Source of the DNA: an uncultured bacterium
GTDB lineage: Bacteria > Elusimicrobiota > Elusimicrobia > Elusimicrobiales > Elusimicrobiaceae
NCBI GenBank assembly: GCA_949291365.1
Contig: CASEVJ010000005.1
Coordinates: forward strand, 186,001-250,000
Direction of reading: 5' to 3'
DNA: 64,000 nt
Both the position numbers and the translations under genes were made by a program. Below, piece after piece: positions 1 through 64,000 of this stretch (position 1 is its first letter; each line of letters opens with the position of its first letter). Below the pieces are notes generated by a model, which did no database searches, was not told the origin of the DNA, and saw nothing but the letters and a program-made list of their open reading frames with translations.

Positions 1-77
1 GCCTCTCCCGCCGCATGTTGCACGGGATAAGCAGCGGCATATAATTTCTTCTTATTTTTATTGCTGCGTTTAGCCAT
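1..77 (-). CDS. N-terminal start of an unknown basic protein (runs off the left edge)
   Basis: An ATG at 77 on the minus strand opens 25 codons that stay open to position 1. The predicted N-terminus begins MAKRSNKNKKKLYAAA, lysine/asparagine rich with no signal peptide. A TATAT stretch lies directly upstream but no clear Shine-Dalgarno is visible. It is divergent from the pilin at 245. Too little is present to assign a function, and it could be a chance open frame. Confidence 0.4.
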   Translation of the reverse strand, partial: MAKRSNKNKKKLYAAAYPVQHAAGE

Positions 78-177
78 GTATATATGGTATCAATTTTCAG
101 ACGCTTTTATGTCCGCCTTGTCTGCAACCCCCTGCAGGCAGAGCCAAGCAAAATGATAAAGACATTGTTTTCCCGGC

Positions 178-192
178 TTTTTTTGCTATACT
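178..192 (+). promoter_or_regulatory. Extended -10 promoter of the first pilin gene
   Basis: TTTGCTATACT (TATACT at 187-192) lies 53 bases before the pilin ATG. The same extended -10 design (TTTGCTATAAT) recurs in front of many genes in the window. Confidence 0.6.
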
Positions 193-244
193 GTTTTAAG
201 GGAGCGGAAACCGTCCGCTCACAAGTTGATGTAAGGAGAACAGA

Positions 245-733
245 ATGAAAAAAGGTTTTACGTTAATTGAATTGCTGGTAGTCGTGCTGATTATCGGCGT
301 TTTGTCTGCTATTGCCTTGCCGCAATATACCACCGCCGTAGAAAAAGCCCGTGCAACAGAAGCGCTGTCTTTGTTAGGCAGCATACGCTACGCGGCGGAA
401 CGCACCCGCCTGCAAACCAGAAAATGGCCGGTGGACTTTAATTCTCTGGATATTGAAGTGCCCGGCACATTAGATGGCACTGGAACTACTTTTTATACGA
501 AAAATTTCAAGTTTTCCGCCCAAGGAGCCGGCAGCAATACTTCTAACTACACTATTTCTGCCAGCCGCGCCAATAATGGTACGGCCTTGACCGGAGATTC
601 CGGTTACACGTTGTCTGTTACCGTAAAATCAGACGGAACATCCAGACGCTACTGCAGCGGAAGCGCAAACCTGTGCAAATCCATCAGTTCAGGCAAATGC
701 ACCGGCTCCAACAGCACTAACTGTGATTTTTAA
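245..733 (+). CDS. Type IV pilin-like protein (orphan)
   Basis: A 162-residue pilin-like protein. The class III leader MKKG|FTLIE has the PilD cleavage site after Gly4 and the conserved Glu at mature position 5, followed by a hydrophobic helix to about residue 26 and then the usual ALPQYTTAVEKA segment. The globular part ends in a Cys-rich tail with four cysteines in the last 28 residues, probably disulfide-linked. A clear Shine-Dalgarno (AAGGAG) precedes the ATG. It has its own promoter and a strong terminator, so it is a single-gene unit away from the assembly operon at 20-34 kb. It should be inserted in the inner membrane and processed by prepilin peptidase. Whether it is a major pilin, a minor pilin or a competence/secretion pseudopilin cannot be told. 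Confidence 0.9.
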   Translation: MKKGFTLIELLVVVLIIGVLSAIALPQYTTAVEKARATEALSLLGSIRYAAERTRLQTRKWPVDFNSLDIEVPGTLDGTGTTFYTKNFKFSAQGAGSNTSNYTISASRANNGTALTGDSGYTLSVTVKSDGTSRRYCSGSANLCKSISSGKCTGSNSTNCDF

Positions 734-745
734 CAAAAAACACAT

Positions 746-776
746 AAAAAGCCGCCCCTTGTGGGGCGGCTTTTTT
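746..776 (+). terminator. Intrinsic terminator of the first pilin
   Basis: Perfect stem GCCGCCCC / GGGGCGGC (751-758, 763-770) with a TTGT loop, followed by six T. Confidence 0.9.
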
Positions 777-950
777 ATGCCGTTTCAGCAAATGGTATGA
801 GAGAAGAGCGAGTAAAAAGTCCGCGTGCTTCAAGCCATTTCCCTTTTCCACCAAGCCCCCTCCCTCCGGCAAAACGTTTCGCGTTCTTCTTAAATGCCCT
901 TGTTTTCCTCATATGCGGCCACCTTGTCTGCGTTTGCATTTTGCCGCCCC

Positions 951-1145
951 TTACTGGCGGCAGATTTCTTTATAGGCCGCCAGCGCACGCAGGTTTTGCA
1001 GATTAAGCCCTTCCACTCCCGCGTCTGCGTAGTCAAACCGCACACGGCACACCGCCGCATTACTTCTGACCGCCGCGCACCCGCTCAAGGCACTCATCAC
1101 GCCCCCGCACAGCATAATCAGCCATAATGTTATCCACTTGTGCAT
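951..1145 (-). CDS. Outer-membrane spanin subunit (Rz1-like lipoprotein)
   Basis: A 64-residue protein with a lipoprotein signal peptide: a Lys near the N-terminus, a hydrophobic stretch and the lipobox SALSGC, so the mature protein would start at Cys22. It overlaps the 3' part of the inner spanin gene in another frame over 1060-1145, the embedded Rz/Rz1 arrangement typical of tailed phages. It would span from the outer membrane to the inner spanin and fuse the membranes at the end of lysis. It is the last gene of the lysis cassette and of the virion module. The family was recognised from size, lipobox and gene overlap, not from sequence identity. Confidence 0.75.
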   Translation of the reverse strand: MHKWITLWLIMLCGGVMSALSGCAAVRSNAAVCRVRFDYADAGVEGLNLQNLRALAAYKEICRQ

Positions 1146-1269
1146 TTTCTTTTTCCCGCGCTTTCAGCGCTTGGTTTTGCGCGCTTTTGCGTCCGGCGCG
1201 GTACATGACCGCGCCAAACGCCCAAAGTCCGCCGCCAACCGCCGCTACCGTAAGGGCTGTCCACATCAT
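1060..1269 (-). CDS. Inner-membrane spanin subunit (Rz-like)
   Basis: A 69-residue protein with one N-terminal transmembrane helix (about residues 3-24, small and aromatic residues) followed by a charged helical tail rich in Arg, Lys and Glu. This is the topology of an i-spanin. Its start overlaps the holin stop by 4 bases (ATGA), indicating translational coupling. The outer spanin gene overlaps its 3' end in a different frame. At 69 residues it is shorter than most Rz proteins. It would work with the 951-1145 product. Confidence 0.7.
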   Translation of the reverse strand: MMWTALTVAAVGGGLWAFGAVMYRAGRKSAQNQALKAREKENAQVDNIMADYAVRGRDECLERVRGGQK

Positions 1270-1454
1270 TTCCCTTTGCCTACAACGGAGCCGTCGGGAT
1301 TAACCAAAGACAGCGCAGACAGCACCGTCAGGATTTTGGCCCACACCGTGTCATCTTTCTGCGTAGCGGTTAGCTTCACTACCGCTGATACCGCCATCAC
1401 TACCCCGCCAATAATGGCCAGGACATCGTCCCAATGCGTTGTTATCCATTCCAT
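1266..1454 (-). CDS. Small membrane protein, probable holin
   Basis: A 62-residue protein with a strong Shine-Dalgarno (AAGGAG). A hydrophobic helix (about residues 10-29, DDVLAIIGGVVMAVSAVVKL) and a second weaker hydrophobic segment (about 39-51) flank a charged turn. Size, topology and the position directly between endolysin and spanins fit a phage holin that permeabilises the inner membrane. No specific holin family was recognised. Confidence 0.65.
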   Translation of the reverse strand: MEWITTHWDDVLAIIGGVVMAVSAVVKLTATQKDDTVWAKILTVLSALSLVNPDGSVVGKGK

Positions 1455-1456
1455 GT

Positions 1457-1846
1457 TTATTTCTCCTTTATTTCAATGTGCACATAGTCTTTCAAACTAT
1501 CCCACTCCCCGCCCCATTCAAATTCGCTCTCTATTTCCCCCCGCTGCCGCATGAGTTTGGCCAGTGCGTCAAAGCGCTGCCACATCTCCCGAAAGCGCAT
1601 CAGATTGCCCCAATCCACCGGGTACGGGGCCATATCCACCGCGTGGCTGGGCATTTTATTGTGCTTGCTCTGCGGGTAAATCAGGCGGCTGTGGCCGGCG
1701 TCAAAGGCGGCGTTTTGATCCTCCTTGCCCCGGTGCCCGCACAAAACGGCAAAGTCGTACTGTTTGATTAGTTCCCGGCACACTGCCTGCAAGTCCGGAT
1801 GGCACGTGCTTAAACGCTGCTCGCTTGTTTTGCTAAAACCAGCCAT
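1457..1846 (-). CDS. Endolysin, M15/VanY-type peptidase
   Basis: A 129-residue single-domain peptidoglycan peptidase. It carries the M15 zinc signature SKHN...SHAVDMAPY (His and Asp ligands, about residues 60-75) and a C-terminal DYVHIEI supplying the third ligand. This is the layout of the T5-type L-alanyl-D-glutamate peptidases. The N-terminal part (LQAVCRELIKQYDFAVLCGHRG) also matches the family. No signal peptide is present, so export would depend on the adjacent holin. It overlaps the upstream gene by one base. Confidence 0.88.
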   Translation of the reverse strand: MAGFSKTSEQRLSTCHPDLQAVCRELIKQYDFAVLCGHRGKEDQNAAFDAGHSRLIYPQSKHNKMPSHAVDMAPYPVDWGNLMRFREMWQRFDALAKLMRQRGEIESEFEWGGEWDSLKDYVHIEIKEK

Positions 1847-2157
1847 TATTGCACCCCCTGCGAAATCAGCGTTTTTACATCGGAGCGCAGCTCCGACACT
1901 AATGAAGTCAAATTCTTAATGTCGGCCGACGTTACCGCATACTGCGCGCGGATTTCCGCCAAGGTGGTTTCAGCAGAGCGGATTTTGCTTTTCACTTCCA
2001 CAATGTCGGAGCGGTGGTTTTGTTCCATTTTGTCTAGGTTCTTTTCCGCCGCCTGCAGCCGGGTGGACAGATTCTCCAGCTTCTTATGCAAAGCCACCCA
2101 CGTCCCCCCCACGGACACCGCCAGCGTGCCTAACATCTTAAACAGCTCTTCATTCAT
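1846..2157 (-). CDS. Membrane-anchored coiled-coil protein of the lysis region
   Basis: A 103-residue protein. The N-terminal hydrophobic segment (about residues 8-23, MLGTLAVSVGGTWVAL) is followed by about 75 residues of heptad-type coiled coil (LENLSTRLQAAEKNLDKMEQ...). The start at 2157 is chosen because GGGAGG sits just upstream. Its place before the endolysin suggests a holin or lysis accessory (XhlA-like layout but with the membrane helix at the opposite end). The family was not recognised. Confidence 0.6.
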   Translation of the reverse strand: MNEELFKMLGTLAVSVGGTWVALHKKLENLSTRLQAAEKNLDKMEQNHRSDIVEVKSKIRSAETTLAEIRAQYAVTSADIKNLTSLVSELRSDVKTLISQGVQ

Positions 2158-2407
2158 GGCCTCCCCCTTCCGCTTTCTGCAAGTCCAGTCCCGCAAGAGC
2201 CGCCTCTAATGACGGATAGGCAAAATACCCCCGCTCCTGCGGCGTGGGCACATACCTCTGCACAACCTTGCCCTCTGCGTCCAGCGTTTCCTGCGGCGGG
2301 AACACCACCTCGTTGCACACCAGCAAATTGCAACGGTTTCCCTTTGCGTCCACATATTCGCCCTGCTCATCAAAACACACTTTGTAAAGCATTTGTTTTT
2401 CGCTCAT
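2150..2407 (-). CDS. Phage hypothetical protein downstream of the tail fibre
   Basis: An 85-residue acidic soluble protein with a good Shine-Dalgarno (TAGGAG). Its position directly after the tail fibre gene is where tail-fibre assembly chaperones are often encoded, but no chaperone motif is recognised. It overlaps the following gene by 8 bases. The function is unknown. Confidence 0.6.
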   Translation of the reverse strand: MSEKQMLYKVCFDEQGEYVDAKGNRCNLLVCNEVVFPPQETLDAEGKVVQRYVPTPQERGYFAYPSLEAALAGLDLQKAEGGGHE

Positions 2408-2416
2408 AACACGCTC

Positions 2417-4690
2417 CTATCTCGTTACCGTCCAGCCCTTATCTGTGGCAATAGCCAGCTGCTCGGAAGTAAGTGCCGCAGCACCCGTCGCCCCAGTGAT
2501 ATTGATTACTTGGCCCGCTGTTACCGTGGGTAAACTGTTAAACAGCGCCACTAAAGCATTTTGGTCAAGGCCCGTATAAGATACATTGATTTGCGGAGCC
2601 GACGCATAATCAAACGGAGCTTTCTGACTCACTAGCAGCTGTTTAATCCCGTTTATGGGATATTGAGATGTCCCATATATACCTAATCGCTTTAACTGTG
2701 TCGCATATCCAAAATCCAAATATGTATCTTTAAGAGATACAGCATTGCTTATAAAAGGATATGCCCTTTGGCAATCAGTCATATCTACTTGGGGCAATTC
2801 TTGTAAAGACTGGGCATTATAGAGGAAATTATCTATAATGTATCCGCCGGCTGCCGCAGCATCACATCTTAATATAACTTCGTCAAGTTCTATTTTCCGC
2901 AAAGCAGTATTGTTTGAAAAAAGAGCGTTAACTTGACTGATAATTCCGTTTTTTATCTTAATTTTTTTAAGACCATTAGTATTTAATGCTCCTACACCTG
3001 CCATAGTTTGACCGCCTAAATCTAATGTAGGGATAAAAGTACAATTAGAGTAGAAGGAATACAAATCAGAACCTTGCCCTAGCATTTGCACAAAAGAAGA
3101 TACTTTAATAGACTCTGCCGCACAAGTTAATGCGGTAAAATTTTTGTTTAGTACAGAATTATATTTAGCAAAAGCGCTTTCCAAACCAATGGCCTGCAAA
3201 CTATTAATATGACACCACAAAACACCTTGCTCTTCTCTACCGCTAGAAGCCACACGTGCGCTCGTATAAGCCGAAATAGTATTTCCGTAAGTAGCAGGCA
3301 CAATTTGCACGATATGCGCAGTTAATACTTCGGGCTGGGTTACACTAAAACCCGCCGTAGCCGAATACTGGCTCCACGTAATAGAACATTGTGCGCCGGA
3401 AGCGTACGTGTCGCCATATTGCACCCCGTCAACAAAGACGTTGTACCCCCCTTCACAAGTGGCTGCAAAGCCCAAATTGTAATAAGCGGAATAATCTGAT
3501 TTTACTCCGGCAAGCAGAATAATAGCATTAGGCCGCGCGGCAGGGCGGATATCGGGCCAGCCATAATCCTCTGGGTGGAAGTCCCCGTCGTTCTGTTTGC
3601 GCTCCAGCGCGGCATTGATGTCGGAAATATCGGAGTTGATGTCTGAAATTTCGGCGTCCACGTCTGCGCTATTTGCTTTCAAATCCAGCGCCGCCTGCGC
3701 GGCGGCAGAAACGGGCTTGTCCGCATCAGCCGTATTATCCACATTTCCCAGCCCTACCTGCACTTTAGTTACCGCGTGCGGGTTGTCCGTGCGGGCCGTA
3801 TGCGCCGCCAAAGCCGTTTGCTCCGCTTTGCTAGAAAGAGCCGTGCGGATATCCGCGTGCGCCGCAGTGCTTTGATTATGCGCGGCAATATCCGTGCCAA
3901 TTTTAGTGCGTATGTCCGTGTGGGCTTCCGTATCTGCATTATGAGTTGCAACCATACTCTGCGCTTCTGCGGCAGAAGCGGCCGCCGCTTGGGCGCTTTG
4001 CTGTGTTTTTGTTTGGCATTGCTGGGCGGTTGCTGCGGCGGTTTGGGCAGACAATACAGAGTCACTGATAGTTGCAAGAGATTGCGTCAGCGTAGCTATA
4101 GCCGTCTGCGCTTCCTCTTTTGCTTCTTCTGCCCCTTGGGCATGCCCTGCCGCACTTTGCGCCGAAGCGGACGCAGTTGCGGCAGATTGGGCGGATTGGG
4201 CCGCATGGCTCTGTGCCTGGGAAGCGGCTGTCTGCGCCGTGGAGACGCCGTCCGTAATTGCTTGCAAATAGCCGGCGGCGTCCGTTTGGCTGGCGGAAGA
4301 GGAAAGCGGAAATTTAATCGCCCGGCTTAATTGCTCGGCCTGTTCCTGGGCAATCATCATCGCTTTGTCATATCCTTCTTCCAGCACAAACGGGTCAAAA
4401 GACTGCTGCGCGTCAAATTCTGTTTGCTGGGCCAGCGGGGTACTGCGCAGAATTACCAGTTTCTGCCCGGACGAAAGCGGGGGTATTTGGCTGCCTGAGA
4501 GCGGATAAGTCAAGCTCTGTAAACTGGGGTCTATGCTGAAATTGCCGGATAATTTTTGCTCTGTTCCGTCCGCCTGCACCACATAGACCTGCACATCGTC
4601 TGCATGTATATAGGGGAAAGGAATGTCCCACTGTGTGGTCTGTCCGTTGCCTTGGTAAATTACTTTTGCCTGTGAATAGGAAACCGTCAT
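2417..4690 (-). CDS. Tail fibre with T7-type N-terminus and leucine-rich (BspA-like) tip
   Basis: A 757-residue protein. Residues 1 to about 130 resemble the T7-type tail-fibre attachment domain (SYSQAKVIYQGNGQTTQWDI, ending FDAQQSFDPFVLEEGYDKAM). Residues about 140-370 are an Ala/Gln/Ser-rich coiled-coil shaft with a phage tail repeat (NPHAVTKVQVGLGNV). Residues about 390-757 look like an irregular leucine-rich-repeat surface domain and end EQLAIATDKGWTVTR, as in BspA-like proteins. The DNA of the tip (about 2640-3300) is visibly more AT-rich than the shaft, suggesting the receptor-binding tip was acquired separately. It overlaps the upstream gene by 4 bases (ATGA). It would bind the host surface. 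Confidence 0.85.
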   Translation of the reverse strand: MTVSYSQAKVIYQGNGQTTQWDIPFPYIHADDVQVYVVQADGTEQKLSGNFSIDPSLQSLTYPLSGSQIPPLSSGQKLVILRSTPLAQQTEFDAQQSFDPFVLEEGYDKAMMIAQEQAEQLSRAIKFPLSSSASQTDAAGYLQAITDGVSTAQTAASQAQSHAAQSAQSAATASASAQSAAGHAQGAEEAKEEAQTAIATLTQSLATISDSVLSAQTAAATAQQCQTKTQQSAQAAAASAAEAQSMVATHNADTEAHTDIRTKIGTDIAAHNQSTAAHADIRTALSSKAEQTALAAHTARTDNPHAVTKVQVGLGNVDNTADADKPVSAAAQAALDLKANSADVDAEISDINSDISDINAALERKQNDGDFHPEDYGWPDIRPAARPNAIILLAGVKSDYSAYYNLGFAATCEGGYNVFVDGVQYGDTYASGAQCSITWSQYSATAGFSVTQPEVLTAHIVQIVPATYGNTISAYTSARVASSGREEQGVLWCHINSLQAIGLESAFAKYNSVLNKNFTALTCAAESIKVSSFVQMLGQGSDLYSFYSNCTFIPTLDLGGQTMAGVGALNTNGLKKIKIKNGIISQVNALFSNNTALRKIELDEVILRCDAAAAGGYIIDNFLYNAQSLQELPQVDMTDCQRAYPFISNAVSLKDTYLDFGYATQLKRLGIYGTSQYPINGIKQLLVSQKAPFDYASAPQINVSYTGLDQNALVALFNSLPTVTAGQVINITGATGAAALTSEQLAIATDKGWTVTR

Positions 4691-6273
4691 TTTTTATTCT
4701 CCTGTAAAAGAAATAATTGTTTGGCTGTTTGGGCCGCCTGGATTTGCTGTGCCACATCTTCCGAAGAAGTAAACACAAAATAGCGCAATTCATCGCTTTG
4801 CTGGGGTGTAAGCTCCTGCTGGCGGCAGAAAAGCGCCAAGCCCTGCTCCAGCAAGCGTACGCGTGCGTCATAATCGCCGGATTGGGCGGCGCAAGAGCGG
4901 GCCTTCAGGCGCCAAAAATCCGGCGCAGAAAGCTCCCCGCTTTGCAAGGATTTTTCCAGTTCCTTCTCATTGAGTTTGCCGTTTAAAAGCCCTTGGTACA
5001 GGCGGTTGAACACCGCGGCGGAAGATTGTTTATTGGCTGTTTGCTGCCACTGGCGCAACGCCCGGCAATTGGTTTCAAAATCCGCCGTGCTGAAGGCATC
5101 GTCTTTCATCAGGGCCGTCAAATCCGCCCCCTGCGGCGCAGCCAACAGCCGTTCATACCCGGCGCGGCGGCGGCGCAGTTCCAGAGAGCGGCTTTGGGCC
5201 AGCCGGGCATTCAAAGCGTCCGCCAACTGTTGCTGAAAGGCCGGCGTCTGCCTCGGAGCGGCGCGGCGGGCAAACTCCACCAGTGCTTTTTCCTCTGTTT
5301 CCCCCTGCTCACCCGTACAGGCCGCACGCGCCGCCGGCCAAAGTTTCTCCCCCAGCATATCCGCCTGGCGGGCCGTCAGTTTATGCGCTAACAGTTCCTG
5401 TTGCTGCGGGGGCAGCTCTTTGGCAAAATGCCGGTACACCGATTGGGCCCGCTCCGTCTGCCCCGCTTCCAGCGCCGCCTCCACATTATGGCGCACCGCC
5501 TGCCAGCGCAGGGCCCGGCTCTGCTGCTGCCACTGCTTTTCATCTACGCCGGCAGAGCGGGCTTCTTGGGCCGCGGCAGAAAGATTGCTTTGGATATAGC
5601 TTTCTAGTGCACGCGGCGTAGGCACCAGAGCCGCTGTTTGCACAAAACTGTAAGCCCCCTGCCGGATATTCTCCTGCTCCTGTGTACGGCGGCTTTTTTC
5701 TTCCAGCTCCTGCACTTCACGGCGCAAGAGAGCGTAATCCTGCGTAAGCAAATTATCCGTCTGCGGGGCCGAAATGTCAGAAAGCCCGCCGATAAGCAAA
5801 GCAAAATTTTCATCCAGCCGCTGCACGGCTGTTTGAGCGCCGGACGTCCGGGATTGCTCGGTTGGTTCAAGGGCAGTCTCAAAGGCCTTTTCCCGCGCAA
5901 ATTGCAGTAAACTGCTGCGCAGCGGAGAAGAAAACTTCCCCACGTTTTCCGCCGCGCCGTCATCAGCTCCCGCCGCAGACGGCCCAGCCGCTTGAGAAGG
6001 AGCCGTTTTCTGCCGGGGCTTGTTTTTTCCGGCAATCTTTTCCTGCAGGTCGGCCCATTCTTTTTCCCATTCTTTCTGGGCCGCGCCGAAGGCATTTACT
6101 GTCCGGTTAACAGCACCGGGCAGTGCATAGAGGCCGCCCAGCACTCCGGCGGCAGTCTGTACGTCCGTCCATTCTTTGTTGCCGGACGCTTCCCGCAAAG
6201 GCCGCGCCAACAGCACATTGGAGGCGCGGGCTTTTTCGTAACTGATTTGGTTTTGGTAAACAGGTACTTTCAT
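4687..6273 (-). CDS. Internal virion / DNA-ejection protein
   Basis: A 528-residue soluble protein rich in Gln, Ala, Glu and Leu and almost entirely predicted helical. It sits directly between the small virion core protein and the tail fibre, the slot of T7 gp15-type internal core proteins. There is a clear Shine-Dalgarno (AAGGAG). A low-complexity Ala/Pro/Gly linker lies at about residues 85-115. No transglycosylase motif is seen, and no large gp16-like protein follows. The assignment rests mainly on gene order. Confidence 0.65.
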   Translation of the reverse strand: MKVPVYQNQISYEKARASNVLLARPLREASGNKEWTDVQTAAGVLGGLYALPGAVNRTVNAFGAAQKEWEKEWADLQEKIAGKNKPRQKTAPSQAAGPSAAGADDGAAENVGKFSSPLRSSLLQFAREKAFETALEPTEQSRTSGAQTAVQRLDENFALLIGGLSDISAPQTDNLLTQDYALLRREVQELEEKSRRTQEQENIRQGAYSFVQTAALVPTPRALESYIQSNLSAAAQEARSAGVDEKQWQQQSRALRWQAVRHNVEAALEAGQTERAQSVYRHFAKELPPQQQELLAHKLTARQADMLGEKLWPAARAACTGEQGETEEKALVEFARRAAPRQTPAFQQQLADALNARLAQSRSLELRRRRAGYERLLAAPQGADLTALMKDDAFSTADFETNCRALRQWQQTANKQSSAAVFNRLYQGLLNGKLNEKELEKSLQSGELSAPDFWRLKARSCAAQSGDYDARVRLLEQGLALFCRQQELTPQQSDELRYFVFTSSEDVAQQIQAAQTAKQLFLLQENKK

Positions 6274-6282
6274 GCCCGCTCC

Positions 6283-6795
6283 TTAATAACCGTTCCCGGA
6301 AAATAAGCCGCCCAGCGCACTGCCCATTTGCGACCACAAACTCGGGCGCAGCCGGTTGGCGCGGCGGTATTGCTGGGCTTGCGTACGGTACTGCTGGGCC
6401 TGCAAGCCGGCGGTGGTGTTATTTTCATATAAAGCACGCTCCATATTTTCGTTGAGCATTTCCTGATCCAACAGCGCATTCAAGCGGCTGTTTTTTAAAA
6501 TCATCTGCGCCGTAGCCGACGACCGGGTAAGCCCGCTGGCGGCCAGGGCGGTTTTCTGCTGGCCCTGCAGCGCGGCATAACTGCGCATCAATTGGCTGTT
6601 CTGGTAGCCGGCATCCTCAAAAATATACGTTGCATTACGGCGGGCAGTTTCTTCCAGTTGTTTGGCCTGCGCATCGGCCGTAGCGGCCATGGACTGATAA
6701 TAGTCCTTCTCCGCTTTGTCTTTTCCCAGTAATGCGGCGGCGGTAGACAAAATCGTTCCGCCGCTAAATAATACGCCTCCTATGGCTCCTCCCAT
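6283..6795 (-). CDS. Small virion core protein (T7 gp14-like position)
   Basis: A 170-residue protein starting with a Gly/Ala-rich hydrophobic segment (MGGAIGGVLFSGGTILSTAA), then a long Gln/Ala-rich helix (ATADAQAKQLEETARRNATY) and a Gly-rich end. This pattern is typical of the small ejection or core proteins of podoviruses that form a channel in the host envelope. It has a strong Shine-Dalgarno (AAGGAG) and overlaps the preceding gene by 16 bases. Confidence 0.65.
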   Translation of the reverse strand: MGGAIGGVLFSGGTILSTAAALLGKDKAEKDYYQSMAATADAQAKQLEETARRNATYIFEDAGYQNSQLMRSYAALQGQQKTALAASGLTRSSATAQMILKNSRLNALLDQEMLNENMERALYENNTTAGLQAQQYRTQAQQYRRANRLRPSLWSQMGSALGGLFSGNGY

Positions 6796-7310
6796 ATTTT
6801 TTTCTCCTTATTGGTGAATATACGCCCCGGCGGGGCGGCAAAAACATACGCAAGAAAGCGGGTTTCTTCTCCCGCCAAATAAAACGGGGCCGCAATCCGG
6901 CGCGCGCCCAAACGCTCCAAGTAACGGCGGGCCTGCGTGTAGCGCTCATCACACGCCGCATACAAAAAGGGATACAACCCTCTGAACTGTGCCACCACGG
7001 CCCGAGACGCCCACCAAAACTCCTTGGGGCAATGCGCTACTTCTTCCCCCGTCCACGACCATACACACGCGCGGCTGCCCAGGCAGGTTTGCCCCTGCAC
7101 GCCGGCCGCGGCAACCGGGCGCCCCCGGTACAGCAGGGCCACCGCCCGTGAAGATAAACGCCAACACAGCTCCAGCCCCTCCCGCGCCGGCAAACGGTAC
7201 GCGGCCCACATTTCCGCCCTGTCCTGCTCACGCAAAGAGCGGGCAAGCCCGTCTAAATGTTCTTTACAAAGCGGCTCTAAACTAATATCATGAGAAAAGG
7301 AATTTTTCAT
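6780..7310 (-). CDS. gp13-like virion-associated protein with acetyltransferase fold
   Basis: A 176-residue protein resembling the T7 gp13/DUF2833 group of phage proteins with a degenerate GNAT fold: ALLYRGRPVAAAGV, then a hydrophobic core FLYAACDERYTQARRYLERLGAR, where a GNAT acetyl-CoA loop would sit. The start at 7310 is chosen because the longer frame would run into the divergent gene at 7331. No Shine-Dalgarno is seen upstream. It probably acts in virion assembly, not as an enzyme. Confidence 0.6.
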   Translation of the reverse strand: MKNSFSHDISLEPLCKEHLDGLARSLREQDRAEMWAAYRLPAREGLELCWRLSSRAVALLYRGRPVAAAGVQGQTCLGSRACVWSWTGEEVAHCPKEFWWASRAVVAQFRGLYPFLYAACDERYTQARRYLERLGARRIAAPFYLAGEETRFLAYVFAAPPGRIFTNKEKKIWEEP

Positions 7311-7330
7311 CTTTATATAAGGAGCCCAGC

Positions 7331-8140
7331 ATGGCAACAGGTATAGTCATCGTCGTTGGTTTGATAGTAGCGGCCATTTTATATGGCATTTTCTTTTTGT
7401 TTTTCAAATTGATTTGGATTTTATGCAAAAAACAGCGCAATTTCTGGCCGCTGGTTTTGGCAGGGGTTGCCACGGTACTGACCTTGGCGGCTACGGTGTA
7501 TATGGCAGTATATACCGCCAAAAAATTTATCCAGCCCTTTGCGCCCATTATAGAGACAATGGCCACTCGCACGGAACCGGTATATGGCCCGCAGCCCTAC
7601 ACAGACCCGCGCTATGGCTTTAGCATAACGCTTTATAACGGAACGGTATTAAGCGAATGGATTGACTTGGGAACGGAAAATTATTTAGTTGGTTTTGACA
7701 CAAACCCATTTGTCGGTCTCTCCGCAGACAGACAAAGAGATCCCGAACAGCCCATCACGCTTTATCTGATTGTGCGGCAGGAAGGAGCGGATACAGACGC
7801 CCCGGCTATAGACTTGCTCAAAGATGTCATTAACACAGCCGGACAAATGGATTTTGACGGAGAAATAGATTTTGACAATCCGCAGCCCGCTTACGCCGGC
7901 CCCGGCGCCACCGCGGCAAAAGTCAACGGCAACTTATATACCGCCTCTTCCCAGGAAGGGATTGCGTTTGCGCTGTTAATGGCCAAACAGGGCACCGTGT
8001 TATATTACGTCATAGGCGGCAGCAACGAAAGCCAGGACGAAATTTACCAAACGGTGGAAAGCTTCCGTACAGAAGCCCTCTCCGCAGGGCAAGAGCCCGC
8101 TTTGCCGGCGCCTGCTCCGGCGGCAGATACCGCCGGCTGA
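7331..8140 (+). CDS. Two-helix membrane protein inserted in the phage module (cargo gene)
   Basis: A 269-residue protein on the strand opposite to the surrounding virion genes, with a good Shine-Dalgarno (AAGGAG) and its own terminator (8171-8200). It has two transmembrane helices (about residues 5-29 and 40-60), an outside domain of about 170 residues and an Ala/Pro-rich tail. The family was not recognised. It separates the gp12-like and gp13-like genes, which are normally contiguous, and leaves only 20 bases to the divergent start at 7310. Independent transcription inside a late operon is the hallmark of a moron. A role in the host envelope (exclusion or fitness) is inference. Confidence 0.8.
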   Translation: MATGIVIVVGLIVAAILYGIFFLFFKLIWILCKKQRNFWPLVLAGVATVLTLAATVYMAVYTAKKFIQPFAPIIETMATRTEPVYGPQPYTDPRYGFSITLYNGTVLSEWIDLGTENYLVGFDTNPFVGLSADRQRDPEQPITLYLIVRQEGADTDAPAIDLLKDVINTAGQMDFDGEIDFDNPQPAYAGPGATAAKVNGNLYTASSQEGIAFALLMAKQGTVLYYVIGGSNESQDEIYQTVESFRTEALSAGQEPALPAPAPAADTAG

Positions 8141-8170
8141 TGCACTGCTCTTTTCCTTTCGCTTCATACA

Positions 8171-8200
8171 GCGCCCGGTTTAGCGCCGGGCGCATTTTTT
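8171..8200 (+). terminator. Terminator of the plus-strand cargo gene
   Basis: Stem GCGCCCGG / CCGGGCGC with a 7-base loop, followed by ATTTTTT on the plus strand. It overlaps the stop codon of the convergent gp12-like gene. Confidence 0.85.
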
Positions 8201-10805
8201 AGCAAAACTGCGTAATGACAGCCAACAGTGTCAGTGGCAGCGGGTCGGCCTGCACTAATGTAACCGACGGGAAATAGCTATGCGCCGCGGGCAACACTTT
8301 GACATAATCACGCGTCTGCAAGGCCGCCGGCGCTGCATAGGTGGGTGCCGGGTCAGCAAGCAGGGCGTCAAGTTTGCCACCGGCTATACCTATCTGCCCG
8401 CCGCGGCTGTCCATCACTTTAAGCAGAACTTGCACGGGGCGGCGTTTGCGGTCTTGCTGGGTACCGTCAGTAAACGAATAATCCGGCGGAAGCGTCTGCA
8501 ACGTGGCCTGATAAGCCAGCCCGGCATGAACGGTATTGGCAGAGCGGGGCAATAGTATTTTTCCGCTGTTTACCGTCAGTTCTCCCAGCGGGCTGCCGTC
8601 TGCCAATACGCTGACGGCCCGGCCCTCCAGGTGCTGCAGGCCGCCCAACTCTGTAAAAGCCGTATCGCTTTTTTTAGACACACTGCAATCCAAAAAGACC
8701 TGGTCTTGCGGGGCCTTGCTGGTCAGCCGCGGCAACAAACGCTCTATGCAGCGCACGCCGTCCCTGTCCACCAGCAGCCAGGTTTCGTCGTATCCGCGCG
8801 AAGGAATGCTGCATACGCTGATAAACGAGCCCTGCGTTTCATGCTGCGTCCAAGCCAACATATCTTCCTCCGGCAAATACGTAAGCGAGAGCAAACTGCC
8901 GTCTGACAGCACACACCAGATTAAATTATCGGGCTCCTGCTGATAGGCCATTTCCTTAATTTCCAGATTGAAAAATAAATGCCGCGCCCGCAGCGTCAAA
9001 TCCCGCCCCGTATAAGAAGCGGTGCTGTACTGGTAATAAAAATCCCGCAGTACACTGCCGCGCGACTGCACAAACAGCGTACGGTTTCCCACCACTATCG
9101 GCGCTACGCGGCTGGCGCCGCGCTCCCCTTCCTGATGTATTTCTATATTGTAAGGGGTCAGCGCGCCCGAACAGCCCAAGCTCCACTCGCTCCCGGCAGT
9201 AAACACCAGCAGTTTGGCCCCGGCGGCCACGGAGTTGATGGCATTTAATTTTTTGCCGGAAAGGGTTAAGCTGATAGCGTCGGAATCTTCCAGCGTACGC
9301 AAATAACCAAAATCCTCATACTCCCCGGTTTTGGAAAACCAAATGGTCTGCGGTTCTTTTTTACTGCCGGCAAAACCCAGCCGGTCTTGGTAAAAGAATA
9401 CACATGAGGGGTAGCCGGCGTCTGGGCTGAAAGACCCTTCCGACCAGTCGGACGTCCAGCTTTCCTCCTCCGCCAAAAACCGCTCTATGCTTACCTGCAT
9501 TTTACGTGCATTGACGTAATTTTCCGCCTTGACGATGCCTTCCTGCTCAAAGGCCTCCGCCTGCAGTACATAGCCCATTTCGCCGGAAATGCCCAAACCG
9601 CGTACGCGCAGAAAATGCATTTTGGCCGAAGGTTCCAAACTGCCCACCGAGCTGATATTTTCTTCTTCCTGGGCTTTGGTAAAATGCTTGACCTTTTCCC
9701 AGGTTTCGTTGTCTTCGGAAGCTTCCAGCACGATTTCTCCGTACCAGCTTCCGGTTGTGCGCAAACTCCAGTCTCCGCCGGTTTTGACCACTTTGGACAC
9801 GCCTTCATAGGACAGCGTGCCGCTTTCAGAGGGGCTTTCCACCCGCTGGCGCAGCGCAAACAGCGCCCCTGCATGCCCCGGCCGAAACGCGTCAAAATCC
9901 GCTTCCAGATACCATTGGGTTTCCCCTTGGCTGATAATCTCCCCGGCGTTGCAGCCGCCGCTCATCACCTGTGTGACCACCAGCTCCGGCGGGGCCACCA
10001 GCCCCACCCGGTAATAAATCATCAGCTCGGCCCCGTTGTAATCTCCGCCGGTTTCTTTCGGCGATTCTATGCGCAAAACTCCGCCCTGATTATAGGCGTG
10101 GCAGCCGTCGGAACTGCAATAGGTATTAAACGCATTTACCACGTCCTGCACATCAAAGCCGTAACCGTTGGGATTATAAAAATGCTGCCCGCGCCAGAAG
10201 GCCTGTATAAAATAATTAGGATAACTAACCGGCAAAAAAGACAACGTCGCCCGCACCCCCTCCGACACGACGGTATCATTCGTGCTCACCAGACGCAGCT
10301 TTTTAGCGGAATCGGTATTGGCCAGCATAAACGGCCCGTCTTTAATCTGCAAATCGGATAAACTAAAGTAGCCGTCGTCTGTGCGCAGTAGTTTTTTGGG
10401 ATAGTACCCGGGGTGCACCAAAAACAGCGTCTGCTCATATTGTACATACTGAATATCCTGCAAGTCGTTTTCCCCGTAAGGACACTCCAGCTCATACACC
10501 GTGCCATCCAGCTTCAGCATTGTCCCCACCGCGGTATGCACACGCAGGTATTGGTGTCCAAACTCCAGCACATAGGCCTCTTCCTCACCCAACACAAAAG
10601 GAATCAGGCGTGCCTTTTTGTCTGCATATTTGGCGCTGGCCACATAAGCCGTGCCCGGGCGGTTGGAAGCGCCGCCCTGCGGGTGTACAAAGAAGTTGCA
10701 GGCCCGTTTCAGCCAGGCGCCTTCCCCCTGGGCCGCGGCGTGAGTATAAAGGTGCGGGCTGATTTCCCCTCCGGAAAAATTCGTCTGTATAGCATGTACC
10801 GGCAT
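8199..10805 (-). CDS. Tail tube/nozzle protein (T7 gp12-like)
   Basis: An 868-residue structural protein. The N-terminus (QTNFSGGEISPHL, then NFFVHPQGGASNRPGTAYVA) is the characteristic opening of the large podoviral tail nozzle proteins (tail tubular protein B type). The body is beta-rich, with WTQHETQG and similar propeller-like repeats. The start at 10805 has GGAGG upstream and follows the gp11-like gene by one base. It would form the distal tail tube attached to the gp11-like gatekeeper ring. The length is typical for the family. Confidence 0.82.
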   Translation of the reverse strand: MPVHAIQTNFSGGEISPHLYTHAAAQGEGAWLKRACNFFVHPQGGASNRPGTAYVASAKYADKKARLIPFVLGEEEAYVLEFGHQYLRVHTAVGTMLKLDGTVYELECPYGENDLQDIQYVQYEQTLFLVHPGYYPKKLLRTDDGYFSLSDLQIKDGPFMLANTDSAKKLRLVSTNDTVVSEGVRATLSFLPVSYPNYFIQAFWRGQHFYNPNGYGFDVQDVVNAFNTYCSSDGCHAYNQGGVLRIESPKETGGDYNGAELMIYYRVGLVAPPELVVTQVMSGGCNAGEIISQGETQWYLEADFDAFRPGHAGALFALRQRVESPSESGTLSYEGVSKVVKTGGDWSLRTTGSWYGEIVLEASEDNETWEKVKHFTKAQEEENISSVGSLEPSAKMHFLRVRGLGISGEMGYVLQAEAFEQEGIVKAENYVNARKMQVSIERFLAEEESWTSDWSEGSFSPDAGYPSCVFFYQDRLGFAGSKKEPQTIWFSKTGEYEDFGYLRTLEDSDAISLTLSGKKLNAINSVAAGAKLLVFTAGSEWSLGCSGALTPYNIEIHQEGERGASRVAPIVVGNRTLFVQSRGSVLRDFYYQYSTASYTGRDLTLRARHLFFNLEIKEMAYQQEPDNLIWCVLSDGSLLSLTYLPEEDMLAWTQHETQGSFISVCSIPSRGYDETWLLVDRDGVRCIERLLPRLTSKAPQDQVFLDCSVSKKSDTAFTELGGLQHLEGRAVSVLADGSPLGELTVNSGKILLPRSANTVHAGLAYQATLQTLPPDYSFTDGTQQDRKRRPVQVLLKVMDSRGGQIGIAGGKLDALLADPAPTYAAPAALQTRDYVKVLPAAHSYFPSVTLVQADPLPLTLLAVITQFC

Positions 10806-10806
10806 A

Positions 10807-11394
10807 TTAACGCGCCTCCACAAAGCTGCTGCGCCCGCGGCGCACGTCAAAACTTTCACTCATATTGCTGCGGCGGGCTTCTTCCAGCACCAGGGTATAT
10901 TTTTGAAGTACCGTGCGGGCCAAGGTGTTATCCCCCGTCAGGGCCACTGCCAAATCCGCCGCCAATGCCAAGGAAAATGCTTTCACAAAAGCAGGGTCAA
11001 ACTGGCTTTCATCCTGCACGTCCCGCGTATATTCGGCCCGGGCTTGCCCAATGCCGCAAAAGATGACCCGGGCATGCAAATCCTGGTTAAACCCTTCTTT
11101 AAACGCCCCCTCTCTGCCCTGCGGCCCGGAAGAAAAAACCCGCCGCAAAAACAAACAGTCCTGCGGATAAGCATACATATACGGCCACTGGGGCCCGCCG
11201 TCTCCCGCCAGCAAAGCCAGCGTAATCTGGCTGGCTGCAAAAGCCCAATTATGGGTACGGAGCACCTCTTTTCTAACCGGCTCATAAAATAAAGCACAGC
11301 GGCGGGCGCGCTCATCTTCTTGGCCTAAAGAAGAAATTGGCTCTTGTCCCAAATGAGCCAAAGCGATATTGCATATATCTAATTTTGATATCAT
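10807..11394 (-). CDS. Tail gatekeeper protein (T7 gp11-like)
   Basis: A 195-residue protein beginning MISKLDICNIALAHLGQEPI and containing CALFYEPVRKEVLRTHNWAF, the hallmark start of the tail tubular protein A family. It would form the adaptor ring between portal and tail nozzle. It has a Shine-Dalgarno (TAGGAG). The sequence immediately upstream is the AT-rich island at 11395-11700. Confidence 0.88.
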   Translation of the reverse strand: MISKLDICNIALAHLGQEPISSLGQEDERARRCALFYEPVRKEVLRTHNWAFAASQITLALLAGDGGPQWPYMYAYPQDCLFLRRVFSSGPQGREGAFKEGFNQDLHARVIFCGIGQARAEYTRDVQDESQFDPAFVKAFSLALAADLAVALTGDNTLARTVLQKYTLVLEEARRSNMSESFDVRRGRSSFVEAR

Positions 11395-11700
11395 TTTATG
11401 CTCCTATTTTAATTTTTATTAAATTTTAAGTATTTTTTATTTTTAACTATTTATAAAATTTTTAATATCAATTTTAAAAATATTTATTTTTTAATGCTTT
11501 TTAAAATAAAAGATATTTTTTTAAAATAATAAATTTGGGCTTATTTTCAAAAACATCATTATTTTTCAAAATCAAACTAATTTTTAAAAATATTTAAAAT
11601 TTAATCATTTTTAAAATCATTGTTATTTTTAAAACAAAAAAAGTACGTTTTTTAACATACCAAACATTTTCAGAATATTTACTCTCTCCAGTAGCCGAAA
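11395..11700. other. Extremely AT-rich island without genes
   Basis: About 300 bases composed mostly of runs such as TTTTAAAA and TTTTTAAAAAT, in sharp contrast to the GC-rich phage genes on both sides. No open frame of note is present and no individual promoter can be singled out. It lies between the gp11-like gene and a broken gene. It may be a decayed spacer or a curved DNA segment. Confidence 0.7.
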
Positions 11701-11783
11701 TGCCCCCTTTTGCCTATAAAAATCTTAAAAACCCTAAAAATAAAACTATTTTGGGGCTGTTTTCTGTCCATTTTGGGCAATTT

Positions 11784-12110
11784 TCACCTTAAAACGAGCT
11801 TTTTAGCGCCGGGGGCAGACATACCCTGGGGCAAAACGCCTAAACCGCCTGTAAAAAACGGTTTTCCCCCTTCTTTTCTGTCTGAATATGGGCTGGCATC
11901 CGCATTTACACCCGGCTTGTCTTTCTCCACCCGGCTGCGCCTGTCCGTCCGTAGAAATAGCGGTATAAGTCAAGCCCACAGCGGGAGCAGTAGTAGAATT
12001 GTTCACTAATTCATAAGCGTGTACGCGGAACGGAGAGTCCTCGTACAAATCCCCGGGAACGCCAAACGCTTGCTGTACGTTTACACGCTTTTGCTGTTTG
12101 GCTTTTGCAC
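11784..12110 (-). pseudogene. Broken cement/decoration-like gene, two frameshifts
   Basis: Three reading frames must be joined to recover one protein of about 108 residues. GTG at 12110 gives a short start (VQKPNSKSV) that hits a stop at 12083. The next frame continues VNVQQAFGVPGDLYEDSPF and HAYELVNNST up to about 11930. A further shift at the CCC run 11930-11932 gives GVNADASPYSDRKEGGKPFF, then TGGLGVLPQGMSAPGAKK, ending at 11784. The VNVQQAFGVPGD opening resembles small phage structural cement proteins (Gp24-type), and the position near the capsid genes fits. No ATG start exists. It may be true decay, or sequencing error at one of the sites. Confidence 0.6.
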
Positions 12111-12179
12111 ACCTGTAGATTTAGGGCTCTTTTGAGGCAGACGGGGCGCGGGCAGAAGCAAGCGCGCCCCGTGGGATTT

Positions 12180-12557
12180 TTACATATCGGTATCGTCTGT
12201 AATAAACAGCGATATTTTGCCCGCCGTCGCCGTACCGCTGACGGTATAATACCCGCGGATATAGCGCAGAGCTCCCGACGGAAGAACCATTTTAAACAAC
12301 GGTTTTCCCTTTTTTAAATCCGCCAAAACGAACGTAGCAGAAAGCAATTCTTTTGCCTGTCCAAAAGTATTGCTCTTATCGGTTTGCAAGCTGATTTTCA
12401 AGCTGGTCAGCCCGGCAAAATCTTCGTCGGTCTGGGCAACCGCTACCAGACGGTGGTGCGCATCTGCCGCAGCCGTCTGGTCAATGATGTGTTCAGACGC
12501 GGCAGAAGCGGTAAGGGCCTGTTGGTCTGAAAGCACTAACGTAGAATCAATTAACAT
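12180..12557 (-). CDS. Capsid cement protein, Bbp16-like
   Basis: A 125-residue beta-rich protein beginning MLIDSTLVLSDQQALTASAA and ending FITDDTDM. This matches the layout of Bbp16-family cement proteins of Bordetella phage BPP-1 relatives, encoded immediately after the major capsid gene. It has a strong Shine-Dalgarno (AAGGAG). It would trimerise on the capsid surface and stabilise it. The family call is from recalled sequence pattern and order. Confidence 0.75.
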   Translation of the reverse strand: MLIDSTLVLSDQQALTASAASEHIIDQTAAADAHHRLVAVAQTDEDFAGLTSLKISLQTDKSNTFGQAKELLSATFVLADLKKGKPLFKMVLPSGALRYIRGYYTVSGTATAGKISLFITDDTDM

Positions 12558-12591
12558 AGTTTCTCCTTAAAACCGGGAGCTTTCGCCCCCG

Positions 12592-12616
12592 CCCCGGGGC
12601 CCGAAAGAGCCCCGGG
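12592..12616. repeat. GC-rich hairpin between capsid and cement genes
   Basis: Inverted repeat of the form CCCGGGGC / GCCCCGGG in the 181-base spacer after the major capsid gene. No T-run follows on the minus strand, so it is more likely an mRNA-processing or stabilising stem-loop than a terminator. Confidence 0.5.
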
Positions 12617-12738
12617 ATTCTCTGTCTATGCCGCATTTGTGAAGCGGCAGGCGGCCTCTCATGCCACTAGCGGCATGCCCGCAAGCCAAGGGCCGCCGGG
12701 CAGGCCGGCGCAATTACCCGTGCGCCGGGCCGTACATA

Positions 12739-13716
12739 TTAAGCCACCACGTCCTCGGTGTCTTCAATGGCGTCACAGATATGGACGGGAATTTCGTTGA
12801 ACGTCATCAACGGGCGGGACGTAATTTGGTCGGGCGTATACTGCACGTTTTGTTTGTTGCTGGTCAGCTTGCGCAGTGCGGCCTTGACCGTGCGGTTCAT
12901 ATACCAGAAGGGTTTGCCCAAGTTCAAACTTTGAATGCGTTCTTCCAGCTCGCACATATTGTCAATCAAGCTGGCAGGCACGTTTGTAACATCAATGTTG
13001 CAAATGCGCCCCGCATAGCGCCAATCCTGCACGGCAAGCCCCATTTTCCATTCAAAATATTCCTTGTAAGCGGGGTATTCGTTGCCGTCGGAGTCAATAT
13101 GATTGACTAAACCGTGGTCTACACGCTGGATACCAGCTTTGGAACCTTTGGGGAAGAACGTGAACACTTTGTCCGTATCCCACACTACCAAATAAATGGA
13201 GGAGTTTTGCCCGTCGGTTTCACCGCCGGCGTCAATCACGTTGCGCGCGCTTTCCGCATCGGCCAGCGTATTATAACGTGCGGCCAAGCCGGTAAAACGT
13301 TCCGGCGTTTCCCCGGCGTTGCCGTAAATCAAATTGCGCGCCATGGTGTTAGACATACCCGCGATAATGGCTTTGCTCTGCCCGGTGCGCACGGACTGCA
13401 GGTTGCCTCCCTTTTCTGCGATAAGTTTATCCACCACGGAATAGGCAGAGAGCGTGCCGTAGCTTTCCACCACCACTTTGGTAGTGGCTTTGGCTGGCTC
13501 AATGCCTTGGTAGGCGCGGCGCCAGGTGCCTTCAGGGATACCGGTGCGCACGGCGTATTCGTGGCCGCTGTCTAAATTGCTTTCTGTCACCAGGGCATCT
13601 CCGATGATGTCATTGGATTTGCTCAAGACCTCTGCAATCGCCAGCTCCTGGCCGGACTGGTCAAACTGCTTGGCATAATCCATCAGGTTGTAATATTTAT
13701 CTGCAATAATTGCCAT
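12739..13716 (-). CDS. Major capsid protein (BPP-1 Bbp17-like, HK97 fold)
   Basis: A 325-residue protein. The N-terminal half (YNLMDYAKQFDQSGQELAIA, then NDIIGDALVTESNLDSGHEY and RTGIPEGTWRRAYQGIEPAK) is characteristic of the Bbp17-type major capsid proteins. About 325 residues is the usual size. The Shine-Dalgarno AAGGA lies upstream at rather long spacing. It is flanked by the scaffold upstream and the cement protein downstream, the standard order. It would form the icosahedral shell. Confidence 0.88.
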   Translation of the reverse strand: MAIIADKYYNLMDYAKQFDQSGQELAIAEVLSKSNDIIGDALVTESNLDSGHEYAVRTGIPEGTWRRAYQGIEPAKATTKVVVESYGTLSAYSVVDKLIAEKGGNLQSVRTGQSKAIIAGMSNTMARNLIYGNAGETPERFTGLAARYNTLADAESARNVIDAGGETDGQNSSIYLVVWDTDKVFTFFPKGSKAGIQRVDHGLVNHIDSDGNEYPAYKEYFEWKMGLAVQDWRYAGRICNIDVTNVPASLIDNMCELEERIQSLNLGKPFWYMNRTVKAALRKLTSNKQNVQYTPDQITSRPLMTFNEIPVHICDAIEDTEDVVA

Positions 13717-13765
13717 AAAAAATAATTCCTTGTTAACTAAAATTCTTACGGATTAGAAAAAGCGT

Positions 13766-14371
13766 TTACTGCGCTTTTCCGTACAACGCCTCGGCAAAAG
13801 TTTTGTCCGCCGCGGCGCGCACGCGCCCGGAAACGGATGTATCTTCTGCGATTTGTTTACTGATTTGATGAAACGTCTTTACCACCGTCGGATGACTGCC
13901 CAGCCCCGTAGCGTCCAGCAGTGCACGCAGCTCCGGCCCGCCGAAACGCTCCGCCGCTGCCAATGCGCGGGCCACCTCCTGCCGGTACCCCGGGCCAAAA
14001 AGGGCCTGCGTTTGTTCCGTCCAGCGCTGCAAAATCTGCTCCCGCGCATATTGCGCGTTTTGCCGTCCGTTCGCGGCAGCTTTGCTTTCCCACTCCACCA
14101 GTTTTTGTACGGTTTGGAACGGGAGCTTCAGTTCTGCTGCCAGCTGTTTAAACTGTGCAAAATTTTCTTCGCAGCCGCTTAACTCTTCCGGCAATTTCAG
14201 GTCTGGGTATTCACCGGCAGGCAAAGAAGTTTCCACCGGGTTATTTTCGTTTGGCCTATCGGCGGCAGAGCCATTCTCTGTGCCGCTGGGCCCGGGGCAG
14301 ACTTGTGCAGTCTGCGCCGTTTGCAAATCGGGTTGTGCCGCCTGGGAAGCGGCTTTATTTTCTTCAGACAT
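13766..14371 (-). CDS. Capsid scaffolding protein
   Basis: A 201-residue acidic protein. It has a low-complexity Ala/Gln/Pro N-terminus (about residues 1-55), a helical middle (FAQFKQLAAELKLPFQTVQK) and a C-terminus with KTFAEALYGKAQ. This composition and the position directly before the major capsid gene are typical of podoviral scaffolds. The ATG at 14371 has GAGGA upstream and overlaps the Bbp19-like gene by 8 bases. Confidence 0.78.
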   Translation of the reverse strand: MSEENKAASQAAQPDLQTAQTAQVCPGPSGTENGSAADRPNENNPVETSLPAGEYPDLKLPEELSGCEENFAQFKQLAAELKLPFQTVQKLVEWESKAAANGRQNAQYAREQILQRWTEQTQALFGPGYRQEVARALAAAERFGGPELRALLDATGLGSHPTVVKTFHQISKQIAEDTSVSGRVRAAADKTFAEALYGKAQ

Positions 14372-14672
14372 TGTGCATTTCCTCGCTTTGGCGGTCAATT
14401 TCGTTCTGCTGGGAAGTAACTTCCGACAAATACTCCGCCTGCATCTGCGCCAAAAGCAGCGGCGAAATTTCCGCAATTTGTTCCTGCAAAAAAAGACCAA
14501 TGCTCTTCTGTCCGCAATGAAACGCGGTGGCGCATGGATCCCCGGGCACAAAACCGTGCCCGTTTACTTGGGCTGCCTGCAGCACACGCCACAGCAGCCG
14601 TCTGCCTTGCGGCAGTTTCAGCACGGCGGCCAAATCGGCCGCGTTGCGTTTTTCTAATGTTTTTTTCTTCAT
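14364..14672 (-). CDS. Bbp19-like phage protein
   Basis: A 102-residue protein with the pattern DLAAVLKLPQGRRLLWRVLQ, then CATAFHCGQKSIGLFLQEQI and a helical end. This is the signature of the small Bbp19 domain found between portal and scaffold genes in BPP-1-like phages. Its role is unknown. ATG 14672 is preferred over a TTG 12 bases upstream; neither has a good Shine-Dalgarno. Confidence 0.7.
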   Translation of the reverse strand: MKKKTLEKRNAADLAAVLKLPQGRRLLWRVLQAAQVNGHGFVPGDPCATAFHCGQKSIGLFLQEQIAEISPLLLAQMQAEYLSEVTSQQNEIDRQSEEMHNV

Positions 14673-14744
14673 AATGTTTGGCAAGCAGACTACTGAAAGG
14701 AGCCGTTTAGCACCGCCGACAGGTTTTATTCATCGGGCTTGCCA

Positions 14745-14960
14745 TCAGCCCCTGTAAAACAGCTGGGGCCAAGGGAGAACGTCCGGTTCGTTCTCCCCCG
14801 CCTCTGCGCGGGGGCGTACGGTAATTTCAGACCACCCTGCCGCGCAGCTTTGTTTGAAAAAGTCCCACAGGTTTTGGCTCTTACGCCGGGAAACCGTTTT
14901 GTATTTTTTACATCGGACAGCAAGTGTTTCTTTTTTGCCGCCAGGCCGCTTGTTACGCAT
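14745..14960 (-). CDS. Small hypothetical phage protein following the portal
   Basis: A 71-residue protein whose ATG (14960) overlaps the portal stop codon by 8 bases, filling the gap before the Bbp19-like gene. The N-terminal third is strongly basic (MRNKRPGGKKETLAVRCKKY). The C-terminal part looks folded (SQNLWDFFKQSCAAGWSEIT) and ends acidic then aromatic (DVLPWPQLFYRG). The tight overlap and sensible composition support a real gene, but no strong Shine-Dalgarno is present. The function is unknown. Confidence 0.55.
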   Translation of the reverse strand: MRNKRPGGKKETLAVRCKKYKTVSRRKSQNLWDFFKQSCAAGWSEITVRPRAEAGENEPDVLPWPQLFYRG

Positions 14961-16524
14961 TGTCTGCCGCAGCGGCCTGGGCCTGCAACAGCTGCTCACG
15001 CTGGGAACGGAGCTGGCGCGTTTCTTCGTCGGAGCGGAGCACCCGTGGGGAAACGCCCAGCATATCCAGTCCTTCTTCCAGTGCCGCGTCAAAATTAATT
15101 TTGTCCAATACCTGCGGATTGCCCTGCGCCAAGCTGCTGGTAAACGCTATCCCTTGCTGTAAAGCGCTCATACCGCTCTGTTTTTGCGCCTGTGCAATCA
15201 AAGACACATACTGCACCTTCATCTCCTGCCCCTGGACGCAAGCCGGCGGCAGCGGCACTACCCCACGGCGAAACATAATGGCAAAAGTACGCTCAATCAG
15301 CGGGTCTAACAATTCGTTTTTCAGCCGTTCCAACACTGGCCCCAGCACCAGCATTTTTTCCTGGTGGCGCTCGGCCACTTCGGTAGCAGTCATGTTGGAA
15401 AAATTCTGCGCGCTGATCATCAAAAATACATCGGCAAAAAACTGGCTCTTGATGGTTTGCTTGACCCGTTCTATGCTTTGCTCCAAGGCATTTAAGTCCA
15501 CCGGCACTTGGTAAGCGGGCTTGACGGCCGCGTCGGCACCGCTGCCGCTGTAGCGCGTCAAGCCGCCGGGCAGCAGGTTTACCTCTCCCTGCACATTGGC
15601 AGACACCATCATCGGCGGGTTCGTGTTTTTGTCCAGCGCCACCAGTTTGGTCTTCTGCATTTTTTGCAGCATTTTCACATCACCCAGCGCTTTCCAGCCC
15701 GGGCCGCGCCCGTAGATATCGCTGCTGCTACGCACTTCCCAGCGGGCGGCAATTACCGGAAACTCGCGGTATCCGCCGCGGCGCAGCAGCTGGCCCTGCG
15801 GGGTAAAATAAGCAGAGATATAGGGCATATAAGCCACATCTAATTTATGCGCATCGGCCTGCGGATTGGGCACAATCACATGCAACACTTTACACCAGCC
15901 ACCGCGTTTTTCCTGCGCCGCACGGCGCACAGAGAGCGGCAACGCGTCTAATCCAAATTGACTTTGCATTTGGGCAGGCGTCATCCAAAACTCCCGTCCA
16001 AAGCTGTTTACGCGGCCTTTTTCGTCACACTCCAGCACATATTCCCCAGCGGTAAACGCCCGGCAGGACACCACCCGCTCCGGGTCTTCCTCCAGCAAAA
16101 AGGCCGCCGTGCCGAAAACGGCAATTTCCTGATAAAACCCGTGCAGGGTATTATAAACATTCGAGCGGGAAAACACCTCTTCCATGCGCCGGCGCACTTC
16201 ATGCAGCCAGGCGCGCACGCCGTGCTGTTTCATTTGTTGGCTGTCGGAAAGGGAAAGCTCAAACCAACTGCGGCTGGGGCTGGTCAACCCGGAAACCATG
16301 CCGGCGCTTAAAATTTCCACCGCCAGCAGCGGGTCTGAATCTATCAGCGTGCGGTGGTCAATTTTGCGCCCGTCGCAGGGGCGGTCTCCGTCAAAAAAAC
16401 CGCGCGTAGGCGCAATGTATTTGGCCAGCTCTTTCCAAGCGCTTTGCCAATCCTGGGCCTGCGTTTTCATCTCTTCGTAACGAGTGCGGAAAAAATCCGC
16501 CTGTTGCATATCATTTGCGTTCAT
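14953..16524 (-). CDS. Portal / head-tail connector protein
   Basis: A 523-residue protein of the podoviral head-to-tail connecting family. It opens with RTRYEEMKTQAQDWQSAWKE, then LAKYIAPTRGFFDGDRP and AGMVSGLTSPSRSWFELSLS, the recognisable N-terminal motif. The C-terminal segment (Gln/Ala rich, TRQLRSQREQLLQAQ) fits a barrel helix. The length is close to T7 gp8. It would form the dodecameric DNA entry and exit ring. The Shine-Dalgarno is AGGTGA. A consensus promoter lies at 17115-17143, about 570 bases upstream. Confidence 0.88.
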   Translation of the reverse strand: MNANDMQQADFFRTRYEEMKTQAQDWQSAWKELAKYIAPTRGFFDGDRPCDGRKIDHRTLIDSDPLLAVEILSAGMVSGLTSPSRSWFELSLSDSQQMKQHGVRAWLHEVRRRMEEVFSRSNVYNTLHGFYQEIAVFGTAAFLLEEDPERVVSCRAFTAGEYVLECDEKGRVNSFGREFWMTPAQMQSQFGLDALPLSVRRAAQEKRGGWCKVLHVIVPNPQADAHKLDVAYMPYISAYFTPQGQLLRRGGYREFPVIAARWEVRSSSDIYGRGPGWKALGDVKMLQKMQKTKLVALDKNTNPPMMVSANVQGEVNLLPGGLTRYSGSGADAAVKPAYQVPVDLNALEQSIERVKQTIKSQFFADVFLMISAQNFSNMTATEVAERHQEKMLVLGPVLERLKNELLDPLIERTFAIMFRRGVVPLPPACVQGQEMKVQYVSLIAQAQKQSGMSALQQGIAFTSSLAQGNPQVLDKINFDAALEEGLDMLGVSPRVLRSDEETRQLRSQREQLLQAQAAAADNA

Positions 16525-16646
16525 AAATCACCTGTATATTAATTTTTCACTTCACGGAAATCATCATGCAAAGCGTCCAAAATTTATTAGTGTATAAGCA
16601 GAACAAGAAATATAGGGTATATACCGCTATATGGCAGGAGGGGTTT

Positions 16647-16826
16647 ATGGGGAGCATTATTGTTATTTTGGTATTTGCCGCATTGGTGGCTTTCCCGGGG
16701 TTTTATATTATCACCCGCAAGGTGTTTAAAGGCGGCAGCCGCAAGGCGGCGTTAGGTTTGTCTGCCTTGGTAACACTGCTGTTAATAGGTATACTGGCGG
16801 CGGTAATGGCGGGCACACCGCTGTAA
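16647..16826 (+). CDS. Small two-helix membrane protein (plus-strand cargo)
   Basis: A 59-residue protein starting at ATG 16647, chosen because a strong AGGAGG lies 8 bases upstream. There are two hydrophobic helices (about residues 3-21 and 37-57) separated by a basic loop (RKVFKGGSRKAA). It lies opposite to the phage operon between portal and large terminase genes, antisense to the leader driven by the 17115-17143 promoter. The family is unknown; it may be a moron such as an exclusion or antiholin-like protein. Confidence 0.65.
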   Translation: MGSIIVILVFAALVAFPGFYIITRKVFKGGSRKAALGLSALVTLLLIGILAAVMAGTPL

Positions 16827-16859
16827 TTGTTTGCCGTCTGTTTGGCGGAGAGGCCTTGT

Positions 16860-16973
16860 GTGCCGGTGGACATATACGGCACCCAAGAAATGTTGATGTA
16901 TGTCCAGAAACGGGTGGGTAAAGAGCTGAAAGAATTAGAAAATTTAAATTTACCAGGGAACGGGCCGGGTTGA
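16860..16973 (+). CDS. Possible 37-residue peptide
   Basis: A GTG at 16860 has GGAGAGG six bases upstream and gives VPVDIYGTQEMLMYVQKR, then a Lys/Glu/Leu helix, ending at TGA 16973. It follows the 59-residue membrane protein by 33 bases and may be co-transcribed. The helical, charged composition is plausible but such a short frame can arise by chance. Confidence 0.35.
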   Translation: MPVDIYGTQEMLMYVQKRVGKELKELENLNLPGNGPG

Positions 16974-17415
16974 AAACAAAAAGAAAATAATCGCCGCTTA
17001 CGCATCAGTGCGGCCCCACACCACCGCCAAGTCAGAAGCCGCCAAAGAGCCGCAGAATAGAGCCCACATGCACAGCCCCGCACAACAGCCAAAGGCAGCA
17101 GCAACTATAGGGGCATTATAGCATAATTTGTAAGTTTTGTCAATATTTATTGTTAGTATTTTTTTATTTCTTCTTCTAAAAAATATTTTTTTACATTAGC
17201 AAAAGTTTATTTATAATAAGTTTTACAGCTGCCATTTTCTCTATTTTAAGTCCCTAATAATTCGTGTTTTCCCCCTGCTCTGCCGCTTCTTTCCCGCACC
17301 AATTTAAAACCCGGCTGGCATGGCGTTATTTGTTTGCGGTGTTGTATATTTTTTTGTTTCACCCTATGCACCTGATACAGCCGGATCAGCGTGCCATGCA
17401 TGGCCATAGCTGCTG
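16974..17415. other. Non-coding leader region between portal and terminase genes
   Basis: About 440 bases without a convincing gene. It contains a strong minus-strand promoter at 17115-17143 and an AT-rich stretch (about 17125-17270). Confidence 0.6.
17115..17143 (-). promoter_or_regulatory. Consensus promoter upstream of the portal operon
   Basis: Reading the minus strand: TTGACA (17138-17143), a 17-base spacer ending TGC, and TATAAT (17115-17120). It is nearly the same element as the terS promoter at 19584-19612. Both -35 and extended -10 match the housekeeping consensus exactly. Confidence 0.75.
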
Positions 17416-18735
17416 TTAAAGCACTTCATATTCCGTACGGGCAAATTCTCCGCCGGGGCGAACTGTTTTATGCACCGGCAGGGCAAACGTCAGCGCCAGC
17501 GCGTCTGCCAAATCCGGGCTGCGGCCGCTGCGGGCTTTCAGCTCTTCTTTACTCTCCAGTTTCAAACGTCCGGCGGCATCAAAATGATAACGTATGCCGC
17601 ACAAATCCGCCTTCAGCTCTGCCAGCGGCGGAAGCGCCCCTCCGCCTTGCAGCCAGGCACGCATTTCCCCCCACATTTCGGCGCGTTTATTGGCGTATTG
17701 GGCGGGCTTTAGCGGGGTGGAGCCAAAATGAATTTCCGTCACGCAAAACCCCAGCTGCCGCAACCGGTCTATCACACCGCCGCCGCAGCCGGCATCTATG
17801 AACACCGCGTCCGGGCGGAAACTTTCTATGCTCTGTGCCGTGCGGGCCGCCAGCGTCATTTGGTCGGTTTTGCACAATACTTCTGGTGCAAAGGCCTGCA
17901 ACCCCTGCCGCCTAAAAATAACACTGCGGTCTGCGCCAAACCGGGCCGGGTCTACGCCGATAATTTTAGGCGCGTGCGCTATTTCTGCCATGCCATATTG
18001 CCGCGCACACGCCTGCGACACCAAAGAAGAAGCCACCAGCACGTCTTCTGCATCGGCAGTAAAATCACACAAATATTCCTGACGGAACAAATGCTCCGGG
18101 GTGCGGCGGCGTATCTGTTCTAGCTCCGCCGCGTCAATGACACCCGTTTCATCGGCGGGAAATACGCCGCACCACCAATTTTGCGCCTCCTCCCGGGCGG
18201 CTTTTAGCGCATAATTATACAGTTCATAAAATTGATTTTGCCCTTTGGGCGTACCCGTAAACAATACCCAGCCACCGCGCGAAAGAAGCATAGGCCGCAC
18301 GATTTCATCAAACACATCGGGCTTGATTTGGGCATATTCGTCCAGCACCACGCCGTCGGCATAGGTGCCGCGCAGGGCGTCGGGGTTATCCGCCCCCAGC
18401 AACCATATTTTGGCCCCGTTGGGCAATTGCACAAGCAGTTCCGTCTCCGAAAGTTTTACCCCCGGCAGCGGCGCAGAGAACCGTTTGACATAATCCCAGG
18501 CAATCAGCTTGGTCTGCTTTAAAAACGGGGCAATATAAAAATAGCGCGGCGCCGGACGGGGGCACAACAGGGCGCTCTTAAGCAAATGATTTACCGCGCA
18601 TACAGTTTTACCCATCTGACGGTGCGTAACCAGCACGCAAAAGCGGTGCGTTTCCAGCGCCTGATGAATAAGCGGCTGCGGATAACGCGGCTGATAAGGA
18701 ATAACTACAGCGGAAGAGATTTGTTTGCGTTTCAT
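17416..18735 (-). CDS. Large terminase subunit
   Basis: A 439-residue DNA-packaging motor. Walker A-like RQMGKT is at residues 39-44, Walker B VVLDEY at about 129-134, and the coupling motif TGTPKG at about 160-165. The C-terminal RNaseH-like nuclease has Asp residues at IIGVDPARFG (about D262), VFIDAGCGGG (about D314) and near SPDLADALALTFA. All key residues appear intact. The ATG at 18735 overlaps the terS stop (ATGA), so translation is coupled. A longer TTG start at 18747 is possible. It cuts concatemeric DNA and pumps it into the prohead. Confidence 0.92.
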   Translation of the reverse strand: MKRKQISSAVVIPYQPRYPQPLIHQALETHRFCVLVTHRQMGKTVCAVNHLLKSALLCPRPAPRYFYIAPFLKQTKLIAWDYVKRFSAPLPGVKLSETELLVQLPNGAKIWLLGADNPDALRGTYADGVVLDEYAQIKPDVFDEIVRPMLLSRGGWVLFTGTPKGQNQFYELYNYALKAAREEAQNWWCGVFPADETGVIDAAELEQIRRRTPEHLFRQEYLCDFTADAEDVLVASSLVSQACARQYGMAEIAHAPKIIGVDPARFGADRSVIFRRQGLQAFAPEVLCKTDQMTLAARTAQSIESFRPDAVFIDAGCGGGVIDRLRQLGFCVTEIHFGSTPLKPAQYANKRAEMWGEMRAWLQGGGALPPLAELKADLCGIRYHFDAAGRLKLESKEELKARSGRSPDLADALALTFALPVHKTVRPGGEFARTEYEVL

Positions 18736-19475
18736 TCTTTTTCCCAACGGACTACCAACGGGCGCGGAGCGGAAGCGGGTTCATTTTTTCCGTCGCTCCA
18801 TCCTAAAATATTTTTAGCCGTAAACATGGCAAAAGATGCAGAATAATTGCCCCGCAAACTATTTTGGATTAAAATATCTCCCTGCAAATCACGCGCTTTT
18901 TTGGCGGCCTCGGCAAAAGAGGGCTCTCGCTCTTCCCATTCCAACAGCACCTGCTGCGTCACGCCCAAACTGCGTGCAAATGCCGCAAAAGTGGGCAGCT
19001 CCGCCGCCGTTTCTAGTAGGGAAATGGAGCCGTCCTTTTTGATTACCTCGGTCACTTTAAAAGGAGCCACGTCAAAAAACGCCAGCAGCTGTTCACTGTA
19101 CTGCGGGCGGAACTGGGGCACTGCCCGGGTGCGGCGGCGCTTTGCAGAGGTGGTTTTACGCTTTTTTGCGGGAGCCAAAGACGCGCGCCGGGCCGGATCA
19201 GAAACAGGCGCTACGGCAGACTCATTAGAAACAGAAACCAGAGTCGCCGGGCTTTTTGCAGAGGTGGTTTTGCCCTTTTTAGCGGATTTGGCAGGCAGGA
19301 GAGGGCTGCTTACTGTGTTTATGTCCGGTGAGAGCCCATCAGCCACGGCTTGAGCCAACGGCGCGACCCCAGCAGACGCTATTACCCCCCTTGCAACGGA
19401 CGGGCAGACATTTTGCTCCGCTTTTTCCGCGACGGCAGCCGGCACTGGGCCGGCAGAAATAGATTTTTTATTCAA
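18732..19475 (-). CDS. Small terminase subunit
   Basis: A 247-residue protein. The C-terminal half fits phage small terminases: helix-turn-helix LPTFAAFARSLGVTQQVLLE followed by FAEAAKKARDLQGDILIQNS, and then SFAMFTAKNILGWSDGKNE. The N-terminal 120 residues are low-complexity, Ala/Ser/Lys rich, with two AKK..KTTSAK repeats (about 64-73 and 102-112) that may bind DNA non-specifically. The start is TTG at 19475 with TAGGAG six bases upstream. It is the first gene of the module, behind the promoter/operator at 19552-19612. Confidence 0.82.
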   Translation of the reverse strand: MNKKSISAGPVPAAVAEKAEQNVCPSVARGVIASAGVAPLAQAVADGLSPDINTVSSPLLPAKSAKKGKTTSAKSPATLVSVSNESAVAPVSDPARRASLAPAKKRKTTSAKRRRTRAVPQFRPQYSEQLLAFFDVAPFKVTEVIKKDGSISLLETAAELPTFAAFARSLGVTQQVLLEWEEREPSFAEAAKKARDLQGDILIQNSLRGNYSASFAMFTAKNILGWSDGKNEPASAPRPLVVRWEKE

Positions 19476-19551
19476 AACAAACTCCTAAAGGAAAGCCCAA
19501 ACAACGCCCTCAAGCGCCGTTTGGAAACAGATAGGAAATATAGGGATAAAA

Positions 19552-19579
19552 AAATACAAACAGAGGATTGTTTGTATTT
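19552..19579. promoter_or_regulatory. Operator-like inverted repeat at the terS transcription start
   Basis: Perfect 10-base arms AAATACAAAC (19552-19561) and GTTTGTATTT (19570-19579) with an 8-base centre, placed immediately downstream of the -10 so that it covers the expected start site. On the minus strand it is followed by a T-run, so it could instead act as a weak early terminator. Confidence 0.6.
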
Positions 19580-19583
19580 AATT

Positions 19584-19612
19584 ATTATAGCAAATTAACT
19601 GAATTTTGTCAA
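19584..19612 (-). promoter_or_regulatory. Consensus promoter of the terminase operon
   Basis: Minus strand: TTGACA (19607-19612), 17-base spacer ending TTTGC, TATAAT (19584-19589). It matches the promoter at 17115-17143 in both hexamers, the AAA after the -35, spacer length and the TGC extension. Confidence 0.8.
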
Positions 19613-20143
19613 ATAATATAAATTTTTCACCCAGTCCGCCGTGTTAACAGCGGACTATTTCAATGCTATAGCACTAGGACAAACAAAAAACCATATTGTG
19701 GCATGTTATCCTGCCGCAATAAAGCAGGAATTGCTTCGTTACGGCGCAGACAGGGCCGATAATTCTAGAATAAGGAAAATACAAGAAATTATATTTTTTC
19801 AGAGAATACACCCTTTCTGCTCACCAGGAAAGCGGTGCGTGAATTACAGGATTTGCGCCTTGGAGCCGGCGCGGCAGGGCATGGCCCATTTGCTAAAGAA
19901 AACGGATGTAAATTGCGGGCTTTCCCTACAGCATGGGCGTTGCCGGGCCCTCTGGGTGGGGAAACGGCACGGGAATTGGAAGATTTATGGCTCACAACCA
20001 GCAAGACAGGGGCCCCTTATGCAAGCAAGCGGCCCACCCACACAAAGCCCATCTGTATCCCCACCGAAAGACAGGGATATAAAAGAACAGCCACGAAAAA
20101 TCTATTTTTGGAAAGCAACAGCAGACGCCAAGCACGCCTCGCT
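19613..20143. other. Spacer between phage module and pilus operon
   Basis: About 530 bases with no clearly supported gene. It is AT-rich up to about 19800 and then more balanced; see the doubtful open frame at 19835-20221. No tRNA and no obvious attachment-site duplication with the left end (about 777-950) was found by eye. Confidence 0.5.
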
Positions 20144-20221
20144 TCAGCGCGCGCCGTCGGCCCAACGCCAAAAAGCATCTTCAAAATTAGCCGTTGTATT
20201 ATAGCGGTAGGCACGGGCTAA
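19835..20221 (+). CDS. Doubtful open frame with internal duplication
   Basis: A GTG start with AGGA upstream gives 128 residues. It contains two similar segments, RELQDLRLGAG and RELEDLWLTTS, about 45 residues apart, after KAVR and ETA respectively. The frame is open for 22 codons further upstream without a start codon. Its 3' end runs antisense into the peptidase gene for 78 bases. It may be a gene remnant or a non-coding repeat with a chance frame. No family was recognised. Confidence 0.25.
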   Translation: MRELQDLRLGAGAAGHGPFAKENGCKLRAFPTAWALPGPLGGETARELEDLWLTTSKTGAPYASKRPTHTKPICIPTERQGYKRTATKNLFLESNSRRQARLASARAVGPTPKSIFKISRCIIAVGTG

Positions 20222-21859
20222 TGCTTTTTCAGCCGAATAGGGCTGATAAACGGGTTTGCCGTTTGCATCGCGCGCGGGGAAGCCCGTGCGCGGGTCGCGC
20301 ACTTGTTCCCCTTGTGACATCAGGCGGGTAAACTGTTCAAACTGCATACGGTTAGAAGGAGAAAGCGAGCCGGCGGGATTTAACAAAAAGCGCACCATGG
20401 TATAGGCCTGAAAATACCAATCCTGCGCTTTGCCGCGGCCTTCCATAGAGGAGAGAGACCCCTCCTGCATAAATTCATCAAATGGCATAAAATACAGCGG
20501 CTGGCCGCCGCGCGGCTGCTTGGCAGAGGTAAAAGAGCGGGTGCCAAACATATTGCTGGAAGAAAAATTTGCCACCTGCGTTTCTTTGCTGCGCTGGAAA
20601 TTAAGCGTTTTAAAATCGTTCCCCCACGGGCCGCCTTTGGTACCGTTATAGGCCTGGTCTTCCATATACACCGCCAATCCTTCGTCCAGCCAGGCGGGCG
20701 TCATTAAACGGCCGGTTTTATATTTATCAAAAAATTTCTGCGTAAAAATGTGTACCAGCTCATGGGTAAACACTTCTTTGAGTTCCTGCTGTTTGCCCGG
20801 CTCGTCATATACCACAATTTCCCCGCGCGTAGGATATGCAAGCGCACGCGTCCAGGCCTGGGCATTGGGCTCATGTTTAAGGTAGCTGCTATGGTCTTGA
20901 TAGACAAATACACGCACTTTGTCTGACATCATCCACGGGATATTGCGCCGCAAAGTAGAATAAGCCGACTCAAAAGTCATGCCCATATTGGACGAGCTAA
21001 TGCCATTGTCGCGCTTTTGGGTATAAATCGTAAAATGTGTAGAAGAAGAAGGCACCCACTCCACGCCGGGCCGGAAATCATTCGGATTAAAAGGCCGGTT
21101 GGACGGGGCCGCTGGAGCCGTATGGGCAGATTCAGAAGCGGCAGGCGGAATAAAACGGCCCGCAGTAGCTTCTTCACGCGCCTGACGGATAATGCGCGCC
21201 GCATAATCCAGCTCCTCTTGGGCAATGGCCTGGCGGGAGGCCTCCTCCGCATCAGCGGCAGTCCCCGCCGCAGGAGCCGTATCTGCCGTTGCCGCGCCCG
21301 TACGTTCCCCGGCTAACAAACCATTATGGGTTTCAATTTCTTTTTCCGTCGGTGTAGGCGCCACCGCGGTAGTGGCAGCTGGCTTTGCCGCCGCAGCCGG
21401 AGCTTTGGGTTTAGCAGCTGGTTTTACCGTTTTAGAAACGCTTCTCGCCGGAGTACTGCGGGGAGCCGAAGTAACAGGCACTTGCGTTTTTACCACATTT
21501 CCTGAAGAAAGGGGCATTTCCAGCACATTGCCGGAAGCGGTTTTAGGCGTTGTTTGGGGTACTGGCTGGGAAACAGCCGCAGCGGTAGAGGCCACACTGG
21601 CAGCCGCCTCACTGGCAGAAGCCGGGGCTGGAGCCGACTCCGTGGATTTGGCCTTTTTATTTTGCACGGGAGCCACAGAATCTGCCGTACCCATAATCTC
21701 CGACGCGCCCAAAGAACGCTTGATTAAATCTATACTAGAGGCAGGGGCTTCCACCGCATCTGCCGCCTGCAATGAATCCTGCGGATACGCCACGGCCTGC
21801 GCCTGCAAGGCCATGGTAGAAAATACGAAAAAGGGAAAGAGAAAAAAATATTTTTTCAT
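20144..21859 (-). CDS. Secreted HExxH metallopeptidase (gluzincin-like) in the pilus operon
   Basis: A 571-residue protein with a signal peptide (MKKYFFLFPFFVFSTMALQA). It has a long Ala/Pro/Ser/Thr-rich linker (about residues 30-255) and then a catalytic domain. The zinc site is HELVH (about 366-370) with the downstream WLDEGLAVYMED glutamate (about 393), the gluzincin pattern of peptidase-MA-like proteins. The ATG at 21859 has GGAG upstream; a start 15 bases further up lacks one. It is the last gene of the pilus operon, 21 bases after the PilX-like gene. It probably acts in the periplasm or at the surface; processing pilins or cell wall around the pilus is inference. Confidence 0.8.
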   Translation of the reverse strand: MKKYFFLFPFFVFSTMALQAQAVAYPQDSLQAADAVEAPASSIDLIKRSLGASEIMGTADSVAPVQNKKAKSTESAPAPASASEAAASVASTAAAVSQPVPQTTPKTASGNVLEMPLSSGNVVKTQVPVTSAPRSTPARSVSKTVKPAAKPKAPAAAAKPAATTAVAPTPTEKEIETHNGLLAGERTGAATADTAPAAGTAADAEEASRQAIAQEELDYAARIIRQAREEATAGRFIPPAASESAHTAPAAPSNRPFNPNDFRPGVEWVPSSSTHFTIYTQKRDNGISSSNMGMTFESAYSTLRRNIPWMMSDKVRVFVYQDHSSYLKHEPNAQAWTRALAYPTRGEIVVYDEPGKQQELKEVFTHELVHIFTQKFFDKYKTGRLMTPAWLDEGLAVYMEDQAYNGTKGGPWGNDFKTLNFQRSKETQVANFSSSNMFGTRSFTSAKQPRGGQPLYFMPFDEFMQEGSLSSMEGRGKAQDWYFQAYTMVRFLLNPAGSLSPSNRMQFEQFTRLMSQGEQVRDPRTGFPARDANGKPVYQPYSAEKALARAYRYNTTANFEDAFWRWADGAR

Positions 21860-21880
21860 CAACAGGCGCTCCACGGGAAA

Positions 21881-22330
21881 CTATAAAGCGTCTCCCCCTC
21901 TGGTAATTTCATAAACAATTTGCCGCATTTCGCCATAGTTTGCTTTGGCGTCCTCATCAAAATAGGCCTGTACCTGAAAATCAAATCCACCATAGGGGTT
22001 TGCAATTGTACAAGTATACGTCTCGACAATATTGTCTGCCGGACAAGTGGAAGGGTCACTCCCGCCGTTGCAATACATATATGGTTTTCCGCCGTTGCCC
22101 ACCCCATTCAAATCCCGGGTAAAGGCCTCCGGGGTCTTTTTAGACCACAAAGAATTAACCTCTGCCATACAGCTTTGTATCAAGGCCTGGGCAGAAACCG
22201 TACGGCGTGTACGGCGGGCAGAAGTGGTGCGTGAGAGCGACGCGCGCAGCAACATCGTGGCAATACCGGCCAAAATGACGGTAATTAATAAAACTTGCAT
22301 TAAGGCAGCGCCTTTTTTATTGAGTTTCAT
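21881..22330 (-). CDS. PilX-like minor pilin (no Glu5)
   Basis: A 149-residue protein with leader MKLNKKG|AALMQVLLITVI. The residue at mature position 5 is Gln, not Glu, and the AAL start resembles PilX/GspK-type tip subunits. A single hydrophobic helix is followed by a short globular domain with four Cys. The Shine-Dalgarno is AAGGGG. It lies with PilW-like and PilV-like genes and probably forms the initiation/tip complex. Confidence 0.78.
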   Translation of the reverse strand: MKLNKKGAALMQVLLITVILAGIATMLLRASLSRTTSARRTRRTVSAQALIQSCMAEVNSLWSKKTPEAFTRDLNGVGNGGKPYMYCNGGSDPSTCPADNIVETYTCTIANPYGGFDFQVQAYFDEDAKANYGEMRQIVYEITRGGDAL

Positions 22331-22339
22331 AGAATCCCC

Positions 22340-23041
22340 TTAATATCCCATAGGCATAGCAAACGTCTCTTCTATCACATCATTTACTATTGGTTTGCTG
22401 TTCAGCTCCGTAATAACATGCACCGTCAGCACGCTGTTTGTGTCCGTACGGCTGATTGCATCAGCGGAGAACCACGGTACAGGATAGCTCCCCGAAATAT
22501 ATTTCACATTGTTTAACAGCAAATTGCTAGATGCTAAAGAACTGCAGGCCCCATCCCCTATTGTGTATTTAGACCCGCTTTCCAAACGGTAGATAGCCCC
22601 GCCGCGTTTGGCACCGCTGGGTACAATATTAGCCGTATCAGAGCCACAGAGAAAACAATAGGTAATGTACTTAACAGTCGGAGAAGCCGTGGCTGCAGAA
22701 TCGGTGACAGAAAATATGAGTGCATTACCGGCAGAATCCACATTCTGAGCCAGCTGAAGAAGCGCCACCCCGCTGGAACTGCAAGAAACGGCTCCGCCCA
22801 CATAATCCACACGCGTAGATTGGTTTATATCCCGGCGAAGCGTACGCAGGAAAGTGGACAAATTATTGCGCAGCATCACTTTGCTGCGGCCTACTCCGGA
22901 CTCCCGCGCAGCCGCACGTGTAAGCGAGGCCAGCGCCACCCCAATCAGCCCCACAATCATAACCGCCAATAACACTTCCGTCAGTGTAAACCCGCGGCGG
23001 TGATTAGCCCCAAACCGCTTGACAAAACTTATATATTTCAT
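22340..23041 (-). CDS. PilW-like minor pilin
   Basis: A 233-residue protein with leader MKYISFVKRFGANHRRG|FTLTE and a hydrophobic helix LLAVMIVGLIGVALA. It is larger than the major-type pilins, which is typical of PilW/GspJ. The start at 23041 overlaps the PilV-like stop by 4 bases (ATGA), so the longer frame from 23059 is unlikely. It is expected to join the minor-pilin priming complex. Confidence 0.8.
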   Translation of the reverse strand: MKYISFVKRFGANHRRGFTLTEVLLAVMIVGLIGVALASLTRAAARESGVGRSKVMLRNNLSTFLRTLRRDINQSTRVDYVGGAVSCSSSGVALLQLAQNVDSAGNALIFSVTDSAATASPTVKYITYCFLCGSDTANIVPSGAKRGGAIYRLESGSKYTIGDGACSSLASSNLLLNNVKYISGSYPVPWFSADAISRTDTNSVLTVHVITELNSKPIVNDVIEETFAMPMGY

Positions 23042-23568
23042 AATGTAAACCCATTGCATGTAATATTAAATGTGATTTGCCGCACAGACTGCCCGTTTAT
23101 ATCCTGAGTAGATGTCGCCTCGCCGCTGGCATTGCGCTGTTTAAGGCGGTCTACCGCCCGCAAACTGGCCGATTCTCCTGTTAAGCCAGTAGCCATATTA
23201 GACACCGTATACGTAAAAGAAGAACTATTGCCGTCGCAAATAGGAGGCAACAAACAATCAATATTATGCGCACCGGTCGAGAGAACCGTATTAATAGACG
23301 GTTCTGTTCCGCACAATCCCCTCGTTAAATTTGAATTTAAGGCCTCAAGATTACTTCCCATACCGCTGGGGAATACATACGCCTGTAATTTTTGGGCGGC
23401 CTTGTCTATGGCCAAAGCCATTTCTTCACGCAAATCCGGTTGAGCTGACTTACGTGATACAGACAACAATACGCCAAATGTCCCCGTTGCCACCAACGCC
23501 AGCAGCGTCATGGCAATCAATCCTTCCAGTACGGTTACACCTTTTTTGTTTGCTAAAAACTTTTTCAT
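23038..23568 (-). CDS. PilV-like minor pilin
   Basis: A 176-residue protein with leader MKKFLANKKG|VTVLEGLIAM, with Glu at mature position 5 and Val, not Phe, at position 1, as in PilV/GspI. The hydrophobic helix continues to about residue 35. The Shine-Dalgarno is AGGAAA before ATG 23568; the longer frame is not supported. Cys residues in the C-terminal domain suggest disulfides. Confidence 0.8.
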   Translation of the reverse strand: MKKFLANKKGVTVLEGLIAMTLLALVATGTFGVLLSVSRKSAQPDLREEMALAIDKAAQKLQAYVFPSGMGSNLEALNSNLTRGLCGTEPSINTVLSTGAHNIDCLLPPICDGNSSSFTYTVSNMATGLTGESASLRAVDRLKQRNASGEATSTQDINGQSVRQITFNITCNGFTL

Positions 23569-23576
23569 ATTGTTTC

Positions 23577-24116
23577 CTAATCTTCCGAATCCCATACTTT
23601 TAAATCCTGCCCTATAGACATACTATAGGACGAATCGGTATATTTAGCTCCAGCCGAAGAACTATCTCCCACAGCCGCAGCATATACAATATCGTCCGGA
23701 TTGCTGGATTTATAATTTAAACAAGGATAAGTGCCCACCGGCGCATCAGCAGTTCCACAAATCAGGAAAGTATATGGCAAATCAAAATCCTTCCAATCTA
23801 AAAAATTACACGCAAACAGCTGCCCCACATGACTATTGCTGCGGGAGCCAGGAATGCCGCTGGCGGCCACATCAACACACGACTGCCCTGCAAATGTTTC
23901 CGCAGAGGAACCGGTAAAGTCCCCATACACATCCGCCCCTTTTGTATATTGGTAATACGAACGGCGTGCCTCTGCCATTTTCTTCAGCGCGGCTTTGGCA
24001 CGGGCATTATATAAATCATAACGCACGCTACGGATAGCCGGCACCGCAAAACTGACCACCAAGGCAATCACCAGCAACACAAACAAAATTTCCATCAACG
24101 TAAAACCTTTTTTCAT
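23577..24116 (-). CDS. Pilin-like protein of the pilus operon
   Basis: A 179-residue protein with leader MKKG|FTLMEILFVLLVIALV, Glu at mature position 5. Then comes a basic helix (NARAKAALKKMAEARRSYYQ) and a globular domain with four Cys, ending DLKVWDSED. The start at 24116 has AAGGTG upstream. It lies among three pilins upstream of the V/W/X-type minor pilins. Confidence 0.85.
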   Translation of the reverse strand: MKKGFTLMEILFVLLVIALVVSFAVPAIRSVRYDLYNARAKAALKKMAEARRSYYQYTKGADVYGDFTGSSAETFAGQSCVDVAASGIPGSRSNSHVGQLFACNFLDWKDFDLPYTFLICGTADAPVGTYPCLNYKSSNPDDIVYAAAVGDSSSAGAKYTDSSYSMSIGQDLKVWDSED

Positions 24117-24128
24117 AGCATACACCTT

Positions 24129-24656
24129 TTACGAAAGGGTTTCTTTTCCGCCCTGTGCTTCATAATAACAATATTTATAACTTTTATATCTGGCAGGCAA
24201 TTTAGCATCCGAACGGACGCCTACACAAGCCACCGGCTTTTCAGAACTGTAATTAACACAAGGATTCGTTGTTTTTTTATCACATACATAATACTGGAAA
24301 TAGTCGCTGTTCCAGTCCCCATTCTCCAAAAACCCACAAGCAATCAGAGAACTTGGGGGCCAACCTGTGGAATTTTGCACCCCGCCAGAATTAAGCACAC
24401 ATCCCGTAGTGGAGGTATTTGCAATAGAAGCAGACGAAAACACCGCCGAAGTAGGGTATTCTATTCTGGCCCGTAACACGGCCGCCGCCAGCTGATCAAC
24501 ATTCCCTTTTGCCTGCGCCCAACGGGTCTCCGCCACACCATTACGGTAGGAATTAGTAGCAAAAACCATCAAAATACCAATAATGGTAGCCGCTACCAGC
24601 AGCTCCACTAACGTAAATCCTTTCCGTGCACACAGCGATATGCCTTTCTTCGCCAT
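24129..24656 (-). CDS. Pilin-like protein of the pilus operon
   Basis: A 175-residue protein with a longer leader MAKKGISLCARKG|FTLVE and hydrophobic helix LLVAATIIGILMVFA. The globular part has at least six Cys (for example CGFLENGDW and YYVCDKKTTNPCVNY). The Shine-Dalgarno is GGGGA. It shares the C-x-V-N-Y type motif with its neighbour at 23577 (YPCLNY), suggesting duplication. Confidence 0.85.
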   Translation of the reverse strand: MAKKGISLCARKGFTLVELLVAATIIGILMVFATNSYRNGVAETRWAQAKGNVDQLAAAVLRARIEYPTSAVFSSASIANTSTTGCVLNSGGVQNSTGWPPSSLIACGFLENGDWNSDYFQYYVCDKKTTNPCVNYSSEKPVACVGVRSDAKLPARYKSYKYCYYEAQGGKETLS

Positions 24657-24670
24657 ATTATCCCCTTTTC

Positions 24671-25174
24671 TTAATTATTGTGCAAGTTTCCATGTTTGTC
24701 AATATAGGCACATTTGTATAAATTTTCCGCACCTTGGTCATACATGCAAGCCACGCCTTCAGCAGAACAGCCGTAACAGGAAGCCGTGCCAACAGTACTT
24801 AAATTGTAGTAGTACCCTTTATATCTGCCAGATTCAAAAGGGACTTTCGGCAGATATTTATTGCACTGCAGATAATACAACAGAAGCCCTTGGGAGCCAT
24901 CTCCCGGAGAGGAAGGACAGGTATCTGACGAAGCCGTATTATTAGCATTAAACTGGAAATTGTAACTTAATGAAGGGTACTCTTCATGCACCATGCGCAT
25001 GGCATTGCCAGCTTCCATCAATACACCTAATGCCGCCAAATATCGGTTTCGTTCCTGGGCTTTGCGGTAAGAAGGGACGGCAAACATCGTCACCAATACC
25101 GCAATCAACACCACCACCAATACTTCCAACAAGGTAAACCCGCCGCAAAACGGCCTCCGTGCATTTTTTTTCAT
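24671..25174 (-). CDS. Pilin-like protein, first pilin after PilC
   Basis: A 167-residue protein with leader MKKNARRPFCGG|FTLLEVLVVV, Glu at mature position 5. The start at 25174 has AAGGAG upstream and overlaps the PilC stop slightly upstream of it by position only (PilC ends 25185). The globular domain has four or more Cys, including CYGCSAEGVAC. It is a candidate major pilin by position directly after PilC, but several equally plausible pilins follow. Confidence 0.85.
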   Translation of the reverse strand: MKKNARRPFCGGFTLLEVLVVVLIAVLVTMFAVPSYRKAQERNRYLAALGVLMEAGNAMRMVHEEYPSLSYNFQFNANNTASSDTCPSSPGDGSQGLLLYYLQCNKYLPKVPFESGRYKGYYYNLSTVGTASCYGCSAEGVACMYDQGAENLYKCAYIDKHGNLHNN

Positions 25175-25184
25175 ATTCCGCTCC

Positions 25185-26411
25185 TTATTGACCGCCGATT
25201 TGAGACAGTTTGAAAATCGGCAAGAAAATGGACGCAACTACAATACCAATCAACACACCGACGCCCACGACCAGAATCGGGTCAATAACCGCTGAGAAAC
25301 GGGCGATAAACTGGTCTACGTTATCCGAATAGAACTTAGACAATGTGGCAATAATGCCCGGCAATTTACCAGATTCTTCACCCATCAACATCATTTCCGT
25401 CATCAGCCCCGGGAACACGCCGGCCGCACGGAATGAATCGGAAATAGAACGCCCCGCCGCCACGTCCGCTTTGGCTACGCGCAACGCATTTTGAATAATG
25501 ACGTTGGTGTTAAAAGATTCTTCCAACACGGCAATAGCATTCAAAATCGTTACACCGCTGCGCAACAGTGTAGCAAGGGTGGTCAACATACGAGAATAAT
25601 AGATATTGCACAAGAAATTGCCTAATAACGGGATAGACAACAAGAAAGAGTGCCAGCGCTTCTTTCCTTCTGGCGTTTTGATATAGAACCTGAAAGAAAA
25701 GAAAAGCACCAGACAGGCCACGATAATCAGAATACCGTGATTCATAAAGAATCCGGAAATAGACAAGACGATAACCGTAATCATCGGCAAGTCAATATTA
25801 AAGTCCTGGAAGATTTGCGCAAATGTCGGCACGATACCCAGCACAAAGTAAACCAACACACCCACAGACGCCACCAACAGAATGGCCGGATAGGTAACAG
25901 CCGTAATAATTTTACTTTTCATGCCTTCCTGGGTTTTAATATATAAAGCAATCTGGCTCAACGTTTCCGCCAGCTGCCCACCCACTTCACCAGCTTGTAC
26001 CAACGAAAGCCAAATGTTGTTAAACGTCTTGGGATGGCGGGCCAATGCTGAATGCAACGAGTTACCCGCCGAAATATCTTTAGCCACTTGGTTCAGCACC
26101 AATCCCAAACGCGGGTCAGATGCATATTCCCCTAACAGCGAAATAGCGCGCACCAACGGCACACCACCGGCAATCAACGTAGAAAGCTGCTCGGCAAAGA
26201 AGGCCAGCACATGCCCCGGCACCTTTCCGCCCACCTGTTTGCGGCCGGCTGTTTTGCCAAATAAAGAAGGGCCGCCGCCTTCACGCACTTCCAGAATAAT
26301 AAACCCTTTATTCTGCAGTGCAAAAATAACTCTCTCTTTGCTCTCGGCGCTGATACTGCCTTTGAGCGTCTTGCCTGATCGGTCTTTCACTACATAACTG
26401 TATTTTTGCAT
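25185..26411 (-). CDS. pilC: T4P inner-membrane platform protein PilC
   Basis: A 408-residue polytopic protein of the GspF/PilC family. It has an N-terminal domain opening YSYVVKDRSGKTLKGSISAE, two GspF domains (about residues 70-195 and 275-400) with HPKTFNNIWLSLVQAGEVGG and MLTTLATLLRSGVTILNAIA, and three membrane segments (about 170-190, 220-245, 375-400). Full length. The Shine-Dalgarno is AAGGGG. It couples the PilB motor to pilin extraction. Confidence 0.95.
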   Translation of the reverse strand: MQKYSYVVKDRSGKTLKGSISAESKERVIFALQNKGFIILEVREGGGPSLFGKTAGRKQVGGKVPGHVLAFFAEQLSTLIAGGVPLVRAISLLGEYASDPRLGLVLNQVAKDISAGNSLHSALARHPKTFNNIWLSLVQAGEVGGQLAETLSQIALYIKTQEGMKSKIITAVTYPAILLVASVGVLVYFVLGIVPTFAQIFQDFNIDLPMITVIVLSISGFFMNHGILIIVACLVLFFSFRFYIKTPEGKKRWHSFLLSIPLLGNFLCNIYYSRMLTTLATLLRSGVTILNAIAVLEESFNTNVIIQNALRVAKADVAAGRSISDSFRAAGVFPGLMTEMMLMGEESGKLPGIIATLSKFYSDNVDQFIARFSAVIDPILVVGVGVLIGIVVASIFLPIFKLSQIGGQ

Positions 26412-26420
26412 AAAACCCCT

Positions 26421-28154
26421 TTAATCTTCAGTAGTGATATTTAAGATTTCTTCTACGGTGGTCAACCCTTTGACCACTTTGCGCCAGCCATTGCCGCGCA
26501 AGTTCAGCGCACCGCTGCGTTCCATAGCTTTGCGCATTTCCACCAAATCCTGCGTTTTGTAAATAATATTACGCACTTCTTCGTTAATACGATACACTTC
26601 GTAAATAGCGCGCCGGCCTAAATACCCTGTTCCCACACATTTGGGACAGCCGACTGATTTATAGAACGTCCACGTATTTACCTCACGGGGATTAAAATGG
26701 CCCTCATTAATAATTTTGGCTATCATGGAAGCTTCCGGCTGGTAAGGTTGTTTGCAATACGGACACAAAATACGCACCAAACGCTGGGCAGCCACCAACG
26801 CCAAAGAGCTGGAGAGCAGGAACGGCTCCATACCCATATCAATCAAACGGGGAATAGCACCCAAAGCATCATTGGTGTGCAAAGTGGAAAGCACCAAGTG
26901 ACCGGTTAATGCCGCTTTTAAGCATGCTTCAGCCGTTTCATTATCGCGCACCTCCCCCACCAGAATTACGTCCGGGTCTTGACGCAAGAAAGAACGCAGC
27001 CCCGCGGCAAACGTCAGCCCAATCTGCGGTTTTACCTGCACCTGGCTGATACCGGCCAGTTTGTATTCCACCGGGTCTTCCAACGTCATAAAGTTCAGCT
27101 CCGGCGTACGAATGGTGGTCAGTACCGCGTTCAAGGTAGTAGATTTACCCGAACCGGTAGGCCCCGTCAAGAAAATCAAACCGTGCGGCAGATGGGACGC
27201 TTCCAAAAACGCTTTCTTTTGTTCCGGCTCAAAGCCCAGTTTGTCTACGTTCATTTCCCCAGTACCACGGTCTAAGATACGAAGCACGAGTTTTTCGCCA
27301 AATACCGCCGGACAGACAGACACACGGACTTCAATGCTGCGGTTTTGGTACTTAATTGTGAAGCTGCCGTCTTGAGGCAAACGCTTTTCCGCGATATCCA
27401 GTTTGGACAAAATTTTAATACGGGAAATAATAGCCGCTACGGAATCTTTATTAGGCGGCGTACGTTCATACAGCGAACCGTCAATGCGGAAACGCAAGCT
27501 GACGCGTTCGTCAAACATTTCCAAGTGAATATCTGAAGTACGTTCCGAAATGGCTTGTTTTAAGATGGCGTTTACCAGTTTAATATACTGGGAGCTGGTG
27601 GCAGAGGCCTTATCCAAATCCAACACGCCTGCTTCCGTTTGTACGTCCTCTTCGGGTGAAACACCGCCAGTATCTTTTACTTCTCCGCTCTCTTTGACCA
27701 CCTCGTCCAACAGGTTTTTATTTCCATAAAAAGCATCCACCACCGCCAAAATTTGGCTTTTACTGGCAATGAATACTTGGATTTCTCTCCCCGCCATCAT
27801 GCGGATATTATCAATTAAGAACAAGTTGGAAGGGTCATACAGTGCTACCGCCAGCTCTTCATCTTCAATAAACAAAGGCACTACCAAATTTTCACGCGCA
27901 AATTTTTCAGGAATCAGTTTCTGTAAATCCTGTTCCCGCTCCGGTATCAAAATACCATTCTCTTTGGAAGCGTAAGGGAGGGAAAAATGTTTCGCAAGCG
28001 CCGAAGTCACCTGTTCTTCCGTAGCAAAACCGAACAACACAACAGCTTCGCCCAGCGTAGTGTTATTTTGACGTGCATACAGTTCCGAACGATGCAACTG
28101 CTCCTCACTGATGGTACCCTGTTCCACTAAAATTTCACTTAGTTCTTTGGCCAT
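26421..28154 (-). CDS. pilB: T4P extension ATPase PilB
   Basis: A 577-residue GspE/PilB-family ATPase. The N-terminal domain is at about 1-150 (SEILVEQGTISEEQLHRSEL). The catalytic core has Walker A GPTGSGKST (about 330), Asp box (LEDPVEY), Walker B (ILVGEVRD) and His box (HTNDALGAIPRL). A zinc-binding pair CPYC...CPKC follows near the C-terminus. All motifs are intact. It powers pilus polymerisation. No PilT retraction ATPase is encoded in the window. Confidence 0.96.
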   Translation of the reverse strand: MAKELSEILVEQGTISEEQLHRSELYARQNNTTLGEAVVLFGFATEEQVTSALAKHFSLPYASKENGILIPEREQDLQKLIPEKFARENLVVPLFIEDEELAVALYDPSNLFLIDNIRMMAGREIQVFIASKSQILAVVDAFYGNKNLLDEVVKESGEVKDTGGVSPEEDVQTEAGVLDLDKASATSSQYIKLVNAILKQAISERTSDIHLEMFDERVSLRFRIDGSLYERTPPNKDSVAAIISRIKILSKLDIAEKRLPQDGSFTIKYQNRSIEVRVSVCPAVFGEKLVLRILDRGTGEMNVDKLGFEPEQKKAFLEASHLPHGLIFLTGPTGSGKSTTLNAVLTTIRTPELNFMTLEDPVEYKLAGISQVQVKPQIGLTFAAGLRSFLRQDPDVILVGEVRDNETAEACLKAALTGHLVLSTLHTNDALGAIPRLIDMGMEPFLLSSSLALVAAQRLVRILCPYCKQPYQPEASMIAKIINEGHFNPREVNTWTFYKSVGCPKCVGTGYLGRRAIYEVYRINEEVRNIIYKTQDLVEMRKAMERSGALNLRGNGWRKVVKGLTTVEEILNITTED

Positions 28155-28203
28155 TTTTTCTTCCTTTACGCTCTCTATCCAGCAATTTTAGCTGTTTTTT
28201 GCC

Positions 28204-28238
28204 GCTTGCCCCCTTTTCTACAGTAAAAGGGGGCAAGC
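28204..28238. repeat. Perfect 14-base inverted repeat between pilQ and pilB
   Basis: Arms GCTTGCCCCCTTTT (28204-28217) and AAAAGGGGGCAAGC (28225-28238) with a 7-base loop. It is transcribed with the operon but has no T-run downstream on the minus strand. It is likely an mRNA processing, stabilising or attenuating stem-loop. Confidence 0.8.
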
Positions 28239-28261
28239 AAAATTTCCGCAGGACTTACCCT

Positions 28262-29839
28262 TTATTCCGCCAAAATGGTAGGCGTGATAAAGATAACCAA
28301 GTCCGTCGTATTTTTAGAGGTGCTGCGGCTGGTAAACAACCAACCCAATATGGGGATATCACCCAACAAAGGCACCTTGCGGGTCTGATCCGTTTCGCGC
28401 GACGTCAGCAATCCGCCGATAACCACTGTCTGCCCATTTTTCACACGAACCAATGTAGAAGCTGCGCGGGTAGTGGTATCTTTAGTATTGTCAAAGCCGG
28501 AACTGACCAAATCGGAATAAGAGGGCTGCACATACAACGTCACATACCCTTCGCGGTTTACCTGCGGGGTTACCTGTAAGGTCAAGCCCACGCGTTTTCT
28601 TTCCGCACCGGCTACCGTTAACGTATTGTCACCGCCGCCGGACTGAGACTGTGTGAAACCTACCGTCGCATCCGTGGAGGTGGTAATCGTCGCCGTTTTA
28701 TTGTTCAGTGTCACCACTTTGGGTTTACCCAAATATTTGGCTTCACCGCGGGTCAGCAAGCTTTTAAGAACAATTTTAAAGGCCGTGAAATCCAACACCC
28801 CGCCTTCGCTTTCATTTTCGCTGTCAGAAGAAGAGGAGGAAGAGCTGCTGGACGAACCGGAGCTGTCTCCGTTCATGTCTGCATTGCTGGGGAAAATCCA
28901 GTCCCAGCCGCTCAATTTCGTTTCCCCGTCGGTGGCATACCCACGCAAATATTCAGACGTAATTTCACGTTTCGGGCCGGAGAAAGAAACCAATGTACCG
29001 TCCGTCCCGCCGTATTCAAAGCCCAACGTCAAACCGCTGGTTTTGCTCACTTCCACAATTTGCGCTTCAATCAGAATCTGGGGCGGTTTAATATCCAATT
29101 CAGCCAAAATGTTCTCAATTTGGGGGAACACTTCCGCCACATCGGTAATAATGAGTTTGTTGGTTCTGGGGTCTACCGCAATGCGGCCCACCGGGGACAA
29201 CATGCTCTGCACAATACCAATAATCTCAGCCGTGCCGGAATACGCATCTCCGCCGCTAGAAAGAGCGCTGCTAGAGCTGCTGCTGTCGGAATAAGACGAG
29301 CTGCCCAAGCTGGAACCAGTGGTAGAAACGTCCTGCGGCATAATGCTGCTCAGTTCGCTGGAAGGAGAACCGATGGCCTGCAGGGAAATATAGCTGAGTG
29401 TATAAATCTTCGTTATCGTATCCGGCGCATCATTGGAGCGTTTCGTTACCACATAGCTGTCGCTCTTTCCGATACGCTGATAGGTCAGACCATGTACGCG
29501 CAACAGCGTGTCCAAGGCCTCACGGACTGATACTTTCGTAAGCGAAGCTGTTACTTTTTTATTCGCAAATTCTTCGCTCATGATAAAGTTGATACCGGCC
29601 TGGGTCGTGATACTGTTCAAGAAAGCAGAAATAGGTACATTGGATACGCGAATAGATACTTTGCGCTCCAACGGAGAAGCCACCTCTGCTTCTTTGTACA
29701 ATTCAGATTCTCCGGACAACTTTACGGTTTCCTCAGCCGTAATGGTGGTCGCTTCCGCAATAGCGTTTTGTGCCATGGCAGGCACTACTGCGGCAACTAC
29801 CATCCATAAAGCCAGAAAAACTCCTAACCGATGTTTCAT
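28262..29839 (-). CDS. pilQ: Outer-membrane secretin (PilQ/GspD-like)
   Basis: A 525-residue protein with a signal peptide ending AMAQ. An STN/secretin N-domain lies at about 55-140 (VSIRVSNVPISAFLNSITTQ), a second N-domain at about 220-260, and the secretin beta-domain at about 260-525, with VRVKNGQTVVIGGLLTSRET and VPLLGDIPILGWLF plus a final IFITPTILAE. Two poly-Ser low-complexity stretches (about 180-200 and 325-345) interrupt N-domain and gate. It lacks the AMIN domains of typical PilQ and is short for the family. The Shine-Dalgarno is AGGAGG. Confidence 0.93.
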   Translation of the reverse strand: MKHRLGVFLALWMVVAAVVPAMAQNAIAEATTITAEETVKLSGESELYKEAEVASPLERKVSIRVSNVPISAFLNSITTQAGINFIMSEEFANKKVTASLTKVSVREALDTLLRVHGLTYQRIGKSDSYVVTKRSNDAPDTITKIYTLSYISLQAIGSPSSELSSIMPQDVSTTGSSLGSSSYSDSSSSSSALSSGGDAYSGTAEIIGIVQSMLSPVGRIAVDPRTNKLIITDVAEVFPQIENILAELDIKPPQILIEAQIVEVSKTSGLTLGFEYGGTDGTLVSFSGPKREITSEYLRGYATDGETKLSGWDWIFPSNADMNGDSSGSSSSSSSSSSDSENESEGGVLDFTAFKIVLKSLLTRGEAKYLGKPKVVTLNNKTATITTSTDATVGFTQSQSGGGDNTLTVAGAERKRVGLTLQVTPQVNREGYVTLYVQPSYSDLVSSGFDNTKDTTTRAASTLVRVKNGQTVVIGGLLTSRETDQTRKVPLLGDIPILGWLFTSRSTSKNTTDLVIFITPTILAE

Positions 29840-29870
29840 CTATCCTCCTGTATGCAAACAATAAATGATT

Positions 29871-30689
29871 TTACTTCAACTGTACTCTTTTTGTAAACCT
29901 TTGACCTTTATACGTGAACACAACCGCATCGGGCTGCACACTTACAATACGCGCTCCCAACACGCTTTGGCCCACGGAATAAATCTTGTTTCCAATGAAC
30001 GCTTCCTGCCCAATAATACCGCTTACGCGTATTTTGCCGCGTATTTCGCGGGAAGGATCCCTCAAGCGTTCCAATTCCAGCTGGCGCTGGCGCTCGATTT
30101 CAGCCAAGCGCTGTCTTTCTTCTTCTATCTTGCGGCGGCGTTCAGCTTCCAACGCACGTAAACGTTCTTCTTCACGGTGCTTCAACAACAAAGTATCATC
30201 CGGAGAAAGAGTCGGGTCACGATCCGTAGGCGGATTATATAGCACCAACGATTTCTTTTCTTTCTTTTCGGCAGGCGGCTGCACTGCGTCGGAAGGAGCT
30301 TGCACAGCGCCAGCTACAGGCACAGCTTCTGCACCGGCAGGAGCTACGCCCTGATCCACTGCAGGTACGGGCGCTACATCTGCCGCCGCCATCAAATTTT
30401 CCACGACAATTTCTTCCGTATTCACTTTGGATGCCGCATTGGTTACCGGCGGCATTGCCGGCCGAGATGCTCTGTTTTTCTTTGCAGCGACCGGTTTTCT
30501 AGCAGCTGCTTGCTTGTTCGGCGCCGCAGGCGGCTGTGCAACCGCCGGGGCTGCAGGCGCGTTCGCCGCCACAGCCGCTGCTTCTGCCGGCAACGTCAAA
30601 TCCGGCATGGCGGGAGCCAATTCCGAAGCTGCCCAAAGAGCTTGGAAGGAAAAACTAGCCAGCATGAAAACTAAAAAACGCTTTCTCAT
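29871..30689 (-). CDS. pilP: PilP-like periplasmic pilotin/alignment protein
   Basis: A 272-residue protein with a signal peptide (MRKRFLVFMLASFSFQALWA). It has an Ala/Pro-rich linker to about residue 150, a charged Arg/Glu helix (about 160-210, RLRALEAERRRKIEEERQRL) and a C-terminal domain IRVSGIIGQEAFIGNKIYSV...VSVQPDAVVFTYKGQRF. That C-terminal domain is the PilP/GspC-type homology region. The long coiled coil is unusual. The ATG overlaps the PilO stop. It links the inner-membrane PilMNO complex to the secretin. Confidence 0.82.
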   Translation of the reverse strand: MRKRFLVFMLASFSFQALWAASELAPAMPDLTLPAEAAAVAANAPAAPAVAQPPAAPNKQAAARKPVAAKKNRASRPAMPPVTNAASKVNTEEIVVENLMAAADVAPVPAVDQGVAPAGAEAVPVAGAVQAPSDAVQPPAEKKEKKSLVLYNPPTDRDPTLSPDDTLLLKHREEERLRALEAERRRKIEEERQRLAEIERQRQLELERLRDPSREIRGKIRVSGIIGQEAFIGNKIYSVGQSVLGARIVSVQPDAVVFTYKGQRFTKRVQLK

Positions 30690-31309
30690 TTTTTCCTCCC
30701 CTCGCCTTTAAACATTTTCTCGGCAATTTTCTCTTTAGGGAAAACCGTATTTACTTTCAAATCTATCGTATTTTGCCCTAATACTTCCGTGCTTTTTGTA
30801 AGCGTAAATCCGGAAATGCGCAAATACTCTTCCCGGTTCTCAAAATTAGCCAGCAACTGCCCAAATTGCGGAAAAGAAGCCGAAAAATTGACCGGAATAT
30901 TGACTGCCGTAAAACCCGAAACAGAGTTGTCTTCCCCCTGGGAAGATCCCAATTTCGGCGTAATATCCGAATCCCGAAAAACGGACACTATCTGCAGCAA
31001 CAGCCAGTCATTTTTAGCAGACAGATCCGGAAATCGCGGCTCCAAATCCAGCAATTTCTTTTTACTGTTCAGGTAATCCTGTTCATTGGTCTGCTGGGCC
31101 AATATGGCGTCAATTTGCCCGCGCACATTATTTGATTTTTCCTGTAAAGCCGCATTTCCATAACGGTACGCCAGAAAAACCACAATAATAAACACAAACT
31201 GTTTAAGGAAGAGTTTATAATTGCCTTCTTCCATGACCAGTTTTATATCATTCATGCCCTTTTTCAGGGATTCCACGAATTTATTTGAAATTTTCACAGG
31301 TGCCGTCAT
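30686..31309 (-). CDS. pilO: PilO-like inner-membrane alignment protein
   Basis: A 207-residue protein with a cytoplasmic N-terminus of about 30 residues, one membrane helix (about 34-50, FVFIIVVFLAYRYG), a periplasmic coiled coil (about 52-100) and a ferredoxin-like domain (VSGFTAVNIPVNFSASFPQF...YLRISGFTLT). This is PilO architecture. It overlaps the PilMN stop by 4 bases; the Shine-Dalgarno is AGGAGG. Confidence 0.85.
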   Translation of the reverse strand: MTAPVKISNKFVESLKKGMNDIKLVMEEGNYKLFLKQFVFIIVVFLAYRYGNAALQEKSNNVRGQIDAILAQQTNEQDYLNSKKKLLDLEPRFPDLSAKNDWLLLQIVSVFRDSDITPKLGSSQGEDNSVSGFTAVNIPVNFSASFPQFGQLLANFENREEYLRISGFTLTKSTEVLGQNTIDLKVNTVFPKEKIAEKMFKGEGRKK

Positions 31310-32913
31310 CTGGAAGTCCCTCCTCCTTTAGCACAGGTAAAGGAAAACGACGTCTGGAGTCCGGAGTTAGTATCCAATCTCTTGGTTGGATCCGCCTGAG
31401 CTCCGGTAGCTAAGTCCTTATACTTAATCTCTGCAGTATTTCCGCACAGCGCTTTAATGGCAGGCATGGTTATAATCTTATCATAGAACTGTTTTCCAAC
31501 AGCCAAGTCCTGCTCCGAATTGCCTGTCTTAATAAAGCCATCCGCCGTAAAGGAGCGCACATCATTGCCGCCTTTAGTCGGGAACTCTTCATTATAAGAA
31601 AGCGTGGAAATCCACATCTGAGGCGGAATAGCCGTAACCAAATCCACCAAAAGCGGAGTAATTGTATTACGTTTCATCAGTCTTTCCAAGTTTTCATTTT
31701 GTGCCTTAATACGGCTCAAATTATCCTGAATTTGTGAGGCCGTTAACCCGGCAAAATCGGCCACCGGATTGGCATTCTGACGCTGCACCCGGCTCAATTC
31801 GGATGAATTGGAGTGCAAGCCCCACCACCCTTTTGCCAGCAACAGCAAGAAAAATAAGGCCACCACACCAGCTATTTTCCAAAACATTACACCGGCGTTA
31901 AATTCATAATCGCTCAAGCGGGTACGTTTTATGAAATCCAAATCCGGGGTTTTGCTATCATAAAACTTCATGCTGGCCCCGATAGCCGCCATTTCCCCGG
32001 CTGATTTTGTTTCTATACCGTACACTTCACTTAAATCCCATTTGCGCACGGGCTTCTTGGAATCGGCCTCCAACAGCGGAGTCCAGTTTTCCGTATCACA
32101 GCCCATAATTACCGCTTCTTCAAACGGATCCTTTTCTAACTGTTTGGCAATAAATTCCGTGCAGTTGGTAATTTCAAACCGCCGGCGCTCCACTGCCAGC
32201 GTGCCGGATATTTCCACCTCACGCAATAATACGGGGGCATTTTGGTTGGTGAACACAAAACTGGCTAAATCCGTTCCAAAAAAGGAATAGATACGGCCAG
32301 AATCGTCTACCGCTTCTTTATCACTGTCGCAAAAAGCACGGCTTAAAGACAACGGAGACGTTTCTATAGCCACCGGCACCAAATCCACACTCTTCAACCC
32401 TTTTTCTATTTTTTCCACAATGGTTTTGGGCGTCATGGAAAAAATAACACCCAGCCGTTTCTGTTTGGTAGCGGCTGTCTCAAACTCATACACATAATAG
32501 GAATACAAAGTCTTTTCAAACGGGAAATGTATATATTTGCGCGCCTGAAGAGGGATGGCCTCTTTCCAGTGTTTGCGTTCTATCACCGTCGGAATAACGA
32601 AATGGCGTAACAAAGAAAACGCCGGCGATAAAGAAACCACCACCTGATTGTTAATCCATTTCTTCTTGGCAGCAACTTTCGTCAAGGCCTCCAGCCAGTT
32701 ATCTTCGGAAAAAAACCCTTCATTTAGTTCCAAAGGTTTCAGTTTGCTGGCATCCACTTCCGATATAGGGACTCGCAGCAAAGACTCCAGCACAACGCCC
32801 CCGTCTTTGCGGGAGCTTTGTGCAATATACATTTCATTCAGCCCAATATACAGCCCCAATGCTTCCGGGTGGGCTTTCATGTTTTTGCCTACTAACGTGT
32901 CTGCTATGTTCAT
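31306..32913 (-). CDS. PilM-PilN fusion protein
   Basis: A 535-residue protein. Residues about 1-335 are an actin-like PilM domain (LGLYIGLNEMYIAQSSRKDG, FVIPTVIERKHWKEAIPLQA, and a MAAIGASMKF segment). A membrane helix follows at about 355-372 (IAGVVALFFLLLLAKGW), then a PilN-type periplasmic part with coiled coil and TPLLVDLVTAIPPQMWISTL. In most T4P systems PilM and PilN are separate; the fusion gives GspL-like topology. ATG 32913 is used (a TTG precedes it), with AAGGA upstream. It would anchor the cytoplasmic ring to PilO/PilP. Confidence 0.88.
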   Translation of the reverse strand: MNIADTLVGKNMKAHPEALGLYIGLNEMYIAQSSRKDGGVVLESLLRVPISEVDASKLKPLELNEGFFSEDNWLEALTKVAAKKKWINNQVVVSLSPAFSLLRHFVIPTVIERKHWKEAIPLQARKYIHFPFEKTLYSYYVYEFETAATKQKRLGVIFSMTPKTIVEKIEKGLKSVDLVPVAIETSPLSLSRAFCDSDKEAVDDSGRIYSFFGTDLASFVFTNQNAPVLLREVEISGTLAVERRRFEITNCTEFIAKQLEKDPFEEAVIMGCDTENWTPLLEADSKKPVRKWDLSEVYGIETKSAGEMAAIGASMKFYDSKTPDLDFIKRTRLSDYEFNAGVMFWKIAGVVALFFLLLLAKGWWGLHSNSSELSRVQRQNANPVADFAGLTASQIQDNLSRIKAQNENLERLMKRNTITPLLVDLVTAIPPQMWISTLSYNEEFPTKGGNDVRSFTADGFIKTGNSEQDLAVGKQFYDKIITMPAIKALCGNTAEIKYKDLATGAQADPTKRLDTNSGLQTSFSFTCAKGGGTSR

Positions 32914-32931
32914 CAATCGCAGTCCTTAAAA

Positions 32932-34776
32932 TTAGTTTCCGTATTCCTCGTAAGGCATATCATAGGGATTGCTTACACCCTGCGCAGGCGCCTGCTGCGG
33001 TTGGGCAGCAGCATACGGGTTGCTTGTGCCTTGTGTGACGGCATAGGGATTGGCTACACCGGCCGTTTGCGCAGCCGTAGTATCATACGGATTGCCCGTA
33101 GCCATACCAGTAGCTGCACCAGCACCGGCAGCAGCGACACCAGTGCCATAAGCGGCATAGGGGTCACTCACACCAGCATTTTGCATGGCGTAGGCATCAG
33201 CGGCCTGCGTAGCAGGGGCTTGTGCAGCAAACGGATCCACAATTTCCGGCTCTGCAGAAACAGCCGGGGCCGCTTTCATTACACGGCCGGGTTTGTTCCA
33301 CAAGCGGGCCGCTTTATAATTCAATTTCTTATCATCGGCAGCAGCAGTGGATGCAGCCGGTTTTGCATTCGTGCAGGCCACATCAACCTGGCGGCGCAAG
33401 GTGCGTTTTCCACCCATTACGTCCGTAGCGGTCAAGGCCAGCGTGTAGGTACCGCAGGCCAACTCGGGGCCGATAATACCTTTGCGGCCATTCCAAACCA
33501 ACTGATGATAAACCGGTGCAAATCCTTCCAGCTGGCGTACTACATAGTAGTTGCCATCAGCCGCATGCTGCACCACTTGGAACAACCAGTTATCCAAAGT
33601 TTCTTCTGTTTCAATGACAGAGAAATCCACCGCAAAGGCCTCTCCGGCCGCCGGATCAATTTCATTGCTCACGGGTACAACCGCCATGCTCAACATCGGC
33701 AGTTTGCTCACAGAAGCAGCTTGCGGCATAGAAGCAGGCAGCTCTGCATCAAAGTCAAACACAATGGAGACGCCGTCCAAGTTAGCAAATTTGGCAGGAG
33801 GTTCTTGGTCAAAGAGTCCCATATTGTAGCTCAATTTACCGGAGGAAAGTCCTTTATGCACTAAGAAAGAGTTCAGTGCCATGGCCTGGCGAATGCCGGC
33901 CAGCGTAATATTGTCCGTATAAGAACCCGGAGGCAAAATAATGTAGCCAGCACCCTGGGTCAGCGCCATAAGCGTATAGACTTCGTCCAAAACAGGCATG
34001 GCTTCCGGACGGAATTTATAGCCATTAAACAACACATCGCTGTCAATATCAATAGCATCCGGCAGCCCATCGCGGAAATAAATGCGGACACCTTCCGACT
34101 TTTCCAATTTGGCGATAGCCGCTTTTTTCATGCTGTCAAGTTTTTGGCTGGTATAAATCTGGCGGGCTTTTAAAGCAGCCGGCGTGGACAAATCTGTAAA
34201 CGTGCTGCCGGAAGTTTCTGCTTTTTCTTCTTCTACCGTGCGGTCTTTGGTGCGCATCTGCGCCTGCAAAGCGCTCTGCTGGGCTTGCTGTTTCAGCAAT
34301 TCCTGCTGGCGGGCTTGTTCGGCTTCGGCGGCAGCTTTGGCTTCGGCTTCTTCCTGGCCTTTCAGTGCCAAGGCATCTTGTTGTGCCGTATAGACCAAGC
34401 CGTCTTCATCTAAAAAGTTTTCAACCGGAGCGTTCTCTGCTTCTTGCTGCGCTTGCAGCACGGCCGGATCCTGACCTGGCTGCAGCCGTCTGGCTTCCCC
34501 TTCTTTAAAGTTCACATCCACTTCAATCGGCTCCTGAATGCCACCGATGCGGTTGTGAATTAAATTAATGTATTTGTTGGCTTCTTCCACTTCCGCACGG
34601 GAGCCGTTGACTAATACATCAATCAGGTAATCCATGGCTTCTTCGTCACGGTTTTCTTGGTAAAGCTGTATACCTTTTTCCAGCTGCTTAGCCGATGAAG
34701 GCGCAGCGAACAAAGCGGTGCCGCCCGTCAACAAAGAAACGACCAGCAACGCTGCCAATAATCTGACTTTCATCAT
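32932..34776 (-). CDS. OmpA-like protein with C-terminal NPYA/DPYA repeats, head of pilus operon
   Basis: A 614-residue protein with a signal peptide ending ALFA. TPR-like helices follow (about 30-80, KQLEKGIQLYQENRDEEAMD), then a Gln/Ala/Glu coiled coil (about 115-175) and a degenerate OmpA-like region (about 225-330: FRPEAMPVLDEVYTLMALTQ, then LAGIRQAMALNSFLVHKG). A beta domain ending in a bacterial Ig-like strand set is at about 380-470. The C-terminal 110 residues carry repeats of the type (D/N)PYA or (N)PYD about six times, Ala/Gly/Thr/Gln rich. The ATG at 34776 is preferred (GAGAG upstream). It is the first gene behind the operon promoter and may anchor the pilus machine to peptidoglycan. 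The family is not securely recognised. Confidence 0.75.
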   Translation of the reverse strand: MMKVRLLAALLVVSLLTGGTALFAAPSSAKQLEKGIQLYQENRDEEAMDYLIDVLVNGSRAEVEEANKYINLIHNRIGGIQEPIEVDVNFKEGEARRLQPGQDPAVLQAQQEAENAPVENFLDEDGLVYTAQQDALALKGQEEAEAKAAAEAEQARQQELLKQQAQQSALQAQMRTKDRTVEEEKAETSGSTFTDLSTPAALKARQIYTSQKLDSMKKAAIAKLEKSEGVRIYFRDGLPDAIDIDSDVLFNGYKFRPEAMPVLDEVYTLMALTQGAGYIILPPGSYTDNITLAGIRQAMALNSFLVHKGLSSGKLSYNMGLFDQEPPAKFANLDGVSIVFDFDAELPASMPQAASVSKLPMLSMAVVPVSNEIDPAAGEAFAVDFSVIETEETLDNWLFQVVQHAADGNYYVVRQLEGFAPVYHQLVWNGRKGIIGPELACGTYTLALTATDVMGGKRTLRRQVDVACTNAKPAASTAAADDKKLNYKAARLWNKPGRVMKAAPAVSAEPEIVDPFAAQAPATQAADAYAMQNAGVSDPYAAYGTGVAAAGAGAATGMATGNPYDTTAAQTAGVANPYAVTQGTSNPYAAAQPQQAPAQGVSNPYDMPYEEYGN

Positions 34777-34837
34777 ATTGAACACTCTCATAGACTTGTT
34801 TATTGCCCCTTATTTAAGATGGCACAACCCACTGATA

Positions 34838-34865
34838 ATTATAGCAATTTACATTTTTTTGTAAA
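34838..34865 (-). promoter_or_regulatory. Promoter of the type IV pilus operon
   Basis: Minus strand: TTTACA (34860-34865), a 16-base spacer ending TTGC, TATAAT (34838-34843). It lies about 60 bases before the OmpA-like gene. It is the only good promoter seen for the 14-kb operon. Confidence 0.7.
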
Positions 34866-34877
34866 GAGTTCGCGCAC

Positions 34878-34900
34878 GAAAAAACGGGCGCGCGCCCCGT
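34878..34900 (-). terminator. Terminator of the O-antigen-ligase gene
   Basis: Minus strand: self-complementary ACGGGGCGCGCGCCCGT followed by TTTTTT, 140 bases after the stop of the upstream gene. It separates that gene from the pilus operon promoter. Confidence 0.7.
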
Positions 34901-35039
34901 ATGCATTATTCAAGCATAAATGAATACCGTCTGGCAAGAGAAATTTTCATGCGCACCCATTAAACGGTCTCATTCTATATCCATTTATAGAGAACTCTCT
35001 CATTTACGTTCGCCTTTCATCTGCAACTTTGGCAAATCC

Positions 35040-37652
35040 TTATTTCTTATTCTTCTCCAGCCGCTTGAGACGGTTCTGCGCCGTCTGGTTGCCGGGATAA
35101 TAGAACAAAACATTTTGCAAATAATGCCGTGCCTCTTGCGGGTCTTCCGCTTTTTGCAGCAAAGAAGCCAACGCCAAATTGGCAGACAAATCATCCGGAT
35201 GTTTTTCCAACACTCCTTCCAGCAATTCTTTGGATTTAATATCATTTCCCGTCAGCGTAAAATAACGCGCCAGCAAAATAGGGCCGTTGGTGTCATCGGG
35301 ATAAGCAGCCACATACTCTTCCAGCTGGGCACGCAGTTTTTTCAGCCCGGCGCGGGAAGTGCCCTGTAAATTTTGCACACGGTCGTAATATCCCTGCAGC
35401 TGTTTGGCTTGGGTCAAAATAGGAGGCAGTTCCTCGTCTTTCTCATAAAGTTTGGCCAAACTGCGCCGCAAAGATTTGTCCAGGGTGTCAATCGTAAGTG
35501 CATTTTTATAGACCGTTTTGGCGTATTCTTTTTCGCCGCGCTTGAGATAAATATCCCCCGTAGCGTGCCACAAGCCCGCGTCATAGGGGAACAGTTTTAC
35601 CCCCCGCTCCAACAGCTCCATGGTCTCTGCGTCAGCGTAGATAATATCTTCTTTAACCAGTTCGGCCAAAGTCTCGTAAGCCGCCAGATTAAAGGGGTCT
35701 AACCGTAATGTCTGGCGCAAATAACGCACGGCTTTGCCGTGGTCATTATCTCCCAGCGCCGCCACTGCTGCATGATAATAAATTTGGTCATAATACGCCG
35801 CCGCAGACATAGCCCGCTCATAGGCCGCCAGTGCGCCCTGGTATTTCTGCTGGGAAAGCAGCAAATCCCCCAGCATATAGCCCGCCTCTGCATTGGCGGG
35901 ATACAAATGCAGTGCGGTAGCAAAATCCTGCGGGGCGGCGTCTTTGTCCTGGCGCGCTAATTGTTTTTGGCCGCGGAACGAAAAATACTGGCTGCCCAGC
36001 ACGGCGCCTTGCCACAACACAATCAGCCCGCACAAGCCAAGCAGCGACAGGGCTACCGTTTTGGTCACGGGGTTGGCGGCGATTTCTATGCGTCCTTCTT
36101 CCCGGCCCACACCGCTGACTTCCGCCCCCACCAGCCACCAAAACACAAAAGCCGGCACGACCGTATGCAGGGAAATGTTGAGCATATTGTCGGCCAGCAT
36201 GGCCAATATACCGCAGAACAAGGCCTGCAAAAGCTGTTTTTTATCTCCTTCTTTTTTACGCGCCGCAAAATCATGCACTTCCAAAAACAGCACCATAAAC
36301 ATAAACAGAAAAAGACCCAGCCCCACTATGCCGCCTTGCGCCAGCTGGAAGAAAAATTCATTATGCGGAGAATTGGTTAAAGTTTTTAATTCACGCAAAT
36401 TCGGATAATTGAGCAAGGTCTGCGGCTGGGTGCGGGCAAAGGCCGTCTGGAAATTTCCCAGTCCGGCCCCCATAACGGGACGGTTTAAGAAAATCTCTTT
36501 GGACACGTCCCACATATATAACCGTTGGTGCAAAGACGGGAAAATTTCCTCACGCGGCACTTCCAGCGTAAACGAAGATGGCGTCACCTGCGCCACTTCC
36601 GCCACGCGCTGCACCAACGCCGGCCGTGTGCTCTGCACAAACACCGGCAAATAGGACACCGCCACCCCCAGCACCACCAGCCAGAACACGCGCGCTTTAC
36701 GCTGTAAAATCAGCGCGCGCAGCGTGCCAAACATCCACATCATCACCAGCCCCACCGCACCCGCAATCCAGCAGGAACGGCAAAGCCCCGACGACAAATA
36801 AAATAAATACACCAACACCAAAAATCCATACACGCAAATATCTTTGCGGCTGGAAGCGCGCATATAATACACCAACAGCGCCGGCAAAAGCATGATTACA
36901 AAAGAAGATAAAAAGTTAGGATTGCCAAACGTGGAAAACGCCCGGCTGGCAAACTGATCCATGTCAAAGGGCCACAAGATATCCAGCCCAAAACTTTGGA
37001 AAACCCCATACATACACGCCAGTGCACACGCCACAAAGCTGAGCACCAGCACATTTTCCTGCGTCAATTTGCTAAGCACGCGCGTGCCCAGCCACAGCCC
37101 CACCGCCCACAAAAGCAGGCCATACACGTCAAACACACAGGCAAAAAATCCGTCTCCGGGCAAATTGGTTTTCAACGGCGGCAGCAAAAACCACAGCGCC
37201 CCCCACCCGATAAACAGCAAAATATAATTGGTCTTGCTTTCTATAATTCCGCTGAACACGACGTTCTTGCTCACCACATACGCCCCCAGCGCTACCACTA
37301 AAAGCAAAGAGCCAAAATCCAACAAGTTAAAAAACAGCGTCTGGCGCATATACTGCGGTGCCGCAGACACAGAGGAAAGCCAGCTCACCACGCTGGCGAA
37401 AATGTAAATTAAAAAAGCCAAATCAAAAAATGTACGCGTAAAATGGATATGCCCCGCCCGCAAAAAACGCACCGCGGACGCGCCGTACATGGCCGCCAAA
37501 AGCAAATAGAGCAATACACTTTGCACGGTGAACGGATTGGACGTCAGCCCTATAAAAAACAACAGAGGCACCGTCAGAAAACAGGCCGCCAGCAACACGC
37601 GCATCACCTTAATGTATAATCCTTCAGAATTGGGTTTGGTTAACGGAAACAT
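35040..37652 (-). CDS. O-antigen ligase/polymerase-like membrane protein with C-terminal TPR
   Basis: An 870-residue protein. About 11-13 membrane helices cover residues 15-560. The Wzy_C signature is visible: FGNPNFLSSFVIMLLPALL (about 245), then MGAGLGNFQTAF and LTNSPHNEFFFQLAQGGIVG with the conserved His in a large periplasmic loop. The last 300 residues are TPR repeats (for example AEAGYMLGDLLLSQQKYQGA and LWHATGDIYLKRGEKEYAKT). The family includes WaaL ligases, Wzy polymerases and PglL/TfpO pilin glycosyltransferases. Its place just upstream of the pilus operon makes pilin glycosylation a fair guess. The Shine-Dalgarno is GGGGGGAA. Confidence 0.85.
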   Translation of the reverse strand: MFPLTKPNSEGLYIKVMRVLLAACFLTVPLLFFIGLTSNPFTVQSVLLYLLLAAMYGASAVRFLRAGHIHFTRTFFDLAFLIYIFASVVSWLSSVSAAPQYMRQTLFFNLLDFGSLLLVVALGAYVVSKNVVFSGIIESKTNYILLFIGWGALWFLLPPLKTNLPGDGFFACVFDVYGLLLWAVGLWLGTRVLSKLTQENVLVLSFVACALACMYGVFQSFGLDILWPFDMDQFASRAFSTFGNPNFLSSFVIMLLPALLVYYMRASSRKDICVYGFLVLVYLFYLSSGLCRSCWIAGAVGLVMMWMFGTLRALILQRKARVFWLVVLGVAVSYLPVFVQSTRPALVQRVAEVAQVTPSSFTLEVPREEIFPSLHQRLYMWDVSKEIFLNRPVMGAGLGNFQTAFARTQPQTLLNYPNLRELKTLTNSPHNEFFFQLAQGGIVGLGLFLFMFMVLFLEVHDFAARKKEGDKKQLLQALFCGILAMLADNMLNISLHTVVPAFVFWWLVGAEVSGVGREEGRIEIAANPVTKTVALSLLGLCGLIVLWQGAVLGSQYFSFRGQKQLARQDKDAAPQDFATALHLYPANAEAGYMLGDLLLSQQKYQGALAAYERAMSAAAYYDQIYYHAAVAALGDNDHGKAVRYLRQTLRLDPFNLAAYETLAELVKEDIIYADAETMELLERGVKLFPYDAGLWHATGDIYLKRGEKEYAKTVYKNALTIDTLDKSLRRSLAKLYEKDEELPPILTQAKQLQGYYDRVQNLQGTSRAGLKKLRAQLEEYVAAYPDDTNGPILLARYFTLTGNDIKSKELLEGVLEKHPDDLSANLALASLLQKAEDPQEARHYLQNVLFYYPGNQTAQNRLKRLEKNKK

Positions 37653-37878
37653 AAATTCCCCCCGCCGTATGCAGCTGCCGGCATACGTCAGATTTTTTAT
37701 ATTGTAGTTTTTTTCACCGCCGAGGCAAATAGTTTTTTATTTTTTCTTTGCATGCAACAACTGCTATTTTTTCAGCCGCCCTCCCGAAACCCACGCAAAA
37801 GAGGAATGGCTCCCTCATTTTCTCTGCCCTTTATTGTCCGGACGAACATTATCTTTCCCCCTCTCATCTTCGTTGCAA

Positions 37879-37998
37879 GCTGTTTGGTCTGCCAGCTATG
37901 AGTAACTGACCGGCTGTTTGCCCGACGGCTATGTACAGCGTAAGCACCTGCCACCCGGATTTATTTTCACTACGCACTGTTTGCCCGTCTGTTATGGG
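37879..37998. repeat. Three degenerate copies of a CTGTTTGCC-type repeat
   Basis: Units GCTGTTTGGTCTGCCAGCTA (from 37879), GGCTGTTTGCCCGACGGCTA (from 37912) and CTGTTTGCCCGTCTGTTATG (from 37977). Similar units lie at 16827-16848, 53226-53246, 54088-54178 and 62711-62735. Confidence 0.5.
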
Positions 37999-38189
37999 AA
38001 ATGGCCATGCTGGTTTTTGACCAGCTGCAAAAAACTAAAACGCTTATCCCCGTGTTGCTCTTTTCCATGCTTTACTGCACGGAAAGGGGAGTTACATTAG
38101 ACCAGGCCGCCTTGGGCTGTTTCTTGGGTTATATCCGCCGGCAGAACCTAGTGCTGTCAAACATCTCCTATCCCCCTGCAGCAGTAGCG

Positions 38190-38226
38190 CAAAAAAGAGG
38201 CGGGCCCCGTGAAATGGCCCGCCCCT
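38190..38226 (-). terminator. Terminator of the trigger-factor transcript
   Basis: Minus strand stem GGCGGGCC / GGCCCGCC (38199-38206, 38216-38223) followed by TCTTTTTTG. Confidence 0.75.
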
Positions 38227-38381
38227 GAGGTTAAACTAATTGTCTTAGGTGTCTAAAACAAGAAGTTTAATTGCCTGAAGGCAAATTTTCTACGCCTTGC
38301 GCCAGTGGTATATCCGTCTGTACTGCGGCACAACGGCTCCCCCGCGCAAAAGGCGGGAGAGACAGAATAGCATTTTAATTT

Positions 38382-39671
38382 TTATTTTACAACCGCTTCT
38401 TTTTTCAGGAAGTCAAACACTTTGCGCTCATTGAGCGTAGCCAAAATGTGGTCTTTGCGCTCCGTAAAGAAAGCGCGTATTTTCTTTTCATCTTCCTTAT
38501 TTTTGGCATTAGCGGTCAAGCTTTTGTCCAGCTCGGCCTGCCAGTCGGCTTCCGTCGCTTCCAGGTTCTCTTTTTTGGCGATGGCGTGGATAATGTAGCC
38601 GATGCGGAGGTCTTTTTCAACCGTAGGGCGGATACGCTCCTCAAAGCTTTTGCGCTGTTCTGCAGAAAGCTGCTCCGGTTTGAGCTGCGTCACATTACGC
38701 ACAAAGTTATTTAAGGAATTGTCCGTATATTCCTGCACCAAGGTTTCGGGCAGGGCGAAATTGTTCATCTTTACCAAATGGTTTTCAATCTGATTGATAA
38801 AGTCCCGCGCGGAATTTTCTTTGGCTTCGGCATTTAAACCGTCCTGCACACGTTTTTTCAGCGCGTCCAACGTATCAAAGCCCATGTCTTTGGCAAAAGA
38901 ATCGTCCAAAGCCGGCACGATTTTGTTCTTAATATCGTCCACCGTAACATGGAACGACAAAGTATCTTCTCCTTCTTTGGTTTCAAAATCTTTGCTTTCG
39001 CCTTTTTTCATACCCAGCACGGCTTTGGCCAGCTCCGGCATGGTCTGCGGGGCCGCCATATCAATCAGTTCGCTGTCGGCGCTGAGTTTATAGTCGTCGG
39101 TTCCGTTGCGTTTGCCTTTATACTGCACCACGGCATACACTTTATCGTCAATTACCGTGCCTTCCGGCGCGCTTTCCAAGCGGGCATTGGCCTGCAAAAT
39201 GCGATCCAACTGGGCTTTTACTTCTTCTTCAGTTGCTTCTTCAGCTTTTTTGGTTACGGGAATGCCTTTGTAATCTTTCACGTCAAATTCGGGGGCCACG
39301 TCCACCGCCAGCTCAAAGCTGAACGTCTTTCCGTCGTCAAAAGTGGCAAAATCCGCTTTGGTCAAAGACGGAACGGCAACGGGGTTTAATTTGGTCTGCT
39401 CCAACGCGGCGGAAATGGCGCTTTTAATAGCCAAGTCCAGGGCGCGTTCTTTAATGTGTCCAGCAAAATTTTGTTTCACTAAATCCAAAGGTACTTTGCC
39501 TGCGCGGAAGCCCTGCATCTGCGCGCGGGACTGCACTTGCACAGCGGCGTTTTGGAAAGCTTTGGTAATCAGCCCGGAGGAGGCCTCCACACTGACGGTG
39601 ACGCGGCATCCTTCTTTGTTTAGCTGTTTGGCTTTTACTTCGTCCGCCGCGGCGGTTTTGAAAATGGACAT
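38382..39671 (-). CDS. tig: Trigger factor, ribosome-associated chaperone
   Basis: A 429-residue protein. The N-terminal ribosome-binding domain carries the GFRAGKVPLDLV motif (GFRxGxxP, about residues 57-68). A shortened FKBP-like middle follows (about 150-240, LGMKKGESKDFE) and then the helical C-terminal chaperone arms. The start at 39671 has AAGGAG. The longer open frame is rejected because it runs antisense-free through the tRNA-Leu gene. It binds nascent chains at the ribosome exit. It follows tRNA-Leu by 23 bases with no separate promoter visible. Confidence 0.95.
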   Translation of the reverse strand: MSIFKTAAADEVKAKQLNKEGCRVTVSVEASSGLITKAFQNAAVQVQSRAQMQGFRAGKVPLDLVKQNFAGHIKERALDLAIKSAISAALEQTKLNPVAVPSLTKADFATFDDGKTFSFELAVDVAPEFDVKDYKGIPVTKKAEEATEEEVKAQLDRILQANARLESAPEGTVIDDKVYAVVQYKGKRNGTDDYKLSADSELIDMAAPQTMPELAKAVLGMKKGESKDFETKEGEDTLSFHVTVDDIKNKIVPALDDSFAKDMGFDTLDALKKRVQDGLNAEAKENSARDFINQIENHLVKMNNFALPETLVQEYTDNSLNNFVRNVTQLKPEQLSAEQRKSFEERIRPTVEKDLRIGYIIHAIAKKENLEATEADWQAELDKSLTANAKNKEDEKKIRAFFTERKDHILATLNERKVFDFLKKEAVVK

Positions 39672-39694
39672 GTTTCTGCTCCTTGAAATAAAAC

Positions 39695-39776
39695 TGGACG
39701 GAGAGGGACTTGAACCCTCAAGGGTTACCCCACACGCTCCTAAGGCGTGCGCGTCTGCCGATTCCGCCATCCGTCC
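39695..39776 (-). tRNA. tRNA-Leu (UAG anticodon)
   Basis: The acceptor stem GGACGGA / TCCGTCC, D-arm (GGCGGAATCGGCAGAC), anticodon stem CACGC / GCGTG with loop CTTAGGA (anticodon TAG), a long variable arm typical of Leu, and the T-arm GGTTCAAGTCC are all present. CCA is not encoded. Confidence 0.95.
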
Positions 39777-39794
39777 TATTTGTCGTAAAAAAAG

Positions 39795-39867
39795 TGGGCC
39801 ATGTGAGGATCGAACTCACGACCTTACGCTTAAGAGGCGTCTGCTCTACCAGCTGAGCTAATGGCCC
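39795..39867 (-). tRNA. tRNA-Lys (CUU anticodon)
   Basis: Acceptor GGGCCAT / ATGGCCC with discriminator A, D-stem GCTC / GAGC, anticodon loop CTCTTAA (anticodon CTT), T-loop TTCGATC. CCA is not encoded. It lies 18 bases before tRNA-Leu, apparently in one transcript. Confidence 0.93.
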
Positions 39868-39884
39868 GCAAATCGGATAAGAAG

Positions 39885-39890
39885 ATTATA
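39885..39890 (-). promoter_or_regulatory. Extended -10 for the tRNA-Lys/tRNA-Leu/tig transcript
   Basis: Minus strand TTTTGCTATAAT, with TATAAT at 39885-39890, 18 bases before the tRNA-Lys 5' end. Confidence 0.65.
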
Positions 39891-40029
39891 GCAAAAAAAG
39901 AGCGGCAGGTTTGGCTTGAGACAGCCGCGGACACTGCCCGCTGATAAGTATTTTACCATATTTTATGTTTTATGTAAAAACCTAGCGCTCCCCGCAGCCC
40001 CAAACGGCCAACCGGGCCGCAAAGGCCCG

Positions 40030-40057
40030 TTGCGCACGGTGCAAAATTAGCTATAAT
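40030..40057 (+). promoter_or_regulatory. Promoter of the DUF885 gene
   Basis: TTGCGC (40030-40035), 16-base spacer ending TAGC, TATAAT (40052-40057). The expected leader is about 30 bases. Confidence 0.65.
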
Positions 40058-40092
40058 GTTTGCAGTTGGCTATTTTATATATGAGGTAACAA

Positions 40093-42111
40093 ATGAAGAA
40101 AATACTTTGCGCTTTTTTAAGTTTTTCTCTCTTCTTATCGCCGGCGGTACAAGCTGTTGACCTGTCCGCCTTTGACAATATTGACACTATCATGGAAGAC
40201 AATGCCCTGACCGACACCATTAACCGCTATTCTTCCGTGCAGCTTTCTTTCTTCCCGGAAAAAGCCACCCGCCTTGGCTTTGAATCGGCCAACAACAAGC
40301 TTGACCGCCACGACGCAGAACGCGACGCCCAGGCCCTGCGTGCTTTAAATATTGTGGAAGAAAACTTTAACAAAATCAACCGCAAGCTCCTCTCCGAACC
40401 GAAAAAAACGGATTATGACATCATGCAGGGGCGTCTGGCTATAGACAAGTGGAACGTCAGCCGTGAACGGCCCTCCACCGACCCGCTGATGTATGCCCAA
40501 ACGTTTGCCTCCATGTATGATTTGACGATGAAAACTTTAAATTTCCAGGACTTGCAGGACAGAGATTTGGCCGCCCGCATGCGCGCCCTGACCCAAGTGG
40601 CCCAAGAAGCGGAAAAGAACCTGACTACGCCGCCGGCCTTTTTGGCCCAGCTGGCTATGGAAGACGCCTACTATGCCTACCTGGCTTTTGACACCATTCC
40701 CCAATATCTGACCAGCCGCGCACAGGACGAAGTCAGCCGCGCGCAGGTACGCATTGATTCCAAAGCATCTAAAGAAGCGGTCAAGAAAATGTTTGAGCTG
40801 TTCAAACAGCTGGCCCAGGATAACCAGGAGCAGGATTTCCGCCTGGGAGAAAAAGATTATGAGTTGCTGTTGGAAAATTACTACTTCATAGACAAAAAGC
40901 CCGGCGCCATTGAGAAAATGCTGACCAAAAATTTCCGTTCTGCCCAACAGGCCTTGGCTAAAGCGCTGGAAATGTTTGCCCTTCCCGTCGCTATAGCAGA
41001 TGCGCAAACCGTGATAGAAGAAATCCAAGTCCCCGGGGAAGCGGCTGCGGAAGGGGTAACCGTGACCAATCTGGAAATGCAAGACGCCGCCCCTGCAGAA
41101 GAGCAGACAGACGCCCAGGCGCAGCCGGCTGCAGAAGAGCAGCCCGCGGCAGAAGCGGCCCAACCCCCTGCCCAAGAGAAACCCGCGCCAAAAGCCAAAC
41201 AGAAAAACAAAAAGCCCTCTTCCGTGCAAGCCGCCGATTTCTACCTGATAGCCAACCGCCTGCAGCAAGGGGTGCGCAATCAAGATTTTGCCCCGGCGCT
41301 GGAGCGGGAAGCGGGTAACTTGGCCAAATTTTATGCCCAGGATGAAACGCTGCCCACGTCCGAAATGGCCTTTACGGTGTATAAAATGCCGGATTATTAC
41401 GCCTATACCAAAGCGTACCTGTTCCTGCCGCCTTTTGGCACGCAGACTAATCCGACCAGCGACTTGTTCCTGCGCCTGCCCTCCGGCAACGAGCTGACCA
41501 AACAGGACATGCTCAACCGCGATTTTAACCTGCCCACGCTCAAACTGCTGATGGCGGGCCAACTGGTGCCCGGTTTGTACTACCGCTCTGCTTACAGCAA
41601 TTCCACACTGACCGCTTTCCGCAAGATGTATCCCGTCCCCACGCTGCGCAATGGCTGGGAAGTGTATGCCCAGCATGTAGCCAGTGAACGCGGCTATATC
41701 ATCACCGACGAGGAGCTCTTGTATCTGGCCTGGGCGGACTATGTGCGTGCTATACAGGCCTTGGTGGATTTTCGTCTGCATACCAAAGAATACACCTATG
41801 CAGAGGCCTATGCCTTCCTGACTGAAGACAACGGCTTTAGCCCCGAACAGGCCGCTGATATCTTGAAACAAGTCGCCCGCAACCCCGGCCAGGCCGTCAG
41901 CTATATTTACGGCTACCAGGCGCTTCAAGATCTCCGCACTAAATACCAGAAAAAACTGGGCAAAAAGTTCTCGCTGGCGGATTTCCACGCCAAAGTAATG
42001 TCTTTGGGAGATATTCCGCCCGCCCGCTTAGAAGCGGAAATGGAACACGCCTACGAGCTAGAAAAAAGCCATCTCTCCCAGGCCTTGGCCACACCGTTCT
42101 ATTTAAACTAA
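40093..42111 (+). CDS. Secreted DUF885-family protein with Pro/Ala/Glu linker
   Basis: A 672-residue protein with a signal peptide (MKKILCAFLSFSLFLSPAVQA). Its helical N-terminal region (SFFPEKATRLGFESANNKLD, then DYDIMQGRLAIDKW) and C-terminal region (PGQAVSYIYGYQALQDLRTK and FSLADFHAKVMSLGDIPPAR) follow the DUF885 pattern. Relatives carry an EGWAxYxE stretch thought to be catalytic; here it reads NGWEVYAQH (about residue 518), so the usual first Glu is replaced. A linker of about 60 residues rich in Pro, Ala, Glu and Lys (about 315-380) splits the domain. The Shine-Dalgarno is GAGG. Monocistronic with its own terminator. It may be a divergent peptidase or a non-enzymatic relative. Confidence 0.75.
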   Translation: MKKILCAFLSFSLFLSPAVQAVDLSAFDNIDTIMEDNALTDTINRYSSVQLSFFPEKATRLGFESANNKLDRHDAERDAQALRALNIVEENFNKINRKLLSEPKKTDYDIMQGRLAIDKWNVSRERPSTDPLMYAQTFASMYDLTMKTLNFQDLQDRDLAARMRALTQVAQEAEKNLTTPPAFLAQLAMEDAYYAYLAFDTIPQYLTSRAQDEVSRAQVRIDSKASKEAVKKMFELFKQLAQDNQEQDFRLGEKDYELLLENYYFIDKKPGAIEKMLTKNFRSAQQALAKALEMFALPVAIADAQTVIEEIQVPGEAAAEGVTVTNLEMQDAAPAEEQTDAQAQPAAEEQPAAEAAQPPAQEKPAPKAKQKNKKPSSVQAADFYLIANRLQQGVRNQDFAPALEREAGNLAKFYAQDETLPTSEMAFTVYKMPDYYAYTKAYLFLPPFGTQTNPTSDLFLRLPSGNELTKQDMLNRDFNLPTLKLLMAGQLVPGLYYRSAYSNSTLTAFRKMYPVPTLRNGWEVYAQHVASERGYIITDEELLYLAWADYVRAIQALVDFRLHTKEYTYAEAYAFLTEDNGFSPEQAADILKQVARNPGQAVSYIYGYQALQDLRTKYQKKLGKKFSLADFHAKVMSLGDIPPARLEAEMEHAYELEKSHLSQALATPFYLN

Positions 42112-42125
42112 CTTCACCGCCAGCC

Positions 42126-42160
42126 AAAACCCCGCCCTCTGAAAGAAGGCGGGGTTTTTT
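42126..42160 (+). terminator. Terminator of the DUF885 gene
   Basis: Stem AACCCCGCC / GGCGGGGTT with an 11-base loop, followed by TTTTT. Confidence 0.9.
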
Positions 42161-42180
42161 AAACCGCAAAACAGAATATA

Positions 42181-42275
42181 TTGGATCCTCTTGTCACAAC
42201 ATAGCGGCCGGAGCGCAAGCGTTTGACGCGCCGGGGGATTTTAATTGGCTTTCCTTCTCACAACATATCGGGCTG
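42181..42275. repeat. Imperfect 31-base direct repeat
   Basis: The segments at 42181-42211 and 42245-42275 share TTGG..., CTT.TCACAACATA.CGG and end in G. They lie between two convergent terminators. Function unknown. Confidence 0.6.
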
Positions 42276-42335
42276 ACGCCGGTAAACAATACGTTAAAGC
42301 AGAGAAAAGAAAAATCAAACAAAACAATAGTACCA

Positions 42336-42367
42336 GAAAAATACCCCCTGTTTCATAAGGGGGTATT
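42336..42367 (-). terminator. Terminator of the MgtE-N/CBS gene
   Basis: Stem ATACCCCC / GGGGGTAT (42341-42348, 42359-42366) followed by TTTTT on the minus strand. Confidence 0.85.
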
Positions 42368-42384
42368 CTTGTCTTTTCATTCAG

Positions 42385-43128
42385 TTAAAACCAGCCAAAA
42401 CGTTTCTTTTGCTGGACACAAGCCGCAGCAAGCTGCTCCGGCTTGAGCACCCCCAACACCAGCCCCGTTTCATCCGTCACCGGCACCAACGGCTGTCCCT
42501 GCTGCACCAAGGGGGCCGCTTGGCAAAGCGGCGTCTGGGCCGGCACGCTTTGCACCGGACTCATGACAGAACCCACCGTGCTGGAAAGCGCATAAAACGA
42601 AAGCTCCGCCGTGCGAATCATTCCTTTCAGCTGCCCTTCCCTAGACAGTATCAGGCAGGCCGAAGGCAATTTTTTGCGCGGGAGCGTTTTTAATTTTTCC
42701 ACGATATCCTGCAGTTTGGCTTCTGTTTTAAATGTTAAAAAGTCCGTAGTCATTGCCGCACCGGCGCTATCTTGGGGCCACTGGGCCGATTTTTCCAACG
42801 CGCGCTGCAAAGCAAGCGGCAGCAATGTTTTCATTTTTTCCCGCTGGGGAACGGAAAAAGCCCCAAATATCCGCGCCGCCTGACGCAAATCCAGCCGCGA
42901 CAGTACGTGCGCCGCCTGACGCGAGGGCAGCCGGCGCAAAATAGCCGCCGCCTTTTCGCAATCCATCGGCTCCAAGCACGCCACCATATATTCTGCCTTA
43001 AGCGGCTTAAGCAGTAGCACCGCCTCATGCGTAGCCAGTGCCGCCAGTGCTTGGGCGGCGGCCCGGGGCGCGGCAGAAATAAACTTTTCCGTTACCCACG
43101 GTAATAAATTGGCATTTGACCCGTTCAT
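42385..43128 (-). CDS. Soluble MgtE N-domain plus CBS protein (no transporter domain)
   Basis: A 247-residue protein. Residues about 30-130 are a superhelical MgtE intracellular N-domain (MDCEKAAAILRRLPSRQAAH, then QAARIFGAFSVPQREKMKTL). Residues about 130-240 hold a CBS pair (SACLILSREGQLKGMIRTAE, then VPVTDETGLVLGVLKPEQLA). The five-helix Mg2+ channel domain of MgtE is absent and no membrane segment is seen. In MgtE these domains sense Mg2+ and gate the channel, so a stand-alone copy may be a cytosolic sensor or regulator. It has its own terminator. No transporter gene is adjacent. Confidence 0.8.
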   Translation of the reverse strand: MNGSNANLLPWVTEKFISAAPRAAAQALAALATHEAVLLLKPLKAEYMVACLEPMDCEKAAAILRRLPSRQAAHVLSRLDLRQAARIFGAFSVPQREKMKTLLPLALQRALEKSAQWPQDSAGAAMTTDFLTFKTEAKLQDIVEKLKTLPRKKLPSACLILSREGQLKGMIRTAELSFYALSSTVGSVMSPVQSVPAQTPLCQAAPLVQQGQPLVPVTDETGLVLGVLKPEQLAAACVQQKKRFGWF

Positions 43129-43182
43129 ACACTTCCTGCCCGTCTGGACAAACAGCGGGCTTTAAAAAAATCCTGTTTTTAT

Positions 43183-43188
43183 TATAAT
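43183..43188 (+). promoter_or_regulatory. -10 element before the AlbA/Schlafen-type gene
   Basis: TATAAT in an AT-rich stretch 38 bases before the ATG at 43226. No clear -35. Confidence 0.45.
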
Positions 43189-43225
43189 AAATATTATGCA
43201 GGGCCTGCCCGGCCGAGGGGGATTT

Positions 43226-44395
43226 ATGTTTTTTGACAAACCCGTCCATGACTTGACTTTTGACGACGTCGTCCATTTTTGCCAACAGCAGCTGCCCGAA
43301 GGCAAGCAGCTGGACTATAAATTTTTCCTGCCTAAAAATAAAGAAAAATTCGCCAAAACCATTGCCTCTTTTGCCAATGCCATGGGCGGCACAGTGATTA
43401 TTGGCGTTAATGACGACAAAAACGACAAACCCCGCCCCCCCTTTACCGGTATTCCCTATCATGAAAAAATGCGCAATACGATAGAGGATATTATCCAAAC
43501 CTATATTGACCCGATTGTATTTGTAGACATCAACACCTGTGTCAGCCGCGACGGTCAGCGTATGTTTGTGGTGGTCAATATCCCGCAGAGCAACCTGACC
43601 CCGCATCTGGTGGGCAAATTAAAACGTGCCTATATCCGCACCGGCCAAAGCAGCCGCCCAGAAGTCATCGTCCACCCGGATTTGCTGCCCTGGCTGTTAG
43701 ACCACCGCCAAAAATCCGAACGCCTGCGCCATATTTTATACGACAAAGCAGAAAGCCACTTTGAAAATTATCTAAAGAACAAAAATCTCTCCCCCTCCGT
43801 CCTGCCGGTGGCTACGCTTTCGCTCATGCCGCTTTATCCGCAGGAACCGTTGGTGGATTACCGCCAGCTTCCTCCCATCATATCCTATTGCGCCGCTTCG
43901 CTGGAAAACCAGCCCCATATCTATCTGCAGCCCGTACAAGACGGTATTGCCGCCATAGACAGCCGCCGCGATGTACACCGCATGACCGAGTTTAACGCCT
44001 ACGGCCTGCTTATGAGCAAATGGGACGCCGCCCAGCCGCTCGTGTTCAACGGGCACGATACGCGCGCCGTGGATTTTGCCGAGGTGGCCCGCCACATTAT
44101 TCGCTTTTTTCAGGGCGCCATTCTGTTTTTTGACAAGCTTTCTTTCGGCGGCCCGCTTGCGTTCCGGCTTAAAATGAACAACACCCGCGCACTGCGCGCC
44201 CGTTTTAACGCTCAAACCGCTACCGTACTGGAAGACTATCTGCGCCTGGACGAAAATTATAATATTACCGAAATTTCCGCCCACCTGCCCGCCATTTTAC
44301 AGCACATCTTGCAGACGGCGGCCTGGTCGTTGGGGCTGCGCACGGAAGAAAAAGACATTTCTCATTTAATGGAGCAAATTCAGTCCAAACCATGA
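43226..44395 (+). CDS. AlbA/Schlafen-type (AAA_4) putative nucleic-acid-binding protein
   Basis: A 389-residue protein. Residues about 20-135 show the Schlafen AlbA_2 pattern: EGKQLDYKFFLP (E.K reads LDYK), KTIASFANAMGGTVIIGVND and the conserved ...FVVVNIPQSNLTPHLV, AYIRTG segment. The usual E.K.S pair of the domain is changed (QLDYKF), so nuclease activity is uncertain. The remainder (about 150-389) has no recognised domain; the C-terminus is helical. The start at 43226 (GAGGGGGA upstream) is chosen over 43196. The stop overlaps the ATG of a pilin gene by 4 bases, a tight coupling that suggests a joint function. Confidence 0.78.
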   Translation: MFFDKPVHDLTFDDVVHFCQQQLPEGKQLDYKFFLPKNKEKFAKTIASFANAMGGTVIIGVNDDKNDKPRPPFTGIPYHEKMRNTIEDIIQTYIDPIVFVDINTCVSRDGQRMFVVVNIPQSNLTPHLVGKLKRAYIRTGQSSRPEVIVHPDLLPWLLDHRQKSERLRHILYDKAESHFENYLKNKNLSPSVLPVATLSLMPLYPQEPLVDYRQLPPIISYCAASLENQPHIYLQPVQDGIAAIDSRRDVHRMTEFNAYGLLMSKWDAAQPLVFNGHDTRAVDFAEVARHIIRFFQGAILFFDKLSFGGPLAFRLKMNNTRALRARFNAQTATVLEDYLRLDENYNITEISAHLPAILQHILQTAAWSLGLRTEEKDISHLMEQIQSKP

Positions 44396-44865
44396 AACAC
44401 GGATTTACCCTGATAGAATTGTTAACGGTTATTTTAATTGTCGGCATTTTGGCGGCCGTGGCGTTGCCGTATTACCAGAATGCCGTGCAAAGCGCCCGCA
44501 ACACCGAGGCGGTGGTATGGTGGGGCCAGCTCAAACGTTTCAATGCCGGCAAAAATATGACAGCCGAACGGGCCCAGCGATACGAAAACCAAGTCAATGA
44601 CAACGGCAAATTAAAACATTTTACCGTGGCCTTTTTTTGCCGCACCAAAGACGACCCTAACGAACCCTGCTGGGAGCTGGAACTGCGCTTGCGCAACCCG
44701 TCCCAGCATATCCAATATTTTCTAGGTACTCAAAACAATATGCAGCAATTGGTCTGCGTCCCGCTTAACGGCGCCGCAGAAAGCTTTTGCCAGTCTATCA
44801 GCGGGCAGGAAGAGGGGCCCGATGCCGTCATTGAAGGCCAAGACGGCTATCTTATACGCTCCTAG
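44392..44865 (+). CDS. Orphan pilin-like protein coupled to the AlbA/Schlafen gene
   Basis: A 157-residue protein with leader MKHG|FTLIELLTVILIVGIL, Glu at mature position 5. The helix is followed by YYQNAVQSARNTEAVVWWGQ and a globular part with three or four Cys. The ATG overlaps the preceding stop (ATGA), and the leader lacks a Shine-Dalgarno of its own beyond the coupled context. It is not next to any pilus assembly gene. Confidence 0.88.
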   Translation: MKHGFTLIELLTVILIVGILAAVALPYYQNAVQSARNTEAVVWWGQLKRFNAGKNMTAERAQRYENQVNDNGKLKHFTVAFFCRTKDDPNEPCWELELRLRNPSQHIQYFLGTQNNMQQLVCVPLNGAAESFCQSISGQEEGPDAVIEGQDGYLIRS

Positions 44866-44921
44866 CACCTGCATATGGGCCGCCGCGAGCAGCTTGCCCC
44901 GTGAAAAGGGGCCAAATTTGC

Positions 44922-44927
44922 TATCAT
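44922..44927 (+). promoter_or_regulatory. Extended -10 abutting the kdsA start
   Basis: AATTTGCTATCAT, with TATCAT at 44922-44927. The expected transcription start (about 44933-44935) coincides with the kdsA ATG at 44934, so the mRNA may be leaderless. Confidence 0.55.
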
Positions 44928-44933
44928 GTAACT

Positions 44934-45761
44934 ATGCAAAAAACAGTTAAAATAGGTTCCCTTAAAATTTCCAATACCTTGCCGCTGGTGTTTATGGCGG
45001 GCACCTGTGTCATTGAAAGTGAAAAGCATTACATTGACACCGCTAAAACGCTGAAAAAAATCATCGCCAAAACCGGCCACCCGTATATTTTAAAAGCTTC
45101 TTTTGACAAAGCCAACCGCACCTCTTTAAACGCTTACCGCGGCCCGGGATTGGCCAAAGGACTGGAAATTTTGGAAAAAGCCAAACGCCTGACCGGTCTG
45201 CCGCTGGTGGTGGATGTGCATGAGCCCTGGCAGGCCGAAGAAGTGGCCCGCGTAGCCGACATGCTACAAATACCGGCTTTCCTCTGCCGGCAGACGGATT
45301 TAATACTGGCCTGCGCTGCCACCGGCAAGGCCGTCAACGTAAAAAAAGGGCAATTTTTGGCCCCAGCGGCCATGGAACAGGTGATTAAAAAAATAGAATC
45401 CCAGGGCAACCGCAATATTTTGCTTACCGAGCGCGGAGCCAGCTTTGGCTATGGGGATTTGGTGGTGGATATGCGCTCGCTGGAAATCATGAAACAATTT
45501 GGCTATCCGGTTATTTTTGACGCTACCCATTCCGTGCAGAAACCCGGCGCCCTGGGCACCGCCACCGGAGGAAACAGTGCCTTGGCCCCCGTTTTGGCCA
45601 AAGCGGCGGTGGCATTGGGCATAGCAGGGGTGTTTTTTGAAGCACACCCCAAACCCCAGGAAGCGTTGTCCGACGGCCCCAATTCGCTGGACATGAAACA
45701 AGCGGAAAAAATGACCCGCCAGCTGGCCCAGATTGACGCATTGGTCAAAAAATTTAAATAG
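44934..45761 (+). CDS. kdsA: 3-deoxy-8-phosphooctulonate synthase (Kdo-8-P synthase)
   Basis: A 275-residue TIM-barrel enzyme condensing arabinose-5-phosphate with phosphoenolpyruvate to Kdo-8-phosphate for LPS. Family motifs are intact: ASFDKANRTS, RGPGLAKGLEIL, VDVHEPWQAEEVA, FLCRQTD, NVKKGQFLAP, TERGASFGYGDLVVDMRSL and FDATHSVQKPG. The length is normal. The ATG at 44934 fits the family; there is no Shine-Dalgarno, and the -10 element sits immediately upstream. It is the first gene of the kds/lpt cluster. Confidence 0.95.
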   Translation: MQKTVKIGSLKISNTLPLVFMAGTCVIESEKHYIDTAKTLKKIIAKTGHPYILKASFDKANRTSLNAYRGPGLAKGLEILEKAKRLTGLPLVVDVHEPWQAEEVARVADMLQIPAFLCRQTDLILACAATGKAVNVKKGQFLAPAAMEQVIKKIESQGNRNILLTERGASFGYGDLVVDMRSLEIMKQFGYPVIFDATHSVQKPGALGTATGGNSALAPVLAKAAVALGIAGVFFEAHPKPQEALSDGPNSLDMKQAEKMTRQLAQIDALVKKFK

Positions 45762-45769
45762 GTGTTTTT

Positions 45770-45937
45770 ATGGCCCAACCTTTTATCCCAACGTTCAAAT
45801 GGCATATAAAAGTGCTGGCCGTTTTGTTGATTTTATGCACGGCAGCGTTCTTTGTGCTCTCTTATGCCGCAAAGAAACTGCCCCCGCAATACCAACCCAA
45901 AACCCCCGCCCCGGAAACAACCCCGTGGCTGGATTAG
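45770..45937 (+). CDS. 55-residue single-pass membrane protein in the Kdo cluster
   Basis: A small frame between kdsA and kdsD. It has an N-terminal cytoplasmic segment (MAQPFIPTFKWHIK), one membrane helix (about residues 15-34, VLAVLLILCTAAFFVLSYAA), and a Pro-rich tail ending TTPWLD. It starts 8 bases after kdsA (TAGGTG upstream) and ends 8 bases before the kdsD ATG, so it fits the operon exactly. No family was recognised. It might assist the Lpt bridge or regulate Kdo synthesis at the membrane. Confidence 0.65.
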   Translation: MAQPFIPTFKWHIKVLAVLLILCTAAFFVLSYAAKKLPPQYQPKTPAPETTPWLD

Positions 45938-45945
45938 AGGCGCCC

Positions 45946-46941
45946 ATGAAATACGATAACAAAGACATTTTGAAAACCGCCCGCAACGTGCTGAACGTGG
46001 AACATAAGGCCCTGGAGCTTTCGCTGCAAAGTTTGGACGAAGGATTTTTAAAAGCTGTTAAGGCCTGCGCCGAAACTAAAGGGCGCGTGGTGGTGCTGGG
46101 CATTGGCAAGAGCGGGCTGATTGGGCGCAAAATTTCCGCTACGTTGGCCTCCACAGGCACGCCCTCTTTCTTTGTGCATCCGGTGGAAGCGCTGCACGGG
46201 GATTTGGGCATGATTATGAGCGGGGACGTTATTTTGGCCATTTCCTTTTCCGGCCAAACCGAAGAAATCAACAAAATTCTCCCCTCTTTGGCCCGGCGCA
46301 AGCTGACCATTATTTCCATGACCGGGCACGAAAACTCCAAGCTGGCCCTGATGTCGGACATCCATGTCAAAATATATATTGACCGTGAGGCCTGCCCCTA
46401 CAATTTAGCCCCCACCGCTTCCACCACCGCCACGCTGGCAGTGGGCGATGCGTTAGCCGTGTGCCTGATGAAAATCAAACATTTTGAAAAAACCGATTTC
46501 GCCCTTTTTCACCCGGGTGGCTCTTTGGGCAAACTTTTAACCCAACAGGTCAAAGATTTGATGCGCAAAGGGAAAAACAATCCCACCGTGCCTGAAACGG
46601 CTACCGTCAAGGACGCACTGCTTGTAATGACCAAAAGCAATGCCGCTGGCGCCACCAGCATTGTAGACAAAAAAGGCAAACTGCTGGGCTATTTTACAGA
46701 CGGGGATTTGCGCCGCGAACTGCAGAAAACCGAACAAGTAATCAATAAAAAAATTACGCAGGTCATGACCCGCAATCCTTATCATATTCTGGACACCGCC
46801 CCCGCCATTGAAGCGGCCAAAATGATTCACTCCACCCATGTAGACAATATCCCCGTACTGGACAAAACGGGCAAGGTAGTGGGAATTATTGATGAAAAAG
46901 ACCTGATAGAATTTATTGCGCTATTGGATAAAAAAGCATGA
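45946..46941 (+). CDS. kdsD: Arabinose-5-phosphate isomerase
   Basis: A 331-residue protein. A SIS domain at about 35-170 (VVVLGIGKSGLIGRKISATL, HGDLGMIMSGDVILAISFSG) is followed by FHPGGSLGKLL and a CBS pair at about 205-325 (MTRNPYHILDTAPAIEAAKM, then VDNIPVLDKTGKVVGIID). This is the KpsF/GutQ/KdsD layout. It converts ribulose-5-P to arabinose-5-P, the KdsA substrate. The start at 45946 (AGAGG upstream) is chosen over the much longer frame from 45733. The next gene, lptC, overlaps it by 4 bases. Confidence 0.94.
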   Translation: MKYDNKDILKTARNVLNVEHKALELSLQSLDEGFLKAVKACAETKGRVVVLGIGKSGLIGRKISATLASTGTPSFFVHPVEALHGDLGMIMSGDVILAISFSGQTEEINKILPSLARRKLTIISMTGHENSKLALMSDIHVKIYIDREACPYNLAPTASTTATLAVGDALAVCLMKIKHFEKTDFALFHPGGSLGKLLTQQVKDLMRKGKNNPTVPETATVKDALLVMTKSNAAGATSIVDKKGKLLGYFTDGDLRRELQKTEQVINKKITQVMTRNPYHILDTAPAIEAAKMIHSTHVDNIPVLDKTGKVVGIIDEKDLIEFIALLDKKA

Positions 46942-47474
46942 AAAAAATCCTTCTTCTCTGTATGCTCTCTGTATTGGCGGCGGCCTGCGGCGGCAAAAAA
47001 GATTTTTCTCCTGACGACGGAGATATGCAGCGGGCGGAAGGAGTGACTATTTTTGAATCCAAAGACAGCCAGAAAAAATGGATTTTGCAATCCGATGAGG
47101 TGGACTTTAAAGATTTAAATAATGCTGTCCTCATTAATCCCCGCCTGATGCTTCGCGAGAACGGGGAAGACAGCGCCGAAGTAAGCGGCAAGCGCGGCAC
47201 GTTTGATTATCTTAAAAAGCTTGTCAGCATTGAAGGCGACGCCCATGTCCGCTCCTTTACTGAAAAAACAGATCTTTCCACCGAACGCTTTTTCTATGAC
47301 ATTGACAAAGACCGCGTTTGGTCGGACAAAAAAACCATTGTTACCCGCGGCAATACGCAGGTAACGGCACGCGGCGGAATAGAAACTGATTCCAAACTGC
47401 AGGTAATTGAACTAAAACAACAATCCACCCGCCTTCCCCAAAACAGAAAAGAACTGCAGGAGGCCGTCCAATGA
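46938..47474 (+). CDS. lptC: LptC-like lipoprotein of LPS export
   Basis: A 178-residue protein with a lipoprotein signal peptide (LAAAC, Cys17). The beta-jellyroll region is typical of LptC: GVTIFESKDSQKKWILQSDE, then VSGKRGTFDYLKKLVSIEGD and a repeat-type IVTRGNTQVTARG. Canonical LptC has an uncleaved membrane anchor; here it seems lipid-anchored. It overlaps kdsD and lptA by 4 bases each. It would receive LPS from LptB2FG and pass it to LptA. Confidence 0.82.
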   Translation: MKKILLLCMLSVLAAACGGKKDFSPDDGDMQRAEGVTIFESKDSQKKWILQSDEVDFKDLNNAVLINPRLMLRENGEDSAEVSGKRGTFDYLKKLVSIEGDAHVRSFTEKTDLSTERFFYDIDKDRVWSDKKTIVTRGNTQVTARGGIETDSKLQVIELKQQSTRLPQNRKELQEAVQ

Positions 47475-48412
47475 ACCCGGCCGCACAGCCCGTAAAAAAA
47501 CCCTCTTGGACAGCAAAGGCCCCTTTTATGCTGGCCTTGTTTTGGCTGGCATTGGCAAGCGGCTGCACGGCTAAATATACACTTGACACGCCCGTCAGTT
47601 CCCCCTCTCCCGCCGGGGCTAAAGCCGTTGCCCAACAGAAAGCCCAGGCCTTTAAGGATAAGCAAAAAGCCGACTTGCCCGATACGCTCGGCGGCGTCGT
47701 CTCCAGTGAGCGCTGGATTATTTATAAAGAAAAAGAAGAAGAAGAATTTGAAGGCAATGTACGCTATGATAACGGTATTTACGCCTTTCGGGCAGATTAT
47801 GCCCTTTCCCAGCGCAAGAAAAATCTCTTTACCGCCCGGGGAAACGTATGGGCGCGCTATAACCCAGCCGAAGGCGGCAGTTATGAAATTTATGCCGACA
47901 AAGCCACCTACAATTATAAAACGGCCGACGGCACCGCCAATGGTACCGGCAAAAAACAGATGAAACTGGTGTACCACGACCCCAAAGGGGACGTAGTTAC
48001 CGCCTTGGCAGATCAGACCCATTTCAATACCCAAGAACAAACCTACCGTTTAAGCGGCAATGTGCTGATTACCCACCAAGACCCACACGGTAAACTGGCT
48101 ACACTCAAAGGGCAGGAATTGACCGTTCTCCAACAAAAGCCCTATGCCCTGCTGCAAGGCGGCGCCGAAGCGGAAAACCCCTCTTATCATTTAAAAGCCC
48201 AAACCATTGAATATAACGGAGAAAAAGGATTTTCTTATGCCTATGGCGGCCGCCCGCTCATACAGGGAAAAACAGAGGACGGTACATTTGCTATAATAGC
48301 AGACGAGATAAAAGTGGAAAATACCACGCGTAAAATTCATTTAACAGGCCAAGTACAGGGATGGACGGTGTCGGAGCAAATCAACCGTTCGCAGGCCAAT
48401 CAGTCTTTTTAG
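47471..48412 (+). CDS. lptA: LptA/OstA-like LPS transport protein with lipobox
   Basis: A 313-residue protein with OstA-type beta repeats: EFEGNVRYDNGIYAFRADYA, LFTARGNVWARYN, TYRLSGNVLITHQDPHGKLA and IHLTGQVQGW. The N-terminus has a positively charged stretch, a hydrophobic helix and the lipobox LASGC (about Cys32), so it may be lipid-anchored. Standard LptA is soluble and smaller (about 185 residues). It follows lptC with a 4-base overlap. It would form part of the periplasmic LPS bridge. Confidence 0.82.
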   Translation: MNPAAQPVKKPSWTAKAPFMLALFWLALASGCTAKYTLDTPVSSPSPAGAKAVAQQKAQAFKDKQKADLPDTLGGVVSSERWIIYKEKEEEEFEGNVRYDNGIYAFRADYALSQRKKNLFTARGNVWARYNPAEGGSYEIYADKATYNYKTADGTANGTGKKQMKLVYHDPKGDVVTALADQTHFNTQEQTYRLSGNVLITHQDPHGKLATLKGQELTVLQQKPYALLQGGAEAENPSYHLKAQTIEYNGEKGFSYAYGGRPLIQGKTEDGTFAIIADEIKVENTTRKIHLTGQVQGWTVSEQINRSQANQSF

Positions 48413-48450
48413 CGGCTTGGCGCGCAAGCGCGCAGGCGCAGGATAAAGCT

Positions 48451-49170
48451 ATGGAACTTCGCAGCGATAACGTCGTAAAAACATATAAAGACCGCATGGT
48501 GGTCAAAGGGGTAGAGATTCATGTTAAATCCGGCGAAATCGTTGGGCTTTTGGGCCCCAACGGCGCCGGGAAAACCACCACCTTTTACATGATGGTAGGG
48601 TTTGTCCGTCCTACCCAAGGGCGGGTGTTTATAGACAATGAAGACGTTACTTTCCTGCCTATGTATGAGCGTGCCCGCCACGGGCTTGGCTATTTGGCCC
48701 AGGAACCCACTATTTTCAAAGGGCTGACGGTAGAAGAAAACCTGCTTGCCGTGCTGGAGCGCATTCTGGAAGACAAACAGGAGCAAAAACGCCGGGTAGA
48801 CGCGTTGCTTACGGAGTTTGGGCTGACTAAACTGGCCCGGCAAAAAGCGTGGACACTTTCCGGCGGAGAAAAACGCCGCATGGAAATTGCCCGCTGCATG
48901 ATCAGCAACCCCAAAATCATCTTGCTGGACGAGCCGTTTGTCGGCATTGATCCAATTACCGTGTCGGATTTGCGCCACATGATTTTTAAACTTAAAGATA
49001 AAGGCATCGGCGTGCTCATCACCGACCACAACGTACGTGAAACCTTGCCGCTGACCGAAAGGGCTTACCTGATATATGACGGCAAAATTTTGGTGGAAGG
49101 CAACCAAAATACGCTTTTAAACGACCCTGATGCCCGCCGCCTCTATTTGGGAGAAGACTTTAAGATGTAG
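48451..49170 (+). CDS. lptB: LPS export ABC transporter ATP-binding protein LptB
   Basis: A 239-residue ABC ATPase with Walker A GPNGAGKTT (about 36-44), Q-loop (YLAQEPTIFKGLTVEENL), signature LSGGEKRR, Walker B IILLDEPFVGIDP and switch His (LITDHNV). The YLAQEPTIF stretch and the IDP ending are LptB-specific. The start at 48451 (AGGA upstream, 38 bases after lptA) is chosen; the longer frame overlaps lptA. LptF and LptG are not in the window. Confidence 0.95.
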   Translation: MELRSDNVVKTYKDRMVVKGVEIHVKSGEIVGLLGPNGAGKTTTFYMMVGFVRPTQGRVFIDNEDVTFLPMYERARHGLGYLAQEPTIFKGLTVEENLLAVLERILEDKQEQKRRVDALLTEFGLTKLARQKAWTLSGGEKRRMEIARCMISNPKIILLDEPFVGIDPITVSDLRHMIFKLKDKGIGVLITDHNVRETLPLTERAYLIYDGKILVEGNQNTLLNDPDARRLYLGEDFKM

Positions 49171-49181
49171 AGGGATTTGCC

Positions 49182-50009
49182 ATGCCGCCGGACTACACTG
49201 CTGTTATACAGACGCTTCAAAATACGTTTGACCAAAATTTTTACGACAAAGCCCCCCATATCCCCGCCGAGGCGGACGTAGTGCGCCTTTTTGAAGGGTT
49301 CCGCGCGCTTCTGTGCCAATATACGCTTCATACCATGCGCCCAGATCAGCTACGATTGCTGGCCCAATGTGCAGAAGAATTGGAAAAACAAATTTTACAT
49401 TCGCTCTGCCTGCTCTGCCAGAAAAAAGAAGACTGCGCCGCCTGCCAGGCCCAGGCCGCCCATATTACGCAGGATTTTGTAAACGGCCTGCCACAGATAC
49501 AGCGCCTGCTGGTCACGGATATCCGCGCCGCGTATGAAGGAGACCCCGCCGCCGTGGACGAAATAGAAACCTTGCTCTGCTATCCCGGCGTATTAGCCAT
49601 TACTTACCAGCGCATGGCCCATTTTTTGCATACACGCGGCGTACGCATTGTGCCGCGCATTATTACCGAACATGCCCATAGCTTAACCGGCATAGACATT
49701 CACCCGGGGGCCGCTATTGGGCCGGCGTTTTTTATAGACCACGGCACCGGCGTAGTCATAGGAGAAACCTGTGTCATTGGATCGCGGGTGAAGCTCTATC
49801 AAGGGGTCACGCTGGGAGCCAAAAGCTTCCCGCTGGATGAAAACGGCCACCCCGTCAAAGGCATTCAACGCCACCCGATTATAGGTGACGACGTCATTAT
49901 TTATGCCGAAACCACCATTTTGGGCCATGTGCATATCGGGGAAGCATCCGTCATTGGCGCCAACAAATGGATTACCCAAGACGTCCCCCCGCACAGCAAA
50001 ATCAATTAG
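49182..50009 (+). CDS. cysE: Serine O-acetyltransferase
   Basis: A 275-residue protein with a helical N-terminus and a C-terminal left-handed beta-helix. Diagnostic segments are LTGIDIHPGAAIGPAFFIDH, GVVIGETCVIGSRVKLYQGV, TLGAKSF and the late IGANKWIT. The DIHP...DH pair gives the catalytic Asp/His. It makes O-acetylserine for cysteine synthesis. It lies 11 bases after lptB with AGAGGG upstream, co-transcribed with the LPS export genes. A four-Cys stretch (CLLCQKKEDCAAC, about 80-92) is unusual for the family and could bind metal. Confidence 0.9.
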   Translation: MPPDYTAVIQTLQNTFDQNFYDKAPHIPAEADVVRLFEGFRALLCQYTLHTMRPDQLRLLAQCAEELEKQILHSLCLLCQKKEDCAACQAQAAHITQDFVNGLPQIQRLLVTDIRAAYEGDPAAVDEIETLLCYPGVLAITYQRMAHFLHTRGVRIVPRIITEHAHSLTGIDIHPGAAIGPAFFIDHGTGVVIGETCVIGSRVKLYQGVTLGAKSFPLDENGHPVKGIQRHPIIGDDVIIYAETTILGHVHIGEASVIGANKWITQDVPPHSKIN

Positions 50010-50218
50010 CATTTCTCCTGTAAAATCTTTATCGTTCCATCTGCAATAGAAGCAAGGCGGCTGGCTGTATACACGCTGCGGGGTGCTGTATTATGCCAGA
50101 CAAGCTGCGGGTATTTGTATCTAATTATTATTTTACAGGCACAAGCAGGGATATTTTTTAGTTCTGCTTCTTTCTGTACCATGCCCAGCAAATATGTTTT
50201 GTTGCCAGTCAAACGCAT
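50006..50218 (-). CDS. Doubtful 70-residue open frame
   Basis: ATG at 50218 gives 70 residues with five basic clusters and three Cys (NIPACACKIIIRYKY) and ends at 50006, overlapping the cysE end by 4 bases on the other strand. GGGAA is upstream. It lies beyond the terminator of the pilin to its right and has no promoter of note. It could be a remnant. Confidence 0.25.
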   Translation of the reverse strand: MRLTGNKTYLLGMVQKEAELKNIPACACKIIIRYKYPQLVWHNTAPRSVYTASRLASIADGTIKILQEKC

Positions 50219-50233
50219 ATTCCCATTTGCAAC

Positions 50234-50258
50234 AAACCCCGCCTTTCGGCGGGGTTTT
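50234..50258. terminator. Bidirectional terminator between cysE and pilin genes
   Basis: Stem AACCCCGCC / GGCGGGGTT with a TTTC loop; T-runs flank both sides (TTTT on plus, TTTG on minus). Confidence 0.8.
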
Positions 50259-50277
50259 AGACATTAAATATATATGG

Positions 50278-50817
50278 CTAATTGCATGTGCCTACTGAAT
50301 AACTGTTTAAACCATAACTTTCGCAGCTGGTAGTACCACTTTTATTTTGGCAAAAGAGCTTGCGCCCGGACGCGCGGTACTCGTTACAAATGCCAGAATT
50401 GGCAGAGGCACAATATTCGGGAGCGGTTTCCCCTAAATACAAGAAAATCGTCCCCGCGTTATCCCCGCGGCTGCGTTTGGCACAAACAGCATTAGGATAA
50501 GAGGCCGGATATAAGCTGTATGTAAAATCTTCGCTTGAGGGAACCGTTACGTCCAGCTGGCTTAAGCCAAATGAACTGGCCGTAAAAGTGGTCAGCCCCA
50601 TGCTGTCCATCGTGCGCAATTTAGACTCTGATATACGTTTAAGCAACGCGCTGACTTCCGCCACGCGGGATTTTTCCACCGCCCGCTCATACATAGGCAC
50701 GGACATGGCAATCAAAATCGCCAAAATCATCACCGCCACCAATACTTCCATCAACGTAAACCCTCGGCGTAAATCTGCAGAGAATATGGCTTTTTCTCTT
50801 CTTTGTATTTTTTGCAT
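50278..50817 (-). CDS. Pilin-like protein (third of a tandem trio)
   Basis: A 179-residue protein with a long leader (MQKIQRREKAIFSADLRRG|F), Glu at mature position 5 and helix VLVAVMILAILIAM. The globular part ends in a Cys-rich tail (CNEYRASGRKLFC...CESYG...CN). The ATG at 50817, 10 bases after the preceding stop with GAGG upstream, is chosen over 50895. It is followed by the 50234-50258 terminator. Confidence 0.87.
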   Translation of the reverse strand: MQKIQRREKAIFSADLRRGFTLMEVLVAVMILAILIAMSVPMYERAVEKSRVAEVSALLKRISESKLRTMDSMGLTTFTASSFGLSQLDVTVPSSEDFTYSLYPASYPNAVCAKRSRGDNAGTIFLYLGETAPEYCASANSGICNEYRASGRKLFCQNKSGTTSCESYGLNSYSVGTCN

Positions 50818-50827
50818 AGTATCCTCA

Positions 50828-51283
50828 TTAATCCAAAGCATATATATCGCAGGCACCATTACCTGCGTCATCGCAATCATAGAACGCGTCGCCATTGTAT
50901 TTCATGGTAACCCCTGCGTAATTGCCATCTGTTTTTTTAATAGTTACAATACAGTTATCAGAAAGCCGATATTCAAAACCTGCCCCTTGGATAAAATTAC
51001 TTCCCACGTTCAAAGTGAACCCGCTGGGCAGCAACGTTGAACTGCCAATATCCAACCGGGAAAGCTTTTTAACATTGGCCGGCAAAGAGCTGTAATCGTC
51101 CACTCCCCATTCCGCCACCAGCCGGTCGCAGGAATCACGCAGGGATTTGGCCATTACCTGCGCTTTCGTGAAATATCCTTTTTCCACCACTTTGCGGTAC
51201 TGCGGCATGGAAATAGAATACAATACGCCAATAATAATCACGACAGCCATCAACTCCATTAATGTAAAACCTTTTTTATTCAT
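50828..51283 (-). CDS. Pilin-like protein (second of a tandem trio)
   Basis: A 151-residue protein with leader MNKKG|FTLMELMAVVIIIGVL. Mature Glu5 is present, then SMPQYRKVVEKGYFTKAQVM. There are four Cys including the end CDDAGNGACDIYALD. The start at 51283 (GAGGAA upstream) is used. It shares the terminal C...CDIYA pattern with the neighbour at 51291 (CEAP...ACSVWGA). Confidence 0.88.
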   Translation of the reverse strand: MNKKGFTLMELMAVVIIIGVLYSISMPQYRKVVEKGYFTKAQVMAKSLRDSCDRLVAEWGVDDYSSLPANVKKLSRLDIGSSTLLPSGFTLNVGSNFIQGAGFEYRLSDNCIVTIKKTDGNYAGVTMKYNGDAFYDCDDAGNGACDIYALD

Positions 51284-51290
51284 ATGTTCC

Positions 51291-51764
51291 TCACTCGTTC
51301 CAGGTAGAAGCGCCCCACACGCTGCACGCCCGGGCGGCTTCTCCGCTGGTCGGGGCCTCACAGGTAAAGGTTTGCCCGTTAAATGTAATCTTGGCCCCGG
51401 CATAATCCCCAGCCACAGAGGTAGCCACAATATTATTTCCTAACTGATAAGAGAAATTGTCTGTGGTAAGGGTCAAGGCATTATTACTGTAGCTGCCTTT
51501 AGCCAGCACATCTAATTTACGGAAATTAGCAATCCCGGCACTTACTGCCGCCCCGCAGCTATTACGCTGGTTTTCCCAGGCCAAGCGCTCGCATGAGTCA
51601 TAAATAGCGCGAATCAATGTCAGGGCCTCAGCTACGCGCGCCCGTTCCATAGAACGGCGGTATTGGGGCATGGCAATAGCAGATAAAATACCCAAAATCA
51701 AAACAACCACCATCAATTCTATCAAAGTAAACCCGGCGCGACGGCCGGAAGCAGAAATAGCCAT
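51291..51764 (-). CDS. Pilin-like protein (first of a tandem trio)
   Basis: A 157-residue protein with leader MAISASGRRAG|FTLIELMVVV, mature Glu5 present, AMPQYRRSMERARVAEALTL, and four Cys. GGAG lies upstream. A -10 (TATAAT, minus, 51807-51812) precedes it. It is the head of a three-pilin operon without assembly genes. Confidence 0.88.
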   Translation of the reverse strand: MAISASGRRAGFTLIELMVVVLILGILSAIAMPQYRRSMERARVAEALTLIRAIYDSCERLAWENQRNSCGAAVSAGIANFRKLDVLAKGSYSNNALTLTTDNFSYQLGNNIVATSVAGDYAGAKITFNGQTFTCEAPTSGEAARACSVWGASTWNE

Positions 51765-51806
51765 ACACTCTCCAAAATAAAAAATATAACAACACTGTCC
51801 TTTTTT

Positions 51807-51812
51807 ATTATA
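51807..51812 (-). promoter_or_regulatory. -10 of the three-pilin operon
   Basis: TATAAT on the minus strand, about 43 bases before the first pilin ATG, in an AT-rich stretch. Confidence 0.5.
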
Positions 51813-51851
51813 ACTAAATCCTGCCCCCTTGCCAACTCTGCTGTGCTGGCA

Positions 51852-51864
51852 AATTTGCTATGAT
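51852..51864 (+). promoter_or_regulatory. Extended -10 of guaC
   Basis: AATTTGCTATGAT, with TATGAT at 51859-51864, giving a leader of about 40 bases. Confidence 0.55.
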
Positions 51865-51911
51865 ATCTAGCGGTCCAGGGGTTTTAATGAATTTAGCCAA
51901 AGGGAGCATAT

Positions 51912-53021
51912 ATGAGAATTCAAGATGATATACAATTAGACTATTGCGATGTATTATTGCGCCCCAAACGCTCGGCGCTGGCTTCACGTTCGCAGGTGGA
52001 TATTATCCGCCGCTATATTTTTAAATGGTGTCCGCGCACCATAGAAGGCACCGGCATTATATCCGCCAACATGTTTACCACCGGCACCATGGAAATAGCG
52101 AGGGAAATGCAAAAACAAAAACTGTTTACCGCTCTGCATAAACATTACAGTGCCGAAGAGGTGCTCTCTTTTCTAAAAAACAATGCCAAGCTGTATGGCA
52201 ACAACGACCTTCTTTTTGTCAGTTCCGGCGTCTCTGAAGCGGATTTTGAAAAGTTAAGCGCTATCATGAACAGCGGCCTTATCGGCAATATTTGCATTGA
52301 CGTAGCGAACGGCTATTCTCCGTACTTGGTGGATTACGTTAAAAAAGTACGCCAGGCCTGGCCGGAAAGCTTAATCATGGCGGGCAACGTTGTCACCGGG
52401 GACATGACAGAAGACTTAATTTTAAGCGGGGCGGACATTGTCAAAGTAGGCATCGGCCCCGGCTCCGTGTGCACCACCCGCAAATTAACGGGCGTAGGCC
52501 GGCCTCAATTTTCCACCGTCATAGAATGTGCCGATGCAGCCCATGGCGTAAGCGGCATGATTTGTGCCGACGGCGGTTGTACCGTGCCGGGCGACGTGTG
52601 CAAAAGTTTTTGCGCCGGGGCCGATTTTATCATGTTGGGCGGCATGCTGGCCGGGCATGAAGAAAGCGCCGGAGAGCTGTGTACCAAACATTACCAAACC
52701 GGCGAGGTAGACTTTGTAGATGATAAAACCTGCGCCATGAGAATAGAAGAAAAACAATTCAAAAAGTTCTATGGCATGAGCTCCCAATATGCCCAACAAG
52801 CCCACTACGGCGGCATGAAAAAATATCGCGCCAGCGAAGGCAAGGTCGTGGAAATTCCGTTCCGCGGCCCCATAGAGCGTACCCTATTGGCTATTTTGGG
52901 CGGGCTGCGCAGCTGCATGACGTATATCGGCGCCAAACGGCTTAAAGATATGCCCAAATGCGCCACGTTCTACCGCGTAAACCGCCAGCTAAATAATGTC
53001 TTTGGGGAGGAACAGCCCTGA
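51912..53021 (+). CDS. guaC: GMP reductase
   Basis: A 369-residue IMPDH/GMPR-family enzyme. It opens DYCDVLLRPKRS and carries the catalytic loop GIGPGSVCTTR with Cys at about 187, CADGGCTVPGDVCKSFCAGA and KKFYGMSS. There is no CBS insertion, and the length (347-370) is that of GMPR type I, not IMPDH. It reduces GMP to IMP with NADPH. The Shine-Dalgarno is AGGGAG. Monocistronic with a strong terminator. Confidence 0.9.
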   Translation: MRIQDDIQLDYCDVLLRPKRSALASRSQVDIIRRYIFKWCPRTIEGTGIISANMFTTGTMEIAREMQKQKLFTALHKHYSAEEVLSFLKNNAKLYGNNDLLFVSSGVSEADFEKLSAIMNSGLIGNICIDVANGYSPYLVDYVKKVRQAWPESLIMAGNVVTGDMTEDLILSGADIVKVGIGPGSVCTTRKLTGVGRPQFSTVIECADAAHGVSGMICADGGCTVPGDVCKSFCAGADFIMLGGMLAGHEESAGELCTKHYQTGEVDFVDDKTCAMRIEEKQFKKFYGMSSQYAQQAHYGGMKKYRASEGKVVEIPFRGPIERTLLAILGGLRSCMTYIGAKRLKDMPKCATFYRVNRQLNNVFGEEQP

Positions 53022-53041
53022 CCGTACGCTCTTCCGCTTGC

Positions 53042-53070
53042 AAAGCGCCGCTTTTAAAGCGGCGCTTTTT
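53042..53070 (+). terminator. Terminator of guaC
   Basis: Stem AAAGCGCCGC / GCGGCGCTTT with a TTTTAA-type loop followed by TT, about 20 bases after the stop. Confidence 0.9.
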
Positions 53071-53388
53071 AGTCGGCTTTTTTCGTATTCTTTCCATTTC
53101 CCCGCTCTTTGCAAGGGGGCATTTCTCTTATTTCGCAGGCCGGCACTGTTATATTCCAGACGCTCTTTTCCCGTTCCAGGGTACAGCATACAGTAGGAGC
53201 AGCCCCAGCAAATTAGCCCTTTTTGACGCTTGCCAGCAAACAGCCAAAGTGAAAAAATAGAGAAAACTGCCTGGCCTCAAATATGCTGCCCCAAGCCCAA
53301 CATGTTGAGCCCGCCCCCGCCTTCCCCGGCGGGGGCCCCCTTGTTAATCCCCCTCCTAAAAAAGCCACACAGTTTTAAATGGAAATGT
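53071..53388. other. Intergenic region before the FKBP gene
   Basis: About 320 bases without a gene. It includes a degenerate CTGTTTG-type repeat (53226-53246, inverted) and a GC-rich stem GCCCCCGCC / GGCGGGGGC near 53308-53332 that lacks a T-run. Confidence 0.5.
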
Positions 53389-53394
53389 TACAAT
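53389..53394 (+). promoter_or_regulatory. -10 of the FKBP gene
   Basis: TGTTACAAT with TACAAT at 53389-53394, 40 bases before the ATG. Confidence 0.45.
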
Positions 53395-53434
53395 AAAAAC
53401 AGTCCCGGGATTACCTGCGGCAAAGGAGAAAGAA

Positions 53435-53851
53435 ATGATTAAAAAAGGTTCTAAAGTAAAATTTGACTATACACTTACCGTTGACGGCAAAATGCAGGAT
53501 ACGTCCTCCGGCCGCGGCCCGCTGGAATACACCCACGGCGCCGGACAGATTATCCAAGGGTTGGAAGAAATACTGGAACAAATGAATGTAGGCGATAAAA
53601 AGACCGTAGAAATTAAAGCGGAAAAGGCCTACGGCCCCGTACTGCAAGAAGCCATCAAACGCGTGCCGAAAGAAGCCATCATGAACTCTGAAAACTTAAA
53701 AGTAGGTGATATGGTGGGCGCCAGCAATGCCGGACACACATTCCGCGCAGTAGTGAAAGAAATTTCCGACAAAGAAATTACGTTGGACTTTAATCACCCG
53801 TTAGCTGGCAAAGACTTGGTTTTTGAAGTGGAAATCAAAGAAATCAATTAA
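53435..53851 (+). CDS. FKBP-type peptidyl-prolyl isomerase, SlyD-like
   Basis: A 138-residue cytosolic protein. The FKBP core (KKGSKVKFDYTLTVDGKMQD, GPLEYTHGAGQIIQGLEEIL, MNVGDKKTVEIKAEKAYGP) is split by an insert-in-flap chaperone domain (about 68-115) and ends DFNHPLAGKDLVFEVEIKEI, the SlyD signature. It lacks the His/Cys-rich metal tail of E. coli SlyD. The Shine-Dalgarno is AAGGAG. Confidence 0.9.
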   Translation: MIKKGSKVKFDYTLTVDGKMQDTSSGRGPLEYTHGAGQIIQGLEEILEQMNVGDKKTVEIKAEKAYGPVLQEAIKRVPKEAIMNSENLKVGDMVGASNAGHTFRAVVKEISDKEITLDFNHPLAGKDLVFEVEIKEIN

Positions 53852-53870
53852 TCAAACGGGCTTTCCCATA

Positions 53871-53898
53871 CCGTGCCGGCAAACCGGCGCGGTTTTTA
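53871..53898 (+). terminator. Terminator of the FKBP gene
   Basis: Stem CCGTGCCGG / CCGGCGCGG (one G-T pair), CAAA-type loop, TTTTT. Confidence 0.8.
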
Positions 53899-53899
53899 T

Positions 53900-54214
53900 T
53901 TGCCCTCTAAATATACTTTGTGGCTGGCAAGTTATTCCCTGTGATGAATAAAATATTCCCTATTTGACACAGAAGATATTTCTTTAGACAGCAGTTCTGC
54001 TGGTTTTGCCCCGGCGCAATGAGCCAGGCCCAAAACGCTGTTTTTACGCCCAGGGGCCGTTGCCAACAAATTTGCTGGATTGTGCTGGGAAATGGCTGAC
54101 GGCACAAACAAACGCCGCAGGATATCCAAAACGCTTTTGGGATATCTGTGCAAGGAAACGGCTGGCGATACAAACCGCGGGGCTTTTGTTTGCCCCATTG
54201 AAGAATGTAGTATA
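53900..54214. other. Intergenic region with duplicated and palindromic segments
   Basis: No supported gene. It contains two related units (AAATGGCTGACGGCACAAAC from 54091 and GAAACGGCTGGCGATACAAA from 54155) flanking a palindrome around 54121-54147 (GATATCC...GGGATATC). Confidence 0.5.
54088..54178. repeat. Degenerate repeat pair with central palindrome
   Basis: Inverted relatives of the CTGTTTGCC-type units at 37879-37998: reading the minus strand, both units give GTTTGT, then CAGCC(A/G)TTTCC and GCACA. The palindrome GATATCC / GGGATATC sits between them. Confidence 0.45.
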
Positions 54215-54250
54215 AAGAAAAAACGGCTGGCAGTACCTACTGCCAGCCGT
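54215..54250 (-). terminator. Terminator of the PAS-array gene
   Basis: Perfect 11-base stem ACGGCTGGCAG / CTGCCAGCCGT (54223-54233, 54240-54250) followed by TTTTTTC on the minus strand. Confidence 0.9.
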
Positions 54251-54293
54251 CAAAGCGGGAAAAAATGTCGTCTTCCCGGCTGATAACATGCGT

Positions 54294-57200
54294 TTAATTT
54301 TTGCGCACTCCAATCAGCCCATATCCTTCCACCTCGCCTTTGATGTCTTTAATCAAAAACACATCCCAGCCGGTGGCGGTATATTTGCCATGTTCGTCCA
54401 CCAAATCCAGCTTTACCTGAAAGGCATTGCCGGAAGCGCTGTTGCTGGCGGCTTCAAACATACGGCGGCTGCCGTCGGAAATCCGAATAAATTCGTCAAA
54501 GAATTCCCGGTCTTCCACCGTCTGCCTGCGCCGCCCGGTGGACGCCAAAAACACTTCATTGGCATATTTCACACGGTATTGCAAATCCAGCACCACGGCG
54601 GGCAAATCCACATATTCCAAGGTGCGGATAAAGCTCTGCGCTGTTTCGCCCAGAGTTTTGCTGGCTTCCCGCAGTTCAATGCGCAAGCTCAAAATACGCG
54701 ACATAATGCCAATCAGCTCTTCTGCCCCTTCTACAAAGCGGGCTTTGGGCGCGCGGGCCGCAAAACACAGCGCCCCGGCCACTTTGCCCCCCACATAAAG
54801 CGGGGCCGCAATCAAGGAGCCAAAGTCCTTTTCTTTATGGATACAACGCTTGCAGTTGGTGTTGGCCAAATCCGCAAACACCACCACATTATCGTCGCGC
54901 ACGTCAAAGAGGCATTCTTCCACCGGGAACACCATATAACGCTCCAAATTAAACGGACTGGGCGTTGTATACACCACCGTCATTTCATTGGGGTTGGACT
55001 CCCGGAAACGCAGCACAATGCCTACGTCTGCCTGGAACACTTTCTTTCCGAAATCCAGTATTTTATCCACTTGCTGCGTGATAGTGGATTTATTTTCATT
55101 GCTGATATCATAGAGCTGGCGTATATTGCGCTCATGGGTTTGGCGGTCGGTTACATCGCGCACCCAGATAATGACCTCTTCCTGCCCGGTAATAGGCGTG
55201 CAAACGGCCTCAAAGAACCGGCGCTTGCCGCCATAGTCCCAGTCAAACTCAAAGGTCGTATTGATGTTGACGCTGATGGCTTCTTTGATAGCAAAGATTT
55301 CTTTGGCGGCGGCGTCTTCCGGCCAATACTGGTTAGGGTGTTTGCCCAAGAACATTTCCTGCGCCTGCTCTGGCTCTAAATAAGCCAGATTAGAAGACAC
55401 CTCCAGCACCGTGCCTTCCATGTCCGTTTTTAAATACAGCCCAGGCAGCGACTGGCGCACACTGCGCAATTCCAGCGCTTCGCGGGAATCCTGGGAAATC
55501 CGCTCCAGCAAATCCGACAAATCCGTCACCAGCGCCAATACCGCATTTTTACCTGGTATATCCAGCGGCGTCAGCGTGACGGAGGTTTCAATGCGCCGTC
55601 CGTCTTTGGTAAAAAGCGGCGCCCCAAACGAAGCGCGGCCTTTTTCGTCCAAAGTTTTGGCGGCGCGGCGGAACGTTTCCTGCAGATCGGGCTGGTTCTT
55701 GCCGTCAGGAGCGGTAAAAAGCCGCTCAAAAGACATAGAGGTCAGCTCATCATGCGAATAGCCGATTAACTGCGCCAAAAATTTATTGGCCTGTTCCACC
55801 CGACCGAAGCGCCCGTCCTCATAATGCACCGAGAATACCGCCCCATCCGTGGCCTCCAGCAATGCATTGAGCTGGGCAGAACGTTCCTGTAGAATATGCA
55901 TAATCTGCTTTTGGAAGGCCATATTGCGGAAAATAAACACATAATTGCCATTCTGTGCCCGCAAAGCGTTCACCCGCACCGGAGAGGTTTCCAGCCCGCT
56001 GGCCAGACATATCCGGTACTCGCGGTTTTCTATATTTCCTTTGGCGGCAAGTGTCTTTAAATCTGCCACCAGCAACGCCATGCTGTCCGGACTGAACAAT
56101 TTGACGATTTCCTGCCCCTTCAATTCTTCCACCCCCAGCTGACACAACGAGCAGAAAAGGTCGTTGCAGGAAACAATCTTAAACTTGGACGAGCACATAA
56201 CATACGGCTCCGTATTGGGCAACAAAACGGCAGCAGGCGGCTGGGGCTTGCGCGGATTTTTGGACGGAGCTGGCTTGGGCTGTTCTTCAGCCGGCGGCGG
56301 TGTCCCCGCAGAGCCGCGTTCACGCCGGTCAAGCGTGACCAAGTAATCCGCTTCCACCGTCCCGTCCTGGCAATCGCGGCAGTTAAACGGCTCCAGCGTC
56401 ACATGCAGCAGCATTTTGCCTTCCCCGCGGATACGCCCCGGGAAGTGGGCCGCGGCACGGTCAAAATCAAACGTATAATCCATATACGCGCTTTCGCCGC
56501 GGCGCAATTTGCGGCGCACATCCAGCGTTAAAGCCGGGCGGATATAGACATTGCGGTAGAAATTGCGGTCATTTTCCGTCAGGTTAAACATATCCCGGGC
56601 CGCTTTATTCATGACGTTGATGTATCCCTTATGATTGAGAATAAGCGCCGGCAGCAGCCCGCGTTCAAACACGTTTTTAAATTTCTCCCGCTCACCGCGC
56701 ACGTCACGCATGGTTTTGTTTACTGCGGTCACGTCACGCAGGAAGCCGATTACAATGCGCCGTCCCAAATATTTGGAAGCCATGGCCGCAAATTCCACCT
56801 CTGCAGGTGCACCGGATTTTTTGACCAAATGCAGCTGCACCGGGTCAGTTGCTCCGGCCAAGTCATTAATGATAGACTCATATTTTTCTTTGGCAAATAT
56901 CTGGTGGTCTTGCGCCACAAAGTCAAGCAGCGGCCGCCGCACCACTTCTTCGGCCGATTCATAGCCCAGCACCCGGCAGGCGGCCCGGTTGGCATAGATA
57001 ATCTTATAATCTTCCAAAATCAAGATGCCTTCGCGGGCGTTTTCCACCAGCAGCGAATTCTTTTCACTGGTTTCGCGGATTTGTTTTTCCATCTTGGTTT
57101 TGGCCGTAATGTCTTCAGACACATTGAGCAGATAATCCGGCTGCCCGTCGGGTTTATACAACGGCGTTTTGACCGTATGCATAATTTTCACCCCTTCGGT

Positions 57201-59675
57201 GGGCGTGGAAATCAGCTCTTGGGGAATATTAAGTTCGCGGCGGCTTTCAAACACTTTATTGTCAGACTCGCGCATAAATTCGGCCTGTTCCCTGGTAATA
57301 TCGGTGCGGTAATTATCCTTCCCGATAACATCTTTGGCCGATACGCCGAACAAGTCCTCGCTCTTTTTATTCCACACGATATATTCCCCGTCATAGCGTT
57401 TTACGGACAGCGCTATCGGCAGATTGTCTACCACGTTCTGCAGGAAGTTTTTGGATTCGCGGATTTCTATTTCCTGCTGCTTTTTCTGGGTAATATCGTT
57501 GGCAATGGTCAGCACCATCAGCGGTTTTCCGTCCGAATCAAACACCGGCGCTTTGGTCAGCTGTACCAAAATTTTGGTGCCGTCCTGCCGCACATATTCT
57601 TCTTCCGGGATATCCACTATCTTTTTATTTTTAAAGATTTCTTCTTCCCGTTCATTATAGCCGCCCTTATCTTCCTGGGTAGCCATATCCCCCGGGAACA
57701 GACGGTCTGCTTCTTTATTAAAGAAGCACACTTTATGGTTTACATCATAGGCGTAAATAGCCACGGGCGCATTATCCAAAATAGTCTGCTGCAGATTTTG
57801 CGCTTCCAGCAATTTGCGTTCTTTTTCCCGTTTATCAGTAATATCCTCTGCGATAGAAAGCATCATCAGCGGTTTGCCTTCTTTATCATACACCGGGGCT
57901 TTGATTAAATGCAGCAGAATTTTATTGCCCCGCTTGGTGATGTATTCCTCTTCTGGAATATCCACTATTTTCCCTTGGCGGAACATTTCTTTTTCCCGCT
58001 CGCCGTAGAAATCCGCTTCTTCTTTATAAATATGTTCTTCGGGGAACATCTCCGAGGCCTTGCGGTTCACAAACGACATGGCTCTGTCCACCCCGCGCGC
58101 ATAAATAGCCAGGGGCGCATTGTCCAAAATGGCCTGCTGGAAGTTTTTGGATTCTATAAGTTTGCGTTCCTGCTCTTTCTTTTCCGTTACGTCTTCCACC
58201 ATGGTAATAACAAATTCCGGGTTGCCTTCCGCGTCAGACACCGGCACTTTAATCATGTGCAACAACAGCTGCGCGCCGTCTTCGGTGGTATAGCTTTCTT
58301 CCGGGATATCCAGCGGTTTGCCCGTTTCCATGACTTGCACTTCCCGGTTTAAATACCCGCTGACCTGCTCTTTGGTTTCATGCGGCAGGGAGCCCTGGTC
58401 GTCAAAATGGGTTTCAGAGGTGCTAAAAATTTCTGCACAACGTTTGTTGCGCAGCAGCATTTTCCCCTCTTTGGTGCGGGCATACAGACCGATAGGGGCA
58501 TTCTCCACAATGGCGGAAAGGAAGCTGTTGGCTTTGGCAATTTCCCTCTCCTGTTCACGCTTGGCGGTGACGTCTTCTACAATACTGAGCACCAGCGGCT
58601 CGGGCCCAGCGTGGCGCAGGGGCACTTTAATCATGTGGATAATTTTTTCGCGCCCTTCGCGGTCTACATAAATTTCATCGGGATACTCCCGTAATTTTCC
58701 TTCTTCTAAAATACGGCGCTCCCGTTCTGCATACTGCCGTACGGTAGCCGCGTCCTGTTTGGGGTGGGGAGCATTGACACATTTTGGCTCCGTTTCAGCC
58801 AATACTACTTGGCTTTGTTTATTAAAATAAGTCATTACCCCATCTAGGGTTCGCGTATAGATTCCCAGCGGCACATTATCCAAAATCCCCTGCAGCAAAT
58901 TGCGGGTTTGCAACAAATCTTCTTCCTGGGCGCGGCGGGCGGTAATATCCTCGTAAACCGTCAGCACGGTCTGCAGCTCTCCCTCCGCATCAAAAGTGGG
59001 CACTTTAGTTACAGAGAGGGTGGTCTCTCTGCCGCGGCTGTTTTTAAAACTCATCTGGCGGCCGGCACGGTTTTGCTTTTTCTCGCGCACTTCTTTATCC
59101 AGCATATCCAGCGCACCCACCAGCTGGCTGGGCAGCAGTTCGCTCATTTTGTGTCCGAGGGCGGCCTGGGCGTTTTGACCAAACATTTTCTCCGCTTTTT
59201 CATTCCAAACCAAACATAAATCCTGGCGGTCTTGCACGGTAATGGCAAAAGGATATTTATCTACGATAGATTTGAAAAAAGTTTTCTCTTTCTGTATTTG
59301 GTGATAGTGGGGCGCCGCGTCAAAAGTGACGATACTGTACGTACTGTCCGGCAGCCGTGACGCGCTGACATTCATATACACGGCTTCCATATCTTTTGTG
59401 ACCATTTCTTTGGTCAATGAAGCGGCATTTTTTTTATCCAGCAAACTCTCTATATCCGGCATAGTTAAGCCGTATTTGGAAAGATTACTGCCCTTCAGCG
59501 CCGACACACTAAAGCCAGACACGCTACTCATGCGCTCATTGGCAAACTGGATTTCTCCTTTGTCGTCTATTACACAAGCTGCACAGGGCAGCAAATTTAA
59601 CCAAGCTTCCAACTGTTCAAAAGATTGCGGCATTTTGTCATTTTTAGAAAAGAAAGAGAAGATTTTGTTTGCCAT
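54294..59675 (-). CDS. Giant multi-PAS/GAF sensory protein without output domain
   Basis: A 1793-residue cytoplasmic protein. About 13 PAS domains are recognisable by their repeated starts (ILDNAPLAIYARGVDRAMSF and alike) and PAC ends (SIVEDVTAKREQEREI and alike). Twelve lie in tandem from residue about 20 to 1420, then one GAF (about 1430-1630, VGIVLRFRES...LIAAPLYVGGKVAGALCFAA) and a final PAS (about 1640-1790). PAS 5 and 6 are near duplicates, sharing IVDIPEEEY, KAPV(Y/F)D and GKPLM. A Pro-rich linker (about 1120-1150) precedes PAS 10. No histidine kinase, GGDEF, EAL, methyl-accepting or DNA-binding domain follows and no membrane helix is seen. ATG 59675 is preferred over 59813. Family functions: ligand, redox or light sensing. 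The partner is unknown. Confidence 0.88.
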   Translation of the reverse strand: MANKIFSFFSKNDKMPQSFEQLEAWLNLLPCAACVIDDKGEIQFANERMSSVSGFSVSALKGSNLSKYGLTMPDIESLLDKKNAASLTKEMVTKDMEAVYMNVSASRLPDSTYSIVTFDAAPHYHQIQKEKTFFKSIVDKYPFAITVQDRQDLCLVWNEKAEKMFGQNAQAALGHKMSELLPSQLVGALDMLDKEVREKKQNRAGRQMSFKNSRGRETTLSVTKVPTFDAEGELQTVLTVYEDITARRAQEEDLLQTRNLLQGILDNVPLGIYTRTLDGVMTYFNKQSQVVLAETEPKCVNAPHPKQDAATVRQYAERERRILEEGKLREYPDEIYVDREGREKIIHMIKVPLRHAGPEPLVLSIVEDVTAKREQEREIAKANSFLSAIVENAPIGLYARTKEGKMLLRNKRCAEIFSTSETHFDDQGSLPHETKEQVSGYLNREVQVMETGKPLDIPEESYTTEDGAQLLLHMIKVPVSDAEGNPEFVITMVEDVTEKKEQERKLIESKNFQQAILDNAPLAIYARGVDRAMSFVNRKASEMFPEEHIYKEEADFYGEREKEMFRQGKIVDIPEEEYITKRGNKILLHLIKAPVYDKEGKPLMMLSIAEDITDKREKERKLLEAQNLQQTILDNAPVAIYAYDVNHKVCFFNKEADRLFPGDMATQEDKGGYNEREEEIFKNKKIVDIPEEEYVRQDGTKILVQLTKAPVFDSDGKPLMVLTIANDITQKKQQEIEIRESKNFLQNVVDNLPIALSVKRYDGEYIVWNKKSEDLFGVSAKDVIGKDNYRTDITREQAEFMRESDNKVFESRRELNIPQELISTPTEGVKIMHTVKTPLYKPDGQPDYLLNVSEDITAKTKMEKQIRETSEKNSLLVENAREGILILEDYKIIYANRAACRVLGYESAEEVVRRPLLDFVAQDHQIFAKEKYESIINDLAGATDPVQLHLVKKSGAPAEVEFAAMASKYLGRRIVIGFLRDVTAVNKTMRDVRGEREKFKNVFERGLLPALILNHKGYINVMNKAARDMFNLTENDRNFYRNVYIRPALTLDVRRKLRRGESAYMDYTFDFDRAAAHFPGRIRGEGKMLLHVTLEPFNCRDCQDGTVEADYLVTLDRRERGSAGTPPPAEEQPKPAPSKNPRKPQPPAAVLLPNTEPYVMCSSKFKIVSCNDLFCSLCQLGVEELKGQEIVKLFSPDSMALLVADLKTLAAKGNIENREYRICLASGLETSPVRVNALRAQNGNYVFIFRNMAFQKQIMHILQERSAQLNALLEATDGAVFSVHYEDGRFGRVEQANKFLAQLIGYSHDELTSMSFERLFTAPDGKNQPDLQETFRRAAKTLDEKGRASFGAPLFTKDGRRIETSVTLTPLDIPGKNAVLALVTDLSDLLERISQDSREALELRSVRQSLPGLYLKTDMEGTVLEVSSNLAYLEPEQAQEMFLGKHPNQYWPEDAAAKEIFAIKEAISVNINTTFEFDWDYGGKRRFFEAVCTPITGQEEVIIWVRDVTDRQTHERNIRQLYDISNENKSTITQQVDKILDFGKKVFQADVGIVLRFRESNPNEMTVVYTTPSPFNLERYMVFPVEECLFDVRDDNVVVFADLANTNCKRCIHKEKDFGSLIAAPLYVGGKVAGALCFAARAPKARFVEGAEELIGIMSRILSLRIELREASKTLGETAQSFIRTLEYVDLPAVVLDLQYRVKYANEVFLASTGRRRQTVEDREFFDEFIRISDGSRRMFEAASNSASGNAFQVKLDLVDEHGKYTATGWDVFLIKDIKGEVEGYGLIGVRKN

Positions 59676-59821
59676 ATTTTTCCTCGCGCGCGCGTAGTCG
59701 CGGCCCCGGGGGCCGTGTTTTCTATATGCTAATAAATTCCCGCTTTTCTTGCAAGAGAAAAACGACGATAAAAATCCCCTCTGTCCAAAGCGGGTGTTTG
59801 CGACAGATTTCAAATGGGTGT

Positions 59822-60397
59822 TTAACGCGGAACCTGACGGCAGCTAATCTCCGACCCGACAAAAAACAACTGATTGCGTTTATATACGCAGGATACCAGC
59901 GTAGACTCATTTATTCCGTTTTGCGGCTGCGGCGGCAGATAGCAGTCTATGCGCTTGCAGTCGTATGTTTCCCGGCATTGGGGAAAAGAGGAGGTAGGGA
60001 AATTCACCAGATACCAAGAAAACTCCAAATTATAATTTAATGCCTGCAAAAAGGCCTCGCAGGTGGGCTCCATGACCGGACATTGGGGCTGCGGGCTGAC
60101 CGCTTGGCGCTCAATTCGCTCCTGGAGCAACGTGTAGCGCTGGTTATTAACTGGACTGCCTTGTGCCAAATATACGTCAAAACAAGTAAAGCCGTCCGTC
60201 TGTTTGCGCGGGCAGCTATATTGCTTTAAAATATCGTTGCCAGGGCAGGTGTCTTCCACCTTGTCCGCATCCGTTCCCAGATAATACGGCGTTTCCCGCT
60301 CCGTCACCATGCGGTAGCGTGGAGCGGCGCCCGGGCCTGTGCCAGCACAGGCCCCCAGCAGAAAAATACAGATACATAAAGACATTACTTGTTTCAT
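59822..60397 (-). CDS. Cys-rich lipoprotein of unknown function
   Basis: A 191-residue protein with a lipoprotein signal (MKQVMSLCICIFLLGAC, Cys17 in LGAC). The mature part contains about ten Cys, with the pairs TCPGND, YSCPRK, FTCFDVY, QCPVMEPTC, CRETYDCKRIDC, SCVY and SC. It is likely periplasmic and disulfide-rich. It lies upstream of the PAS-array gene on the same strand with 146 bases between. No family was recognised. No Shine-Dalgarno is seen and a TATGCT box is six bases upstream, so the mRNA may be leaderless. Confidence 0.75.
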   Translation of the reverse strand: MKQVMSLCICIFLLGACAGTGPGAAPRYRMVTERETPYYLGTDADKVEDTCPGNDILKQYSCPRKQTDGFTCFDVYLAQGSPVNNQRYTLLQERIERQAVSPQPQCPVMEPTCEAFLQALNYNLEFSWYLVNFPTSSFPQCRETYDCKRIDCYLPPQPQNGINESTLVSCVYKRNQLFFVGSEISCRQVPR

Positions 60398-60561
60398 GTC
60401 TACAGCATACCAGAAGCCCCGCCGCCGCGTCAACCGTATAAAAAGATTACCCGGCCCTTCGCCCCGCTGTTGCCTGTCCGCCGCAGGGAGCGGACAGACA
60501 GCCCCGCACCAAACCGGCTGCCGCCAGCCCCTCTTTGAGCCCGCAAGATGTCTTTGCCCGT

Positions 60562-60660
60562 CTCCATAGCCACCGCTCTATCCAGAACTCCAAAACCGCA
60601 TTTTAGTCCCCCGCTCCATAGCCGCCTTGCAACCCGAAGCTCCAAAACTGCATTTTTAGT
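60562..60660. repeat. Imperfect direct repeat, two units of about 46 bases
   Basis: Units 60562-60607 and 60614-60660 both start CTCCATAGCC and end CTCCAAAAC(C/T)GCATTTTTAGT or near it. They lie between the lipoprotein and the nadB terminator. Neither is coding. Confidence 0.65.
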
Positions 60661-60661
60661 G

Positions 60662-60695
60662 CAAAAAACACCCCCGCTGTCAGCAGCGGGGGTGT
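60662..60695 (-). terminator. Terminator of nadB
   Basis: Stem ACCCCCGCTG / CAGCGGGGGT (60670-60679, 60684-60693) followed on the minus strand by GTTTTTTG. Confidence 0.9.
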
Positions 60696-60719
60696 GACAC
60701 AAAAATCAAATGCCGTATA

Positions 60720-62261
60720 CTACTGGATAAAATGGCAGCCAATGCTATGCTTATTTTTTAATGCCGCATAGGTAATCAGCAGCGCCGTTTGTGTGCCGTT
60801 ACGCAAATCCAGCAGTTCCTGGTTCAGCGCGTATCCTTTATAGAACGCATCTATTTCATTATGCAGATGGCGCAATATTTTTTCAGCCCGGCTCAAATGA
60901 GTGGCACTGCGCACCAACCCTACATAATTCCACATAGTGCTTTTCAACGTAGCCAAATCCTGTTTAATTAAATTCAAATCCGGCTGTTTATCCGGCACCA
61001 CCCATTGCTTGGGCTCGGGCAGGCGGAAGGTTTGCTTTTGGATATCCTGCACATCGGCGTGGGCGCACAAATACCCCGTTGCCACTGCCTCTAGCAAAGA
61101 GGTACTGGCCAGGCGGTTGGCCCCGTGGTAGCCCGTACACGCCGTTTCGCCAATGGCGTTTAAATGCAAAATATTGGTGCGGCCCTGCGCGGTGGCATAT
61201 ACGCCGCCGCAAAAATAATGCGCCGCCGGCACAACGGGAATGGACTGGCGGGTAATGTCCACCCCTTCTTTCAGGCAGGTTTCATAGATTGCCGGGAAGC
61301 GTTCCCGCGTGTGCTGGGCCGGCTCGTGCGTAATATCCAAATACACGCAATCGTGGGACGTTTTCAGCCGCTCTTCTTCAATGGCGCGCGCCACAATATC
61401 GCGCGGGGCCAAATCCTTCAGCGGGTGGTATTTGGACATAAACGCTTCGCCGTTGCAGTTGCGCAACACTGCGCCTTCCCCGCGCAGCGCTTCCGAAATC
61501 AAGAAACTTTTCCCTTTCGCAAACACCGTCGGGTGAAACTGCATAAATTCCATATTCATCACACGCGCGCCTACCCGGTAAGCCATGGCAATCCCATGCC
61601 CGTAGGCATGGGCGGCATTGGTGGTATGGCGGTACACCTGCCCTACGCCGCCGCTGGCCAAGACGGTTTTTTTGGCTTTTACGGCACAGACTTCTCCGGT
61701 TTGGTTGTCCAGCACATAAGCCCCAAAGCACGTCAGCGGGGCATAGCGATCCATAATATCGGTGGAACTGTGGGAAAGCGTCAGCAAGTCTACCGCCGCA
61801 TGGCGTTCCAACAACGTCACATTTTTTTCTTTAGCCAATGCCTTATGTATGGAAGAGAGCAAGGAATGCCCCGTTGTATCTTTCCAATAAATAATACGGT
61901 TTTTGGTGTGGGCTCCCTCGCGGGTAAATAACAGGTTGCCCTGTTCATCACGCGAAAAATCCGTATGCAGTTCATCTAAAAAAATTTTTTTTACTGCTTC
62001 ACAGCCCGCCGCAGAAAGCGTACGCACCGCGCTTTCATTACACAGCCCGGCCGTAGCCAAACGCACATCGGATAAAAGTTCTTCCACATTCAGTTGCGGC
62101 TCGTAAACAATTCCCCCCTGGGCCAAATCGCTGTTGGCTTCGTCCCAGCCGCCACAGCTAATAAGCATCACCTGCAGCCCTTTCCGGGCCGCTTCATAAG
62201 CATAGACGGAGCCGGCAATCCCCGCCCCGATAACCAAACAATCCGTTTGCAGTGTTTTCAT
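60720..62261 (-). CDS. nadB: L-aspartate oxidase
   Basis: A 513-residue FAD enzyme oxidising aspartate to iminoaspartate in NAD synthesis. It has the dinucleotide motif VIGAGIAGSVYAYEA (about 9-23), LAQGGIVYE, the EGAHTKNRIIYWKDTTGHSL stretch, ASGGVGQVYRHTTNAAHAYG, MEFMQFHPT and HYFCGGVYA. The helical C-terminal domain is present. The length is normal. The ATG at 62261 fits the family; it has no Shine-Dalgarno and TATAAT lies 7 bases upstream, suggesting a leaderless transcript. NadA and NadC are not in the window. Confidence 0.94.
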   Translation of the reverse strand: MKTLQTDCLVIGAGIAGSVYAYEAARKGLQVMLISCGGWDEANSDLAQGGIVYEPQLNVEELLSDVRLATAGLCNESAVRTLSAAGCEAVKKIFLDELHTDFSRDEQGNLLFTREGAHTKNRIIYWKDTTGHSLLSSIHKALAKEKNVTLLERHAAVDLLTLSHSSTDIMDRYAPLTCFGAYVLDNQTGEVCAVKAKKTVLASGGVGQVYRHTTNAAHAYGHGIAMAYRVGARVMNMEFMQFHPTVFAKGKSFLISEALRGEGAVLRNCNGEAFMSKYHPLKDLAPRDIVARAIEEERLKTSHDCVYLDITHEPAQHTRERFPAIYETCLKEGVDITRQSIPVVPAAHYFCGGVYATAQGRTNILHLNAIGETACTGYHGANRLASTSLLEAVATGYLCAHADVQDIQKQTFRLPEPKQWVVPDKQPDLNLIKQDLATLKSTMWNYVGLVRSATHLSRAEKILRHLHNEIDAFYKGYALNQELLDLRNGTQTALLITYAALKNKHSIGCHFIQ

Positions 62262-62268
62262 ACTTTTT

Positions 62269-62274
62269 ATTATA
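62269..62274 (-). promoter_or_regulatory. -10 abutting the nadB start
   Basis: TATAAT on the minus strand, leaving only 7 bases before ATG 62261. Confidence 0.55.
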
Positions 62275-62361
62275 TAAAAAGCCCCAGCGGGCCGTTTTGG
62301 AAAAAACACATTTTTTACTTGCTTTTCACAAAAACAAAATGTTATACTGTTTCTCATTTTT

Positions 62362-62388
62362 TTCAAGCATGCTAAAATTTTGTATAAT
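62362..62388 (+). promoter_or_regulatory. Promoter of the 33-residue microprotein gene
   Basis: TTCAAG (62362-62367), 15-base spacer, TATAAT (62383-62388) in TTTTGTATAAT. The predicted leader is about 55 bases. Confidence 0.55.
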
Positions 62389-62448
62389 ATATGTGTCAAA
62401 AGTTTCTCCGCTTCCTCCGTAAACAGATTTCAAATAAAGGAGAAAAAA

Positions 62449-62550
62449 ATGACAAAGACAAACAGCATACTGGAAAAAATCGCTGAGGCGCTTGTAAAAG
62501 TAGGGGATAACGTCCTTGGCGCGCATTATCTGGCTAATCACCTCAAATAA
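62449..62550 (+). CDS. 33-residue microprotein
   Basis: The ATG at 62449 has a textbook AAGGAG seven bases upstream and a promoter at 62383. The product begins MTKTNSILEKIAEALVKVGD and ends ANHLK, an amphipathic helix without signal peptide. It is followed by two stem-loops and a terminator. It is too short for most gene callers. The function is unknown; candidates are a toxin-like or regulatory peptide, or an RNA whose small frame regulates it. Confidence 0.6.
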   Translation: MTKTNSILEKIAEALVKVGDNVLGAHYLANHLK

Positions 62551-62565
62551 AGCCAGAACATCTAG

Positions 62566-62622
62566 GCCAAGCGGTTTTATCCGCCTTGGCAGACGGGAAA
62601 GAAGATTTCTTCTTCCCGTCTG
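62566..62622 (+). other. Two stem-loops in the 3' region of the microprotein transcript
   Basis: First stem GCCAAGCGG / CCGCCTTGGC (62566-62574, 62581-62590, one bulge). Second CAGACGGGAAAGAAG / CTTCTTCCCGTCTG (62590-62604, 62609-62622, one bulge). They abut without a gap. Confidence 0.6.
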
Positions 62623-62650
62623 AAACCCAGATGCCAATTTATTAAATTTA

Positions 62651-62679
62651 AAATCCCGCGTTTGCCACGCGGGATTTTC
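62651..62679 (+). terminator. Terminator of the microprotein transcript
   Basis: Stem AAATCCCGCG / CGCGGGATTT with a 7-base loop, followed by TCT. Confidence 0.8.
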
Positions 62680-62813
62680 TATCTAAAAGCCCCTTGCCGC
62701 CCTGCGATATGCACGCCCGCTGGCAAACAATTTCATACATAAACACAGCTTCCGGTATTCCGCCGTTATGTAACGCTGGGCGTGCGCAACGAATATTTCT
62801 ATGTCATTCATAC

Positions 62814-62843
62814 AAACAGCCCGGCAGTATTGCCGGGCTGTTT
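62814..62843 (-). terminator. Terminator of the pilin at 62862
   Basis: Stem AAACAGCCCGGCA / TGCCGGGCTGTTT with a 4-base loop and short T-runs. It is symmetric, so it could work on either strand. Confidence 0.75.
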
Positions 62844-62861
62844 GGCTATTAAATCCGCCGG

Positions 62862-63350
62862 TTAGCACTCGCTTCCCGGAGAGGTATACCCCATGCTTTT
62901 GCAAAAATCTTTCCCCTTGTCAGTGGCACCAAAACATTTTTCTTCAGACACTTTTCCGCTGGCATTGGCTTCCTGATACACGCACAGTCCGTACCCGCCA
63001 TCCACATGGGTAGCTTTTACGTAGCTGGTATTGGAAATACTAAATGTAAAATTTTTCCCCGTATAAGTAGAGCTAGTAGTAGACGCTCCTGGCAATTCCA
63101 AGGATAAAGCGCCAAAAGTCGTAGGCATAGAAGCGCTGTTGCCGCCATATATTCTGTCATAATAATAGGTATCCCGGGCGGCTGCTATCTGGTGGGAAAG
63201 CGTTTTGGCTTCCGTAAAAGCCCCTCTCTCCACCGATTTGGTATAAGAGCCCAATGCAATCCCGGCCAAAATGGCAATAATCACCACCACCGCCATCAAT
63301 TCCGCCAGCGTAAAAGCACGGCGGTCTGAAACAGCAATAAATTTTTTCAT
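62862..63350 (-). CDS. Orphan pilin-like protein with Ala at the cleavage site
   Basis: A 162-residue protein with leader MKKFIAVSDRRA|FTLAELMAVV. The residue before the cleavage site is Ala, not Gly, while Glu at mature position 5 is kept. It then has GSYTKSVERGAFTEAKTLSH and a Cys-rich tail ending SPGSEC. A Shine-Dalgarno (AAGGAG) and a -10 (TATACT, 63383-63388, minus) precede it. It is a single-gene unit with its own terminator. Confidence 0.87.
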   Translation of the reverse strand: MKKFIAVSDRRAFTLAELMAVVVIIAILAGIALGSYTKSVERGAFTEAKTLSHQIAAARDTYYYDRIYGGNSASMPTTFGALSLELPGASTTSSTYTGKNFTFSISNTSYVKATHVDGGYGLCVYQEANASGKVSEEKCFGATDKGKDFCKSMGYTSPGSEC

Positions 63351-63423
63351 AAATCTTCTCCTTATCTAGCCAACTATCTTTTAGTATATAGGTTTTTGCC
63401 GGGAAATTCAAATTTTTATCCTC

Positions 63424-63451
63424 TTGAAACCCTCCCCCAAAATACTATAAT
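63424..63451 (+). promoter_or_regulatory. Promoter of the PTS gene
   Basis: TTGAAA (63424-63429), 16-base spacer, TATAAT (63446-63451). Confidence 0.65.
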
Positions 63452-63476
63452 GAGAGTAAATACCCCTATAAAATAA

Positions 63477-64000
<524 letters not shown>

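Follow-up and report, generated by a model that had tools for sequence, protein, structure and literature searches.

Does a set of phage virion and lysis genes with no phage early region beside it represent what a deletion left of a prophage, or a particle that the bacterium has taken over? The question is raised by a locus in a window of 64,000 nucleotides (the whole stretch of DNA analysed here) from an uncultured Elusimicrobiaceae bacterium, for which the initial annotation, made from sequence alone, claimed a virion and lysis module in canonical order at 951-19475, no integrase, repressor, primase, polymerase or Cas-type module between 776 and 20144, and terminase active sites that look intact. 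Those three claims held, as detailed below; its further claim was an either/or, deletion product or domesticated particle, and here we support a domesticated particle resembling a gene transfer agent (GTA) and reject a recent deletion product.

Open reading frames and PHROG/Pfam profile matches showed that the podophage virion and lysis genes at 951-19475 are complete, in the gene order (small terminase subunit through lysis genes) of BcepC6B/BPP-1-type podophages; all lie on the minus strand. Packaging is represented by the small terminase subunit TerS (18732-19475; phrog_3064, 8e-18, and a structure model) and the large subunit TerL (17416-18747; phrog_2, 2e-52), whose motif residues did not vary among the 20 species compared. 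The head genes encode the portal (14953-16524; Head-tail_con PF12236, 2e-160), a conserved head-module protein (14364-14684; phrog_528, 5e-15), a scaffold/protease-family protein (13766-14551; phrog_458, 1e-30), the GP7-family major capsid protein (12739-13716; phrog_212, 1.5e-66; PF20911, 2e-114), exactly 325 aa long in 29 of the 29 orthologues measured, and a cement/decoration-like protein (12180-12557; phrog_427, 1e-25). These are followed by tail tube proteins A (10807-11394; phrog_394, 1e-52) and B (8199-10859; phrog_376, 2e-181), two internal virion proteins (6780-7337; phrog_308, 4e-20; and 6283-6795; phrog_418, 3e-6), a fast-evolving internal virion/ejection-type protein recognised by position and orthologues without a profile match (4687-6273), and a tail fibre with a T7-like conserved N-terminus and a variable C-terminus (2417-4690; phrog_1640, 9e-17).

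The lysis cassette was identified by anatomy and conservation, with a strong profile match for the endolysin only. After a small protein (2150-2407; an ORF also present in G016 and G219), it consists of a membrane-anchored (TM) coiled-coil protein (1846-2157; weak phrog_739/1193 matches), a Peptidase_M15_4 endolysin (1457-1846; phrog_465, 5e-34; Pfam), a small holin-like membrane protein (1266-1454; phrog_9685, 7e-7, function unknown), an inner-membrane spanin-like protein (1060-1269), and, overlapping the latter, an outer-membrane spanin-like lipoprotein with lipobox LSGC (951-1145), which had no profile match; the overlapping architecture is conserved across species. In some congeners the M15 endolysin has been exchanged for an apparent lysozyme-type endolysin. 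Nothing recognisable as a toxin cargo gene was seen in the operon.

Two plus-strand membrane genes within the module were absent from the list in the initial annotation. One (7331-8140, plus strand), found also in 21 other species, encodes a conserved 269-aa protein with two TM segments and a PsbP/Mog1/DcrB-type soluble domain; its AlphaFold model (pLDDT 88.8) matched PsbP 2xb3 (Z 15.0, rmsd 3.1, 144 aligned), and a viral structure library gave low-quality matches only. The other, recognised by its orthologues, is a conserved two-TM protein of ~60 aa with a PGFYIITRK motif, whose true start probably lies inside ORF 16566-16826 (plus strand); the PHROG/Pfam profile search returned no family match for it.

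The interval 776-20144 is free of integrase, repressor, primase, polymerase and Cas genes, and early genes were likewise absent from every orthologous locus inspected. The whole genome has a single TerL copy, a single GP7-type capsid gene, and only two tyrosine recombinases, both XerC/XerD-sized and on other contigs. Mis-assembly was ruled out because 30 genomes show the same arrangement. Some congeners carry inserts of 2-11 kb between portal and TerL; these were inspected as possible hiding places of an early region and hold instead arrays of paralogous signal-peptide proteins, ChaN/Tiki-like by a match (PF04187, 6e-4) under the curated cut-off. The module likewise fails the criteria for a capsid-encoding satellite, namely an integrase and replication genes with an incomplete virion set: it has the full tail set and neither gene type.

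The module proved to be a property of the genus. The portal was present in 62 of 66 congeners (35 of the 36 good-quality genomes) and the capsid in 54 of 58; the capsid was found in none of the 16 listed genomes from other genera of the family, and the module was undetected in these sister-genus genomes. It is collinear with intact core ORFs in 30 genomes and mostly intact genus-wide. A single ancestral location is indicated by uvrA, which lay no more than ~106 kb from the module in all 17 genomes with both on one contig, and in a sister-genus genome (G097) the equivalent site is present without phage genes. Most of the compared genomes are metagenome assemblies, such that some absences may be assembly gaps. 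Losses were seen in G030 (TerL and TerS), G083 (capsid) and G147 (the whole module), and the module is therefore not strictly essential.

Inheritance has been vertical: comparison of host and module trees gave a Mantel r of 0.90, reached in 0 of 2000 permutations, with 16 of 22 splits in common. Host markers were uvrA and gyrB, since rpoB and rpoC are missing from several assemblies; scaffold and TerS were excluded from the module tree, automatic scaffold ORF starts being unreliable. Some conflicts between the two trees persist. Every module gene is under purifying selection (dN/dS < 0.36), with values of 0.04-0.10 for TerL and portal, which rank among the most constrained, and at most 0.05 for capsid; the fibre evolves fast. 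Both checks proposed with the initial annotation that we could apply to genomes, conservation and synteny at the same site and dN/dS of terL and capsid, came out favourably. An ordinary defective prophage, that is, a deletion product being lost, could account for the missing early region and the piecewise losses in G030, G083 and G147, but genus-wide retention, intact ORFs, low dN/dS, a host-congruent tree and an unchanged neighbourhood leave it almost no room, and intact, genus-wide conservation rules out a recent prophage deletion. Nor does the module show the sporadic distribution and integration or early genes that mark active or defective prophages.

The same constraint bears on a domesticated particle with a use other than gene transfer, in which altruistic lysis, DNA release or competitor targeting would be the function and DNA packaging incidental. 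Such a role would fit the fast-evolving fibre and a lysis cassette that is complete and whose endolysins are interchangeable, but high constraint on TerL and portal and invariant TerL motifs are unexpected if packaging is dispensable, and no toxin gene was recognised; we consider it unlikely.

The structure model of TerS comprises a disordered basic tail of ~115 aa and a P22/Sf6-like core (best structural matches P22 TerS, Z 7.5, and Sf6 TerS, Z 6.9), with a beta hairpin and a predicted helix-turn-helix-like pair, for which there are no DNA-binding data. Most GTAs, in contrast, have a TerS without a DNA-binding domain. That lack is a trait of known GTAs and stands outside the formal GTA definition.

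The genome has five perfect sigma-70 promoters, and two are at the module, both TTGACA-17-TATAAT on the minus strand: P1 (19584-19612), directed towards terS, and P2 (17115-17143), directed towards portal. Just downstream of P1 lies a terminator-like leader hairpin followed by U7 (19545-19580, minus strand), kept with its U-tract in 23 species with compensatory changes. These three elements are additions to the feature list of the initial annotation. That the hairpin is instead a DNA operator palindrome is less likely, though not excluded, because its loop length varies and the changes are compensatory.

Four features expected of a GTA that can be read from genomes are present here: tailed-phage virion, packaging and lysis genes; absence of phage replication and integration genes; long vertical inheritance with the host at a conserved location; and purifying selection on particle genes. 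We conclude that the module is likely a host-owned DNA-packaging particle of GTA type that arose independently from a podophage; random packaging and transfer of host DNA are inferred, no particle, transcript or packaged DNA having been observed. In the scenario we propose, a BcepC6B/BPP-1-type podophage integrated once, near an O-antigen-ligase-like gene, in the ancestor of this gut genus of Elusimicrobiaceae; its early region was then lost, and the bacterium retained the packaging, head, tail and lysis genes. The operon would normally be silent, transcription from P1 halting at the leader hairpin, until antitermination in some cells under some signal allowed read-through at a high rate. The P22/Sf6-like terminase would then pack heads by the headful mode with chromosomal DNA, there being no replicated phage genome; the spanin/holin/endolysin cassette would lyse the producer, and relatives would receive DNA via fibre and tail, possibly with the competence machinery (ComEC is intact in 65 of 66 congeners, which is no more than permissive of DNA transfer). 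With less confidence, we lean towards a bolder reading, an independently evolved, genus-wide GTA lineage of Elusimicrobiota, descended from a BcepC6B/BPP-1-type podophage, with all-or-none expression set by P1 and its immediate leader terminator acting as an antitermination switch.

The nearest podophages, from the same genus or gut viromes (L121, L123, L124, L125), share 63-73% capsid and 53-56% portal identity with the module. The occurrence of related podophages in the genus, as second copies in four congeners (G007, G173, G026, G028) and as the IMG/VR contigs L124 and L125, could suggest a capsid donor or interference element that acts with other mobile elements, e.g., by packaging or sabotaging such phages. 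We regard this as very unlikely: the module owns a full terminase and tail, TerL of those phages is only 27-29% identical, and the module is kept where no related phage was found. Those phages also differ from it in having other genes upstream of TerS and in being sporadic.

If our GTA reading is true, it places a GTA of short-tailed origin in a mostly uncultured phylum, offers dozens of species for evolutionary tests with module-free sister genera for comparison, and provides a system independent of Rhodobacterales in which to test what GTAs are retained for and how their expression is gated. Under that reading, gene flow between bacteria in the guts of herbivores and poultry would also have one more route. 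Very few GTAs are recognised outside Alphaproteobacteria, and we found no report of one from Elusimicrobiota in the literature searched. The closest known system is the podovirus-like FpGTA of Faecalibacterium, described in 2026 (PMC12946183), which is similarly GTA-like with podovirus-like virion genes, gut-genus-wide, equipped with its own lysis genes and devoid of replication genes; the likeness drawn here is one of gene content and distribution. FpGTA occupies operons of 10.5 kb and 5.5 kb lying ~125 kb apart in a Firmicute, whereas the module is one locus of ~18.5 kb in Elusimicrobiota; its particles have been shown experimentally, while none has been observed here, and its TerS is said to have no obvious DNA-binding domain (PMC12946183). 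RcGTA and its relatives (Rhodogtaviriformidae) resemble the module in being vertically inherited, host-congruent virion clusters under selection for which headful packaging is expected, but RcGTA is siphovirus-like, belongs to an unrelated host phylum and has a TerS without a DNA-binding domain (PMC11841831). RcGTA genes are spread over several loci. The BcepC6B/BPP-1-type podophages have a capsid 40% identical to that of the module over its full length; BcepC6B, however, carries repressor, integrase and helicase where the module has no early region, and after the two small virion proteins it encodes three large ones where the module encodes a single protein of 528 aa.

The late region of a short-tailed phage lies complete on the minus strand at window positions 951-19475, where ORFs and profile searches identified TerS, TerL, portal, a phrog_528 protein, scaffold, GP7-family capsid, a cement-like protein, tail tubes A and B, internal virion proteins and fibre, with lysis genes after the fibre gene (an overlapping outer/inner spanin pair, a holin-like protein and an M15 endolysin). 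Two membrane protein genes within it run on the plus strand, one at 7331-8140 and one of ~60 aa within 16566-16826. The initial annotation had described a virion and lysis module without integration or replication genes, and this held, because the module is complete, is flanked by a pilin on one side and a type IV pilus operon on the other, and belongs to a genome with a single TerL, a single such capsid gene and just two tyrosine recombinases, of XerC/XerD size and both on other contigs. Only in the window's clade does the module border a putative metallopeptidase and the pilus operon (20144-24125 and beyond); right flanks differ in other clades.

In the TerS model, a basic and disordered N-terminal tail precedes a confidently predicted core that holds a beta hairpin and a helix-turn-helix-like pair. 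Compared with known structures, TerS came closest to two small terminases, that of P22 (Z 7.5, rmsd 5.0, 114 aligned) and that of Sf6 (Z 6.9, rmsd 4.1, 86 aligned), which scored well above unrelated rows; both are headful phages. The membrane protein at 7331-8140 (269 aa) gave a good model (pLDDT 88.8) that combines two long N-terminal helices, which we take to be transmembrane, with a PsbP/Mog1/LpqN/DcrB-type domain (PsbP: Z 15.0, rmsd 3.1, 144 aligned). This two-TM protein, encoded antisense inside the virion operon, is present in 21 other species.

Burkholderia phage BcepC6B shares the module's gene order, and its capsid shows 40% identity along the full length, but it continues into integrase, helicase and other early genes where the module meets pilin and pilus genes. 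Closer phage cousins occur in the same hosts: second copies in genomes G173 and G007, as well as IMG/VR contigs L124 and L125, share 63-73% capsid and 53-56% portal identity with the module, but their TerL is a different one (27-29% identical), and upstream of TerS they carry other genes, one resembling a replication organiser. The module's own TerL belongs to another lineage. Further podophage-like regions in the genus (L121, L123, L060 in G026 and L059 in G028), with different TerL or distant capsids, are probably true prophages.

Despite these cousins, the module is distributed as a host gene. The portal gene was present in 62 of 66 congeners and in 35 of the 36 of good quality (counting G083, which has only a fragment). 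The capsid gene occurred in 54 of the 58 congeners sampled, at identities of 84-100%, and in none of the 16 listed genomes from other genera of the family. Named records of the genus are gut/rumen Elusimicrobium, UBA1436 and Candidatus Avelusimicrobium MAGs. The conservation and synteny check proposed with the initial annotation thus found a nearly genus-wide module, collinear and identical in strand pattern at all 30 loci inspected, with core ORFs full length except one TerL on a short contig (G012). The other exceptions, G030 among them, are decay or gaps. In G083 (L264:500-800) the cement C-terminus directly abuts the portal N-terminus and TerL is full length, with capsid, scaffold and the greater part of portal absent; this could be a real deletion or an assembly artefact. 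G147 lacks capsid, portal and ComEC. Several congeners carry inserts between portal and TerL (L032-L033 in G021, L034-L035 in G035, L036-L037 in G029, L051-L052 in G003 and L161-L162 in G094); early phage genes were ruled out there, the contents being arrays in which as many as eight paralogous ChaN/Tiki-like secreted proteins are encoded on the module's strand.

The module occupies one ancestral site. It lies within about 106 kb of uvrA in all 17 genomes having both on one contig, and an O-antigen-ligase-like gene (Pfam Wzy_C) adjoins its pilin in representatives of every main clade, window genome included. G035 runs from the ligase-like gene through pilin and module to MATE-, FtcD- and KsgA-type genes, in that order (names which, like pilin, we take from sequence reading; only Wzy_C is from Pfam). 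Sister-genus G097 has the ligase-like gene and one unrelated gene, followed by the MATE-, FtcD- and KsgA-type genes with an additional gene interspersed; phage genes are absent from this equivalent site. In other sister-genus genomes the ligase-like gene neighbours the pilus operon, which in the window's clade borders the module on the right. The location is common to the clades, although inversion of the ligase-like gene in some of them shows that the neighbourhood has been rearranged.

Inheritance likewise follows the host. For 25 species, trees from uvrA and gyrB (host) and from tail tubes, cement, portal and TerL (module) were correlated (Mantel r 0.90; 0 of 2000 permutations), with 16 of 22 splits in common; among the host splits that the module tree lacks, the best supported is a single deep node, at which the conflicting module splits had support of 84-89. 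The module is under purifying selection: pairwise Nei-Gojobori dN/dS was below 0.36 for every gene, and the proposed check on terL and capsid gave 0.04-0.10 for TerL (as for portal) and at most 0.05 for capsid, compared with 0.02-0.09 for uvrA and gyrB. Many dS values approach saturation, so these figures are approximate, but none points to relaxed constraint. What we take, from family knowledge, to be the TerL Walker and nuclease-type motifs were unchanged in 20 species.

Perfect promoters (TTGACA-N16-18-TATAAT) are scarce, with five in the 1.39 Mb genome, where the reversed control pattern is absent. Two fall in the module, P1 (19612-19584) before terS and P2 (17143-17115) before portal, a pair recurring in most species. 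Directly downstream of P1 is a hairpin followed by six to eight T. The core pairs hardly vary across 23 species and other stem pairs change on both sides (e.g. C-G, G-C and A-T at one position), some variants pairing G-U; loop length is variable, and one inner position is mismatched in a few species. An RNA terminator within the transcript's first ~45 nt matches this pattern better than an operator of fixed spacing does, and we therefore propose, as an inference, an antitermination gate. G030 (L148-L149) keeps the structural genes without TerL, TerS, both plus-strand membrane genes or any perfect promoter, a joint absence hinting that these may act together.

The initial annotation had left open a deleted prophage or a domesticated particle; a domesticated DNA-packaging particle of gene transfer agent (GTA) type is the best explanation, and a likely one. 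The analysis demonstrates the module's gene content, its site, its inheritance, the selection on it and the anatomy of its promoters. In such a particle's cycle, all of it inferred, the module would be silent by attenuation, a subset of cells would produce particles filled with chromosomal DNA by headful packaging, and producer lysis would be followed by uptake by relatives. ComEC, intact in 65 of 66 congeners, permits uptake without showing it. If particles are confirmed, the module would be of high interest. No paper linking Elusimicrobiota to GTAs was found in the literature searched, and the GTA families formally put forward in 2022 are of Alphaproteobacteria and Brachyspira (PMC9662315). 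Among known systems the nearest is FpGTA of Faecalibacterium, which a 2026 description presents as the first podovirus-like GTA-like element (PMC12946183).
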